Part shown: in pieces, positions 1 through 64,000 of the stretch
How positions within the stretch are numbered: position 1 is the stretch's first letter
Layout of the letters: each line of letters opens with the position of its first letter
Assembly (NCBI RefSeq): GCF_963675165.1
Contig: NC_087377.1
Span: 10,340,632-10,404,631, forward strand
DNA: 64,000 nucleotides
Direction: 5' to 3'
Origin: Halichondria panicea
Lineage: Eukaryota; Porifera; Demospongiae; Suberitida; Halichondriidae
Position numbers and translations under genes: made by a program
Notes under the pieces: generated by a model
Told to the model about the DNA's origin: nothing
Database searches by the model: none
Seen by the model: only the letters and a program-made list of their open reading frames with translations

Positions 1-2024
1 ACTCTGGCTCTTCTAAAGCCACCTTTAGGTCTGCCTTCTCTTGATCTTCCTCCAGGTTCCCTCCATTACAGGATGGAGCGTTGGGGAGCACGAACTGAAG
101 TTTCCTGGGGGGTGGAAGATCTGGTGGGGGCATATCAAAGACGTAACGTGGGTTATTGTTATCGAGGGGGGTATTGGGAGTACTCGGTGTGCTAGTTGAT
201 AGAAGGGCACGTAACGGTTCTCCACCAGGACTCTCATATACAGGACCACCTCCTTCGTAAATGGGGTTTAGTTTTGTGGCTGATGATCTTGTTCGCAATG
301 TGCTTGGTCGTCCATTATTGGCCGTATCAACCGAGATTTTTCTTAGATCTGAATGTATGAGGTATAATTAATACCATGCATGCAGATGTGAACAGTCAAT
401 GTTTGAGATGCTCTTACATTTTGCTTTTTTCCTTTGCTTGCAGTAAAGAGCTAAGAAGATGAAGAAGAGTACAAGGGAAACGACCAAACACACAGCAAGC
501 CCTCCAATGGCTGTGTTATGTATTTGCACTTGTTGATGACCTATATACATGTGAATAGACACGGAAAGTGAAGCAAGCTTAGCAAAGCACAACACACCGG
601 TGAACAAGTCCCACTGTTATCGTAAATTCAAAATAATTATAGTACATGGTGGATTTCAAAACAAACTACTTCGCTCACTCTGAGAAGGCAGTGCTTCTAC
701 TGTGCTTTGAACTACAGCAAAGCACAACACAACACACCAGTAAACAAGTCCCACTGTTATTGTCAATCACAATTTATAGCACATGGGGAATTTCAAAACA
801 GAATGCTTCACTCACTCTGAGAATGCAGTACTTCAATAACAATATCTTGTCTTGACACAGTGAGTCCTACTGTGCTTCGTTCTTCTATAATTACTGTATA
901 ATTAGCTCCAACACTCAGTCCAGAATGAACACTGTACAAAACATCACCATAGGTTTGTAGGGTAGAGTTTCCGGAAACGTTCTCAAGATAAACTGTATAC
1001 TCGACATCTTGGAAGGAACAAACATAGGCCGGCTGCATATATATAAATAAACATTATCCAATGCATGCATGTGCATGTATGCATGGTATTCTTTAAGTTG
1101 AACGTACTTTAAACCATATCTCCAAGTGTGGTGCACTGTCTCTGTTGTACAAAACTCTCCATTGAATTTCAACAGGATCAAGTGCTATAGAAAAAACAGG
1201 CATGAAAGGACATTCAATTTAGTAATTGACTTACGAATTGGATATCCTGCAATGACACTTGCTGCATTGCTCCCTAATGAGTTGTATACTGTCACAGTGT
1301 ATTGTAGCTCGTGGCAATTGCTAGGGGCAGTATCGATGACATCCACATACATACGTTGTTGACCCAATGTCACATTTCTCATTGTGGAATCAGACGTGTT
1401 GTAAATTAGCAGTGAGTATGCAGTGATGTTGAATCCAGTGTGGGTGAAGGGTTTGTTCCAAGTGATGGTGAGTGACAAACCGTTATCGGTGTAACTGAAT
1501 CGTGGCTGGGGTTCAGATGGTGGTCCTGTGCATATATACGAGTTTAAATACGCACACACATAGTATCATTGGAGCCTAAAGTATCTATTTTTTTTATTAC
1601 CTACTTGTTACCTGCAATAATGAAGAGCTTGTCTTGTTGGGTGTTCGGGTCAAAACCAAAACAAGATATTTTCGAACTATTGTTGTACTCATAAGCTGTG
1701 ATAGTCAGCCTTAAAAGCAAGTAATCCGATATAGTGTCATTCCTTATAGGGACATTAATAATAAAGAAGCCCCTAGTCGGGTCAGATTGGTATCTAAAAG
1801 TGTCGTTGATTTTCCACTCCGCAGAGCGACCAATTACCTCGCAAATGAATGTGATGTTTCCACCTGGGGCTACAGCATCAGTTGACTGAGAGAAATTTAA
1901 TATTTCTGAAGAAAAATCATCATGACAGCAACATATAAATTAAGGCTTTCAATTATTTACCTGCAGTTTGCACTGATGACAGAGCCATTGTAAGGAACAG
2001 TTTCACTACGAAACAATAGTACAT
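1..2024 (-). CDS. G1: Ig-FN3-FN3 transmembrane receptor with NPIY tail, cut by the window edge
   Basis: Seven exons join in frame on the minus strand: 1961-2024 (signal peptide MYYCFVVKLFLTMALSS), 1612-1905 (Ig), 1235-1525 (FN3), 1108-1184 and 832-1032 (second FN3), 418-613 (membrane span, GGLAVCLVVSLVLFFIFLAL) and 348 down to the edge (cytoplasmic tail). All junctions are GT-AG and the ectodomain exons are phase 1. The 5' edge of the membrane exon is less certain. The tail shows NPIYEGGPVYE, STSTPSTPNTP and PPPDLPPPRK; the YTVM motif seen in sister genes would lie outside the window. It should be a type I plasma-membrane receptor whose tail offers PTB-type (NPxY) and SH3-type (proline-rich) docking sites. 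It starts 428 bp from divergent G2. The domain calls are visible; ligand and signalling sense are unknown. Confidence 0.85.
581..835. repeat. Tandem duplication of about 125 bp at an exon edge of G1
   Basis: Two direct copies, about 581-705 and 716-835, both begin agcaaagcacaacac and both run through tttcaaaacaga/aa into ctcactctgagaa. The second copy covers the splice donor of the FN3 exon and the first overlaps the start of the membrane exon. It looks like a local slip duplication inside the intron of G1. Confidence 0.7.
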
Positions 2025-2452
2025 CTTTAACAGCTTGCAACGATTCCACTGAACATTATGATTATAGCTAGTTCGAGGATGTATCATATATGCGTTTGTT
2101 TGGCATGCAGATTATGACTAGAACAGATAATGAAACCAAAAACAGAAATGCTTCTGTATACATAGTTAACACCGTACGTGCAGCACTATGACAAGTTATG
2201 CAATACAAATTATTGTGACACACAATATAGAGGGCTCAAACAGATCGAGTTAAAGAATCAGACAGTATGAATAAGCCTAACAGTTGCTAAGTATTGCTGA
2301 CATGCACATGAATGCATGAATTCAATTACATTTTATTAAGAAATGTTTCCCTATCTCACCACAATCCCCACACATATGCATACCTGCACGTATAGCTCGG
2401 CTATAAACAGACTCAGTCTCATAATCTTTACACATAGCTACCTCATGCAATT
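2025..2452. promoter_or_regulatory. Divergent promoter interval between G1 and G2
   Basis: The start codons of G1 (-) and G2 (+) face away from each other across 428 bp with no coding sequence. On the plus strand a TATAAA lies at 2402-2407, about 45 bp before the G2 ATG, consistent with a core promoter. No TATA box is obvious for G1. Shared control of the pair is inference from spacing, repeated at other pairs in the window. Confidence 0.6.
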
Positions 2453-4649
2453 ATGCCAGGATCCAAGTCATCAAGTCTGTGTGCAGTAGCTGTCTTAGCG
2501 ATAGCGCAAGTTTTGACTGTTAACTCAACACTATGTATATGTAAGTCACAGTTACAAACACATCGCTATATTCTGTGTATGCATGCATGTTATGTATAAT
2601 ATATATTTTCGTCTAACAGCTTGCACGGCACCATTACCGTACCTACAAAAGATAATTTCCCACCCTGCTAGAGAAATCCGATATGAAACTGTCGCAGACT
2701 TACAAAACCCACTATGGTGCATCGATGGAGTCAGTGCAATATCAAGTCGTCTTGATAGGTTTGGTGACATTGAAGCACCAGAGGGACACATTCTTACATA
2801 TACCAATCCTTTATCAAGTGATGTGGCCAATAATAAGGTGCTGTATTTAGTTGATCATGCAACGAACAGTTGCACTGATATCAACAGTGCAGTGGAAATA
2901 TCTTCAGCAGTTGGAAATATAAGCTCAGCCATTTTGATAATGTTACACATTGTCGAAGGTACGTGTGTTTCACTTCATGATAAACCTCACACAACTCTGT
3001 TCACTAAAATAATTGGCTAATCTAACCACTCACAAATACGCATGTATATTGCAGCTACCTCATGTCCTAAACCACCACCCCTAATGAACGGACGAGTGAG
3101 CACCACAATCGAAGAGGACAATAGTAGAGAAATCCACACAGCTGTCTACAGTTGTGATGCAGGATATTACCTGGATAGCAACGAGACAAGAGAATGTGTG
3201 AGAGAGATTGACGAACAGATTGGACAATGGACGAGTTCACCACCAGCTTGCATTTGTGAGTTATTAACTAAAATTATACTTGGGTCAATTGATGTTTACA
3301 ATGCATGTAATTACAGTGCAACCCCTCTTTAAGGGACACCTTTGGGCCCTTATATGTACAAAAGGTGGCCCCTTGTTTAGAATAGGGGTTCTTTTGTACA
3401 CAAAGTGTTCATTGCAGCGGACCTGACCGTAGGCCTTTATATCGTAGTTGACCTTTCTTCAGTGGTGGCAGTTAAGAGGTGTTCCACTGTGAACTTACAT
3501 ATGTTACCTTATACAGCTATTACATGTGAAGTGCCGACAATAGCCAATGGTACCGTTACCAATAGTGCTTTTGATTCTGACGAAATGCAAACAAATGAAA
3601 CTGTAGAATACGGAACTGAAATAATCTATCGTTGTAATGCTGGATTCAGTCTAGCTGGAGATTATCTACCAAGAACTTGTCGCCAGAGTAACAACAGTGG
3701 CGTATGGAGTGGTACAGCATCATATTGCAAGCGTAAGTGAATTGATTTAAACACTTGTATTTTACTTTTATCACTATACAGCTAATAATTGTACACAACT
3801 ATCTGAAATCAATTATGGCCTCATGCCTGAATATCAGGATTCTAACGACACAGCTCTAAACAGTTTGAATCAAGTTGCCTTCTCAGTGGGAACTATCGCT
3901 AGCTACGGTTGCCAGAGAGGATACAAGTTAAGCGGCAATGGAACAAAAGAGTGTCTTCTTACTGGAGAGTGGAGTAGTCCAGGAAGTGTTGAATGCAAAG
4001 GTATTGTTGTGCTTTATTTTTTGGTGACTCACTCTCTCATTACATGCATGTTGATGTGCAGTGATAGAATGTCCTCATTTGGAAAAACCTTTGAACGGAT
4101 CTATAAGTTTCAGCAGCAATTTGACAGTTGATGGAGTGGCAGAGTACACATGTAATGATGGCTACAAACTAGACAGAGGGAGTGCTAACAGAACATGTTC
4201 TTTAGATAATGATAATACTACTGCCACTTGGGATGGTTATCCTGCAGTATGTACACAGAATAGTCTTATTAGTAAGTCAAATCCTAGCTCATGCATGCAT
4301 CAAAATTAATCACTGTATTTGTATAGGTAATATGCAAGAAGCATTGAATGGGACTATGAATAATGGGACACAGAACTGTGAACCAGAACACTCAAAAGAA
4401 GTCAATGACATTTGGAGAGCAATATCAATTGTCATGGGGGTTTTGTTGTTGCTATTTGGAATTCTTGGATTAGCAGTATTCATCTGTGTCAGGAAATCAA
4501 GGCAAACGAAGGAATATCCCATACACAATAACGAAGCAATCACACACTGTCCGGTATAAATAAAAACATATTATGTTCATGCACCATAATATGCATCGTG
4601 TACATTTTCCTTTATACAGGATGTGATTGTCAATAATAATGAACTTTGA
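2453..4649 (+). CDS. G2: WCI-domain plus four-CCP transmembrane protein with short tail
   Basis: Eight exons give a 509-aa protein: 2453-2540 (signal peptide), 2620-2958 (WCI domain), 3055-3255, 3517-3732, 3782-4000 and 4062-4271 (four sushi/CCP modules), 4327-4553 (membrane span) and 4620-4649 (tail end and stop). The total is divisible by three. The WCI exon carries CTAPLPYLQKI, then NPLWCIDG, a TYTNPLS turn and LYLVD, and matches no family I know. The CCP exons show the usual four cysteines with G-x-W near the end (GQWTSS, GVWSG, GEWSS). The membrane segment is ISIVMGVLLLLFGILGLAVFI. The tail is only about 30 residues, with one tyrosine (KEYPI), so it probably does not signal strongly alone. 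CCP modules bind proteins in complement and adhesion receptors; the ligand here is unknown. Confidence 0.88.
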
Positions 4650-4869
4650 GAAAGAAATACAGATAATTGACTGTGAGGGTGTGACTTATACAAACTACAA
4701 AGAACACTACTGTTAATACGGGTATTGACTCTCACAACAACATGAACTACCTGTACAGAATGTTCACACCATCTAATAGTACATGTGCAGTGTCTTGCAT
4801 TATAATTATGTTACATACCAGAGTTGAAATGTAATTAGGATTGTGCATTACTGAGGTGATTATAGGAAG

Positions 4870-6720
4870 TTACACTTCTGGGAGGGTGGTCAAACTCGGA
4901 ATAACAAGTGGAGATGGTCTTGACTTCCTCCCTGTCCTAACATTAGCTGGCCTCATCACTGTGTACTCATCTCCTAAGCGTGCTGTCTTAGGCATCTCTA
5001 TGTTTGAAAAATCTAATTTTTGCGTCTCATGAAGGGATGCGATGTCAGGGGTATCGTAAGGTACAGAGTATGTCGATGCTTTCCTCGGAGGGGGTAGACT
5101 AGGGGGGAGCATATCGAACGTATAGCGAGGACTGTCGAGGGGTGTGTTTGGTGTACTGGGGGTGCTGCCGAGGAGGGTACGCAGTGGTTCGCCTCCAGGG
5201 CTTTCGTAGAGGGGGCCTTCATATATCGGATTTGTAGCTGCACATTTTGTCTGCAGAGATAGTGGTCTCTGGGGTATCGTAGGTGTAGCTACAGTACCTC
5301 TTAGAGCATTCTTAATTTTTTTCTCTGAAATGAAATAATTATTTTAAAAATGAACCGATTAAGATTGATAACATTTGCACTTACTTTTTTGTAGTCTACA
5401 CTGCCTGCAATACAGAGATAAGACAATAATCATTAAAACAGCGAGGATGGCAAAAAAAGCAGCAAGAGCTCCACTAATGATTTGGTATGTTAACATTTCT
5501 TGTCCATATTCCGCAGTACATAAACATGACGAAGTAGTCAAGCCTAAAATCAAATATAATTATAGCACAGATGACACTAAATTATGCTTACCTTCGAGTT
5601 TCTGTTCAAGAATAGCGACCTTTTTCTTAGTGACAGTTAGCCCGGCTATGCTCTCAGCTTCCACCACAACAGTGTAGTTAGCTCCACTGCTCAGTCCAGA
5701 GTGAACACTATAGCGATTATCACAGTAGTTAAGGAGAACTGTTTCTTCGATGGACTCCTCAAGGTAGACAGTGTAATTCACCACTTGGAAAGAGCAAGAA
5801 TAAGCAGGCTGTATATAGAAGGCAACAAAGAGTAAAATACATAATAATTATAGAAACATACTTCAAACCAAATTTCCAAATGAGGAGAACCATTTCCTTG
5901 ATACAGAACTCTTGACTGAATTTCCACAGGTGCAATGTCTGCATACTGGCATTAATTATTGACTATACACAACATTTTATGTCACCAATTGGGAATCCTC
6001 CAGTCACAGAAGCCGTAGAATTTCCAACTTCATTGTATGCCGTCACAGTGTATTCCAACTCAGTGCACATGACCGGCAGGATACTAGTATACATGTACAC
6101 ACGACGTAGTTGCATGTCAATAGGTTCACTTATAGTCTCATGGTTGGCGGTGTTCATTATTTCCAGAGTGTAACGAATCACATTGAATCCAGGGTGGGTG
6201 AAAGGTTCGTTCCAGTTTAAGGTTAATGAATGATTGTGGTTATTGTAGCCCAAACGTGGGAGAGGGTTCGATGGGGGACCTAAAAAGTATTGGTTAAATA
6301 ATATCCGTATCGAGATATAAAAAAAATACACACACACATATACCTGCAACAATGAGGTATCTGTCTTCCTTGTGATTGGTATCAACAAAGCATGTAATCT
6401 TGGTCTTGTTATTTGTAGAATTTGCTTGAATTGCGACACTGAGGACCCACAGTCCAGCATAGTTTTGCCTCTGTGAGTATATACCAGAGCTGTCCCTTAT
6501 ATCGAACAAAGGAACATCGTTTATCTCCAAATACACTGATATGCCAGTAGCCTCGCAGTAAAATGTCATGTTTACATTCGGAGGAACAGCTGCTGCCGAC
6601 TGATTGAAGCTGATAATCCCTATGGAGTATAAGTTTATATTGATTCTATAGTAAGTAAACTTTACCTTGAGCATTCGAATTATGTAGGAGAAAGATTAAA
6701 GCAATAATGAAGCAAACCAT
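4870..6720 (-). CDS. G3: Ig-FN3-FN3 receptor with complete tyrosine-motif tail
   Basis: Seven exons sum to 510 codons plus stop: 6666-6720 (signal peptide MVCFIIALIFLLHNSNAQ), 6344-6619 (Ig), 5986-6279 (FN3), 5862-5938 and 5592-5808 (second FN3), 5385-5543 (membrane span, about residues 328-352) and 4870-5324 (tail). The tail holds NPIYEGPLYESPGGEP (tyrosines near 394 and 399), STPSTPNTP, the SH3-like LPPSLPPPRK and DEYTVM (tyrosine near 480). NPxY is a PTB-type site and YxxM a PI3K-SH2-type site in other animals; use here is inference. Exon sizes and phases mirror G1, including the 77-nt middle exon, so the two are close paralogues. It is tail-to-tail with G2 (220 bp apart) and head-to-head with G4. 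Confidence 0.9.
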
Positions 6721-7076
6721 TTTTTACACAGTTTTGAATCACACTGATCTCCAACTACTACAGTTGACTGCTCAAACTGCATTGTAGAAACCTTTTGTAG
6801 ACTATCTCATGAGCTTGTGTATGACAAACAATTGAATATCATTAATAATGAAAGCATAAACATTACAATAACAGTATTCAGTAATTAAAAATGACGGAGA
6901 TTGAAAAGAAATAACAAAATAATTTACAGGTGAAGTATAATAATATTATTATATCCAATCAGGCTAACATAACACATTAGTAGTATACATTTCCTGGAGT
7001 TAATCATCCATCCACAGCCCTTAGTATAAAATGCGCTCCCCAGCACACAAGTGTACTGACCATGCATTAAGCAAAG
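6721..7076. promoter_or_regulatory. Divergent promoter interval between G3 and G4
   Basis: There are 356 bp between the two opposite start codons. A clear TATAAAA at 7025-7031 sits about 46 bp before the G4 ATG, and a CCAAT lies near 6954. No coding potential is seen. The layout repeats that between G1 and G2. Confidence 0.65.
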
Positions 7077-9105
7077 ATGATTAGTTTGACTCAAGCGATT
7101 CTAGCCTGTGTCACGCTAGTTGTAGTCACAATTGTTGGTGCAGCTGTAGAAATATGTCAAGGTAAGTGTTACTTATAATTAAAAAAATTACCTGTGGTCC
7201 TCCTTGTGCTTAGAATCGAGATGTCCCGGTCCTCTTCCACAGATGCAAAAGATTGTGGCGGGAGACAGAAAAATTGAATATTTTCTTAACTCATCGTTAG
7301 TAGTAAACAACCCTTCATGGTGTATTAACGGGTTTCACGTCACAGATAACGCCATATTTACTATGATGCAGTTCCACGTGGATGACAATAACATACTTGT
7401 TTATAATCCTTCTCCTGATGATCGAGCTAATGGACTAACACTTTATGCGGTAGACAATGATCGTGACTGTACCAACAATACGAACCTGATCACCGTACAG
7501 TCGAATGTAGGAAACATATCAGCCAGACTTGTCCTCATTCATATTGTTGAAGGTATAATGAATTCCTTATGATAATCTCAAATTTAAATCACTGACAGTT
7601 AACTATGATAGTGTGTGCTCTCTGTTTCAGTGTCATGCCCAGCATTACCTCACCCAGTATATGGGAAAGTAGTGCATGTGACAGATAGAACAGCCAATTA
7701 CAGCTGCAACCCTGGGTTCAACCTAAATGGGAACAGTACAATAACTTGTGTAACAAATACTGTTGAGAAAGTGGGGGAATGGATTGATTCTCCACCAACT
7801 TGTGAACGTGAGTTAAACAAAGCAATCAAAATTATAATTATAACTCCCTGCTAATTTATATAGCCATTACCTGTGAAAGACCACAAATAACTAATGGTAC
7901 CGTGGAGTTTTGCGGTGATAGTCAAGAACCAAACAGAACATCTTTCGGAGCTATTGCCACTTTCCATTGCGATGAAGGGTACATTTTGAGTGATAACACA
8001 ACTCTAAGTTGTACTTACGGAATAAGTACAGAAAACTCCTCGAGCGAGAATGGTAACTGGAGCAGCACGCTTCCAACTTGTGAACGTGAGTTAAACAAAG
8101 CAATCAAAATTATAATTATAACTCCCTGCTAATTTATATAGCCATTACCTGTGAAAGACCACAAATAACTAATGGTACCGTGGAGTTTTGCGGTGATGGT
8201 CAAGAACCAAACAGAACATCTTTCGGAGCTATTGCCACTTTCCATTGCGATGAAGGGTACATTTTGAGTGATAAAACAACTCTAAGGTGTACTTACGGAA
8301 TAAGTACAGAAAACTCCTCGAGCGAGAATGGTAACTGGAGCAGCACGCTTCCAACTTGTGAACGTGAGTTAAACAAAGCAATCATAATTATAATTATAAC
8401 TCCCTGCTAATTTATATAGCCATTACCTGTGAAAGACCACCAATAACTAATGGTACCGTGGAGTTTTGTGGTGATGGTCAAGAACCAAACAGAACATCTT
8501 TCGGAGCTATTGCCACTTTCCATTGCGATGAAGGGTACATTTTGAGTGATAACACAACTCTAAGGTGTACTTACGGAATAAGTACAGAAAACTCCTCGAG
8601 CGAGAATGGTAACTGGAGCAGCACGCTTCCAACTTGTGAAGGTAAAATACTTGTATAGTTCAATTTGTGAATTGAACATAATAGCCTTGTGTTTCTTTTA
8701 GCACTACAACCCCCAACAACCTCAGTTACACCAGGTAAGTTATTATGCTCACACTATATATGTTTGTACCATCTCCTGCATCACACCATAATAGTCACTA
8801 AACCAATAATAATCAAGATAACAGATCCAGAAGGCATCTCAATAGTTTTAAGTGCTTTTATTGTGGGACTAGTGCTAGGTGTCCTTGCAGCCAGTGTGGT
8901 CTGTTATGTCTGCGTCAAAAGAACTCCGACCATATATCCAATAACCAGTGTAAGTCATATAAACATTCACTAATCCTGTACTTAACTACTATGTGTAACT
9001 TTGCAGTGTACAGTGGAAGGAAACTTAAATAGAAACGATGTCTTAAACGGACACAATGATTATCAAATGGATGGAATTGAAGACTCGCAAAAACAAGATT
9101 CATAA
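7077..9105 (+). CDS. G4: WCI-domain plus four-CCP transmembrane protein
   Basis: Nine exons give 507 aa: 7077-7161 (signal), 7214-7552 (WCI domain, 339 nt exactly as in G2), 7631-7807 (CCP1), 7864-8085, 8142-8363 and 8420-8641 (CCP2-4, 222 nt each and almost identical), 8702-8734 (short Pro/Thr linker), 8825-8949 (membrane span, IVLSAFIVGLVLGVLAASVV) and 9007-9105 (tail, stop at 9103-9105). The WCI exon shows CPGPLPQMQKI, NPSWCING, YNPSPDDRANG and LYAVD. The tail is short, with TIYPITS and NDYQMDG. Its role is probably ligand binding at the surface as partner of divergent G3. The three identical CCP exons point to very recent internal expansion. Confidence 0.9.
7864..8641 (+). repeat. Three tandem 278-bp exon-plus-intron units in G4
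   Basis: Units start at 7864, 8142 and 8420, exactly 278 bp apart. Each holds a 222-nt CCP exon and, for the first two, a 56-nt intron. Exons and introns alike differ at only a handful of positions, including an in-intron a/t change. Copy number may vary between individuals or be misassembled. Confidence 0.95.
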
Positions 9106-10166
9106 CATTCCCCATTTTGTCTGTATTTACTTAATCTGTACGAGGTCAAAACTACCCTCATTACTAAAACTAGCACAACATTTGTTTTTACATGACTGTG
9201 CTGTTTACAACCAGTCTCAAACTTTCCCTTTTCTAAATGCTCCGTGTCTTAATCTCATTGTACTGCACATAAGGCAATGTAATATTATACGCATACCTTG
9301 TCACATTACTAATGTAAACAATGTGATAGTCACACTAAGGGTCATTGGGTGGGAGACTAAGTGCATGACAACGTACCCCACACAACAAACGTTTTACACA
9401 CTGCACATTGTTCTCTGTTATATAACCTCTCTCCATGGGAGATGAGTGGGTATATACTGCATGGTTGCCATGTTGTACCAAAGACTGAAATTATCATTTT
9501 AGGGGACAATTAATTATCAGTCAACAAAGCTATATCTAAAAGAGGTTTATATAACTTATTGCCAGTGAATTTGTCTATGAGGGTGCTAACATAAAAGACG
9601 TTCTGCTGACAAATTAAGAGACCTGCTTATGTGACCATAATATTATAGACAAGACAGAGAGTTTATTTGCACACCTGTGGTTGTATGAAATTAGCAATGT
9701 AAGCTATGAATATTATGTTGTCATGCAGCTTTGAATATTCCAAACCACAAACTTGTTTTACAACCGCAAACTATTCAAGCATACGTGGGTATACGCACTG
9801 TAACAAGCACAAGAAACTATGTACACTCATTTCTCTACTCTAACATTAATTTGTCAACTATCAATTCACTGCTTTGAATATCTCGGAAAGAAAAACCATA
9901 AACCATAAATTCACATACTTATTGATTTTTGACCACAATAATAAACAAACAATACCGAGTACATGCATGTGAGTTATGATAAGAATTTCCTGTGACAGTG
10001 AGTTAAGACTTATGAATTCTTAAATGTAATGATAATGTAATGTAATGAGTTAATGAACTGTTATGCCTGTGCATGATATGTCACATAAAGTGAACTCTTA
10101 AACGTACTGCTACTATACACAAAATGTCTTTGAAAATTTTCAATACCTGTTTGCAATCGATTTTAC
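9106..10166. other. Non-coding interval between the 3' ends of G4 and G5
   Basis: About 1 kb of AT-rich sequence holds the 3' untranslated parts of two convergent genes. No exon-like ORF, no clear inverted repeat and no known RNA were seen. Confidence 0.5.
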
Positions 10167-13100
10167 TCAAAGAATAGACACGTACTCGTCGTGGGTGTCT
10201 AGACTCGGTCCCAAGATAAGGGGGGAGGGCTTGTTGGGACGAGAAAGAGACTTTGGAGTAACTGGGTTCATCACTGTGTACATGTAAGCATCTTCACTCG
10301 GAGGCACCGCAGCATTGAACATAGCATTTATGTTTTCAATCTGACAGGTACTAGGAGTAGGTGGGTTACAAGTCGTGGGGGAGAAAGGAGACGAAATTGA
10401 AATTCTCTGAGGTGCCGCACATGAAGTTGGAGAAAATGGTACAGAGATGGATGTCCTCGCTAGTGGACTACAGGCTGTTGGTGAGAAGGGGGAAGAAATT
10501 GAAATGGAGGTTTTTCTTGGAGGGGGCAGCTGGGGGGGCATGTTGAAGTATCGAGGGCTTTGAGCCGAGGGGGTACTGGGGGTACTCGGGGTGCTATGCA
10601 GGAGAGATTTTGAGAGCGACGGGTCCATAGGGTAATCGTATAGTGGTCCACCGTCATATATAGGATTGGTGGCAGACTTTTGTTGGGTCAAGGGGTTCAT
10701 GAGTTTGATGCTGGTTGGTGGAGCTCGCCTTGGAAAATCGACGGTATCTGGGTTTGGAAAACAACCGATTTTTAAATAAACAAGACAGTGAATGCTATCT
10801 AAACAAACGTCTACTGTGATGAGTGCATAGTGGGCTTGATGAATGTAATACATGCACTGTGATACACTCTGGTTTGCAGCTGCACAAAATTCATCTAGAT
10901 TGGAGCAAACCACAGATTTTGTAACGTGGTCAAATGTCGAATGCATCCTAGACATGAAAGTTTCACACACATACACACAACTCACCAGTTCTTTGGGTGA
11001 ATTTCCTACGCCTCTTATACACGCAGCATGCTGCTACAATGACAATCACCATGACAACAATTCCCAATACAATTCCGAGAAAGACAGCTAGCGATGCAAT
11101 TATGGACGTTGTGGAATCGCTTGAAGCACCTGTTGGAGTTAGAATACACACGGAGACATAAAATGTGAGAATATTACCTGGCTCGTTGCAAACAGGGATG
11201 GGACTGGACCAGCTTGCAGTGGGGAGACAGACCCTGTTCCATACAATCCCATCATTGCATGTGTACAAGGCAACAAGACCACTTGAAGCTTCGGTGATTT
11301 GTACATGTCCGTTAGGTGGATCCAGCAGTCCTCTGTCACACTTGATAGCTATAATTTATAACAGAAACACGTTTTAGCTTGGAATCATCGATCGCAGCAA
11401 TGTGCTCTAACTCACATCGGCACTCAGGTGCTTCTCCGGACCAACTCGTGTTGGGTAAACACGTTCTAGTTACAACAGTGTCATCGTTGCAGGCGTAGGT
11501 GGCCACAAGTCCCGTTGGAATTGTTGTAATATTTACACGACCATTCGGAGGAATAGGTAAATCCCTGTTGCAGTTGATAGCTAGTTGGGAAGAGCAGAAA
11601 ATAGTGCATTTTCACTTATAATGATTAAACAGATAGGTGGTTTACATGGGCAGAAAGGTGCCATTCCAGACCAGCTTGAATTGGACAGGCAATTTCTGGT
11701 TACCAGTGGTAGAGATGTATCGTCACACCTGTAAATGGCTACCAGGCCATACTGGGTGTTCGATACTTGCACAATACCGTTTGGCAGGCTAGGAAGGTCC
11801 GCATTGCAACTATCACCTGTGAGATAATAATTAAGGTAAGCGTGTGTGTAGTGGCTCTGTGTGTGCAGTTGCTCTGTAGTGTAATATTCAAAGAGTACAA
11901 CAATACATGCAGTTGAAAACTGAAGTTTTAAAACCCATGATTTACTGAGCTCAAGAATTTAAATACCATACTCTCCCTCCACACATGTAGGCCATTAGCA
12001 AATACTGAAGCCACCTAATACAATGTCATGTAGTTGATTAGCAAGTTATGCATTTTGTAAGGGTTCTGTTGTCAATTGGGGAGAAATGTAAACACTGAGT
12101 CAAATAAACACTTTTAGAAAAGCATGTATATCTGGCTACGTACCTTATAACCATCATTCCACAAATATGCATTTTGTGAACATGCATACACTGTAGTTCA
12201 GTAAAGCTGTACTTGAAAGGGTATAATTATGGACTATGAACACACTATACAAATAGCCATCTTCTTGAAGAGCTTACCAACAACAATCCCTGCAAAACAA
12301 AACAAGAGAAAAGTGAATCATTCATCATAACACCCACTCTTAACTCACTTTCGTCTTTGATAACGGTGTAACTACCCAAAATGCTGTTGCCAGTGGCAAC
12401 CACCATGTACGTTTCCCCCACTTCTAAACCTTGGTCCACTAGCAGGTCGAGCATAAACTGTTCTTGAATATTTCCGACCAGTTTCTCTGCCATTATTTCG
12501 CCATGGTGATATACTATGATGGTGTATTCTGTATCCTCGTGTAAACAAGGGTCTTCATACTGTGTGAATATTGCGGATGACTATCACAGAAGCATATTAT
12601 TATTATTTTGGGGTTTTTTGAAGTAAGTTTCCGATCCTAATAAACTACCCTGAGCTATACAAAACCACTTTTCCTTTACGACTTAAGTCTCAAGTTATGG
12701 GGGGCACTCAAACGCTGTACATATATATATACACACACCTCGGCTCTTATGGTCAGTCTAGGGGTCAGATCTGAAGCAAAGGTCAATTCCACAGTCAGTT
12801 CAGTGGGTGTGGGAGCTGTAAGTGAAAGATGAGAGAGAATTTTAAAACAATTATTGGGACAGTTGGCTCATGGGGTAATGAATAATTAATGCATACTTTA
12901 TAAACAGGTTTAATGTTTTTGCATTAGGAGACTTATTCTTTTTGTGGAGGGGTGCCTACGAGTAAAAACTTATGAAAGCAGCTCGTTATACTGCTATATG
13001 TATTGTGTATATGTATCACTAGCGCAATAACAATGTCATTAACCTTTGGGGAATATTCCAAGTTGATGACTCGTGGCATTTCCCAGGATACTGTATGCAG

Positions 13101-14045
13101 TGACAGTGAAGTTAAGCAGGTGACACCCCGAGACCATCTCTCCCACACTGATCACATGACTGAGAGCATCGGTACCGTCGAACAGTGTAGTGACTATCCC
13201 GCTCGTTAAGTTTTCCATTTCAAGTTTGTAGCCAGTCACCGGATAATTGGAATAATAGAACGGCTCATCCCAGGTCACGCTTAAATTGGTCCCGTTTTGC
13301 AGGACACTCACGTACACCTCAGGAAGCACAGGCGCACCTACAAAACAAAAAATCAGTAACAGGAAACGATAATATGGCGCACAAGTTCCTGGCTATACAG
13401 GATGTCACTGAGTATAATTATTGAGTATAATTATTCGTATGTATAGGCTTCAGTTAATGGGTATAATTTTTGTTTGGAATTTTTGCTTGCTATAATTTTT
13501 TGTTTCATTAACACTGGAAGGACTTTTTGTTTGATAATTGCTTGCACTATAGATTGTTGCACTCACTTGCCACTCTGAAGTACTTGTGCTGTATGATACT
13601 GTGACCAATGTACAGGCTACTCGCGGCGTAACAAGAAATCCGCCTGCCATTACTTGAGTCCCCCTGCATAGTCAGCATTAGGTTCCACTTGGGGTTTGCA
13701 TTTCTATCATAAGTGTTTGAAATGGTGAATCCATTTTGTGGTTCTGATACAAATTTGGGAAATCCGTCCACCCTCCATTCTGCTTCGTCAGCATTTGCTC
13801 GGCAATTGAACACCATCGCTTCACCAGACGTCACAGATTCAGCTGATTGAGTGAAACTGACTATGCCTGTATACAAAGAGAAATACCATACATCACACAT
13901 GCTAAGCATAAGGGTATAATTATGTTAAAAAGGTGCAAATTATTAATTATGACAAGAAAATTAACAAATTTTACTTACGTATGTCATTTCCATTGGCGAT
14001 GGTTGCTAGTGCCAACAGCACCATCGAGATACGTGACCACTGCAT
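10167..14045 (-). CDS. G5: mosaic Ig-FN3-FN3-CCP3 receptor with long tyrosine tail
   Basis: Exons 13979-14045 (signal MQWSRISMVLLALATIANG), 13567-13866 (Ig), 13044-13337 (FN3), 12739-12815 and 12349-12559 (second FN3), 12278-12289 (12-nt microexon), 11646-11816, 11416-11580 and 11178-11348 (three CCPs), 10986-11129 (membrane span) and 10167-10747 (tail) sum to 730 codons plus stop. The CCPs are compact, each with four cysteines and a SWSG or SWSS motif. The tail shows NPIYDGGPLYD, STPSTPSTP, PPQLPPPRK, three repeats of an SI(S)SPFSPT unit, YMYTVM near residue 694 and a C-terminal DEYVSIL. It joins the G3-type receptor frame to the CCP modules of the partner genes, which shows exon shuffling inside the cluster. 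Skipping the microexon would keep the frame. Confidence 0.88.
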
Positions 14046-14276
14046 GCTACAAGTGAAATAAAATCCATTATCATTACAGTACTGCATGCATGGACACACA
14101 CAGGTGCAACATGCACACCCTCCGGCTGTTCAACTCCCACGCAAGTACATAGTTCCTATTCAATGGAGCTGAAGCTGCTACACAAGCTGGAATGCATTAA
14201 TTCAGTTACTTGCCTTTCTCGACTTGAAGGCTGTCACTAGAAGAAGGACCAAAGATTGTGTAGCTAGTTGCTCAAC
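14046..14276. promoter_or_regulatory. Divergent promoter interval between G5 and G6
   Basis: Only 231 bp separate the opposite start codons, the tightest of the pairs. No TATA box is evident in either direction. Nothing coding is seen. Confidence 0.55.
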
Positions 14277-15694
14277 ATGGATATTGCTAGCAAAGTGATC
14301 ATGCTGATACTGATGCAGAGTGTTATAACGGCGGTGGCAACCGGATGTACCTGTAGTAGTGCAACAAGTACGTGTGTGCATAGCTACGTCGTGGTGTCTT
14401 ATTTGTTTTTGCCATTCTATGCCTGTCTTAAAAAGACAAATTCTGAACCGCAAAATGCTAAACTTGTTTGTTTAATCCACGCAGATTGTCCAGCACCGTA
14501 CGCAAAACTGCAAACAATTCCATCTAACCAATCTGTCAGATTTGAGCTGTATAATCAGAGTAAATACATTAATGAGACATTAAGATGGTGCATAAGTGGA
14601 CGTACAGCGACAAACGACGTTATATTTAGGGATACTTTTACGGAGAGGGGTACCAACCTAACCTACAACAATCCGTATCCCGATGATTTAGCGGATGGGT
14701 TTACTCTATATCTAGTGGATGGTGATTGCGCTCAACCGCTAGGAGCAATATTGATCAACTCCCTGGATGGAAACTTCACGGGACCGCAATATTATATTCT
14801 GCTTCACGTGGACAAAGGTACGTCCGTACTAACGTAGATAATAATTAGTGTACTTGTTATCATATTCACCAAAGAATCACCACGGCCCACAATTGGACCA
14901 TCAACCACCACGCAAAGCATCTGCTACACAAGCACCATCTCCACAACAACGGGTATGTTATAGCATAAACAAATTTAATGTACTTAAGTAAAACAGATCG
15001 ACTCACTCACACATTAGTAGACGCAACCAAGTGTATCCAGACAAGCACACCATCAATTGATATGGGCGGAGCGTCTACAACAGGTACACAAAGAATTACA
15101 ACATTTATGCAGATATAATTCTTATCTTTTACAGAAACAACGATGGCCCCAGACCTGTCAAGTACACCCACATTGACACCCAACACAAGTGAGTGAGAAA
15201 CACATTTTGTATGAAGGACGGTAAATTTTGAACAAACACTTCACACAGGCTCAGTACATCAAATGGAAACCGCTTATATTACAAGCTTGAGCGTTTCAAA
15301 CACACATAGTAAGTGTTGCCATCATTAACAAAATGAATGAAAAGTTCCACACTACAGGCACAGCCTACCCATTGCCTACTTCTACACCTACAGGTAGGTT
15401 ATCAACACAATACATGAATTCTATCATCTTATAGTACAATAGTTCTAGGGCGAAGAGAACCGATACCAGAAGTCTCCCTGGGTGTTGTACTAGTCATTGT
15501 TCTCTGTCTCTACGCTCTCACAACCATCATTCTCGTACTGAGAATCAAACTACTGAGGGGGAATGCAAGACAGCCTCAAGTTGATGCAAATGGAATTGTA
15601 AGGCAAAATTGCACATTGAAGTTCCAGTGCTTACAATCTACCATTATAGGTTGAAAACGCTGGCTCAAAAGAACAAGAAACCAAATTAAGCTGA
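14277..15694 (+). CDS. G6: WCI-domain protein with mucin-like stalk and membrane anchor
   Basis: Nine exons give 305 aa: 14277-14367 (signal MDIASKVIMLILMQSVITAVA), 14485-14817 (WCI domain), five small stalk exons 14875-14952, 15018-15083, 15135-15188, 15249-15308 and 15358-15393, then 15443-15597 (membrane span, VSLGVVLVIVLCLYALTTIIL) and 15650-15694. The WCI exon has CPAPYAKLQTI, LRWCISG, YNNPYPDDLADG and LYLVDG. The stalk is rich in Thr, Ser and Pro, so O-glycosylation is likely. The acceptor at 15441-15442 was chosen because the one 8 nt upstream runs into a stop. The tail is about 30 residues with no tyrosine. There are no CCPs, unlike G2 and G4. An AATAAA lies at 15708-15713. Confidence 0.85.
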
Positions 15695-16456
15695 ACAAAC
15701 ACAGTCGAATAAATTTCACCTCTTGGTAACAATTATTCCTCTCTTTTCTTTTCTTATTTTGTATGTGTGTGTCCTGTATTCGTGTACTCTGTTGTCGTTG
15801 TATGTTTTACCAGTTAATAACCTGATAAAACATGCTTACACAAACTGTATATAAGGCACTGCTGTATAACGAGCCATTACACACTCATTAGCCCACCTAT
15901 ACACGCGAAACAGATGAACGTAAATTGGGACCTTTAGTGTCATAGTTTATTATGAAATGGAGGCCTTAATAATATTATATTTAAACTACAAGCTCACTGT
16001 GCACATACTTGCTATACAATACATGAGCCTTCACATTACTGCACCTGTTATGCGACGTCTCCGTTTGTGCAGCAGCTGACAATGTTTTCCAAACGTGCAT
16101 AGACTCCAAACTCAATAGAATGCACAACCATCCCTGTGTAAACAATAACATATAGTGTATTGGGAACATCATTCGTATAAAGAAACACATGCTCTCTCCA
16201 CGTAATAATAAAGCTATAATAGTGCACGTGTTTTTAGTGTGTGTTTAGTGTGTGTGTTTTTGTGGGATTATAAAAAACAAAAGCATCTTGGAATTTATAG
16301 ACAAATGTGGGAATTGAAAGTACAGAGATTAAAATGTCTGATTACTGAATACTAATGAACACATAAACATTCACAGGTATCTTTATGACTATTACTGCAT
16401 GATTGAAGGCTTTTGAAAGCACATAATTTAATTATTGCCTGTTGTGGTCGTTCCAC
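15695..16456. other. Non-coding interval after G6
   Basis: AT-rich sequence with gt-rich stretches near 16230-16262. Short ORFs here have no splice-consistent or domain signal. Nothing functional recognised. Confidence 0.45.
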
Positions 16457-16965
16457 CACAGATTGAAGAGAGAGGGATTGGCAACGAAACACCCTCGAAA
16501 ACACTATCCGTGTTTCCCCGCGGTTTTAATCGAGGCTTACTTCCAACGTGGAGTCTAAACACGAATAATTCATGAGAATTGTCTGTAAAAAGTCTACGAG
16601 CAGTTCTGCTGCTAAACATCAACTTCACCTCATTTTTGTGACCATTTGGGACACAGTACACTATTCAGTAACACAGCCTTAGCTATATCATAGGTGCTAT
16701 AGGACCACAAGTTTGAAAGCGCTCTATGTACCTCTAGGTACTTCACGACAATCAAGTTCTTCATTTCCAAATGACACTCACCATCAGGGGGTATATGTTT
16801 AGGGGTTTTTGAGAAGCATGCATTAGACATAATAAGTTTCTCGGGTTTTCGCGGGAGTTTTAGAGGCGAAACACGGATAGTGTCAGAGCTACTACGTAGA
16901 CTTCATTGTAAAAGCATCATGTGAAGCGATCCGTTGCCAATCCTTCTCTCTTCAATCTATGGTTT
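16457..16965. mobile_element. Non-autonomous DNA transposon with GGATTGGCAACG inverted ends
   Basis: The left end reads agattgaagagagagggatt then ggcaac; the right end is its inverse (gttgccaatccttctctcttcaatct). Flanks gttccac and gtttcac may be an imperfect target duplication. The right 170 bp recurs, diverged, at 25925-26120. No transposase ORF. Confidence 0.6.
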
Positions 16966-17132
16966 CACAGTGCTCTAAAAGATAAAACATGCAGTTGAAC
17001 AACGTAGAATAAAACATCACGCACATCATGATTCTAATCAGTATTTTAGGGGGTGGCAAACAAGTCTGAAGGGAAGGCAAAAGTTTGACATGCTCTATAC
17101 ATACTTTTGGATGTAACTCAGAATTGTAAATA

Positions 17133-17451
17133 CCGTACTTATTCGATTTAAAGTGACCCTCCAAATATGCGACATACCCTCGATCTTTTCAATTTTCTGA
17201 CCTCTAAAAGTAGCGACTGCTGTGTTGACAATTATTTTTATGTCGCGTCCTAAATAGAGGTCAAACTATAGCCTCGATTCCAGGCCACAAGAAACAATGT
17301 AATTGAAGCGGCCTATAATCGAGGATCGTAGAGTAGATGCGACTCTCTAAATATGCAACACCAAGATTTCCACTATTCTTCAACCTCTAAAAGAAACGAC
17401 CTCTGGCTTCGTAATTATTTTAAAGTGTTGCCTTAAATCGAATAAATACGG
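17133..17451. mobile_element. MITE flanked by TA, ends CCGTACTTATTCGATTTAA
   Basis: Terminal inverted repeats (left ccgtacttattcgatttaa, right ttaaatcgaataaatacgg, about one base different) lie inside a TA dinucleotide on both sides (17131-17132 and 17452-17453). About 319 bp with no coding capacity, consistent with a Tc1/mariner-type MITE. Confidence 0.75.
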
Positions 17452-17453
17452 TA

Positions 17454-18965
17454 GAGCCTTTTAGGAATTTTGACAATCCAAAATCTAGCTTTGGCCAACA
17501 CATACTTCAGTTGCTTACGTCGCCTTCTGTAGTAAAAGTTATTTTAAGCGACCGAGTACTTTAGTTTGTCAGCATACGCACATGGGCCAAGAATAATTCT
17601 GAGTGGTCAGACTTATACTGTGGGTTCACTTTTTAACCACAAACAAAGAGATCATCATCAATACACCATGTGTGTGGCATTAAGCTAGTTTATTGAGCGC
17701 AACACAAAGAACAAAGCAAGTCGATTAATTAGCACGCAGGCTAAGACTACAAACCTCCGTATGAATACACACAGCAATGCACGCCTGGTGCTATTTGTAC
17801 TAGGGCTCATGGGAACTTCCCGAAGCAGAGCAACCAGAGAGCTGGAACATGACACCACTAGCTAGCCTCCTTCACAAGGCCTGGGATCGAGGCTAGATCA
17901 TCACTAGCCCATTTTGAGATCTATACAAGAAATAGCAACATACATGTGTGTGAACACAAGCAACACAGTCGTTGGGCTGACCTTTACACCGGTATCTATG
18001 GCTCAGCTGACAATAGACATCATATGCATGCATGCAGGTTAACCTCCATGCATGGGTTCTGTGAGTGTCTAGGCCGCCTTGATATTATGCTCGGAATAAT
18101 TTTAGCTAAAGGCACCAACGTCCATTTTTGGTAAAGATCATTACATTACGTTTTGCATAACGATGTTTTCATGGCAAAAATTGAATCTGCTTTGTGTGGT
18201 ACATGTATATCAAAACTATAACCTTGTCATAGAATTCTGTATAATTATTTGCAGAGGTATATATAATTATTTGGCAATTTGGCAAATGAAAAGTGAAATT
18301 TAAAATCGCTAATCATAGTTCAAGCTAGAAATAAAAATAAAAATAAACTGTTTTTACAACGTCAAGACTTAGTGTCTGCAGGCAAGTCTCCTATCCCTCC
18401 AAGACCAACCAACCGTAATTATAGCCAAACCATGATGTTGTCTATTATTTGCTCTCCTCCGATCAGCAATTCAGAGGTGCGAGATCGCCACAGGGTCAGG
18501 CTATCACTACTCCACATCGGCAGATTGACCTGGCCATTTCATACAGACACAGGCACTCTGCCACTAACTCATAATTATAGCTTGCCTTTATTGCATTCTG
18601 TCTATTTTCGGTTCACATCAGTAAACCCATCAGTAAGAGTATTAATATAATTATAGTAGATCTACCACATAGTAAATAGTACCACATAGTAACCATGGTA
18701 ATAGTGTTATCAAATTAATGGTTATGTCCATGGACAATACATGTACATTTTTGGGTGAATCTGAGTTGTTTATGTACACTTTATCTCTTCTTAAATCTTA
18801 AATCTGACAGAAACTACCTGCATATACATGATAAAAAAAATGTACTGTCACTATAATTATACTACAAGAATTCATAATGGTGGTGCTGTAAGCATTATTG
18901 CGTGTGAAGTGCATAATGTTAATTGTCTTTGAATTGTTTCATTTCTGATTGATAGTGATCATTGA
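17454..18965. other. Interval with dispersed repeat, no gene
   Basis: Positions 18060-18190 (ccattttt ggtaaagatc; cataacgatgttttcatgg) recur inverted at 41160-41300, so this is a dispersed repeat. A lone CTAGCCTCGATCCCAGGC-type end lies at about 17878-17897. An ORF at 18372-18650 starts after a good acceptor and begins GKSPIPPRPTNRNYS, an SH3-ligand-like string, but it cannot be joined to a gene. Confidence 0.5.
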
Positions 18966-19193
18966 TCAGACATCAGATACTTGGGCAAATGGATTTGAAG
19001 ACTCTCCATCCATCACCGTATCCAAGGTTATCACTCCATTGCTGGTTGTACTGCCCACCTTCCCTCTCATCTTGACGTAGCACTGGTCAGCACTATCAGA
19101 GTTGTGCGTGCTGTACCTCGGCTCAGCAGTCGCCTGATTCTGAGGCTCGTAGCTCTGAGCTAACAGTGAGTTCTCAAGAGTCTTCACACTGTG
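18966..19193 (-). other. Possible extra terminal tail exon for G7
   Basis: A 75-residue open stretch ends in SSNPFAQVSDV and a stop, after an acceptor-like cacacag. It contains SYEPQNQ, RYSTHN and CYVKMRG tyrosine contexts and reads like a cytoplasmic tail. It would join the G7 tail exon in phase only through a weak donor (gtctag) after KAAYL. It could be an alternative 3' end of G7 or a remnant of a deleted neighbour. Confidence 0.4.
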
Positions 19194-19396
19194 TGTATAG
19201 ACCACAACGATAATAATAACTATGAATGAAAGTGGTGACTCTCAGCTATTACATAATAGCTCTCAGGTAAGGTCAATTAAATCTATCAAGCTTTGGTCAT
19301 TTGTTTTAAGTGGATGGGGGTATATTATTATAATCTAGTTATTGTTCCAACATAACAGGACGCACTATGCATATACATTTTCAATTGTCTCTATAA

Positions 19397-21554
19397 TTAT
19401 ATATGATTTGTAGAAAATAGGTGTCTAGACAGATAAGCAGCTTTCCTGTTGGGCTGGGGGAATTCCGGTGTGCCGACACTGGAGGGTGTGGAAGCTTCTG
19501 ACAATAGTAGCCGTCCTCTCGCATCATTAACACTATCGTATATCGGCCCAGCATAGATAGGATTTTCAACCATTTCACGTTGAGTCCGGCGTTTACTTCT
19601 GGTGACGCACTTGCGACCTTTGAATTGAAAGTACAATTTACATGGCATCCTGCGTTCATGTTATCCCAGCTTGAATTATGGGGTGGTTAATACTCCATGA
19701 CATGCTTAGTTTCAGCAGTAAGGACATGTCGTAAACATATTAGCTATAATTTATAGCGTAAGTATTTTACTTGTAAACAACACAACGTTGACTTTGCATT
19801 CAACCTGTCAGCTATAATTATATTAACCTAGGGGAATCATCTATACATGAAAAGAAGTCTATACCAACACAGCTTCTTCCAGGAATCTGTTTACGGCCTT
19901 ATGCTTTTATCGTCTGTTTGCTTGGAGTAGCAACCTATTAGTTTCTACAATACACAGGCTAAGCAAATATTGAGATAAGAAAGAACACAAACCACCCTCG
20001 CTTGGCTAAACTAATCATACATACTGTAAGTGCAACTTTATGTACAAAGAAAAACTTGAGCTAAAAGCTTACCTTTTGTAACACACATGCCACACAGTGC
20101 CAGTATAATGCAGATCACCAAGGCAGCACAAGTAGCCCCCAAGGCATACACAATCTGTAAGACTGGAGAAGAATTAATGTATAGGTAATTCAGTGCTACA
20201 TGCATGCATATATACCATTCACTGATGTAGAGCAGTTAGGGAAATTCACAATCGTACCTGTATCAGCACAACAGTGCAGTATAATTATACGTGGGTTGAC
20301 ACGGAGTTCTGTAAATAGCTTACTGAAATTCGTTGATTCTGTGATAACACCTTCGCTACCAGAAGTGATCAATGTGACATAAACAGTGTAGTGTTCTTGC
20401 AGTGAAAAGCTGAGGTTTGGATGGGTGTTGATGTGAATTTCACCTGGTGAATCCTGAATCTTGAGTTGGTCACTCATAGCCGCTGTTTGATAGTTACCAT
20501 TGATTTCTCCCTCAATATATAGTGTGTAGTTTAGAGTTTGGTATGGACACAAGGAGGGAGTCTATTATCATTGTGAAATCAAAAGATCATAATTGTAAGG
20601 TGTATGATTATACTCTTGCCTTGAAACATAATTTAATTCTTGGCTTAAGTTCAGCATTAAAGAGTACAATCAACTTTACTGTATAATTGTATGTCATCAA
20701 ACCTAGAGCAAACAAATTATGATCATGCCATGGTGACTGCCATTGCTAATAATAGCAAACCATTTGCTTTAGGGAGACCTCCTGCGACGCTTCCCTGTTC
20801 TCCTACACCGAGTGCATTGATGGCACTAACAGAGAACACCAGCTCTTCACATTCTCTAACAGGGAGAATTTCTTGTTGTTTCGGAATACTGATGCTTGTA
20901 CTGTTCGTTGTTTGATCAAACAAATCCAACCCATTAGATCGAACAAGTGTTACTCTGTATCCAATTATTGGGTATTCGGGCCATGAAAACACTGGATCCC
21001 ATCTAATGATAAGAGTGTCTTCAACCACTTCCAGCTTAGGATTAGTTGGTGGGGGTGTACCTATAATTATATATACATGTATTTAACATCAAGTGGACCG
21101 CAGTAAATGACAACTTACCCATCACAACAATTTTGGTCCAATTGCTTTCATAATCATTTGATGAACTACATCTAACCCTGGTATTGTTTATGTTTTCTTT
21201 TGCAGTTGCGTTCAGGTAACGATACACCAAATTCTTCCCACGGTATTGAGCATACGCTGGACGTCCTATAATAAAAACATCGCTGTTCGGCTCAATCGTC
21301 CAAATTGGGACACTAAATCCAACTCTAGTAGTTTCAGTGTAAAAACAGCAGAGAAAAATAATATCAGTTCCTTGAGCAACTCTTGCACCAGGTGTGAGAA
21401 AAACATTGATACCTTCTTGAACATCACCACTGTCCTCCAAGTTCGATGTGCATGGGTTAGGCAGCTGAGCATCACACATTCTCAGCAAGATGAACGATGT
21501 TATGCATAATATGAATATTGACCTACAGCAAAAAAACGGTTCCAACTCAGCCAT
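19397..21554 (-). CDS. G7: Ig-FN3-FN3 receptor with short NPIY tail
   Basis: Six exons sum to 447 codons plus stop: 21119-21554 (signal and Ig in one exon), 20761-21060 (FN3), 20620-20678 and 20324-20561 (second FN3), 20073-20162 (membrane span, LGATCAALVICIILALCGM) and 19397-19617 (tail). An in-frame ATG at 21587 is an alternative start. The intron after 20620-20678 seems to use a GC donor (cttgc on the plus strand). The tail has VENPIYAGPIYDSV and STPSSVGTP but no YTVM and no PPPRK, so it is a shortened version of the G1/G3 tail. No plus-strand partner is found within 2 kb. The Ig is diverged, with few classical landmarks. Confidence 0.75.
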
Positions 21555-21945
21555 CAATAGACACACTGGCAGTCTGCACTGACTCACTGCACAAGATCTA
21601 CGCTATATATCAGGTCGTTCACAACTGTGAGGAAAAGGGTCATCACTTTAGTGTGGTCAGCCGGCCCAACCTATAGAGCGGTTGTCATCCACCCACGCAC
21701 AACAGTTTTTGGAGGTTGTAAACACAGGTGTAAAACAATGTAAAAGTACACGAAGAACTGGACACAATTTGGCACATGCACAGTAGAACTATGATCCAGG
21801 ATACAGAGTGCTCTAGTATTGTAACTGTCAGTCTACCTTAGCTTACAGAGAAGGCTGAGGTGAGAAACTTGCATGCATCATGATGTACAAGCTAAGGAAA
21901 TCCATTGAAATTCACTAGCTTTATTCTCACACATTTATATCTCAG

Positions 21946-22062
21946 TATAAAAGTATCAGGTTTTCCTTTGCTTGGTTCTTGACAGTGTACTAGCTGAACA
22001 AACTGAGCTCTGTGTGAAGATGGTTACCATAATTATGTTCAAGTGGAAGAGGACGTAGGAGT
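21946..22062 (+). promoter_or_regulatory. Orphan TATA promoter, possible relic of the G7 partner
   Basis: TATAAAAG at 21946-21953 is followed by an ATG at 22020 whose frame (MVTIIMFKWKRT) stops after about 12 codons. Its place and direction match the plus-strand promoters of G2 and G4 relative to their partners. It may be what remains of a lost divergent gene. Confidence 0.3.
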
Positions 22063-22756
22063 GTCCGATCATGTCAGGCATCGATCATTGCTGGCTGGGA
22101 GGATTGTGTGGGACACGATCACCACAATATTAAATTAATGTAAGTGCTCTTTGTGTACTATGCTGTAATTACAGTGCCAACTCTGACTGAATTCCATTAT
22201 TTAAATCCTCCAACGGTTGCTGTAATTAAAAGATGTGATGTCAGGCCCGAGGCGGTAGGTTTTTCTTTTATTGTGCACATGCATTTGATTCGTACCGTAG
22301 AGCTGCTGTAAAATACAGAGACAAAAAATCAAACTGTACAGTAGATCCACTGCATACTGATTGCACTCAACACTATAATAGCTGTGCACTTAAGCGCCAA
22401 CATAATATATTTGGGAAGTTTGTGTAAAAATGATTTGAAAGCTGTAAACTACGCTCACTGCACACTCAGTTTGAGGTGGTAAATTCCAAAAAATAAGTGT
22501 AACAGTTTCCTTTGATAGAGTGGTGCGGGGGCCATTGTTTACCTGTTACACTTAGCTATACATGTATCTGAAGTATTTTTCTATCTCAAGTACTTTTTTG
22601 TTTAAGTATATACACAGTTCAAGCTAGCTGTGACCTTTGCTTGTTCATAATTCGTTCGTGGTTAATTCTAAAGCTATGATTATTATTACGTCTGAGCTAA
22701 ATTATGTGTGTTGTGCAAGGCGCTGACTATGATATTCGAGATAGGACATGCATGTG

Positions 22757-22923
22757 CAGGGTGTCATACAGGATTTTTAAGTAGAGGGGGGAAATGAGAA
22801 AAGTAACCAGAGAATGTTACTAAAAAAAGGTCAACTGTTATTTCAATACCCAGCTATGGACACTCAGTCATAATTGAATGGGGGGGGATATCCCTCTTCC
22901 CCCTCCCCCCATATGACACCCTG
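22757..22923. mobile_element. Small MITE with CAGGGTGTCATA ends
   Basis: cagggtgtcata at the left and tatgacaccctg at the right bound 167 bp that include a G-run and a C-rich run. CA...TG ends of this type are seen in hAT MITEs; a clear 8-bp duplication was not found. Confidence 0.55.
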
Positions 22924-23011
22924 ACATGTGTCATCAGTCGATTGAATGTATGGCATGCAATGTAATGTATTTTATTGCAAATGTATCTGAGTGGTAATAA
23001 TTACGTATATA

Positions 23012-23474
23012 CCGTATTCACCCGAATTACCGGGACACAAAAAAATAATTACGGTTTGCAGTGTCCCTTGGAATAGAACAAGAAAAATTACGTTAAAGTC
23101 AAAGTGTCCCGTAGTAAGTAGAACGAATATTTCCCCATTTAAGGCACATACACGGCCTTGATTCCAGGCCGAGGCTAGCTCTGCAGCTAAAATGTCTTTC
23201 GTGCAGTTTAGAAGCTGTGTACGCGGGTTCCATGTCTACAAAGTGGTGTCTTCAACCGTCAGTGACATATTACGGTGCCAGAGAGTAGAATCCCGAGAGT
23301 TTCTAAGAGTTTTGAGTCTCTATCGAGCTAACATGCTCTTTTTCGTTCTAATTAGATCGGGACATCTAAAAATATTTACATTTCCTGTTGTTCCTTAATA
23401 TAGTGTGAAAAAAATTACGTAAGTCCGAAGTGTCCCTTAGAATAGAGTGTTCCGGTAAATTCGGATGAATACGG
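23012..23474. mobile_element. TA-flanked MITE, ends CCGTATTCACCCGAATTACCGG
   Basis: About 25-bp inverted ends inside TA duplications. A second copy is at 27795-28282. The middle keeps a short open stretch (VRGFHVYK, ILRCQR) that resembles the start of a HIRAN-like domain found in other invertebrate repeats, so a host or transposase exon fragment may be carried. No complete gene. Confidence 0.8.
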
Positions 23475-23689
23475 TACTACTACTTTATAGCTAGTGCATA
23501 TCATTTTCCTAAATTACGTTGCCTTAAAATTAAGTTAATTACACAGGCGCACGTGATCTCGTATAATTATACAGTACCTCCTTTGAGCACTCATGATTAC
23601 ATAATTTCTCCCACACAGAGACTGATGGAGACAAGAGTCAAGACAAAATTGACATTGATGTATTATTATCATGTGTCAGTACATGTATT

Positions 23690-24080
23690 AACTATAGTGT
23701 TCAAGCTGGCGCTGTGCTAATGCCTCTCGCCATGATTTGCTTTCGCTCAAAAGTATAGAAGAGGAAGTATAGAAGAGGAAAAGTGTATAAAATAATCTGT
23801 CTAAAACTGACTTGCATCTATTCAATTGTATAATTATGGTATCATTGTTGTTTTGTGGCTGCTTATACCAGGACCTCAAGGATCTAGGAAGCAACAAAGA
23901 AGAAGATTTTGTTTTCAAGCGGAAGTACATAATTTTACTCATAAAGTTAGCTTATTTATATAAAGTCACTGAGAAGAAAAGACTTATTACATGCATATAT
24001 TGTTGTATTATGTGGCTTTAATACCAGGACCTCAAGAAAGAAGAAAATTGATTCTTCCAGGATCTGTAGTTCAGTGTATA
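23690..24080. repeat. Dispersed repeat shared with 28335-28895
   Basis: cgctgtgctaatgcctctcg, followed by ccatgatttgctttcgctca, matches in inverse the stretch near 28836-28880. The phrase ccaggacctcaag occurs twice here. It is part of a DNA repeat family with no ORF. Confidence 0.5.
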
Positions 24081-24195
24081 ATTATAATATCTAAGAAGAA
24101 AAGACTTGTGTACATGCATATTGTTATCTATATTGTATATTTCCCGTATTTAAACAGGTTATAGTGTTATTGTTGATTCCTCTGTTCGAGCTGAT

Positions 24196-25578
24196 CATAG
24201 ATATAGGAGGGAAGGATTGGCAACGGAAGTGGTTCACGTGATCATTTTACATGCGTTTCTGCAGTTTTGTAATGAAACCATCCGTGACTCGCCTGTTTTC
24301 CTGCCAGAATGCCCGCGAAAAGCAGAAAAAGTCTGTTGTGGTCTTCCTTTAGTGCCTCATGACCTCTCATGGTGTTACACTGATGTTGTGCTTTATTTAG
24401 AGTTAGATTATCTTGCCAGTTTGTAAAACTAAAGAAACAAAACAAAACAAAGACTTTTTACTACAGAAAAACTACAATTTTACAAGGTTTGATCCCTTTT
24501 TAAGAAACAGTACTCATCCATATTACTATTCTTCAAGTTTTCCTGGTTGTATGTATGTAGGTTGATCTACTGAAAGGCAAAAATCGCCTATTCATACCAT
24601 TTAGAATGTGTTGTAGTGTTGAGTATGGCTTATTTCATCTGACGTTTTATGCTCCCTTTTTAAGAAACACACATGCTTTTAAAATTATACTGACTTCATG
24701 AGAGTGTTTATCAATGTCAGGTCCATCAACTGGTACAGGTTTTGTGCTTCAAATTTTTGTCAGTTGCAGAAAATATGACTGGAGGTGTAAGGCCTGATTA
24801 TCGGCTTATATAGTAAGAAACAGAACTGGGATAGAAAGCTCCAGGTCAGTGCCACAGTGTTTTACTAACTCATTCATATGCCCCCCCCCCCACATACACA
24901 GTCATACTATTAGATCTTCATCGTACAGTAATCAGTATGCTGGAAGAAATTTATGAAGCTGAAGAAGGAAGAGTTGATTGACTATTTTGGGCTACATATT
25001 AAAAAACGAAATGAAAGACTTTGTTACATGCAAAAGACCTGTACAGTTGTATAGCACCAGCTCTACCTCATGCAGTAGCAGCAGTAGCAGTTCATTATGC
25101 AGCTTATTATGGCAGTTTATATGACTTGTGAAATGTTGATAATTTATTAAAATTTGGTATTAATAAAATGTCGTACAGAACATGTTACAGAGAATATTGA
25201 TAATGGCTACAGTACTATCAGTCTATCTATGTTATCTAGTTCTTGTGCATACAAGCCCAGAGCTTGTATCAAATGTGAGAATGGACACAAGCAGTATTGT
25301 CTAAGTATTAAAGTGTTGTTTCTGAGCTTCTCTCTTTCTTGTTGACTTTGAGAATCCCTCTCAGTATTTATCATGAGGCAGATTCTTGGGATGTCAACTT
25401 GCATCTGTCATCAATGACTTCTTTCAGAGTTAATAAGGACTTGTTCTCTCTGTTATTTTTATTGCCATAGTTTGGAGGCAACAAAAGTAGAGGCAAAGTG
25501 ATGCATTCCAATGACGTAGCGTGTCACGGATAGCTTCAAATTTTCTACCGTTGCCAATCCTTCCCTTCCTATATCTTT
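24196..25578. mobile_element. Non-autonomous DNA transposon with 8-bp duplication GAGCTGAT
   Basis: The left end has agatataggagggaaggatt then ggcaacgg; the right end is its inverse with one extra base. The 8-mer gagctgat flanks it at 24188-24195 and 25579-25586. About 1.38 kb. The inner sequence shows no intact ORF. An 8-bp duplication fits hAT rather than MULE. Confidence 0.7.
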
Positions 25579-25749
25579 GAGCTGATGAAGGCAGCACCAA
25601 GTCCTCTATAGCTCACACTCTTCTGTTAAGTTCACTTGATCCACCATAAAATAATTATATCGATGGACTTGGTGGATCTAGATCTTGCCAAACAAAAAAT
25701 GACTTAATTCATAGTATGGGAGATGATTACCGCCAAAATTAGCAGTTAA

Positions 25750-25910
25750 AAAATGATGCTGTTTTTTTTACAGAGGTGTGTTTTAAAAAATGGTGCTGTT
25801 TTTTTTTTACAGAGGGTTTTAAAAAAACATGGTGCTGTTTTTTTTACAGAGGTGTGTTTTAAAAATGTTGCTGTTTTTTACGGAGGGTTTAAAAAAATAA
25901 TGGTGCTGTT
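25750..25910. repeat. Minisatellite of about 37 bp, four and a half copies
   Basis: Repeated unit atggtgctgttttttttaca then gaggtgtgttttaaaaa, with T-tract length changes. No gene overlaps it. Confidence 0.8.
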
Positions 25911-25924
25911 TCCAATTGATACCT

Positions 25925-26120
25925 ATACTATCAGGGGGCATGTGATTCAGTAATGGGGGTAGCTCTGAGATGTATGCTTTGGACACAATAAGTTTCCCGG
26001 GCTTTTGAGGGAGTTATAAAAGGAGATACACGGATGGTCCCAGAGCCACTACGTAGACTTCATTGTAAAACATCACGTGAATTACTTCCGTTTCCAATCC
26101 CTCTTCTACTCTATCTATGG
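25925..26120. mobile_element. Right-end fragment of a GGATTGGCAACG-family element
   Basis: Similar to 16790-16965, including acgtagacttcattgtaaaa and a final tccaatccctcttct...ctatctatgg end. No matching left end nearby. Confidence 0.5.
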
Positions 26121-26940
26121 TCAAACCAAGCAATTTCTAATCTGCCAGTCCTGTTGTAAAGCTGCAGGAAGTAATGACATTAGTACACTGTACTGGTATC
26201 ATATCCAATCTCTCGCTATACAGGGGGAAGAAAGCAATTCCCATTACCATTCTCACAAGTCGATGCCTAGTGAAGGCTGATGCTACCTTTAATCAAAGAA
26301 AGCTCACTGTGCCATCTGAAGCGATAATTCCTACAATATGTCTGACAATTAACCTGTACTGTGTGGAGGTGCCTATAATTATGTATGAAACTTCTCGGTG
26401 CTACTTATATATTTGACTCTCATAGGAAATACCCTCTACCTAATGGGATCGAGGGTATGATGGTCGCGACTGGGAATCCAACCAAGACAGTGCACCACGT
26501 CGACCTCAATAAACTCTGATAACTAAATACTTAGTCACCTACTACTGGTAGCTTCTTGGCTGATATCAGTCATTACTTTTATGCATCTATTATATTATTA
26601 TAACAATGTCATAATTATTGTGTATGAAAATTAATGCCATAATGATGATCATAACCATAAATTATTTCATTTTCTTATTTCTTCATTTCCTCATTTCCTA
26701 TTTCTTATTTCCTCATTTCCTCATTTCTCATTCCCTGTTTTATCACCCCTAGTTTTGTGCATTCGTCTGGCCCCAGACCACTCCCTTGCACGTGATCTGA
26801 CATGTGCCAGGGTCACTTTCTTGGTTCAGATGTCAAAAATTGACATCTCCAATCAGATTCGCAAGAATGCAATTAAATTGTCACATGACTCCACCTCACG
26901 GAGGAGGTTAGTAGTACTTGATCTTTGTCATTTTTAAAAC

Positions 26941-26942
<2 letters not shown>

Positions 26943-26974
<32 letters not shown>

Positions 26975-27460
26975 GAGAGCTTTACAGCATATGACATTAC
27001 AGACAATAGAGTAAGGTAGTAAGGTCTAGCAGGCATACATTCTAATGTTGACAGACTGACCCCTTTTCAGGGGCAGCTGGAACAAAACAAAACGAACAAA
27101 ACAAAAATCATTATACTGTGTGGCAGTTCTGGGATGGGCATATCAGGTGGTACGAGCACACATCTGATTGTTCAAAATTTCTTTCAAAGTTAGATATTAA
27201 ATATTGCCGTACTTTTTGTTTTATACTTTGACTTTTCAGCATCTGTCGATGCTGAAAAGTCCAATATATCAGCCGGGAGTGAGTTTCATAATTTGGCAAT
27301 TCTGTTTAGGTAGAAATGTCTTGTATAGTTGGTTTTTCCCCTTGTCACGTAAAGTTTCCTTCCAGTCTGATCTGCTCTTGTTTTACTTGATGTGAAAGAT
27401 ACTAGTTGAGCAATGGTATTTTGGGGCGATTTCAGACATTTATGCCAGTAGGCAATGGCT
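26943..27460 (-). mobile_element. 3' end of a CR1/L2-like LINE with (TAA)n tail
   Basis: Read on the minus strand, the region encodes the C-terminal end of a reverse-transcriptase polyprotein (TRHFYLNRIAKL, then NSLPADILDF, then VRQYLISNFERNF) and a 3' UTR ending in a (TAA)n array at 26943-26975. One stop lies within the coding part. 5'-truncated, as is usual for LINEs. It is a different family from the 51.6-55.3 kb LINE, whose tail is poly(A). Confidence 0.65.
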
Positions 27461-27794
27461 AACTTAAATTCCGATGTACATCAACTAAAAATGTTATTTC
27501 AAGTACAAGCTTTCAAATCGGGATTGGCTTTGTTCACTCGATGTCAGGAACAGAAGTTAAATTTAACCACAACCACACCCCTAGAATTCTTCAGCAGTTG
27601 CACTTGGGACTGGGCACAACAATATTATGGAGGAGTAGTGGATGATGTTGAATGCCTCCTAGGGCTGCACAGCTCTACTGTACTATGACCAGGACTTCAG
27701 TGAGCAAGGTGCAGGTGCAGGTGCATGGACGATGAACAGACTCACATTGTTACCAAAGTAAGTAATGACAGTAAGTTAAGAACATGTATCGTTA

Positions 27795-28282
27795 CCGTAT
27801 TCACCCGAATTACCGGGACACAAAAAAATTATTACAGCTTGCAGTGTCCCTTGGAATAGGGCAAGAAAAATTACGTTAAAGTCGAAGTGTCCCTTGTATT
27901 AGGGTGTCCTGTAGTAATTAGAACGAATATTTCCCCATTTAAGGTACGTATACATGGCCTCGATTCCAGGCCGAGGCTAGCTCTGCAGCTAAAATGTCTT
28001 TCGCAGTTTAGAAGCTGTGTACGCGGGTTCCATGTCTACAAAGTGGTGTCTTCAACCGTCAGTGACATATTACGGTGCCAGAGAGTAGAATCCAGAGAGT
28101 TTCTAAGAGTTTTAAGTGTCTATCGAGCTGACGTTAGGGGCATGCTCTTTTTCGTTCTAATTAGATCGGGACATCTAAAAATATTTACATTTCCTGTTGT
28201 TCTTTAATATAGAGTGAAAAAAATTACGTAAGTCCGAAGTGTCCCTTAGAATAGAGTGTCCCGGTAATTCAGGTGAATACGG
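27795..28282. mobile_element. TA-flanked MITE nested in the MULE copy
   Basis: Second copy of the 23012-23474 MITE with the same CCGTATTCACCCGAATTACC ends and TA flanks. It interrupts sequence that is continuous in the intact MULE, so it inserted later. Confidence 0.85.
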
Positions 28283-28334
28283 TAACGGTGTTTTGGAATT
28301 TTTCATTTGATGGCATCCCACTGATTTATTGTTT

Positions 28335-28895
28335 GAGCATTCAAAAGCAGTAGTTATGCCTCGAGGCGTAGCCGCACGAGGGTTACGGTAAAGCTGACTG
28401 TGTGTGTCTGTCTGTGTGTCTGTTCCAGCTGTAACTGCTCAGTAGCTATTATTTTTTTTTGAACTTACAGACACACCCCTTATTCCTGGATGTAATGCGC
28501 ATGCGCGCTCAATATACTACGTGTATAAGAGAATCCATTTTGAACCCCAGATCCTGGCAGAAATCAATTTTCTTTGTTGAGGTCCTGGTAAGACAAACCA
28601 ACCTTTTCGATAACTCTTTTTAGACTGCTTGTTATAGATATACTACTTTCTGTGATTGAATTCTGTCTTCAATACTTATCACTGTCTATGCCTTTGACAA
28701 AGGTTTGCTCCCACTGTTTGGCTACAGGCCATTTAAGACAATCAATTAACTGTGGACACCCCTTTCTTGTGAAACAATCAAAGCACATTGCAAAGTATTT
28801 ACCTCTTCTATAACACTCTAATATACTGTTGAGCGAAAGCAAAAACATGGCAAGAGGCATTAGCAAGTGCACGCTTGCAACACTCGTTTGATCAG
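28335..28895. repeat. Dispersed element (GAGGCGTAGCCGCACGAGGG) inside the MULE copy
   Basis: Begins tagttatgcctcgaggcgta and ends near gcacgcttgcaacactcg. Part is shared, inverted, with 23690-24080. Absent from the intact MULE. Confidence 0.5.
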
Positions 28896-30522
28896 CAGTA
28901 CTTTAAGGGACCAACTTCTATAGTCAAACACGTCTCCAAGGTACACGCGTACGCAAAGTGGGCTGTCCAGCACACATTCATGTACATGTTATTACCTTCC
29001 ATCAGTTATTAATATAAGTTATTACCTTCCATTATTTGGTGTTTCCATTGAACCCAGCAACCATTCACTCGGATCTAAGAAACAAAGGCAACAAAGTTTG
29101 CAGCTCTAAAGCAAGTACTCTTGGGAAAGAAAGTGGAGACAATAAAATGTAGTAACATAATATTCAAGAGATTATCACGGATAAAGGCACTAAGACAGGT
29201 ATGTCGTCACTTTTCAAACATAATTATTATAATTAATTTCCTTATACATTTGTAGGCTAAGGAGAAATTACTGGAAGAAAACGCTCCTGCTGAGTCCATC
29301 TATAATCTCAGCCACAAAGCAGTAAATTCTTTGTTTCACTACACGCTTTAATGAATGTACCTGCATGTAAATTAATGCATGAGATATATAAACGATTGAT
29401 TATGGCAAACAGGGAGAAAGAGGTACAACGAATACTCTGAGAAGATTGTCTTGGTTACAAGATGCCTGCATTGTGCCGGTGAGTATCAACGATTAAGTTG
29501 CGTATTAACTGTTTAAACACAGTTTCTATATAATTATAATTATGTTGACAGCATTGTTTTTTGCGTATACTGCCCCCAACAGCATGACTGTCTTTGCATG
29601 TTTGACACAAACCACAATCTTCTTTTACATTCAGAGCATTCGTTGCACCTCTTTTTCTCCTCTTTTCTCCCTGTTTGAATCAGAAATCAGAAAGTACGTA
29701 AGTACATTCATAACGTGTAGTGAAAGAAATCTGCTTTGTGGATGAGACTAGATGAAGCGTTTTATTCCAGTAATTTTTCCTAGCCTACAAAATGTATCAA
29801 AGAATGCATGTATCAAGTATATTATGTTTGAAATGTGACGACATAATACCTGCATGTCTTAGTCCTTATCATGTCTCCGAGAGTATCGTATATGTTACTA
29901 CATTTTGTTGTCTCCACTTCTCTGTTAAGAATACTTTAGAGCTGCAATTTTTGTTGCCTTTGTTTTCTAGATCCGAGTGAATGGTTGCTGGGTTCAATGA
30001 AACAGCAAATGATGGGAAGTATCAACTCATATACATGAATGTGTGCTGGACAGCCCACTTTGTGTGTACGCGTGTATCTTGGAGACATGTTCGACTAGAT
30101 GTTGAAGTAAAGTACTGTGCTGACCAAACTATACTGACATGGCACCGCAATGCTGCTTTCAAATGCTCGAAACAATAATGGGATGCTATCGAACATTATT
30201 TAATTGCCCTGAATGGTTACCTACAAATTAATATTTGTAATAACAATTTTAATGTTATTTTGGTAACAATCTGTTTTCGTCGTCCACCTTGCACCTGTTT
30301 CTATAGCTTGCTCACTGGAGTCCTGGTACCAATGTACTCATAGTAGTAAAGTACAGCTGAAAGCCTCCTAGAGCTGTACAGTACAGCTCTAGGAGGCTTT
30401 CAGCATCATCCATTACTCCTTTATGAATGTTGTGCCCGCGCCCCCTGAAGCTATTATGTGAAGAATTCGAGGGGTGTGGTTGTGGTTAAATAACTTCCGT
30501 TCCTGACATCGAGTGAACAAAG

Positions 30523-31597
30523 CTAGCCTCGATTCCAAGCCGCTGAGAAAGGCGGCCTGGTATACACTGTTTACGCATGCGCCAGAATTACCAAGAATCT
30601 TGGTAATCGTAAATTGCAGTATATTTATCAGTATTCTTATTCCGCATTAGTTTGTAAAACATTGATATCCGTTTCATTTATAATGATGTCATTGAAAAAA
30701 GAAATCTAGTCCAAGTTGTGTAATGGCTGCTACCTTCTCTTCTGCTCTTGTGTACGCGTTATCCTGTGTTGGAATACCAGGTCTAGTCTTGAAAGACAAG
30801 CAGCTGGAGGCGTTGAAGTGTCTGTACGCTGGTGTTTATGTGGGTACCGGTACCGTACCGACCGGCTATGGCAAGTCCTAGTCCCAGAGCAAGTCCATCT
30901 GCTTTCCAGACACTCCCTTTCTTGATTGATGTGAAGCTTGACAGGACCAGTGCACCTCTCTCTAAAAGAAGTGTTGTGATGGTGATTTCTCCTCTTGTTT
31001 CTCTGAGTGAAGCCATCTTCAAAGTGTTGGTGTGTCTGTTCGACGTTCAGTGCCATTCTCTCTGGAAGGAAGTATTGTTGTGACATTTGCCGAAAATTGG
31101 TCACAGAGTAAGTACGTGGTATCTGATCCGAGAACTGTGTGGCCTGTTACAATCCGAGGGACTTGTGTGTATCCGATCCGAGGGACTTGTTGCTTGAGTG
31201 TGTATCCGGACTTGTTGCTTGAGTGTGTATTAATGGATAGTGCTTTCAATGGTAAATCTATTGTGTAAATGAATAAGTAGTCCTCACATTATGTTACGTC
31301 ACAGCCACTGTACTTATCCACATTTATTTTTTACCCACAGGTTTAACTAATTTCTTATGAGATTAACTTGTCGCCTTAGTGTGTATCCGATCCAAGCCTC
31401 AAGTTAATGAATAAATCTACAGAGCTGATGTTTTATCTAGCTGTCTCTGTCTACAGTATTATGCAGAGAGGTAGCCTCTTCTTTTTCTTTTTTTTATCAC
31501 AATAAGATAAAATACGGTAAATAATAAATTAATTGTCCACCCACGCGCCAACAGTAAATACCAGGCCCACTATTCAAGGGGCTGGAGTCGAGGCTAG
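30523..31597. mobile_element. CTAGCCTCG-ended element nested in the right end of the MULE, with RecQ-like fragment
   Basis: Inverted ends ctagcctcgattccaagcc and ggctggagtcgaggctag are flanked by aacaaag at 30516-30522 and 31598-31604, so it split the MULE terminal repeat. Inside, 30790-31010 reads as pieces of a RecQ-like helicase: KDKQLEALKCLYAG, the Walker A-like PTGYGKS and SVVMVISPLVSL, with frame breaks. A sister element is at 50263-51003. Confidence 0.7.
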
Positions 31598-31622
31598 AAC
31601 AAAGCCAATCCCCTTTCAAATC

Positions 31623-32358
31623 TCACTAAATCTGTACGGGAGTAAAGATAATAGCCAGCCAGTTTTAGCATCGTCACCACGCCCGTTTCCGCCACGCCCA
31701 TTTTTTGACTGTCTGGCCTCGAGACTAGTTGTGCCCAGAGGAGGAATGCCAGTGTCAAAAGGTCACTAATTAAAACACCACGTGGCCCTATGTTTTACAT
31801 GTAAAACTGAGTTTACCCTCGCGCCCCTGAGTTTATACACCATCAATAGCTTGATCCTCTTTATAATCACAACAGAAATCGGTTGAGCTATCGCGCCCAG
31901 GAGAAATCAGCTTGAGAGAGAGGAGATCCAGGATTTAATTGCAACCTTTGACCTTTTATTGCATTCTTCAAAACCACAAGATATAGAAATTAGCTTTCCG
32001 TGGCTAGGGTATAAATTTTGATGTACTGGCTTGCTGCACTGGATAGATCTAGGTATAGTAAGCTTTCCAAGCAGGCAAATAAAAAACAGAAGCGCTAAGC
32101 TGCTATATGCAGCAAAGGTCAAGAACCCAGAACAAGAATGTTTAATCCTTCATTAAACGTGACCCTATTGACCCTGGCGTTCCTCCTCTGAGTTGTGCCT
32201 AAGCGAAAACTCTGCCTGGGATCGAGGCTAATGCCCTGGGCAGAGTCTCCCAGGGCGGCTAATTTATGAGACTAATGGATTACCTGGACGGGCCACGCCC
32301 ATCTAGTTACTAAATTAATTAAGCTGTTCACAAACAACAGTGTAGGTCTCTCTAGCTC
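31623..32358. other. Interval before G8, no gene seen
   Basis: Contains short CCACGCCC-type and TCGAGGCTA-type repeat fragments. No exon-like ORF. Confidence 0.45.
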
Positions 32359-32365
32359 TATATAG
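32359..32365 (+). promoter_or_regulatory. TATA box of G8
   Basis: TATATAG lies about 45 bp before the G8 ATG, the same distance as in G2 and G4. Confidence 0.5.
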
Positions 32366-32409
32366 CTCTCTCTATAATTATAGCTATACCTCTACTGAGC
32401 AGTTGAGCA

Positions 32410-34021
32410 ATGTATAAAACAAGCATACCGAGATTTCTGCTAGCCTGTATGGTTGCACAAGCAGCTTTTGGTAAGTTTAGTATTATAGATCATAAGAGAG
32501 AACTGATACATGCAAGTTTGCCAATTGATTTTCGCGTTTGATTTTGAATGCAGGTATCATGTTTGAGCCTATAAAACAAGATCCTCCCACTGCTTTACCT
32601 GACTTATTTGTCTCTCTCATCTGCACCGTGAAAGGAGTATCTCATCTTTGCAATAGTGAGGGAATGATCATTATGGCAGAAGACACATTGGAATGGCACA
32701 TTCCTTTTTGGTCTTTTCCTCTTTATTTGGGAGTCATCCCTGCCACAAGTCCGTTTGATAACTTTACCCCTCAAAGTTTGACGTTTATAGCCAACTGTGC
32801 CAATGGATCTCTGAGCTCAACTCTTACATTTGTTGCAAACAGGGAATTCAAGAATACACCATTTCAGTGTGCGTTGAGGATGGATTCAAACCACCCACTC
32901 AGTCTCAAAAAAGTTTGGAGTCAAGCAATTGCTTTAAATGGTATTTTAACTTGACGAGCTTGATATATCATGCATGGTGCGTTACAGTTGGTATGATGTG
33001 CACCGGGACTGCTGGCCCCATTAAAGTTTATATCCAGTTATTGGGCTTTGTTATATAGTGTTTTTGCTACATGTATGACATTGTAATTGTGCTAGCAGAA
33101 TTATTATTGTGCTTCGAAGTCCCAGAAAACATTTCTCTATGTTGGGTTGCACATGTATATATATACCCTGAGAAATAGAGTTATACTGCTCATTTCTCCC
33201 AAAGCTGACTTGATTATATCCCAGCTCCAAACTGTAACTCGATACATTACAGCCACTGTGTACCTTCATAGTATGTGTACAAGATAATTCAAATACTCTT
33301 ATTTTAGTTGATTAGTGATTCCGTGAATTCCAATGTGAATTTAGTGTCTGTGTTGCAGGTCTGTACGATACAAGTGTAATTGCAGATTGCTATAATGCTA
33401 GTTTAGCGATAACAAATTAATTAGGTACGTTAATTATAATGTGTGGAGCCAATGGCTGGACTTTTGCCACTTATACTGGGTTCTATTTGGTAAGTACATA
33501 TTGGGTAGATAGTGAGTTGTATACCCTCTTCTCTTTATGGAGCTTTCTACATAATAATACCGCTATATACTGAATCCTGCATGTTGCTGAAAATTATGGG
33601 TGTGTTGCTTAGTCTACTTCGTGAATACTCGAGCAATGAATATTAATGTAAGGGCGCCATACGCCATACGACTAATTACCTATGTGTAGGGGTACACGTT
33701 AGTGGTCCATTTTCTACATGAGAATCCTGCCAAATGAATAATGAACGTGTGATTGCGAGAGGCTTCTTAAACCATTTTACATCATAGACACTTATTGTCT
33801 TTCTTCCTAAATAGGTATATAGTCTGCCAACATTGTTAGTCCAGTTATAGTCTAAAATTTGTTAATTGTGGTAGGGTAGGCAAGCATTTGCGAGTGATTC
33901 CTGTGCAGGAACTTCCCTAATCCTGCCATGCTTGACACCTGAGAAAGTGGTTGGATTAGTGAGGTGACTGTATTTAGTTTTAGCACAACTTTTAGTTCCT
34001 CTGTACTGTATTGCAAAAAGG

Positions 34022-34054
<33 letters not shown>

Positions 34055-35244
34055 CCTTTCAGAGTGTGTTTATTATTGTTTTGTATCACTTCTAGCCTTA
34101 CTAAAAGATACAAGCACATGGTATGTGGAGGAGGGTCACATGCATGTAACCTCATACCTATATCACCTGTGAATTTATATCTCGTGTATGAATTCAATAC
34201 AGAAAAACAACACCGTGTATTCCCATGTTTCAATGGTATGCCTAATTGTCTCTGACCTTCATGTATTTCACAGTTACAGTGAACACTACCAGTTCAACAT
34301 GCCCTGAATGCCGTGAGTTATTTCTCTAGTTCAAAGCTTAAACCATGCCATGCAGTTGCTTCACATTGGTATGCTTAAATGTCTCTGACCTAGCTTTATG
34401 TATTTCTTACAGTGAACACTACCTGTTCGACATGCCCTGAATGCCGTGAGTTATTTCTCTAGTTTAACGCTTAAACCATGCCATACAGTTGCTTATAGAG
34501 ATTACAGTTGTCTCTACATGTATTCAGATCACATGCATGTATATAGCATGTCAACAGGCAGTGGTTTCAATAGACTGGCACTATATGCAACCTTTTACCT
34601 CACTTGACTAAGCAATTAAGAAGCAGAAATGTGCCACGACCTCAAGTGTGTAATAGAGTGCACAGAGCTGATATAGCTAGCAGTTGACACAATTATTATG
34701 TTTTCTCTATAAGGTTTTCAAGTGTAGTGGAAAGGGTTGTACTATAATCATTCGTATATGAACCCAATTCTTTGTAACCACAGCAACACTACCACCGAAT
34801 ACTACTGTCACAACTGAGCCTTATGCAGTGACCTCTATCACAGAGGACAATATCACATGTACTATGTGCCAGACTACATGTAAGTATTTTGACTGTTAAG
34901 GATTATTGTCATGTATTGCATTCAGATTTCTTTACATATGTCATCAAACACTGTACCACTTAGTAACAGAGCTTACATATGTAGTGCTTGAGTGAAGACA
35001 ACAAATTTCTTTAGCTTCAGCTATTTGCACTTTGTACATTCAATCAATGTCATTAGAAGACACCTGTTGTTTATAATTATAGCTAGCTAGAATGTATAGC
35101 TCCCACTATTCACGCCAGCTGATCCTCTCTACATTCTCGACTACAGGTCCTCCCCATGGAGCCGCATCGGAACGATCAGCGTCAATCTTCTCACTCATAC
35201 TACTCTTGGGACTATTGATTATCATGATTGTGAACTTACTATAG
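32410..35244 (+). CDS. G8: single-Ig-like, probably GPI-anchored surface protein
   Basis: Six exons give 237 aa: 32410-32470 (signal MYKTSIPRFLLACMVAQAAF), 32554-32940 (Ig-like domain with three well spaced cysteines), 34274-34312 and 34413-34445 (duplicated short exons encoding NTTxSTCPEC), 34784-34879 (Thr-rich stalk) and 35147-35244 (C-terminal hydrophobic end FSLILLLGLLIIMIVNLL and stop). The total is divisible by three. The end of the protein is a hydrophobic run with no tail, after a small-residue region (GAASERSAS), as in GPI-anchor signals; a tail-less membrane span is the alternative. The 1.3-kb intron after the Ig exon shows no second Ig. No divergent partner is seen, perhaps because the transposon block inserted upstream. 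Confidence 0.7.
34021..34061. repeat. (TC)n microsatellite
   Basis: A run of tc dinucleotides inside the large intron of G8. Confidence 0.8.
34235..34500 (+). repeat. Tandem duplication of a G8 stalk exon
   Basis: Two copies of about 130 bp (from gtatgcctaattgtctctga and gtatgcttaaatgtctctga) each hold one small stalk exon and its donor ccgtgagttatttctctag. Both copies keep phase 1, so stalk length grew by exon duplication. Confidence 0.8.
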
Positions 35245-35659
35245 TAACGCACGAGCTTAAATCATCATGTTTGTACAGAGTGAGTATCGTCTTTTTGTTC
35301 CCAAACTAATGCAGCTGCTAAAGTTACATTCCAAACTATAAATCTATCATTTTATGTTCCATGTTTCGTATTGCACTTTTTTCAGCACATTTACTATACT
35401 GAATATTATTATTGCACTTTTGTTTGCCGATCAAAATTACTGTCACAAGCTGTATACTTATGCCACTATACATGTATATACAGTAGTGCATGGGACTCAC
35501 ATAATATAATAGTGGACAGATTATAATAATTTTGGGAGACCAGATTTGACATGCAGAGGTGGCTATTTTGAGGGCTTATTTGTGCATTTGAAACTATTCA
35601 TGTGGGACCTGGGTGTTTGTATTTCCTCATGCAGGGCTGTTAAGAGGGGTTCCATCATC

Positions 35660-36918
35660 TAGGTAAATAAGGCCTAAAATTTGATTTCGTTGATAATCTT
35701 ATTACCAACGCATAAGGTTCCTTCTATATAGGTAACTTGATCTATACAATTGATACTGTTGAGCACTATTAATATTCTATTCTTTGCTTTCTGTACCATT
35801 ATTTTATGCCTGGCATATATATACAGGTAATGTAATAGTGCTTGGTATATATTACTAACTGGTGTACATGCATGCATGCAGGTATAACAATTGGTATTAT
35901 AGTGGACCTGCACCATAACAATAATAGCAAGAAAACTGGCTGCATATACGGTTTCAGTCTGGCTATTAATAACAGTGCGGCACAATAATTTTCCGTCAAT
36001 AAAGCTTCAGCTGCCATGGTTATGGCAATCAAGAACTCTGTCTCCATAACTTACCACACCAAGCATACCGCAGGTGACTAAGTGGGTGGATGGCGTCCTG
36101 TGTGTGGTTTCAGACCTACAATCACACTATAGCTCGTGAATATCGTTGCAATGCGTGCTGTCATGCATACAGTAAGATTTATCTAACATGTAGTTGCCAT
36201 ACCAACTGCTCTCAGGGGCGTGCATGAGATCTTGGCTTCAGATCGGCAACCTCTAACCGGTTCATATACTATAGGCGACAGTGTTATTACTATACCTATT
36301 GAAGTATTCATCGACTGATTCTTCCATATCCTTCACACATTGCACAATCTTGCCTGTCATAGTGACTGATAATTTATAATCAACAAGTCACGAGTGTACA
36401 AAATGTCATGTAGTTAATGGTGTGGATGTTGTCGTCGGTATCTAGCTCCACTAGTGTGTATCCATGCAGGTGTAGAGTACTACGAAGTGTTACCGGTAAC
36501 TCTGTGTGAACATGTAGTGCATGCATCGCCATGGTAAACATTGGGACTATAAGCTAGGTCTTGCAAACACGTCAGCCTGTTTTTGTCTTCCCAGATCTTG
36601 TCTTGCTTACAGAGTACACAGTGTTAGTTTGTCTGCTATATTGAAAGTAATATGTTATCCTTTGATGTGGGAACCCGCTCAATGCTTGTAAACTCTCAAA
36701 TATTTGAATGAAGATGCACACACATTTATAAGTTCACAAGCATAACTATGGTCTAAGTTAAAGTGTTGACTAAACTATTCGGCTGAATGTTTTGATTGCA
36801 GTTGATATGACACATTTATCATGCTGTATATATCTATCATGCTGTACCTATATATAATTAAAAGCACACACTTGCAAACTGATCATGAGTTATGGATCAT
36901 AGTACCTGTTCAGTTTAG
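35660..36918. repeat. 3' flank of the first receptor duplication unit
   Basis: Matches 41350-42488 with small gaps (for example ggcgtgcatgagatcttggc and taagctaggtcttgcaaaca in both). It lies just beyond the stop codons of G9 and G11. No coding exon. Confidence 0.8.
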
Positions 36919-39017
36919 TTACTCCTTATACTTGCTTGTCACTTCAGGATTCGTTTCTCCCCATCCTCCGTTTAATGAGTTCCCAAACGTACGGCTTACA
37001 GCAGGACTCATAACCGTATAGTTCGCATCTTCCTCCGATAATGGGCCACTTCCTGATCCCCTCTTCTTAGTACCACTTTTATCAGTGCCATTTTGATCAG
37101 CGTCAGAGAGTGTAAGGTGTAGCTTGTTCCTCTCGTGGTGTGGACGTTTCTCGGTTGAGTTGCCAGATAAGTTCGAGGATCGATAGCTAGTGCCGGCAAG
37201 AGGTGATAAAATCCTGTCGTTTGGCTGAGTAGGGAGGGTGTTTTTGCGAACAAGATCAATGATACCAGTACGATATGTAGGGTTGGCTGTGCAATGAATG
37301 TTGTCATTGAGGGGGGTGGTGGGGGAGGAATCAGGTGTGGTGCTAGCTGAGGAGCAAAGTGGATTGTATCTTTGTGGAACAGTCTCGTACACGGGGCCAT
37401 TATAAATGGGATTTTCGATCATGGCTTGTGAGGTAGATGTGCTCTTCCTGTTTATTCCTGTATACATGCATATAATTCATGTAAAAATAATTATGTATAT
37501 GGAACAATTACCTCTGCGTTTATTCCTACATACGAGACAGCATGTCACACAAATGAGCAATGTCAGCAATAGTAGACCAGAGAGCACTCCAAGTAGTACA
37601 GACACAATTTGAAGTGTACCACCTGCTTGGGAAGAAGACAAACAACATGCAGTGCATGTTTTATTAATACACAATGTACCATTGTTAGACAATGATGAAT
37701 TTGTCGATAACGACCGTTGCAAGTTGAATTCAGTATCTGTAATCATAAAGTCAATTAGCTAATGAAGCAAAATTTTATGCAGCGTACTGAAGATATTTTG
37801 TGATGAGGATATTCTGCTTAATGCTAATGCTGTAGGATGAAATGATTCGATTTCAATCCAAACTGTATATTGTGTATCAATATGCAGGTTGTTGCTTATC
37901 TCTTCTCTTATCAATCCATCCATAGCCACTTGTTTAGGACCAAACTCCAGAGACTGGTTTGTAGCCGTAATCATAACAAAGTATGCATATTTGAGAAGAT
38001 GACAAAGACTTGAAACCTAATAAATTTTTGTAATGTAATGAAGTAGACATACAGTAAATAAAAAATTAACCTGAGCATGAAGACTTAAGAGTGGATTCAA
38101 ACTTTTGTCAAAGTACACTGAGTGCCTGTTGCTAAACTCAATTGATGGTAGTACTGCATTGAAGTACATTTCATTAAGCTAGAATGAAAACAACTTCGTA
38201 CAAACTCACCTACTTGGGGTGATGTAAAAATGAATTCAATGGATGTACTTCTGCCAAGAGTAGGACTAACAGATGTTGCACTTACCAAATACTGTGAACA
38301 GTTCTCAAACTGAAAGACATCTTTTGAGATGCTAATAGAACTTGTCATAGTTGGAATTGAAACACTGTAGAGCACACCATCAGATCGTTTACAATCAGTT
38401 TGAAGGGTAAGAGTCAAATTGTAATGAGAGCTGCCAAAATCAAACCAAAACGAGGATGTTTGAATGAGCAACGTCATGACGGATGGCCATTCACTCACAT
38501 CCAATGTAATGTTGGGTGGTTGAATTTCTAAACGACAAGTAAATAATATTTATATAAATGAGTTATACTCTGTGCAAGTATAGATCTAACTCACGGTATA
38601 CTTGAAGAACAGCTGTATCACTTGTTACAGATAAAAAATTGGTTGCAATAGCAACACAATGAATTCTGGTATTGTTCCTCAAAAGTGTCCCGCTAACAGT
38701 CATGCTCAAGTTATAGGTATCCAGCTGACGAGAGAACAATGGTTCAGGGAGATAAATATCTGGTGGTGGTTGGCCCCAGTCATATGGATGTTCTAACTCA
38801 TGACCGTTAATATACCAAGTTGTTAAATGGGCATACGCCTTGCAGTTAAATATGGCGCTTTCTCCAATCAGAATTGATTGACTTCGAGGCTCTTCAATGA
38901 ATTCAACTGTATACAATGGCAAGAATTTAATAATCATAGCTTTACGAACATAAGCTCACCACCTGCAGCTGCAATGCTAATGGCTGTTGCAGCCAAAGCA
39001 AAAACAAGTATGATCAT
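36919..39017 (-). CDS. G9: Ig-FN3-FN3 receptor with NPIY/YTVM tail (copy 1)
   Basis: Seven exons give 587 aa: 38960-39017 (signal), 38595-38906 (Ig), 38210-38527 (FN3), 38071-38153 and 37788-38016 (second FN3), 37512-37736 (membrane span, VSVLLGVLSGLLLLTLLICV) and 36919-37457 (tail). The sum is divisible by three and phases match G3. The tail has IENPIYNGPVYETV (tyrosine near 427), PDSSPTTP, NPTYRTG, ANYTVM (tyrosine near 555) and a C-terminal SKYKE; the PPPRK motif is absent. Just before the membrane a Cys-rich segment (CINKTCTACC) could form interchain disulfides. It is nearly identical to G11, 5.58 kb away, and divergent from pseudogene psi10. Confidence 0.88.
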
Positions 39018-39409
39018 CTATTCTTGGAGATTAATGTTTGAAGAGGACAGTAATAATTATTGCTAATGATTCTTTTGGGCATGAAGTTTTTATATGCATG
39101 TGATCAACAGCAGCAGAATATCCTGCATGACAAAAAAACAGCCCTGCCTCCTTTTTCAAAATAATACTCAAACTCCCACATAATAATTATAGATGCTATG
39201 TCACCCCCCTTTGTTTGCATTGTCTACATGCACTCCTGTCTGTATTCATAGCTGGGCGGTAAGCACTATACAGGGACTGTGCAAGGGCCGTCTCTTGGAC
39301 AGTCGCTGTATAGTGCATGCATGTATATTAGACTGATCTCAATGTAGAATCTTATACATAATTATAGAACCTGCATCTATCATGCTCAATCAAGTGAAAG
39401 AAGAACAGA
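39018..39409. promoter_or_regulatory. Divergent interval between G9 and psi10
   Basis: 392 bp between opposite start codons. It is homologous to the G11-G12 interval, except that the latter carries a 950-bp insertion. Confidence 0.5.
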
Positions 39410-40510
39410 ATGGCAGTTGCACTGACACTATTGTATATATTTTCCACCCTTACTCTGCTCCACAGGTAAGATAGACTTTATAATGGTATAATCTCACAGA
39501 GTCACTTGTAACTTTGCTTCTGCAGGGTCATCCACTGATGTGTACCAACTCTGACAGTTTCCACAGAAACAGCTCAACAAATTCAATTAACATGCTCTTT
39601 CAGCTGCTCAGCTGTTTACAACTCAATAGAATGGAATAGAGAAAATACATCATGCAGTAGTTAGAAGAATCATTCATTGACAAGAACATTCTGAGCTTCT
39701 ATTGTATCATTGGACATGCAGAAATCCAAATAACTGCTTGAACACTGCATGAAATTGCATGTACACTCTATTGATCAACCTATAAACCGCCCTAAACAGT
39801 CGAGGTAATAGATGTATACTACCCTCTGTGTCCTGCGTTGGTTATAATAATGGAGTGCCATATTTTAGTCAGCTCTTTAGTCTCGTAGACCTCGTTTCAT
39901 CAATCTCTTAAGTTGTATATGTATAGGTACGTGTGAACGGGAGTCAACCAGATAGGCCTATATTAACCAGTCATTTCAGCAAATCAACTCTTCGCTATAT
40001 TGCTCAGTGAACTGCTCTTACAAATACATAATTTGGAGTAGAGCTAATCATGAAATTGACAATGTCAACACAATCGATTAAGATGAATTTAAAAAGCGTC
40101 TACAACATAGTGACTGTATACAATCGAAATTGCACCATAGATAGAACTGCTCCGCAAATTTATGAACTCATTATCAACGTTTTGATTCAAAATACAGTTT
40201 CAACTTTGCCAAACATTACTTTTATAGGTGTGCTACAGATGAGAAAAACTTGAATAGATCATGTCTTCATGCAGTACAAATACACAGTAAAAACAGATTC
40301 GTTATAATAACATAAAACATCTCAAATAAAATGCATCATTTGAAATTTAATGTAGAAATGACAGAAATTTATGTCATTTCTACATTAAATTTCAAATGAT
40401 GCATTTTATTTGAGATGTTTTATGTTATTATAACGAATCTGTTTTTACTGTGTACTGTCGATATAATCATGTAGCATCTATAATTATGCCTATACTGATC
40501 CAAGTAAGTG
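39410..40510 (+). pseudogene. psi10: decayed copy of the two-Ig gene G12
   Basis: Follows G12 from the signal exon (MAVALTLLYIFST) to the end of the second Ig exon (tatactgatccaagtaagtg), but has small insertions and deletions that shift the frame in every exon, several stops, and a 174-bp hairpin inserted near the end of the second Ig. The short Ser/Thr and hydrophobic 3' exon of G12 was not found. It is the plus-strand partner position of G9, so this unit kept its signalling receptor and lost the partner. Confidence 0.85.
40281..40454. repeat. Perfect 174-bp hairpin (83-nt arms, 8-nt loop)
   Basis: Left arm 40281-40363 and right arm 40372-40454 are exact reverse complements, with spacer gaaattta. 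In G12 the matching site has no such insert. It looks like a recently made foldback element or palindromic insertion. Confidence 0.95.
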
Positions 40511-40524
40511 ATGCCAGTGAATAC

Positions 40525-40640
40525 GCTTTACTTAAGATCATGATCGTGTATAGTTTTCCAGCCCTGGGAATGGTTGAGAGATTTGAGTAGTGGTGATAGT
40601 GTAGGGGGACTCGCGATGAGCCTCAAGGAGATGGTATTGC
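40525..40640 (-). pseudogene. Decayed fragment of a G13/G14-type tail exon
   Basis: catgatcgtgtatagttttc and gggaatggttgagagat match the tail exon at 48400-48460, with indels that break the frame. Adjoining sequence to about 41130 also follows the flank of G13. Confidence 0.7.
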
Positions 40641-41159
40641 ATGGGTTGGATCTAAGCACATACCAATGAGATAGGTTAAGTTATAGCAACTAGATAGGTT
40701 AACTATTAAATATACATTGTATTCCTTGTATCATTTTATGGATCAGTCTTCAAAAAGCACACAAAAGTCATCTGTACTACAAACAATGTATAGAAAGTTT
40801 ACAGAAAAGTTGTGGATAAAAGACTGAACGAGTAAAGTGCGACTGTTTTAACAATAGTATTATTATGCCAACCAATTATATTTAGTGTAGTGTTTTAATT
40901 AGGGTAGTATAACTTGGGAAACAGAAAAAAATGTTCACAAGAATGGAACTGTAATTTATACACCCGTGATTTCAGAGATACGAATGATTCAAAAAATTAT
41001 GTCGATAGCTATTATTCTCATAAAAAGTCCAAAAATGCGACATATTAATTATAGACAAAATGTTGACGAAGACATAAATACAGCACACAACTTACCCACA
41101 ACATAATAATATAATCAAGATTCTCAGTGTTATCTTGCTGACTTGAACTGATCCAACTT

Positions 41160-41300
41160 CAGCATTTTTGGCCATGAAAACATCGTTATGCAAAACTTAA
41201 TAATTATAATAATCTTTATCAAAAATGGACGATACCTCTTAGCGGACACCTATTATTAAAATTATTCCGAGCATAATTTATCAGGGCCTAGACCTGGGTG
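41160..41300. repeat. Dispersed repeat, inverted copy of 18060-18190
   Basis: Shares cataacgatgttttcatgg (inverse) and ttattccgagcataat. No coding capacity. Confidence 0.6.
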
Positions 41301-41349
41301 CCTGGCCTGTTATATCACAGTTCGTCTTTTCGTTTTTCTTCAGGAGGTT

Positions 41350-42488
41350 CCAATAGGCAAATAAGTTTATTTCGTTGTTAATCTTATTACGAACGCCCAT
41401 ATAGTATAGTGGACGTGCATGCACCATAATTATGCATGGCCAGTGATTCTACTGTATTAAGTGCAAGAAAATTAGCGGTTTTACGGTTTCAGTGATAAAC
41501 TATCTGGTTATAGTTACGTATTATGGTGTGTCACGGTACTTTTTATAAAGCTTCAGTTGCCATGGTTATTGCAATCAAGAACTCTGTCTCCATAACTTAC
41601 CACACCAAGCATACCGCAGGTGATTTAGTGGGTGGATGGCGTCCTGTGTATTTCTAATGTGGTTTCAGGCCTATAATATACTCGTGAATATCGTTGCCAT
41701 GCATGTATACCATAATTATGGCTGTCATACTTATCTAACAGTTGCCATACCAACTACTCTCAGGGGCGTGCATGAGATCTTGGCTTCAGATTGGCAACCT
41801 CTAACCGGTTCACTACTATAGGCGACAGTGTTATTACTATGTACCTATTGAAGTATTCATCGACTGATTCTTCTTATCCCCACACATTGCACAATCTCGC
41901 CTGATAATTTATAATCAACAAGTCACGAGTATAAACAAAATGTCATGTATCTAATGGTTCGGATTTTGTTGTCTGTATCTAGCTCCACTATTGTGTATCC
42001 ATGCAGGTGTAGAGTACTTATATACGTTACTGGTAACGGTGTGTGAACATGTAGTGCATGCATGCATCGCCATGGTAAACATTGGGACTATAAGCTAGGT
42101 CTTGCAAACACGTCAGCCTGTTTTTGTCTTGCCAGATCTTGTCTTGCTTACAGCGTACATAGTTTTTAGTTTGTCTGCTATATTGAAAGTAATATGTTAT
42201 CCTCTGATGTGGGAACTCATCAATGGATATTGTAAACTCTCAATTAAGGTTGAATGAAGGTGCACACACATTTATAAAACTGTATACGAAGTTCACAAGC
42301 ATAATAATTATACATGTGGTTTCCTATGGTCTAAGTGAAAGTGTTGACTAAACTATTCGGCTGAATGTTGTGATTGCGGTTGATATGACACATGCATTTG
42401 TTCATGCTGTAACTATCATGCTGTAGCTATATATAATTAAAAGCACACACTTGCAAACTGAGTTTATGATAGTACCTGTTCAGTTTAG
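41350..42488. repeat. 3' flank of the second receptor duplication unit
   Basis: Partner of 35660-36918. The two differ by scattered indels, more than the genes do. Confidence 0.8.
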
Positions 42489-44596
42489 TTACTCCTTATA
42501 CTTGCTTGTCACTTCAGGATTCGTTTCTCCCCATCCTCCGTTTAATGAGCTCCCAGACGTACGGCTTATAGCAGGACTCATAACCGTATAGTTCGCATCT
42601 TCCTCCGATAATGGGCCACTTCCCCTCTTCTTAGTACCACCATTTTCAGTGCAATTTTGATCAGCCTCTTTATGGCTCCTTCCAAGAGAGAGGGTTAGGT
42701 GTAGCTTATTCCTCTCACTGTGTGGTCGCTTCACAGTGGAGTTGCCAGATAAGCTCGAGGACCGATAGCTAGTGCCGGCAAGAGGTGATAAAATCCTGTC
42801 GTTTGGCTGAGTAGGTAGGGAATTTTTGCGAACAAGATCGATGATATCAGTACGAGACGTAGGGTTGGCTGTGTAATGAATGTTGCCATTGATGGGGGTG
42901 GTGGGGGAGGAATCAGGTGTGGTGCTAGCTGAGGAGCAAAGTGGATTGTATCCTTGTGGAACAGTCTCGTACACGGGGCCATTATAAATGGGATTTTCGA
43001 TCATGGCTTGTGAGGTAGATGTGCTCTTCCTGTTTATTCCTGTATACATGCATATAATTCATGTAAAAATAATTATGTATATGGAACAATTACCTCTGCG
43101 TTTATTCCTACATACGAGACAGCATGTCACACAAATGAGCAATGTCAGCAATAGTAGACCAGAGAGCACTCCAAGTAGTACAGACACAATTTGAAGTGTA
43201 CCACCTGCTTGGGAAGAAGACAAACAACATGCAGTGCATGTTTTATTAATACACAATGTACCATTGTTAGACAATGATGAATTTGTCGATAACGACCGTT
43301 GCAAGTTGAATTCAGTATCTGTAATCATAAAGTCAATTAGCTAATGAAGCAAAATTTTATGCAGCGTACTGAAGACATTTTGTGATGAGGATATTCTGCT
43401 TAATGCTAATGCTGTAGGATGAAATGATTCGATTTCAATCCAAACTGTATATTGTGTATCAATATGCAGGTTGTTGCTTATCTCTTCTCTTATCAATCCA
43501 TCCATAGCCACTTGTTTAGGACCAAACTCCAGAGACTGGTTTGTAGCCGTAATCATAACAAAGTATGCATATTTGAGAAGATGACAAAGACTTGAAACCT
43601 AATAAATTTTTGTAATGTAATGAAGTAGACATACAGTAAATAAAAAATTAACCTGAGCATGAAGACTTAAGAGTGGATTCAAACTTTTGTCAAAGTACAC
43701 TGAGTGCCTGTTGCTAAACTCAATTGATGGTAGTACTGCATTGAAGTACATTTCATTAAGCTAGAATGAAAACAACTTCGTACAAACTCACCTACTTGGG
43801 GTGATGTAAAAATGAATTCAATGGATGTACTTCTGCCAAGAGTAGGACTAACAGATGTTGCACTTATCAAATACTGTGAACAGTTCTCAAACTGAAAGAC
43901 ATCTTTTGAGATGCTAATAGAACTTGTCATAGTTGGAATTGAAACACTGTAGAGCACACCATCAGATCGTTTACAATCAGTTTGAAGGGTAAGAGTCAAA
44001 TTGTAATGAGAGCTGCCAAAATCAAACCAAAACGAGGACGTTTGAATGAGCAACGTCATGACGGATGGCCATTCACTCACATTCAATGTAATGTTGGGTG
44101 GTTGAATTTCTAAACGACAAGTAAATAATATTTATGTAAATGAGTTATACTCCATACAAGTATATAGATCTAACTCACGGTATACTTGAAGAACAGCTGT
44201 ATCACTTGTTACAGATAAAAAATTGGTTGCAATAGCAACACAGTGAATTCTGGTATTGTTCCTCAAAAGTGTCCCGCTAACAGTCATGCTCAAGTTATAG
44301 GTATCCGGCTGACGAGAGGACAATGGTTTAGGGAGATAAACATCTGGTGGTGGTTGGTCCCAGTCATATGGATGTTCTAACTCATGACCGTCAATATACC
44401 AAGTTGTTAAATGGGCATACGCCTTGCAGTTAAATATGGCGCTTTCTCCAATCAGAATTGATTGACTTCGAGGCTCTTCAATGAATTCAACTGTACAATG
44501 GCAGGAATTTAATAATCATAGCTGTACGAACATAAGCTCACCTGCAGCAATGCTAATGGCTGTTGCAGCCAAAGCAAAAACAAGTATATAGATCAT
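42489..44596 (-). CDS. G11: Ig-FN3-FN3 receptor with NPIY/YTVM tail (copy 2)
   Basis: Seven exons give 590 aa: 44542-44596, 44179-44490 (Ig), 43792-44109 (FN3), 43653-43735 and 43370-43598 (second FN3), 43094-43318 (membrane span) and 42489-43039 (tail). All introns match G9 in place. The ectodomain and membrane exons differ from G9 at only a few residues, while the tail has more changes and a net gain of four residues near HLTLSLGRSHKEADQN. NPIYNGPVYE and ANYTVM (tyrosine near 558) are kept. Divergent partner G12 is intact. The pattern suggests recent duplication or gene conversion of the 5' exons with faster change in the tail. Confidence 0.9.
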
Positions 44597-44837
44597 CTAT
44601 AATTATATTCTTGGAGATTAAATGTTTGAAGAAGACAGTAATAATTATTGCTAATGATTCCTTTGGGGCATGACATTTTATATGTGATCAACAGCAGCAT
44701 GCAGGATATCCTGCATGACAAAAAAACAGCCCTGCCTCCTTTTCAAAATGATACTGCCCAAAACCCCCCTTTGTTTGCATTGTCTGCATGCACGCCTGCA
44801 TGTGTCTGTATTCATAGCTGGGCGGTATGCCCTATGA

Positions 44838-45791
44838 ATATATCTCTTTCCTTGGCAATCTGTTGTAGAAATTACAACAATGGGTAAGGAATCGTTATGA
44901 TGAATTAGATGAAGTTGTATGTGAGCTCCTCCCTGACAAACAAACTGTAGTCTAGGTAACCGCCTTATCAGTCAAGTAGGCTAAAAATCTGTGTCCTTTG
45001 ATGTAAGCTTTGATGTCTCTTTGTGCATATGTAGTTATAAAAAAAAAAAAAAAAAAAAAAGAAACCTTTGACTAGCTAGGAAGAGTAGCAGCAGTAGGCA
45101 GCAGTAGTAGTAGCAGTGCAAGCAGGACTAGACTAGATTAAAAAGTTGGTGGAAAGAATAACTGACCGTTTGGACGTCACCTGGCTGCCAGACTTTCATC
45201 TGGACTCTTCCCCCTGAGTAGCTGGCCTTTCTCTAAGCCACAAAACTGAGCAAGAAGCTGAAGAAGCAGCTAGACAGAGACATGTACCTAGCCTTGAGAA
45301 TTGGGAGGCGTGGCTCAACTAGTTAGCCCAGCCCAGAGGAATTGTTACCGTGGGTACTGAACAACCGTAGAAGTAGGGCTACCCCTGGCTTTACTGAATT
45401 AACTAGCTGTGTCTGCTGTCTAGTTGGACCAGATTTAGCTAGATAATGGGGTAGAGAATAGTTGAGCGGTGCTGTGTGTAGCTTGAACTGTACTGGCTGG
45501 CAAGAATCTAGTAAGCACCCTATGCACTGATAACTCGTCAGAATGGAGGGTATGTTCTAGGGATCTGGACAGCTGTACATCCAAAGGAGCCAGGGAGTGC
45601 CAATCATCTTCTCCCAGTCTCTGACACGCTAAACAAAAGGAGCTAGAACTGGGAGTCCCAGCTAGAATTGCTAGCCGGATCTAGACTAATAGAATGACTT
45701 GGAGGCGTGGTGAGGCCGGATCCACACTAATTGATCGACCTAAAGACGCTCCTGTTCCAGATTTCACGAATGGCAAGGAAAGGGATATACA
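44838..45791. mobile_element. Insertion of about 950 bp in the G11-G12 promoter interval
   Basis: Absent from the G9-psi10 copy. Ends show inverted similarity (atatctctttccttggcaa and ggcaaggaaagggatat). It holds an A-run at about 45040-45060 and no ORF. It probably is a non-autonomous DNA element; the exact target duplication is unclear. Confidence 0.55.
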
Positions 45792-45900
45792 CTGCAAGGG
45801 CCGTCCCTTGGACAGTCCCCTGTATAGTGCACATATATTACCGGTAGTCAATGTAGAAAATCTTACATAGACTGTCCCAGTCAAGGAAAAGAAGAACAGA

Positions 45901-47083
45901 ATGGCAGTTGCACTGACACTATTTTATATATTTTCCACCCTACTCTGCTCCACAGGTAAGATGGACTTTATAATGGCTATAGTCTCACTTGTAACTTGGC
46001 TTCTGCAGGGTCATCCACTGATGTACCAATTCTGACAGTGACCACAGAAACATCTCAACAAATTCAATTAACATGCTCCTTCAGCTGCTCAGCTGTTTAC
46101 AACTCAATACAATGGAATAGAGGAAATACATCATTGGATGTAGTTCAAAGAATCATTGATGAACATTCTGAGCTGCTTCTGAACGTAATTTCATTGGACA
46201 ATTCAACTAACTGCTTGAACACTAAAAAAGTGTACACTCTATCGATCAACCTAACCGCCCTAACAGTCGAGGTAATAGATGTACTACCCTCTGTGTCCTG
46301 CGTTGGTCATAATAATGGAGTGCCATATTTTAGTCAACTCTTTAGCCTCGTAGACCTCGTTTCATCAATCTCTCAAGGTGAGACTATTAAGTTCGTATAA
46401 TAATAATCAATTAAAGTTCTTGCACTTCCCTGTATGTAGGTATAAACGGGAGTCAACAAGACAGGCCTATATTGACCAGTCACTTCAGCAAATCAATTCT
46501 TAGGCTATATTGCTCAGTGAACTGCTCTTACAAATACGTAATTTGGAGTAGAGCTAATCATGAAATTGACAATGTCAACACAATCGATCAAGATGAGCGT
46601 CTGCAACATAATGACTACAATCGAAATTGCATCATAGATAGAACTGCTCCGCAAATTTATGAACTCGTTATCAACGTTTCGATTCAAAATACAGTCTCAA
46701 TTTTGCCAAACATTACTTGTATAGGTGTGCTACGGATGGGAAAGACTCGAATGGATCATGTCTTCAGTGCAAATACTATTAATATAGCATCTATAATTAT
46801 GCCGACTGATCCAAGTAAGTGAAGCCGGTGAATAGGCTTTACTTTTTTAAATCCATTCACGTGATCTCAGGTGTTTCTAAGTGTCAGCATTTTGTTTGCT
46901 ACTTCTCATATCTAAAAGCTGTTTTGTTGTTTTCTTTTTTTAGGTGTGACACCACCTCCGAGCACTTCGGATGGTTCAACGCCGAGCAGCATAGTAACAG
47001 GTTCAGCAGCAATACCTAGTTTCTCTCTGACTCAATTATCTATAGTTTTGTGTTTAATAGCTATATCACGAACAATGTTGTAG
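45901..47083 (+). CDS. G12: two-Ig-like, probably GPI-anchored surface protein
   Basis: Four exons give 312 aa: 45901-45955 (signal MAVALTLFYIFSTLLCST), 46009-46377 (Ig-like 1, LTCSFSCSAVYNSIQWNR), 46440-46814 (Ig-like 2, LYCSVNCSYKYVIWSR) and 46944-47083 (Ser/Thr/Pro stalk, then a hydrophobic end SLTQLSIVLCLIAISRTML and stop). Both Ig-like domains share the spacing C-S-x-x-C-S...W and a C-IG/VGH C-terminal cysteine, so they are internal duplicates. No cytoplasmic tail follows the last hydrophobic run, as in GPI-linked proteins. It is divergent from G11, taking the place that WCI-domain genes take beside G1, G3 and G5. There is no known family match beyond Ig-like. Confidence 0.8.
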
Positions 47084-47689
47084 TTGATCTATTATTCAAT
47101 CTCTGTTGTCTTATGGTAGCTATTGTGATTGCCGAATTAAAATAGTATTCGTATAATGTTATGTACTGTGTGGACGTGATCGAGTTCAGTAATTGTAGCA
47201 CATAATAATAGATCGATAATTATTCAAAACAGCACACCACAAAAACGTAATTAATTTCAAACACGGTAAAGTGTGTGCGTGTAAGCAACTAAAAAACACA
47301 GAAGCAGATTGTGGATAAAAGAAAAAAAGTGAAGCTTGAGGTTTGATTTCATATACCAAGATTAGATCCAAGAAACGAAAATCACTAGTGACAATGCGAA
47401 GTGTTTCTGCTGATCGACTTTTCAAACTTGATGTTTTTATAATAGTATTTTTTTAAAAACTTAAATGTGTTCTACAAAAATGTGTGCAGAGAAACAAGAT
47501 ATAGATAAAAGATCTAGAAACGAAACAAAAGTATAGATCGACACAAATTCTCTATAATAAAATGCCAACCAAAAGAGATGGAATTTATAATGTGTGGAAC
47601 ATAAAGAGACAAAAAACCCTCAATATACCAGTGATAATAATTATGATTCAAAAAATTCCGTCGATAGCTAGATCTAGCTATACCATTCA
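47084..47689. other. 3' flank of G12, no gene seen
   Basis: AT-rich. Repeated phrases (gtggataaaagaa, aagtgaagc) are degenerate copies of the flank found at 48110-48150 and 60990-61040. Confidence 0.45.
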
Positions 47690-47845
47690 ATTTTTATTGA
47701 ACTAGGCTGCTCTTGAATCTATCTCACGTCATCTAATTCTGTCCATGATCGTGTATAGTTTTCCAGCCCTGGGAATGGTTGAGAGATTTGAGTATAGTGG
47801 TGATGGTGTAGGGGGACTCGCGATAAGCTTCAAGGAGATGGTATT
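47690..47845 (-). pseudogene. Second decayed fragment of a G13/G14-type tail exon
   Basis: Matches 48310-48490 (atctcacgtcatct, catgatcgtgtatagttttc, gtagggggactcg) with gaps and frame loss. It is nearly the same as 40525-40640, so this fragment was copied with the G9/G11 duplication. Confidence 0.7.
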
Positions 47846-48303
47846 GAGTCTGATCTAAGCACATACCATGGTGGACTCCCTACGTCAAACAGTATATCTA
47901 TATTGCAATTGGTTGGAAGATTGTTCATTGTTGAGCAGGCATGCAGTTGGCATAGCCTACGAGCTGTAAGTTGTACCTTTACAAACAGCAGGTTAAGTTA
48001 TAGCAACTAGGTTAATTTATACATTGTATTCCTTGTATAATTTTATGGATTAGTCTTCAAAAAGCACACAAAAGTCATCTGTACTACAAACAATGAAAAG
48101 GTAATAAAAGAAAGTTTACAGAAAAGTTGTGGATAAAAGAACGAGTGAAGTGCGACAGTTTTACAATTATTATGCCAACCAAATAAGATCCGTATTTAGG
48201 GGGTATTGGGAAACAGAAAAAAACGTTTACAAGAATGGAACTGTAATTTATATACCCGTGATTTCAGAGATACGAATGATTCAAAAATTCCGTCGATAGC
48301 TAG

Positions 48304-49311
48304 CTACCATTCAGTATTAGCAATGTTCATTGAACCTGGTTTTTGAACATATCTCACGTCATCTGATTCCGATCTGCTAACTGACTTGTGTCCAGCTGAG
48401 ATCATGATCGTGTAGTTTTCCGGCTCTGGGAATGGTTGAGAGATCTGAGTAGTGTAGCTTGGGTCAATGGTGGTGATGGCGTAGGGGGACTCGATAAGGA
48501 GGTGGTCAGTGGAAGTGGGTGTGGTGGGTGTGTGGGGACGTTCCATGGTTAAACACTTTAGGTGTTGGTCCACTGTCTCGTAGACTGGCGATCCCTCATA
48601 TATTGGGTTGGTGACCATTGGCAGTGGCCTGTTTCTGAATGTTGGAGCGAGTAGAAGCTATAGGTGCGTGAGGGTAAATTAAGATATATAATAAGTGCAT
48701 TTACGAGCAATACTAGCAAGCAAGACACATGCACATTGCATGCATGGTGATATTCATTAAATTCATTGTTACCAAGTAAGGATCAGATTCCCAGAAATTG
48801 GAAGCTCCCCTAGCTAAATCAGCTCATTACTGTGTTATGACTAGACATGCAGTAGAAAAAATCCGGACACACTGTGGGAAACTACTCCGAAAATCTAAAA
48901 ATTTTCTCAGAATTGTCTTTGTGGCCAAATATTTCCCTTGTTATTATTATCACAGTGAAAGGTATGACCTCAAAGGCTATAGCTAACCATATTCAAACCT
49001 CATCCCAAGCCTAAATGGTATTCATAACAAGTTATCACTTCAGTAGATCCCTTCCACAACAAAACAAAATTCCCAGGTGGTGACAACTAACAGTATAGTC
49101 TATTCACACTACAACAGGAACTTACAGATACGTGGTCGTCTTCTCATGTTGATGCATGCCATCGCAGTAACGAAGATAAACATCACAAGGACCAGCACAA
49201 GTACTCCACCCACAATGCGGATGATTATGAGCATTTCTTTTGTGAGTGGAGAGGTGGAGGGTTGTAGCGCACTTGTTGCGAGAGTGCTTATGTGCATGCT
49301 CATTGTTGTAT
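48304..49311 (-). pseudogene. G13: orphan membrane-plus-tail gene end, frameshifted
   Basis: Two exons are seen: 49126-49311 (Thr/Ser stalk, membrane span IVGGVLVLVLVMFIFVTAM) and 48304-48657 (tail). The tail encodes NPIYEGSPVYETV, PHTPTTP, SPYAITT, PSYTTQI and ENYTIM. Compared with G14, one extra base at about 48633 (gtttctg against gttctg) shifts the frame before NPIY if the same acceptor is used; a different acceptor could rescue it. No Ig, FN3 or CCP exon lies upstream before 51 kb, so the ectodomain is missing. Confidence 0.6.
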
Positions 49312-49479
49312 CTGCATGTAGTGAATGGTGCAGCTGGTGAAACAATGACACTTGTTCTTGTAATAACATACCCTACTTGAATTGATGATTTGTAAAAAAG
49401 GGTATTTTAGATTAATGTTAATATTGCTCATGTGCAGCTGTCATTAATTTTTCCTAGAGTAAATATATACTTTGAAGTA

Positions 49480-49671
49480 CCGTATAGCGCGAAATTTTGA
49501 GGGGCTTATAATTTTCGCTAATCCCACACGAAAATTAAGTCCACAAAAATTATTAGCTATAACGTGCAAAGATTAAAGCTGTGGCTTCCGGTAAGCAATC
49601 ATTCCACGAAATTGTGCAACGAAATGCTTTTAGAGGCCCTTCCGCGAAATAAAAAATTTCATGCTACACGG
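49480..49671. mobile_element. TA-flanked MITE, ends CCGTATAGCGCGAAATTTT (copy 1)
   Basis: 192-bp element with imperfect inverted ends (right end aaatttcatgctacacgg) and TA on each side. It was copied with the surrounding segment to 62389-62580. Confidence 0.8.
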
Positions 49672-50262
49672 TAATCGATATTGATCAGTCACGGATCTGA
49701 GCACACCATGATAGACTCCCTACGTTTAAAAGCTATAACTGTTCTCGACAATTCAAACTCGAAAGTAATGGATACTCATAATTGGAATGTTGTTTATCGT
49801 TGAGCAAGCAGCTGGCATAGCCAAGTCGTACTTACGTAAACAGTGAAATAAAGAATAATTAATTAACAGTTCAGGTTATCAAAACATTTAATTCCAAATC
49901 ATCTATTCACTCAGCAATTTAATGTTGTGAGAACGTTATTTGCTAAGTATACATGCAAGTGAGCTCAAAACAAGACCAAAAAACCCCCAAAGGATCAGAG
50001 GAGAAGAGTTTTCTTAGTATAAATTCCGGAATCAGCCTACACACTTTAAAGTTGATACAAGTTGTTTGCGGTCGTTTAATGGAAATTTCAATCAGCCATG
50101 CACGTTGCGTGGGACGTACGTAGCTACGTATGCACAAGACAGCTGACTTGTCACTTCAGGATTAATTACAGCTGAACTAGAGCACTAAAGTGGAAACCCT
50201 CGGCTGCTGACATGATTATAAAGAGACCAAAAGAGTGATGTAATGCAGTGCATGTAGTGATC

Positions 50263-51003
50263 TAGCCTCGATCCCAGGCAGATCCATCTCCAATTGAACG
50301 CTAGGTCTCCTACTAGGCCTGGTATTGATTGTATTTGGGCGTGATCTGGGCGTGGTTTTTAATACATTGACTCTCTGGTACAACAAAAAATGAATCCTCC
50401 AACAGTGGTCTTCAACAACAGCCTCTAGGGCAGTATACAGCAGGAAATACTTCCCAGAAGACACTTCTTTGGCAGTGGCAACCAAATCTTTGTCGATTCC
50501 TTTATTGCTAGCCTACTGAGGATGGCAGCAGAAACACCTCTATTGTTTAGACTCCTGACCTGGTCAATCATGAGTCTCACGATAAGAGATACAAGGGGAA
50601 ACAAGAACAATACTTTTGTTAATAGGAGGAGCCTTGGTCCTACCTAGCTTGTAGTCCATTAAAAAGGGTAGCAACTGATCTAGCAGAGAGACTTGCCATA
50701 CCCCGTTGGGAACCAGATAAACACGTCCCTTCCCTCAAACAGGAGCTTGAGAGCCTGGGCCTGTTCTGCCATGAGAGTGAGGCCATCTTGCTTCAAATAA
50801 GACAGCGCATTGCATGCCATAGCTAGCTAGCTAGCTATAAATTGAGAACATGACACGGAGCTACATTACTGTAACTTTTACGGGAGTAAAATGCCTCTAC
50901 GTACACCTTTAGTATTACAGAAAAAAAGCAGGAAACAAAATGTAAAGAATCTCTGCTTTTGTTTCCGGTTCCTGCCACGCCCAGATACAATCAATACCAG
51001 GCC
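50263..51003. mobile_element. CTAGCCTCG-family element, right end truncated
   Basis: The left end ctagcctcgatcccaggc resembles the nested element at 30523. Inner inverted repeats ggcctggtattgattgtat and atacaatcaataccaggcc lie at 50316 and 51003. Absent from the duplicate segment, which has other sequence at 63165-63250. Short ORFs inside have no recognised domain. Confidence 0.6.
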
Positions 51004-51103
51004 GTATTAATATGCACTGTGGATTAGGATCACAGCAAAGAAGCCTGGAGTCTCATAGAAGTATGGCTCCAGGTCCTGCATGGAGTAGGATCCCAGAGTC
51101 AGC

Positions 51104-51199
51104 CGAGGGGTCCGACACTGTAATTTTTAGCATACAAGATTTCAAAATCTCGAGATTTCAGAGATTTCACAAAGATTTCACGCAGTGTCGGACCCCTCG
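51104..51199. repeat. Foldback of 96 bp with 17-bp arms
   Basis: cgaggggtccgacactg and its exact inverse cagtgtcggacccctcg bound an AT-rich core. The same 96-bp structure is at 63347-63442 with one mismatch at its right end. Confidence 0.8.
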
Positions 51200-51245
51200 A
51201 GAGTCAGTTAACATAAATTGGCTAGGCAGCAGGAGTTATAATTCT

Positions 51246-51420
51246 AGCTTTCTACTTTAGTGACTCTGTTCCATTGTTCCTGGTATATACAGCTTTCTAC
51301 TTTAGTGACCCTGTTCCATTGTTCCTGGTATATACAGCTTTCTACTTTAGTGACCCTGTTCCATTGTTCCTGGTATATACAGCTTTCTACTGTAGTGACC
51401 CTGTTCCATTGTTCCTGGTA
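51246..51420. repeat. 45-bp satellite, four copies
   Basis: Unit agctttctactttagtgacc then ctgttccattgttcctggta and tatac. The duplicate segment has five copies at 63489-63712. Confidence 0.95.
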
Positions 51421-51763
51421 CAGGATCACTTCAGTTATAAATATCACACGTGCCAAGTTCTTTTCAAGCTACATTTTGCTCGCTTTTATTAAGCTTTAAC
51501 ACCGAAAACTGCCACTATTAAAAGTACTAACTTGTTGTGTGGAGGCTACCCATGCTGTAAACGCAGTGCTAGAGCATCAGTTGCATGCGTGGGTTATGGA
51601 TCCTTACCAACCACGTGTGGTTTTTTAAAGCTCTACTAGTGCAGTTCTGCAGTGACTCTCTATCTTTGTCTACAGAACTATAACTATATCTAGCTCTATT
51701 CCACGCTATTGTGCAATCCTAGAACAAGTTTTATCAAGATCTGTCAAGCTAAACTCAAGATTT

Positions 51764-54700
51764 GTGTTTTTTCACACCTCGGGCATGAAACTCTTGCGCG
51801 CGATCGCGCTCTACTCCCTCCCAGCCCTCGTGATCATATCACTGGCATCTCGTTTCAGCCCCCCCCCCATAGGTGATCCATCTCAAGCTACCGTCACAGG
51901 AGGAGACCCCTACTCAGTGAGATTTGCTCCTAGTGCTGTAAGTCTCAACGCAGGTGATCTTTTACACCCATCAAACTACCCCCGATCACACCTCAAATTA
52001 AAACTCTCAACCAGAACTACCACTAGATCTGCCTGGGTTATTATCATCTTGTTGGCTGGTGATATCGAGCTAAACCCTGGCCCTAGTTGGAGGTACCCCT
52101 GTGGAGAATGCTCAGGTCCTGTCAAGTGCAACCAGAAGGGAATATTTTGTGATGTCTGCAACACCTGGCTCCACACCCACTGCATTGGCCTCTCGGACCT
52201 AGACTATTCCATCCTGCAAGCATCTCCTGACACCTGGGCCTGTAGGAGTTGCCTGTGCAACACTCTGCCCTTTCACAACGCCTCGCTTGGCTATAATAGC
52301 AACACCTCTATATCTGACCTATCCATCTCATCCACCTCCACATCTGCCCCAAATGAAAATCTAAACATCGTAAGTTTGAACTGTCGAAGTCTACTTTCTA
52401 AAATAGATAATTTGAGATTACTAACTGAAGCCCAAAACCCACATGTTGTCGCTCTCTGTGAAACATGGCTTGATGACTCCATCAGCGACCGAGAGTTGTC
52501 TTGTGAGGGATACTTCCTGGTAAGACGTGACAGAAACAGACAAGGCGGTGGAACTGCTGCTTACATACGTGAGGACGTCCCCTTCACCATCCACACCTCT
52601 CATTCTTCAATCGAATTCCTGATGTTAAATTTGAAGCTAGCCTCAGGCTCCCTACTCTGCGGAATATTCTACAGACCCCCATCCTCAAAAGCCGCTGTTC
52701 TATCTGAGTTGGAGGCTACCCTGGAGAGCCTACCTCCTGTCAAACTAGTCCTGCTAGGCGACTTCAACATTGACATAACAAACTCAAAGGATCCATACCT
52801 TCATCACATCCAATCTATCAGTGACAAATTATCTCTCAAACAAGTTGTTTCGTCACCAACCAGATCAACAACCTCATCTTCGTCCATTATTGACCATATC
52901 TATCTCACTGACAATCCAAAACTTCTGTCCTGTGAAGTCGGCCCACCGCTTGATGGCTGCGACCACAACACCATATTCGTCTCATTGGACATGTCCCCCC
53001 AAAAAAGTGCTAAAGCTCCTTGCAGGAAATTTTGGCTATACAAGAAAGCAGACTTCGAGTCTGCCAACAAAGCTCTTAGGAATATTCCCACAAGCTCCCT
53101 CCCAGATACTGATGTTGACCTCTTTTGGTCTACCTGGTTCAATGTATTCATGGCAACTATGTCCAAGTTCATACCTTCAAAACGATCTCCCTCCAAAAAA
53201 AAACTGCCGTATATAACAAAATCTATCATCAAATTAATGCAGAAGAAAGTCCGTCTTTACAGGAGAGCAAAAGGCTTAGACACTCTCCAATCGTGGTCCA
53301 AATACAATAAGTGCAGAAACAACTTGACCAGTGCCCTTCGATCGGCCAAAAAAGACTTTTTCTCAAATCTCGCCAAAAACATCCACTCTCCAAAGGACTT
53401 TTGGTCTGCATATCACAAACTGTCACCAAACCATCAGAGGATTCCACCCCAGATAACTCTCAAACACCACTCAGCAGAAAAACCTATTGAAAAGGCGAAT
53501 CTTTTTAACAATTTTTTTGCATCTTGTTTCTCTAAACCATCACAGCCGCTGCCTATCCCATCACCAACCACTCAAGCAGTGTCCCTTCTATCCATACACT
53601 GCTCTGTTTTAGAGGTAGAACAACAACTACTACACTACAAACAAAAGACTGCTTCTGGACCAGATGGAATCTCTAGCATTATGTTAAGGAACACTGCCAG
53701 CTCCATAGCACCCCAACTGTCTACACTCTTCAACCTATCCCTCAGTCAAGGAAAAGTCCCCTCGGCCTGGAAAGTCTCAAATGTAACCCCAATTCACAAA
53801 GCTGGTGATAAATCTGATGTCTCTAACTATAGACCAATTTCATTACTGTCCTTAATATCGAAGGTTCTCGAGAGAATTGTTCACAATCAAATATCACTTC
53901 ATTTAACATCAAACAAACTTCTCTCCAACAACCAATTTGGTTTCAGGTCAGGATTTTCAACTCAGGATGCACTACTGACTGTCACAAACGACTGGCACCA
54001 ATTACTATCAAAAAACAGACAAGTAGGAGCAGTTTTCTTTGATATTCGTAAAGCATTCGACTCTGTCCCCCACAATCAGATCATTAAGTCACTCTCAAAA
54101 CATGGTATCTCGGGTCCACTGCTAACTTGGCTCTCAGACTACCTATCAAACAGAAGTCAGAGAGTCGTCCTGGAAGGTGCATCCTCAACACCGTGCCGTG
54201 TAACGTCTGGAGTCCCTCAAGGCTCTATTCTGGGACCCCTACTGTTCATTATATTCATGGACTCGCTGAATGAAATAAAGCTCTGCCCCGGAACCAAGCT
54301 AATCCTATATGCTGATGACATCCTCCTTTACAGGCCAGTAATTTCAGATAACGATCTCACTCAGCTCCAGCAGGATATTAATGCAGTTCACAACTGGACT
54401 ATACAACATGGTCTCCTTCTAAACAACAAAAAAACCAATGTTCTACCCATCACAAGATCTATGAATGCGATCCCACTCACCCTCTCTATTTCAAACCAGC
54501 AAATCCCCATTGTGGAATGTTTCAAGTACCTCGGCGTCACCATCTCTAAGAATCTGTCCTGGTCTGAGCACATTACCAACACTGTGAGGACATCCAAACA
54601 ACAACTGGGATTGCTCCACAGGAAGTTAAAAGATGCATCACAGCAATCAAAGCATACAATTTACAGGAGCACTGTACTACCCAAACTTGAATACTGCGCC

Positions 54701-55123
54701 GCAGTATGGGACCCCCATCAATCAACACTCACCAAGAAACTGGAGAACACCCAATCATTTGCCTGCAAAATCATAACCAAAGAATGGAAATCTGACTATA
54801 CTTCTCTACTTAACAAACTCCAACTCAAATCTCTTAAAGACCGCAGGAATATCCAAAAACTTAAAGTATGCTTCAAAATCATCAACAACAAATCCTGTAT
54901 TCCTCCCTCTGTCTTCTCACCCCACCCATCCCCTTCCCCCCGTCATCCGCACAGCCAAATACTCTTTATACCACATGTGGGCACCTCATCCCACAAACAT
55001 TCCTTTTTTCTGGATGTAATACCAAAATGGAATTCTTTACCACCAGAAGTTATCAACAGCTCCTCTGATTCATCATTTAAATCGAACCTCAGTAGCTTTT
55101 TGTGTAATAATTATTATAATTAG
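51764..55123 (+). CDS. LINE polyprotein: 2A, PHD finger, AP endonuclease, reverse transcriptase
   Basis: 1119 aa with no stop. Residues 8-30 (MKLLRAIALYSLPALVIISL) look like a signal peptide; an ATG at codon 8 is an alternative start. Residues 99-107 read GDIELNPGP, the 2A ribosome-skipping motif, with separation expected between Gly106 and Pro107. A PHD-like finger follows (about 113-163, CGEC...CDVC...HTHC...CRSC). The APE-type endonuclease spans about 200-425 (NIVSLNCRS, ETWLDDS, GDFNID at 332-337, SIIDHIYL, CDHNTIF). Reverse transcriptase follows (SGPDGI, NYRPISLLS, FFDIRKAFDSVPH, GVPQGSILGP, YADDILL from 849). This order is known for CR1-like elements in sponges and sea urchins. It nicks target DNA and copies its RNA there. 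Confidence 0.93.
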   Translation: MFFHTSGMKLLRAIALYSLPALVIISLASRFSPPPIGDPSQATVTGGDPYSVRFAPSAVSLNAGDLLHPSNYPRSHLKLKLSTRTTTRSAWVIIILLAGDIELNPGPSWRYPCGECSGPVKCNQKGIFCDVCNTWLHTHCIGLSDLDYSILQASPDTWACRSCLCNTLPFHNASLGYNSNTSISDLSISSTSTSAPNENLNIVSLNCRSLLSKIDNLRLLTEAQNPHVVALCETWLDDSISDRELSCEGYFLVRRDRNRQGGGTAAYIREDVPFTIHTSHSSIEFLMLNLKLASGSLLCGIFYRPPSSKAAVLSELEATLESLPPVKLVLLGDFNIDITNSKDPYLHHIQSISDKLSLKQVVSSPTRSTTSSSSIIDHIYLTDNPKLLSCEVGPPLDGCDHNTIFVSLDMSPQKSAKAPCRKFWLYKKADFESANKALRNIPTSSLPDTDVDLFWSTWFNVFMATMSKFIPSKRSPSKKKLPYITKSIIKLMQKKVRLYRRAKGLDTLQSWSKYNKCRNNLTSALRSAKKDFFSNLAKNIHSPKDFWSAYHKLSPNHQRIPPQITLKHHSAEKPIEKANLFNNFFASCFSKPSQPLPIPSPTTQAVSLLSIHCSVLEVEQQLLHYKQKTASGPDGISSIMLRNTASSIAPQLSTLFNLSLSQGKVPSAWKVSNVTPIHKAGDKSDVSNYRPISLLSLISKVLERIVHNQISLHLTSNKLLSNNQFGFRSGFSTQDALLTVTNDWHQLLSKNRQVGAVFFDIRKAFDSVPHNQIIKSLSKHGISGPLLTWLSDYLSNRSQRVVLEGASSTPCRVTSGVPQGSILGPLLFIIFMDSLNEIKLCPGTKLILYADDILLYRPVISDNDLTQLQQDINAVHNWTIQHGLLLNNKKTNVLPITRSMNAIPLTLSISNQQIPIVECFKYLGVTISKNLSWSEHITNTVRTSKQQLGLLHRKLKDASQQSKHTIYRSTVLPKLEYCAAVWDPHQSTLTKKLENTQSFACKIITKEWKSDYTSLLNKLQLKSLKDRRNIQKLKVCFKIINNKSCIPPSVFSPHPSPSPRHPHSQILFIPHVGTSSHKHSFFLDVIPKWNSLPPEVINSSSDSSFKSNLSSFLCNNYYN
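52031..52084 (+). other. 2A peptide coding site in the LINE
   Basis: Encodes AWVIIILLAGDIELNPGP. The D-I-E-L-N-P-G-P core fits the strict DxExNPGP 2A signature, and the hydrophobic run before it fits active 2A sequences. It would release the first 106 residues from the PHD-endonuclease-RT part without a stop codon. Confidence 0.9.
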
Positions 55124-55294
55124 CCGTAGCTCCTGTTTTATTTCTCTGTTTTTGTGTTGTCCAGGGGAAGTCTTCACACTAGCCATCTGAGCTACCTGAT
55201 CTACCCTTATGCACACCTTGGTTTTGCATAAAAATTTCTTAAATAAAAAAAAAAAAAAAAAAAAAATCCAGGTAAGCAGACCCAAGTCACAAGC

Positions 55295-55412
55295 TTCTAA
55301 GCTTTTGCTCGTTTTTATTTGACAACGAAAGTTTAACATCAAATTCTGCCACTATTTAAAACTAATAACTTGTTGTATGAAGACTATCCATGCTGTAAAC
55401 GCAGTGCTGTGG
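55295..55412. repeat. Second unit of a diverged tandem repeat split by the LINE
   Basis: Resembles 51475-51578 (aacttgttgt, catgctgtaaacgcagtgct, gcatcca). The same two units stand side by side at 63775-64000. Confidence 0.7.
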
Positions 55413-55690
55413 CATCCAGGTGAGTATAGATTCACCTGTCACAACCGACTACTACCCACGCAACACCTCGGGTAATAATAATTATTATCACTTAGGGATT
55501 GGCTTTGTTCACTGGATGTCAGGAACGGAAGTTAATTTAACCACAACACATCCCGCGAAATGCGCGCGAATTACATGGCTTGAGAGTTCAGTGATGGCAT
55601 GCAAACAGTGAGTCTGATAGTGCTAGTGGTGGCTGCCCTGATTGGGCACAGCAATTAAAGTCAATAGGCCAACAATACTATGGAGGAATA

Positions 55691-57515
55691 GTGGATGACG
55701 CTGAAAGCCTCCTAGAGCTACACAGCAGGTCTACTGTAAGTACATTTGGTACCAGGACGTCAGTGAGCAAGCTCTCCAAACAGGTGCAGGTGGACGATGG
55801 AAACAAATCTCCCATTGTTACCAAAGTAAGTAATGAAGTCAGCGAACAGTCAAGGGGTACACGTACATTATAATAACATTGTTAATCAAAAATAATTATT
55901 ATTGTAATTATTATTCACATATAGGCAAGGGTGTATTGGAATCATTCAATTGAAGGTCACAATATATCATTTGATGGCATCCCATTTATTGTTTCAAGAA
56001 TTCGAAAACAGCACTGCCAGTTTGGTCAGCAGTGCTTCAAGGGACGAACATTAACATCTAGTCGAACACGTCTCCAAGGTACACGCAAAGTGGGCTGTCC
56101 AGCACATATACATGTACACGAGGTGATGCTCTTCCCATCTTTTGCTGTTTCTGAACCCAGCACCCATTTACTTGGACCTAGGAAAATGAAAGAAACAAAG
56201 GCAACAAAAATGGCAGATTTAAAGAAAGTTCTCGTAAGCGGGGAGGAAGTGGAGACAACAACAAAATATTTTGTCCTACTCCCCACTGTACAAGCTCATG
56301 GCAAATATTATCCAACATCTGGCCTTGCTGGATTTGCCCAAAAAGTCCATCCTAAAATAACTGAAAAAATCAATACACTTGTAGGAGAAGGAATAACCGA
56401 ATTGCAAGAGGTGAAACGAGCCCTCAGACACTATGTTATACATTGTCTATTCCCAGATCCCAAAGATCGTCCATGTGAGACTAACAGGGCATACTATCCA
56501 ACGAACACTGATATCAAGAATCATGTTTACTCAGCAAAGTGTGCCCAAGAATTATCAAAGTTAGATCAAGACAATCTTAAACTAAAAATTGATAAGTGGA
56601 AGAATGAAAATCCATTAACCATGTTCCACTATAGACCTTATACTAAGATAAAAGAAGAAAATACCTGTGAAGAAGAGGATCCTCTGATATTTTCTCACAC
56701 CCTTCTTTATGTCCATCAGGAACAGTGGCAACAGCACCTGCTAAAAAGATACGGAAACACAATTGCTCTCATGGATGCGACTTATAAAACAACGAAGTAT
56801 GAACTGCCTATGTTTTTTGTAACTGTAAAGACTAATGTTGGCTATACACCTGTTGCAGATTTTGTCATTCAGTCTGAGACGAGTGACCATATTGCAGAAG
56901 CACTTAGGGTCATAGCAAGCTGGAACCCAGAGTGGAGTCCACCATTCTTTATGACAGACTATTCAGATGCAGAAATTACGGCTATTGAGTCTGTTTTTCC
57001 GCACTGTAGAGTGTATTTGTGCGACTTTCATCGTGAACAGTGTTGGGAACGGTGGATGAAAGATAAGAAGCATGGGCTTTCACTTACCGATGGAGAAATT
57101 CTGTTGGGAATGCTCCGAAAATGTGCTTGGGCAGCACCGGGATCAAATGGCCTATCATTAGATCACTACTATCAGCAGGAAGTTGGCAACCTACAGAGAA
57201 CAGACGTGTGGAAAAACAATGGGCAGGTTAGGGACTGGCTAAGTGCTAAGTGGCTACCAAATTCACAGGTAAGAGTTTGTAAAACTATATAGTATACTTT
57301 TTATGTAATGTGCTATATTTAGGATACTACTGCAACGAAGATATACATGTATACGCATACAAGTGTATAATTCATACACACATGCATGCATGTACACACC
57401 TTTTCTATAGAGATGGGCTAGGGCTTTTCGAGATAACGACTATCATGCAGCCATAAACACAAATAATGGAACCGAGGCTCTCAATAAAGTTTTGAAAATA
57501 TAACTATTTACCAAA
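55691..57515 (+). CDS. MULE transposase part
   Basis: Exon to 55825 (DDAESLLELHSRST; the true first exon and ATG were not resolved), exon 55925-57268, and a third exon from about 57411. The N-terminal part (FIVSRIRKQHCQFG, RLQGTRKVGCPAHI) is a zinc-binding DNA-binding region as in FLYWCH/WRKY-GCM1-like and CaRF-like proteins. The catalytic MULE core reads ALMDATYKTT (first acidic residue), FVTVKTNVGY, FFMTDYSDAE (second acidic residue) and VYLCDFHREQCWERW. The frame is lost at about 57500 (LNKVLKI then stop), one base away from continuing. It would cut the element out and insert it elsewhere. Confidence 0.8.
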
Positions 57516-57738
57516 ACGAAAGAACATAACTTTATCATCTGTATGTACCACACTAATCGAGTCTTTCCTACCAGATGCTCATCAAAAATATGTATGTTTA
57601 AACTACATGCAGTCAAGCCAGTACAGATCTTAGAAGAGCAGCGTTCCAGAATATCTACGTGATAGACCAAAAACTACTATCCTCCATTGCCTAGAAAGGA
57701 AGTCCAAAGCACTTAAATATGTCACAGATGACATTAAA

Positions 57739-58110
57739 GTGGTCGATAGCAAACAAGGGATTTTTACAATTGAAGGGTCGAAGAACAAGAAACACACCAT
57801 AAACTTTGGAATCGAAAATGAAGATGGAATGCCTTCATGTACATGTCCGGACTGGCAACAATGGCACATTCCATGCAAACATTTCTTTGCTGTGTTTAAC
57901 TTGCAAAGTGGGTGGGCATGGTCAAACCTTCATCCAAAATATCTGAACAGTCCATATCTCTGTACGGACTCTCACGTACTCCATGACTACTTTCATAACA
58001 CTGCCTCTAATGAATCACTCAACACTGATTCGTTAAATAGCTCAACTGATAGTCTCCCATCAACTAACGGAAGTCATAACCCCATCCAGACGGAACTTCC
58101 CAAACGGAAG
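57739..58110 (+). CDS. SWIM zinc-finger part of the MULE protein
   Basis: An open stretch from about 57739 continues the transposase C-terminus. The SWIM pattern is CTCPDWQQWHIPCKH (CxC...CxH), usual in MULE transposases and probably DNA or protein binding. A Ser/Asn-rich linker follows to the donor at 58111. Upstream, from about 57640, PEYLRDRP and LERKSKALKYV are in the same frame, but a stop near 57635 separates this from the transposase core. Confidence 0.75.
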
Positions 58111-58187
58111 GTATGTTAATAATGGTCCCGATTTATTAATACAGTTACCATGCATAATTATACATGCATGCACTCACTGTAATACAG

Positions 58188-58514
58188 ACATTCATGACCT
58201 CACTAAAGCAAAGTGGTGAGCACGCTAGAACAAGCTTGAAAGTGTTACAAACACTCACCTACAACTGCACTGATCCAGATCGGCTTGATCAATTGGCTAC
58301 TAAGCTTGACACCCTCATCACAGAGTTTCGTGCAATTCTACCAAAAACTGAGGGATTGATTCTTCGGCCTCAAGCACGTTTCTCTGCAAGAAAGAAAGCC
58401 CAACAAATCAAACACAAGTATCTGAACCTCACTTCAAGGCTAAAACGTGGATGCCCGAAGTCTTATTGGAAGTACAGAAACAGAGTGGGACAAAAAGCTG
58501 ATGCTCTCCGTAAG
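58188..58514 (+). CDS. Basic helical region of the MULE protein
   Basis: A 109-residue exon after a good acceptor, with a heptad-like leucine pattern (RLDQLATKLDTLITEFRAIL) then a Lys/Arg-rich stretch (ARFSARKKAQQIKHKY). No family recognised. A further exon lies at about 58573-58668 and another ends near 58780; both also occur in the decayed copy at 29180-29340, so they belong to the element. Confidence 0.55.
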
Positions 58515-58877
58515 GTACAGTAAAATTAATGATCTCATTATATGGACATTATAGTTGATATTGCATTTCTAGAAAGACGAGAGAGCACCTGAAAGTAATA
58601 CTCGTTGTTCTGGGCAACGTAGTGTACAACAGAGTCCTGTTAAACACATGGTAAAAGCACTAAGACAGGTATGTCCTCACTTTCAATTATCGGTACATGG
58701 TGCATGCATTCCTTATATTTTTGTTGGCAAAGGAGAAATTACTAGAGGAAAATGCTCCATCTACTCTCAGCCACAAAGCAGTAAATTCTTTGTTTCACTA
58801 CACTTTTTAATGTATGGATGTATGGACGTACTTATATGTATATATTTGAGATGTATAAATTATTGACAAACATGCAG

Positions 58878-59031
58878 GGAGAAAAGAAAAGGAAGAGGTG
58901 CAACGAATGCTCTGAGTGCAAAAAAGAAGATTGTGGTTCATGTCATACATGCAAAGATATGCTTAAATTTGGGGGCAGTGGACGCAAAAAACAATGCTGT
59001 CAATATAGAAAATGCAGAGCATTAAAATCAG
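58878..59031 (+). CDS. CXXC zinc-finger exon of the MULE
   Basis: Encodes [17 protein letters not shown], then [27 protein letters not shown]: the CxxCxxC...CxxCxxC...C...C layout and KFGG motif of the CXXC family (CFP1, MLL, DNMT1, KDM2), which bind unmethylated CpG. All eight cysteines are visible. In an element it could steer insertion toward unmethylated, open promoters; this is inference. Donor ggtaac at 59032. Confidence 0.85.
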
Positions 59032-59232
59032 GTAACATGCAACTTAACCATGCATGTACTAAATTGTATACTCACCAGGCATAAACATCTTGATCCTTAC
59101 AGCAAATGTCCTTGGTTTGACACTCAAACAATCGGGTATTCAGACTTGTAACCAAGACGTCAAGGTGGTTTGGATCTGCATTACTTAATAATTATTAATG
59201 AAATAATCACACAGATAAACACAAGTGTAAAC

Positions 59233-59781
59233 ATGAAGAATTCCACATCATTTTTAACGTATCATGGACGGAAGATTGACCAAGTATTAGGGGATGGGAA
59301 CTGTTTGTTTCGAGCGCTTGCTAAACAGTTAACAGGTGATTCAGACAAACATGGCATACTAAGAGACAAGCTATGTGAATTTATCACTGTAAACAGTGAG
59401 CTTCTAGAGGGGTGGGTCACAGCAGGGGTAACTCTTGAAGAACACCTGGCCTCTGTGTCACTAAGCCCAACACTTGGGGAACACAGCTGGAACTTAAAGC
59501 AGCAGCAACGCTGTTCAATCTTGATATATATGTTGCCACGAATTCTCTGCTAACCAGTGGATATTACAATGATATCTCCACTCAAACCCGTCAGTTCGTG
59601 TTGTTTTCTAGGTAAAGAGTGGCTCATTCATTTCAACTCTCAACGTAAATCATGGCTAGAGATATGTCACCAAAATGGATGCCATTATGATTGCATAAAT
59701 TCAATCCAATGTGGCAAAAACATAACCATCTTACCCCCTCCTCTGAAGCTAGGAGAGAGTGCAAACATCACTATTTTATGA
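59233..59781 (+). CDS. OTU-type cysteine protease part of the MULE
   Basis: Shows IDQVLGDGNCLFRALAKQL (catalytic Asp and Cys), then after a one-base frame change near 59475 the typical TWGTQLELKAAATLFNLDI and VATNS, and a C-terminal NGCHYDCI holding the catalytic His. OTU domains remove ubiquitin. Here it is the last coding part of the element before the right end. Whether it is a separate protein or fused to the transposase by splicing is not resolved. Confidence 0.8.
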
Positions 59782-60524
59782 ACTGATTTTCTTTTATTTA
59801 CCTGTAGACTATCATCATTTCTCTGTTCCCAAGTAGTACTAGTCACAGTATACATATACATGATAATGTTATAAATAGACTGAATAGTGAATGTAGATAT
59901 CTGAGTATATTAATGACTATTTAATCATTTTGCGCAAGAGTGTTGTTTACAAAAGTCAGGTGCTTCACACGTGAACAAGCTTCCTGTACTTCACATCGAG
60001 TGATCAAACCCAATCCCAATTAAATACTGCGAGTGAATGTCTCAGATTGCACACGTGATCTAAACGTTGCATTTTTGTGCTTAAATTATGTCAATTTGTT
60101 ACTATGTGCGCCCTTATATAATTAAAGTACATGCTGACCAAACTACTGCTCAAAACAATAAATCCGTGGGATGCCATCGAATGAAGGATTCCAAAACACC
60201 GTTAAGGATACATGTTCTTAAAACTATTAACTCACTGTCATTACTTACTTTGATAACAATGGGAGTCTGTTCATCGTCCATGCACCTGCACCTTGCTCAC
60301 TGAAGTCCTGGTACCAATGTACTGATAGTACAGTATATAGAGCTGTGCAGCTCTATAGGAGGCATTCAACATCATCCACTGACTACTCCTCCATAATTAT
60401 GTTGACCTGTTGTGCCCAATGCCTAGTTTGCCTTCCAACTGCTGAAGAATTCGAGGGGTGTGGTGTGGTTTAATTAACTTCCGTTCCTGACATCGAGTGA
60501 ACAAAGCCAATCCCTTATCACTTA

Positions 60525-61203
60525 CGTAACTTAGTAGTGATTTCCATTTCTGAGATATCAGTTCCAGCAATGGTTTGGAAAAAAGCTGTTGCTGTGTATA
60601 TTGCTCCACTCACAAATGTGCAAAAAGCATTGTTACAGTATTGTGTGCATAGACAACTGACAATGTACAAGTCGTATAATGTCTAGAAAAATTAACTTTA
60701 AAGTAACCTTTGAATTATATATTGGGTCGAACCTCCTAAGCATACACCATGGTGGACTCTCTCTATGTTTAAAAGCTACAAACAGTATCTGGATACTTAT
60801 TTGGGAAGTTGTTTGTTGTTGTGCAGGCAGTTGACATATATAGTCTACAAGCTGCAAGTTATACTTATGCAAACAGCGATGAAGTTATAATTATAACAAC
60901 TAGGTTTATAGTAGATTCTATCCTTATATTTTTTTATGGATTGTCTTCAAAAAGCACACAAAAAGTTATCTTTACTACAAACAATGGAAAGGTAATAAAA
61001 GAATGTGTAGAGAAAAGTTGTGGATAAAAGAACGAGTGAAGAGCGACTGTTTTACAATTATGCCAACCAAATAAGATCCGTATAGTGTTTTAAAGTACAG
61101 TATAACTTGGGAAACAGAAAAAAACTTTCACAAGAATGGAACAGTCTATATAATTCCCATGATTCAGAGATACCAATGATTCAAAAATTCCGTCGATAGC
61201 TAG
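60525..61203. other. 3' flank of G14, shared with the G13 flank
   Basis: Follows 47870-48303 closely in its second half (ggataaaagaacgagtgaag). No gene. Confidence 0.6.
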
Positions 61204-62220
61204 CTACCATTCAGTATTAGCAATGTTGATTGAACCTGGCTCTTGAACATATCTCACGTCATCTGATTCTGATCTGCTAACTGACTTGTGTCCAGCTGAG
61301 ATCATGATTGTGTAGTTTTCCGGCTCTGGGAATGGTTGAGAGATCTGAGTAGTGTAGCTTGGGTCAATTGTAGTGATGGCGTAGGGGGACTCGATAAAGA
61401 GGTGGTCAGTGGAAGTGGGTGTGGTGGGTGTGGTGGGTGTGTGGGGACGTTCCATGGTTAAACACTTTAGGTGTTGGTCCACTGTCTCGTAGACTGGTGA
61501 ACCCTCGTATATTGGGTTGGTGACCATTGGCAGTGGCCTGTTCTGAATGTTGGAGCGAGTAGAAGCTATTGGTGTGTGCGGGTAAATTAAGATATATAAT
61601 AGTTAAGTGCATTTACGAGCAATACTAGCAAGCAAGACACATGCACATTGCATGCATGGTGATATTCATTAAATTCATTGTTACCAAGTAAGGATCACAT
61701 TCCCAGAAATTGGAAGCTCCCCTAGCTAAATCAGCTTTTGTTTCTCATTACTGTGTTATGACTAGACAGTAGAAAAACCCCAGACACTGTGGGAAACTAC
61801 TCCGAAAATCTAAAAGTTTTCTCAGAATTGTCTTTGTGGCCAAACATTTCCCTTGTTATTATTATCACAGTGAAAGGTATAACCTCAAAGGCTATAGCTA
61901 ACCATATTTAAACCTTATCCCAAGCCTAAATGGTATTCATAACAAGTTATCACTTCAGTAGATCCCCTCCACAACAAAACAAAATTCCCAGGTGGTGACA
62001 ACTAACAGTATAGTCTATTCACACTACAACAGGAACTTACAGATACGTGGTCGTCTTCTCATGTTGATGCATGCCATCGCAGTAACGAAGATAAACATCA
62101 CAAGGACCAGCACAAGTACTCCACCCACAATGCCGATGATTATGAGCATTTCTTTTGTGAGTGGAGAGGTGGAGGGTTGTAGCGCACCTGTTGCGGGAGT
62201 GCTTGTGCTCATTGTCGTAT
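61204..62220 (-). CDS. G14: orphan membrane-plus-tail gene end, open reading frame kept
   Basis: Exon 62041-62220 (Thr/Ser stalk, membrane span IVGGVLVLVLVMFIFVTAM, then NMRRRPRI) joins exon 61204-61565 in phase 1 to give STRSNIQNRPLPMVTNPIYE..., so the tail is intact. Motifs are NPIYEGSPVYETV, PHTPTTPTTPTST, SPYAITT, PSYTTQI, ENYTIM and DVRYVQ: six or more tyrosines in about 115 residues. Upstream exons for a signal peptide and ectodomain are not seen to 64,000; they may lie beyond the window or be lost. It could supply a tail cassette for exon shuffling. Confidence 0.7.
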
Positions 62221-62388
62221 CTGCATGTAGTGAATGGTGCAGCTGGTGAAACAATGACACTTGTTCTTATAATAGCATACTACTTTGAATTGATGATTTG
62301 TAAAGAAGGGTATTTTAGATTAATGTTAATATTGCTCTACGTGCAGCTGTCATTAATTTTTCCTAGAGTAAATATATACTTTGAAGTA

Positions 62389-62580
62389 CCGTATAGCGCG
62401 AAATTTTGAGGGGCTTATAATTTTCGCTAATCCCACACGAAAATTAAGTCCACAAAAATTATTAGCTATAACGTGCAAAGATTAAAGCTGTGGCTTCCGG
62501 TAAGCAATCATTCCACGAAATTGTGCAACAAAATGCTTTTAGAGGCCCTTCCGCGAAATAGAAAATTTCACGCTACACGG
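62389..62580. mobile_element. TA-flanked MITE, ends CCGTATAGCGCGAAATTTT (copy 2)
   Basis: Same element and same site as 49480-49671, so the MITE was present before the segment was duplicated. Confidence 0.8.
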
Positions 62581-63346
62581 TAATCGATATTGATCAGTCA
62601 CGAATCTGAGCACACCATGATGGACTCCCTACGTTTAAAAGCTATAACTGTTCTCGACAATTCAAACTCGAAAGTAATGGATACTCATAATTGGAATGTT
62701 GTTTATTGTTGAGCAAGCAGCTGGCATAGCCAAGTCGTACTTACGTAAACAGTGAAATAAAGAATAATTAATTAACAGTTCAGGTTATCAAAACATGAAT
62801 CATCTATTCACTCAACAATTTAATGTTGTGTGAGAACGTTATTTGCTAAGTATACATGCAAGTGAGCTCAAAACAAGATCAAAAAACCCCCGAAGGATCA
62901 GAGGATCAGAGTTTTCTTAGTATAAATTCCGGAATCAGCCTACACATTTCAAAGTTGATACAAGTTGTTTGTGGTCGTTTAATGGAAATTTCAATCAGCG
63001 ACACGTTGCGTGGGACGTACGTAGCTACGTATGCACAAGACAGCTGACTTGTCACTTCAGAATTAATTACAGCTGAACTAGAGCACTAAAGTGGAAACCC
63101 TCGGCTGGTGACATGATTATAAAGAAACCAGAAGAGTGATGTAATGCAGTGCATGTAGTGATCATGTATGACTTAATTGTCAAAACTCAAAACTAAACCA
63201 GACTATGGAGGCATACTAAAACATTTGAGAACAGGTAGTAGTACTACAGATAATATGCACTGTGGATTAGGATCACAGCAAAGAAGCCTGGAGTCTCAGA
63301 GAAGTATGGGTCCAGGTCCTGCATGGAGTAGGATCCCAGAGTCAGC

Positions 63347-63442
63347 CGAGGGGTCCGACACTGTAATTTTTAGCATACAAGATTTCAAAATCTCGAGATT
63401 TCAGAGATTTCACAAAGAGTTCACGCAGTGTCGGACCCCTTG
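63347..63442. repeat. Foldback of 96 bp, copy 2
   Basis: Same length and arms as 51104-51199, with one change in the right arm. Confidence 0.8.
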
Positions 63443-63488
63443 AGAGTCAGTTAACATAAATTGGCTAAGCAGCAGGAGTTATAATTCT

Positions 63489-63712
63489 AGCTTTCTACTT
63501 TAGTGACCCTGTTCCATTGTTCCTGGTATCAAATATACAGCTTTCTACTTTAGTGACCCTGTTCCATTGTTCCTGGTATATACAGCTTTCTACTTTAGTG
63601 ACCCTGTTCCATTGTTCTGATATATACAGCTTTCTACTTTAGTGACCCTGTTCCATTGTTCCTGGTATATACAGCTTTCTACTTTAGTGACTCTGTTCCA
63701 TTGTTCCTGGTA
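63489..63712. repeat. 45-bp satellite, five copies
   Basis: Same unit as 51246-51420 with one copy more and small indels, showing unit number has changed since duplication. Confidence 0.9.
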
Positions 63713-64000
63713 CAGGATCACTTCAGTTATAAATATCGCATGTGCCAAGTTCTTTTCAAGCTACATTTTGCTCACTTTTATTAAGCTTTAACACCGAGAA
63801 CTGCCACTATTAAAAGTACTAACTTGTTGTGTGGAGGCTACCCATGCTGTAAAAACGCAGTGCTAGAGCATCCAGGTAAGCAGACCCAAGTCACAAGCTT
63901 CTTAGCTTTTGCTCGTTTTTATTTGACAACGAAAGTTTAACATGAAATTCTGACACTATTAAAACTAATAACTTGTTGTATGAAGACTATCCATGGTGTA

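Follow-up and report, generated by a model that had tools for sequence, protein, structure and literature searches.

Layout of the receptor cluster

The window, a stretch of 64,000 nucleotides from one assembled haplotype of a chromosome of the breadcrumb sponge Halichondria panicea, contains signalling receptor genes arrayed in tandem. Many of these receptors stand head-to-head with the gene of a tail-poor surface protein or with a relic of such a gene (Table 1). A preliminary description had placed five minus-strand receptors opposite plus-strand surface genes, a layout that our gene models bear out, with gaps between starts of about 230–1304 bp. Its five positions were right but do not represent five independent events: G9/psi10 and G11/G12 go back to a single tandem duplication, and copies of G1–G4 lie 25 kb to the left. 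The duplicate units RB/WCI-B and RC/WCI-C are compared with G1–G4 below. Rfam and tRNA scans of the window gave no match.

Table 1. Genes and other features of the window (positions counted from its first base).
Feature	Position	Strand	Description
G1 receptor	1–2024	-	Signal peptide, Ig-like, FN3, FN3, TM, tail NPIY..PVYE..YTMM; its final exon extends 59 bp past the window's left edge
G1/G2 intergenic	2025–2452	.	428 bp between start codons; 99.5% identical in RB/WCI-B, 80.5% in RA and G0
G2 partner	2453–4559	+	Signal peptide, WCI domain (2620–2958), four CCP, TM, tail of about 24 aa; Sushi 6e-31
G3 receptor (RefSeq LOC135345397)	4870–6720	-	Exons Ig 6344–6619, FN1 5986–6279, FN2 5592–5938, TM 5385–5543
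G3 tail	4870–5324	-	NPIY and YTVM
G3/G4 intergenic	6721–7076	.	356 bp; 62% identical (many gaps) to RC/WCI-C
G4 partner	7077–8973	+	Signal peptide, WCI (7214–7552), four CCP exons, TM, 48-aa tail in RefSeq model P0001
G5 receptor	10167–14045	-	Ig-like, FN3, FN3, three CCP (11178–11816), TM, long tail with NPIY, YFNM, YTVM
G6 partner	14277–15654	+	Signal peptide, WCI (14485–14817), short stalk, TM, 37-aa tail without Tyr; no CCP
G7 receptor	18966–21554	-	Tail NPIYAGPIY; splice site that joins the last exon (YVKM) very weak
G8 candidate partner of G7	32410–34879	+	Signal peptide 32410–32470, Ig-like-looking exon in 32529–32951, Thr-rich stalk exon 34784–34879
G9 receptor	36919–39017	-	Duplicate of G11
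psi10	39388–40283	+	Decayed G12 copy; start placed by alignment
G11 receptor	42489–44596	-	Tail NPIYNGPVYE and YTVM
Repeat in G11/G12 gap	44836–45792	.	957 bp, dispersed; absent from G9/psi10
G12 partner	45901–47083	+	Signal peptide, two Ig-like exons, hydrophobic C-terminus of GPI-type appearance (by eye)
G13 receptor fragment	48304–49309	-	TM and tail exons only; duplicate of the G14 3' end
G14	61207–62266	-	TM and tail exons in the window; Ig/FN3 exons lie beyond it, in L010; start codon 67205 on the window's scale

Overall, six units have an open partner (one of them, RC, with a truncated receptor tail) and three a partner relic. The genes of all six are adjacent and divergently transcribed, as in tgrB/tgrC, with gaps of 417, 867, 428, 356 and 231 bp in the units with a WCI exon and 1304 bp in the sixth. 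Five of the six thus fall within the 1 kb start-to-start distance of a bidirectional pair, measured here from start codon to start codon, and the sixth includes the 957-bp insert. The span is 0.2–0.9 kb per unit, or 1.3 kb where the repeat was inserted. This repeat has a copy in L041 (99.6% identity over 952 bp) and is missing from G9/psi10 (gap about 0.37 kb, the psi10 start being set by alignment to G12), so that the G11/G12 gap would earlier have been about 0.35 kb. Alternative ATGs change the G5/G6 gap (ATG at 14045 and ATG at 14277) to 189–288 bp. No clear common k-mer was found in the intergenic regions; the 7-mer ATGCATG, considered as a common promoter motif, is present in four gaps (2 found, shuffle mean 0.2, shuffle maximum 2) and was set aside.

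Receptors and partners

The receptors have an Ig-like domain, two FN3, TM and a tail with NPIY and YxxM, in line with the preliminary description of Ig-FN3-FN3 receptors with tyrosine-motif tails, except that G5 additionally carries three CCP (sushi) domains. Over 510 aa, our model of G3 shows no difference from RefSeq LOC135345397, and the G1-type database protein P0005 shares 43% identity with G3; the database proteins P0002–P0004 are labelled H. panicea. NPIY was present in all six receptor tails examined and YxxM in five, the exception being G7, scored without its uncertain YVKM exon; the ITIM pattern occurred in none of the six. Most of the tail is lost in RC. FN3 (in G3 and RC) and Sushi (in G2, G4 and G5) passed the Pfam cut-offs, and no Ig model did so in the 9 + 5 proteins scanned, so that the label 'Ig' rests on the Cys/Trp pattern; the only V-set match among nine proteins was weak, below cut-off and in the partner G12. 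The same nine proteins had neither C-type lectin-like domains nor, at E up to 1, a match to the TIG model.

Two kinds of partner had been called unrelated, and indeed the three kinds compared, the candidate G8 among them, had no detectable homology with one another (hhalign probability 0.0–0.4), but the term 'WCI/CCP' does not suit every WCI partner: G6 lacks CCPs, which are instead present in its receptor, G5, and a tree was ambiguous as to whether these derive from a partner. Three of the four CCP exons of G4 lie in 278-bp tandem units, and the two Ig-like exons of G12 are 33% identical to each other. Homology of the WCI domain to the G12 Ig, G8, receptor Ig, FN3 or CCP was rejected, the hhalign probability being at most 4.4% (against the receptor Ig, E 0.009), a value at which WCI may still be of distant Ig origin. 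AlphaFold2 gave no usable fold for WCI (mean pLDDT 38.8, three sequences), and its receptor model was set aside (33.6, three sequences). The partners have little or no tail, and none of the four partner tails examined contains NPIY or YxxM; psi10, listed among the partners, is a pseudogene with eight stops within its best match.

Several receptors stand apart from this pattern. G7 has no close recognisable partner: its candidate, G8, lies 10.9 kb away across repeats, with no signal-peptide-like plus-strand first exon in between, and the G8 model, incomplete and drawn by eye, matched no other partner kind by hhalign. Near G14, a lone signal-peptide-like plus-strand exon at 67468, 262 bp from the start codon, is followed by repeat-like frames with no recognisable exon and was not counted as a partner. 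In RA and G0 a remnant of the lost partner's first exon is still present (identity 87.5% and 88.7%, over 80 aligned bases with 12 gaps), and their receptor exons are still open.

Does the repeated layout imply joint function?

Genome-wide, at least five WCI exons exist, and all five found adjoin a receptor of this type head-to-head. Among the open reading frames listed, 5 of the 15 Ig-bearing receptor loci examined have no recognisable partner; the 15 include an inverted Ig + FN1 copy at 10420.0 kb and leave out a weak Ig match at 10424.97 kb (E 0.02) and FN3-only matches at 10469.9–10471.4 kb. For three relatives at 9.89, 10.11 and 10.15 Mb, 10 kb of sequence each (3.6–5.3 kb of it upstream) contained no divergently oriented partner of any known kind. 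In Amphimedon queenslandica, the available text of the genome-wide study puts 45% of genes head-to-head, with 11,379 genes having starts within 1 kb (PMC4773876). The sponge units here resemble those pairs in arrangement; the latter are presented as a general feature of a compact genome, with no repeated receptor/partner theme described in that text (PMC4773876). Head-to-head genes being common in this one sponge genome where they were counted, the layout by itself proves little, and the repeats being mostly tandem duplication, selection for joint expression, which the preliminary description drew from the repetition, does not follow from it.

These genes could be ordinary neighbours in a compact genome, a single chance head-to-head pair copied by unequal crossing-over whose proteins have no joint function. 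Duplicates account for the repeats, the Amphimedon baseline is high (PMC4773876), RA and G0 lost the partner and kept open receptor exons, and the three relatives show no partner of a known kind in the sequence covered; even so, the same slot holds partners of two or more kinds between which no homology could be detected, both of them signal-peptide-bearing, tail-poor surface proteins, and we consider this account possible but on the doubtful side. We favour, tentatively and at slightly under an even chance, a cluster of tandem-expanded two-gene units encoding co-expressed cognate cassettes of a receptor and its ligand or co-receptor. The two genes would be expressed in the same cells from their common intergenic region, the WCI or two-Ig partner would contact the adjoining receptor via the outermost domains of both, and binding would lead to phosphorylation of tail tyrosines and recruitment of PTB/SH2 proteins. 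Against such cassettes count the fact that tandem duplication alone keeps neighbours together, the frequency of head-to-head genes in Amphimedon, the 5 of 15 receptor loci with no recognisable partner, the lack of a clear common k-mer in the intergenic regions, the mostly lost tail of RC and the dead psi10.

Divergence between duplicate units

In the comparison of G3/G4 with RC/WCI-C, the Ig (72.5% identity), intron 1 (58%), intergenic region (62%) and WCI (74%) were highly diverged, and FN2 (97–98%), receptor TM (97%), CCP1 (92%) and CCP2 (94%) were conserved. Synonymous divergence (dS) was 0.62 for Ig, 0.41 for FN1, 0 for FN2a, 0.06 for FN2b and 0.11 for the receptor TM, and 0.65 for WCI, 0.026 for CCP1, 0.022 for CCP2 and 0.04 for the partner TM (the tail row of G3:RC, dS 1.07, was dropped as a frame artefact from an indel in RC, and signal peptide, CCP3, CCP4 and stalk as too short or not alignable). 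In this one unit pair, the outermost domains of receptor and partner differ together, as expected if they formed a receptor–ligand cassette like tgrB/tgrC, and the equally high divergence of the outermost exons of both genes, not shared by the membrane-near exons, argues against mere chance neighbours. Head-to-head order makes the two specificity exons neighbours, so that they would be inherited together as one cassette, with tails and membrane-near domains homogenised. The dN/dS ratios of Ig (0.43) and WCI (0.39), both below 1, count against the cassettes. The partner-side introns beyond WCI are also diverged (64%, 72% and 44% identity), the downstream flank on that side is just 83% identical and WCI-C lacks two of G4's CCPs; the diverged block therefore has no clean partner-side edge, and the evidence from joint divergence is weakened.

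The pattern could also have arisen without selection, if the flanks of the two units had recently been made alike by gene conversion and an old middle part left unconverted. The receptor-side flank is 93–98% identical, introns included, the intergenic DNA has diverged as much as the exons, and, by a hand calculation, a 1.6-kb block dropped at random into the 5.5-kb unit would span both exons in about one case in ten. A second pair, G1/G2 and RB/WCI-B, speaks against conversion as the cause: Ig, FN1, WCI and CCP1 together account for 19 of the 23 substitutions in exons (Fisher p 1.5e-5, with a post hoc grouping of exons) and the receptor tail and TM for none, the same tilt to the N-terminal exons, though in this pair the intergenic region is 99.5% identical. 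On balance, we regard unconverted DNA as a plausible source of the pattern, somewhat short of an even chance. Positive selection on CCP1/2 was discarded, the nonsynonymous excess in CCP1 + 2 not being significant (p 0.13).

Possible recognition of self or of microbes

In Dictyostelium, the accessible reports describe tgrBC as diverging gene pairs with a single promoter, present as 1–9 pairs per genome in 11 isolates, with tgrB shortened at 13 of 25 such loci (PMC12324515, PMC4448137, PMC8129030). Like the sponge units, tgrB1/tgrC1 are paired diverging genes for surface proteins, there serving recognition (PMC12324515, PMC4448137, PMC8129030). The amoebal proteins have TIG repeats, unlike the nine sponge proteins scanned, and there are reports of their binding, their polymorphism and a role in kin recognition, whereas the sponge units are described here from sequence. 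Were the cassettes to work like tgrB1/tgrC1, self-recognition would be their most interesting use and microbe recognition the main alternative. Allorecognition is one possibility among several, and unproven; a full self/non-self locus built like tgrBC, with tandem receptor–ligand cassettes, common promoters, co-diverging specificity exons and partial copies out of which new specificities could arise, seems to us improbable.

The microbial alternative would be an innate immune or symbiont-sensing module, in which a CCP-bearing partner binds a microbial or opsonic ligand and displays it, in cis, to the receptor with the tail, the module's diversity tracking microbes rather than kin. Solved structures that match the CCP region of G4 come from complement receptors and regulators, and in G5/G6 the CCPs sit in the receptor instead of the partner, as if the module belonged to the complex; with no known ligand, and a WCI domain that has neither a usable fold (mean pLDDT 39) nor a known relative, we judge such a module unlikely.

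Hydractinia Alr proteins have tandem V-set/I-set ectodomains, bind homophilically and carry ITAM/ITIM-type tails, and we know of no FN3/CCP partner gene in opposite orientation among their genes. The sponge receptors differ in bearing FN3, with no ITIM pattern in the six tails; both are clusters of genes for Ig-type proteins in an early animal, putatively for recognition in the sponge, 41 genes being given for Alr in the text available (PMC11999971). NKR-P1:Clr and NKp65:KACL of the mammalian NK gene complex similarly are linked receptor and ligand genes with gain and loss of genes, but are C-type lectin-like on both sides, and their available description mentions no head-to-head order (PMC4041007). 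Outside H. panicea, a word-filtered search returned no relatives, its passing candidates (2/36, 3/7994 and 3/7996) being five different proteins.

Sponges reject grafts from other individuals, and among literature titles, mostly from outside the subscription journals, none named a receptor–ligand locus for this rejection. Head-to-head receptor/ligand cassettes would, if real, be the first in an animal to our knowledge. They would give genetics a way into graft rejection in sponges, with LOC135345397, LOC135345445 and their neighbours as named genes for a direct test, and a receptor and partner inherited as one unit would provide an animal counterpart of the kin-recognition pairs of slime moulds. 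Even without allorecognition, the linked divergence of two adjoining exons for ectodomains is a sign of a cognate pair that can be put to the test.

Receptor and partner architecture

The genome holding the window (C1:10340632-10404631) spans 131 Mb in 39 contigs. In spliced models, the minus-strand receptors G1, G3, G5, G7, G9 and G11 encode a signal peptide, an Ig-like exon, two FN3 domains (FN1 and FN2), a transmembrane (TM) segment and a tail; across the models most introns are in phase 1, and G7, G9 and G11 include some weak splice sites. For G3 at least, the model can be relied on, as all 510 of its residues agree with RefSeq LOC135345397 of the demosponge Halichondria panicea, the source species. 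In the Pfam scan FN3 (G3 and the receptor RC) and Sushi (G2, G4 and G5) exceeded the cut-off, and no Ig model did so in any protein scanned. NPIY was detected in all six receptor tails examined (G1, G3, G5, G7, G11 and G14) and YxxM in five, the G7 piece being scored without its last exon, an uncertain one with the sequence YVKM.

The plus-strand partners G2, G4 and G6 encode a signal peptide, a domain of 110 residues in which a WCI motif is invariant, CCP (sushi) domains (four, four and none, respectively), a TM segment and a tail, while plus-strand G12 displays two Ig-like exons and a GPI-like C-terminal end (by eye). The preliminary description of the partners as having little or no tail holds for these WCI proteins, whose tails measure just 24-48 residues; neither NPIY nor YxxM occurs in the four partner tails examined (G2, G4, WCI-C and G6). 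The CCP number of G4 may vary, because the RefSeq protein (P0001) has one CCP fewer than the model built from the assembly, and CCP modules may have switched sides within the G5/G6 pair. The RC tail is mostly lost (P0004 stops just past NPIY), and the truncated receptor could act as a decoy or represent a gene in decay.

Pairing and duplication history

Genome searches used G12, three WCI exons and G3 as queries; the resulting counts are lower bounds. A profile scan covered a 194-kb region surrounding the window and six further loci of 10 kb each. Four additional receptors (RA, RB, RC and G0), all on the minus strand, lie left of the window genes; among these, only RB and RC have a WCI partner beside them (WCI-B and WCI-C). 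The genome contains at least five WCI exons, five of five lying head-to-head with a receptor of the G1/G3 family. Among 15 Ig-bearing receptor loci, an open partner was found at six (RB, RC, G1, G3, G5 and G11), a partner relic at three (RA, G0 and G9), a candidate at one (G7, with G8 10.9 kb away) and no recognisable partner at five (G14, an inverted copy at 10420.0 kb, and L039-L041). Relatives of G12, matching its second Ig exon, occur at C1 14.06, 14.27 and 14.37 Mb (L036-L038), with no G1/G3-family receptor match in the 10 kb fetched around them. By eye, the open frames after this exon look like TM sequence in both L036 and L038, and in L036 a Tyr tail carrying motifs of the SPVYEE type comes next; on this reading L036 is another kind of receptor.

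A 9.7-kb block that starts inside G0, takes in G1 and G2 and reaches the FN1 exon of G3 has a copy of 97.2% identity 25 kb leftward, which comprises RA, RB, WCI-B and part of RC. The similarity of RA and G0 to G1 runs across the intergenic region and the first G2 exon and then ends, so both seem to derive from pairs whose partner was lost. G9/psi10 and G11/G12 form a 5.6-kb tandem copy, the G11/G12 gap carrying a 957-bp repeat. The five-fold repetition of the layout noted previously thus dissolves into block and tandem duplicates and few independent events: one each for the WCI pairs and the two-Ig pair, and perhaps a third for G7/G8. A sober alternative is that the pairs are chance neighbours multiplied by tandem duplication in a compact genome; in its favour, a head-to-head arrangement is reported for 45% of Amphimedon genes, 11,379 having starts within 1 kb (PMC4773876).

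Joint divergence of the outermost exons

Between G3/G4 and RC/WCI-C, the receptor side is nearly identical (tail 97%, TM 97%, FN2 97-98%, introns there 93-98%), and partner exons are also similar (CCP1 92%, CCP2 94%, TM 94%). A low-identity stretch lies between them (FN1 85%, Ig 72.5%, intron 1 58%, intergenic region 62%, WCI 74%), with dS reaching 0.62 (Ig) and 0.65 (WCI) against 0.06 (FN2b), 0.11 (receptor TM), 0.026 (CCP1) and 0.022 (CCP2) elsewhere. The block has a sharp edge on the receptor side; its partner-side edge is visible in exons only, G4 and WCI-C introns being 64% (after WCI), 72% (after CCP1) and 44% (after CCP2) identical and the downstream flank 83%. WCI-C has two CCPs versus four in G4. 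Positive selection is not shown for either exon, because dN/dS is 0.43 (Ig) and 0.39 (WCI). Exons of G1/G2 and RB/WCI-B are 98-100% identical, with 19 of 23 exon substitutions in Ig, FN1, WCI and CCP1 (a post hoc grouping) and an intergenic identity of 99.5%. For G9/psi10 versus G11/G12, identity is 98-100% in the middle of the receptor and mostly lower in the intergenic and partner parts, although the partner psi10 is a pseudogene.

In head-to-head order, the exons of the two outermost domains are separated just by the intergenic region and signal-peptide exons; if both domains set specificity, this layout would hold matched receptor and partner together. The evidence makes a cognate receptor/partner pair more likely without settling the matter, and does not discriminate between self-recognition and microbe recognition. 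Dictyostelium tgrBC are paired diverging genes of a recognition system (PMC12324515, PMC4448137). The sponge units, also paired diverging genes, would resemble them in working, not in membership: their products are not Tgr proteins, since the Pfam scan gave no TIG domain in the nine proteins covered. A literature search, judged mostly by titles, found no title on this H. panicea locus. Further features, including mobile and repeat elements, are listed below.

Table. Positions of individual features (window scale unless marked C1)
Feature	Position	Strand	Remarks
Tandem units	7795-8643		three, 278-bp spacing, 98-99% identical, one G4 CCP exon in each
G5	10167-14045	-	three CCPs in receptor; none in partner G6
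Inverted repeat at psi10 end	40281-40454		two 87-nt arms, 99% complementary, no spacer
45-bp minisatellite	51240-51459; 63483-63751		first copy ahead of LINE-like ORF
LINE-like ORF	51656-55123	+	1155 aa; zinc-finger and endonuclease/reverse-transcriptase look (by eye)
MULE-type transposase-like ORFs	55925-58116	+	SWIM-like zinc finger (by eye)
Lone signal-peptide-like exon (L010)	67468-67597	+	good donor, 262 bp from G14 start; repeat-like frames only beyond
RC (LOC135345445; L027/L028)	C1:10320457-10323773	-	tail frame change; receptor ends right after NPIY
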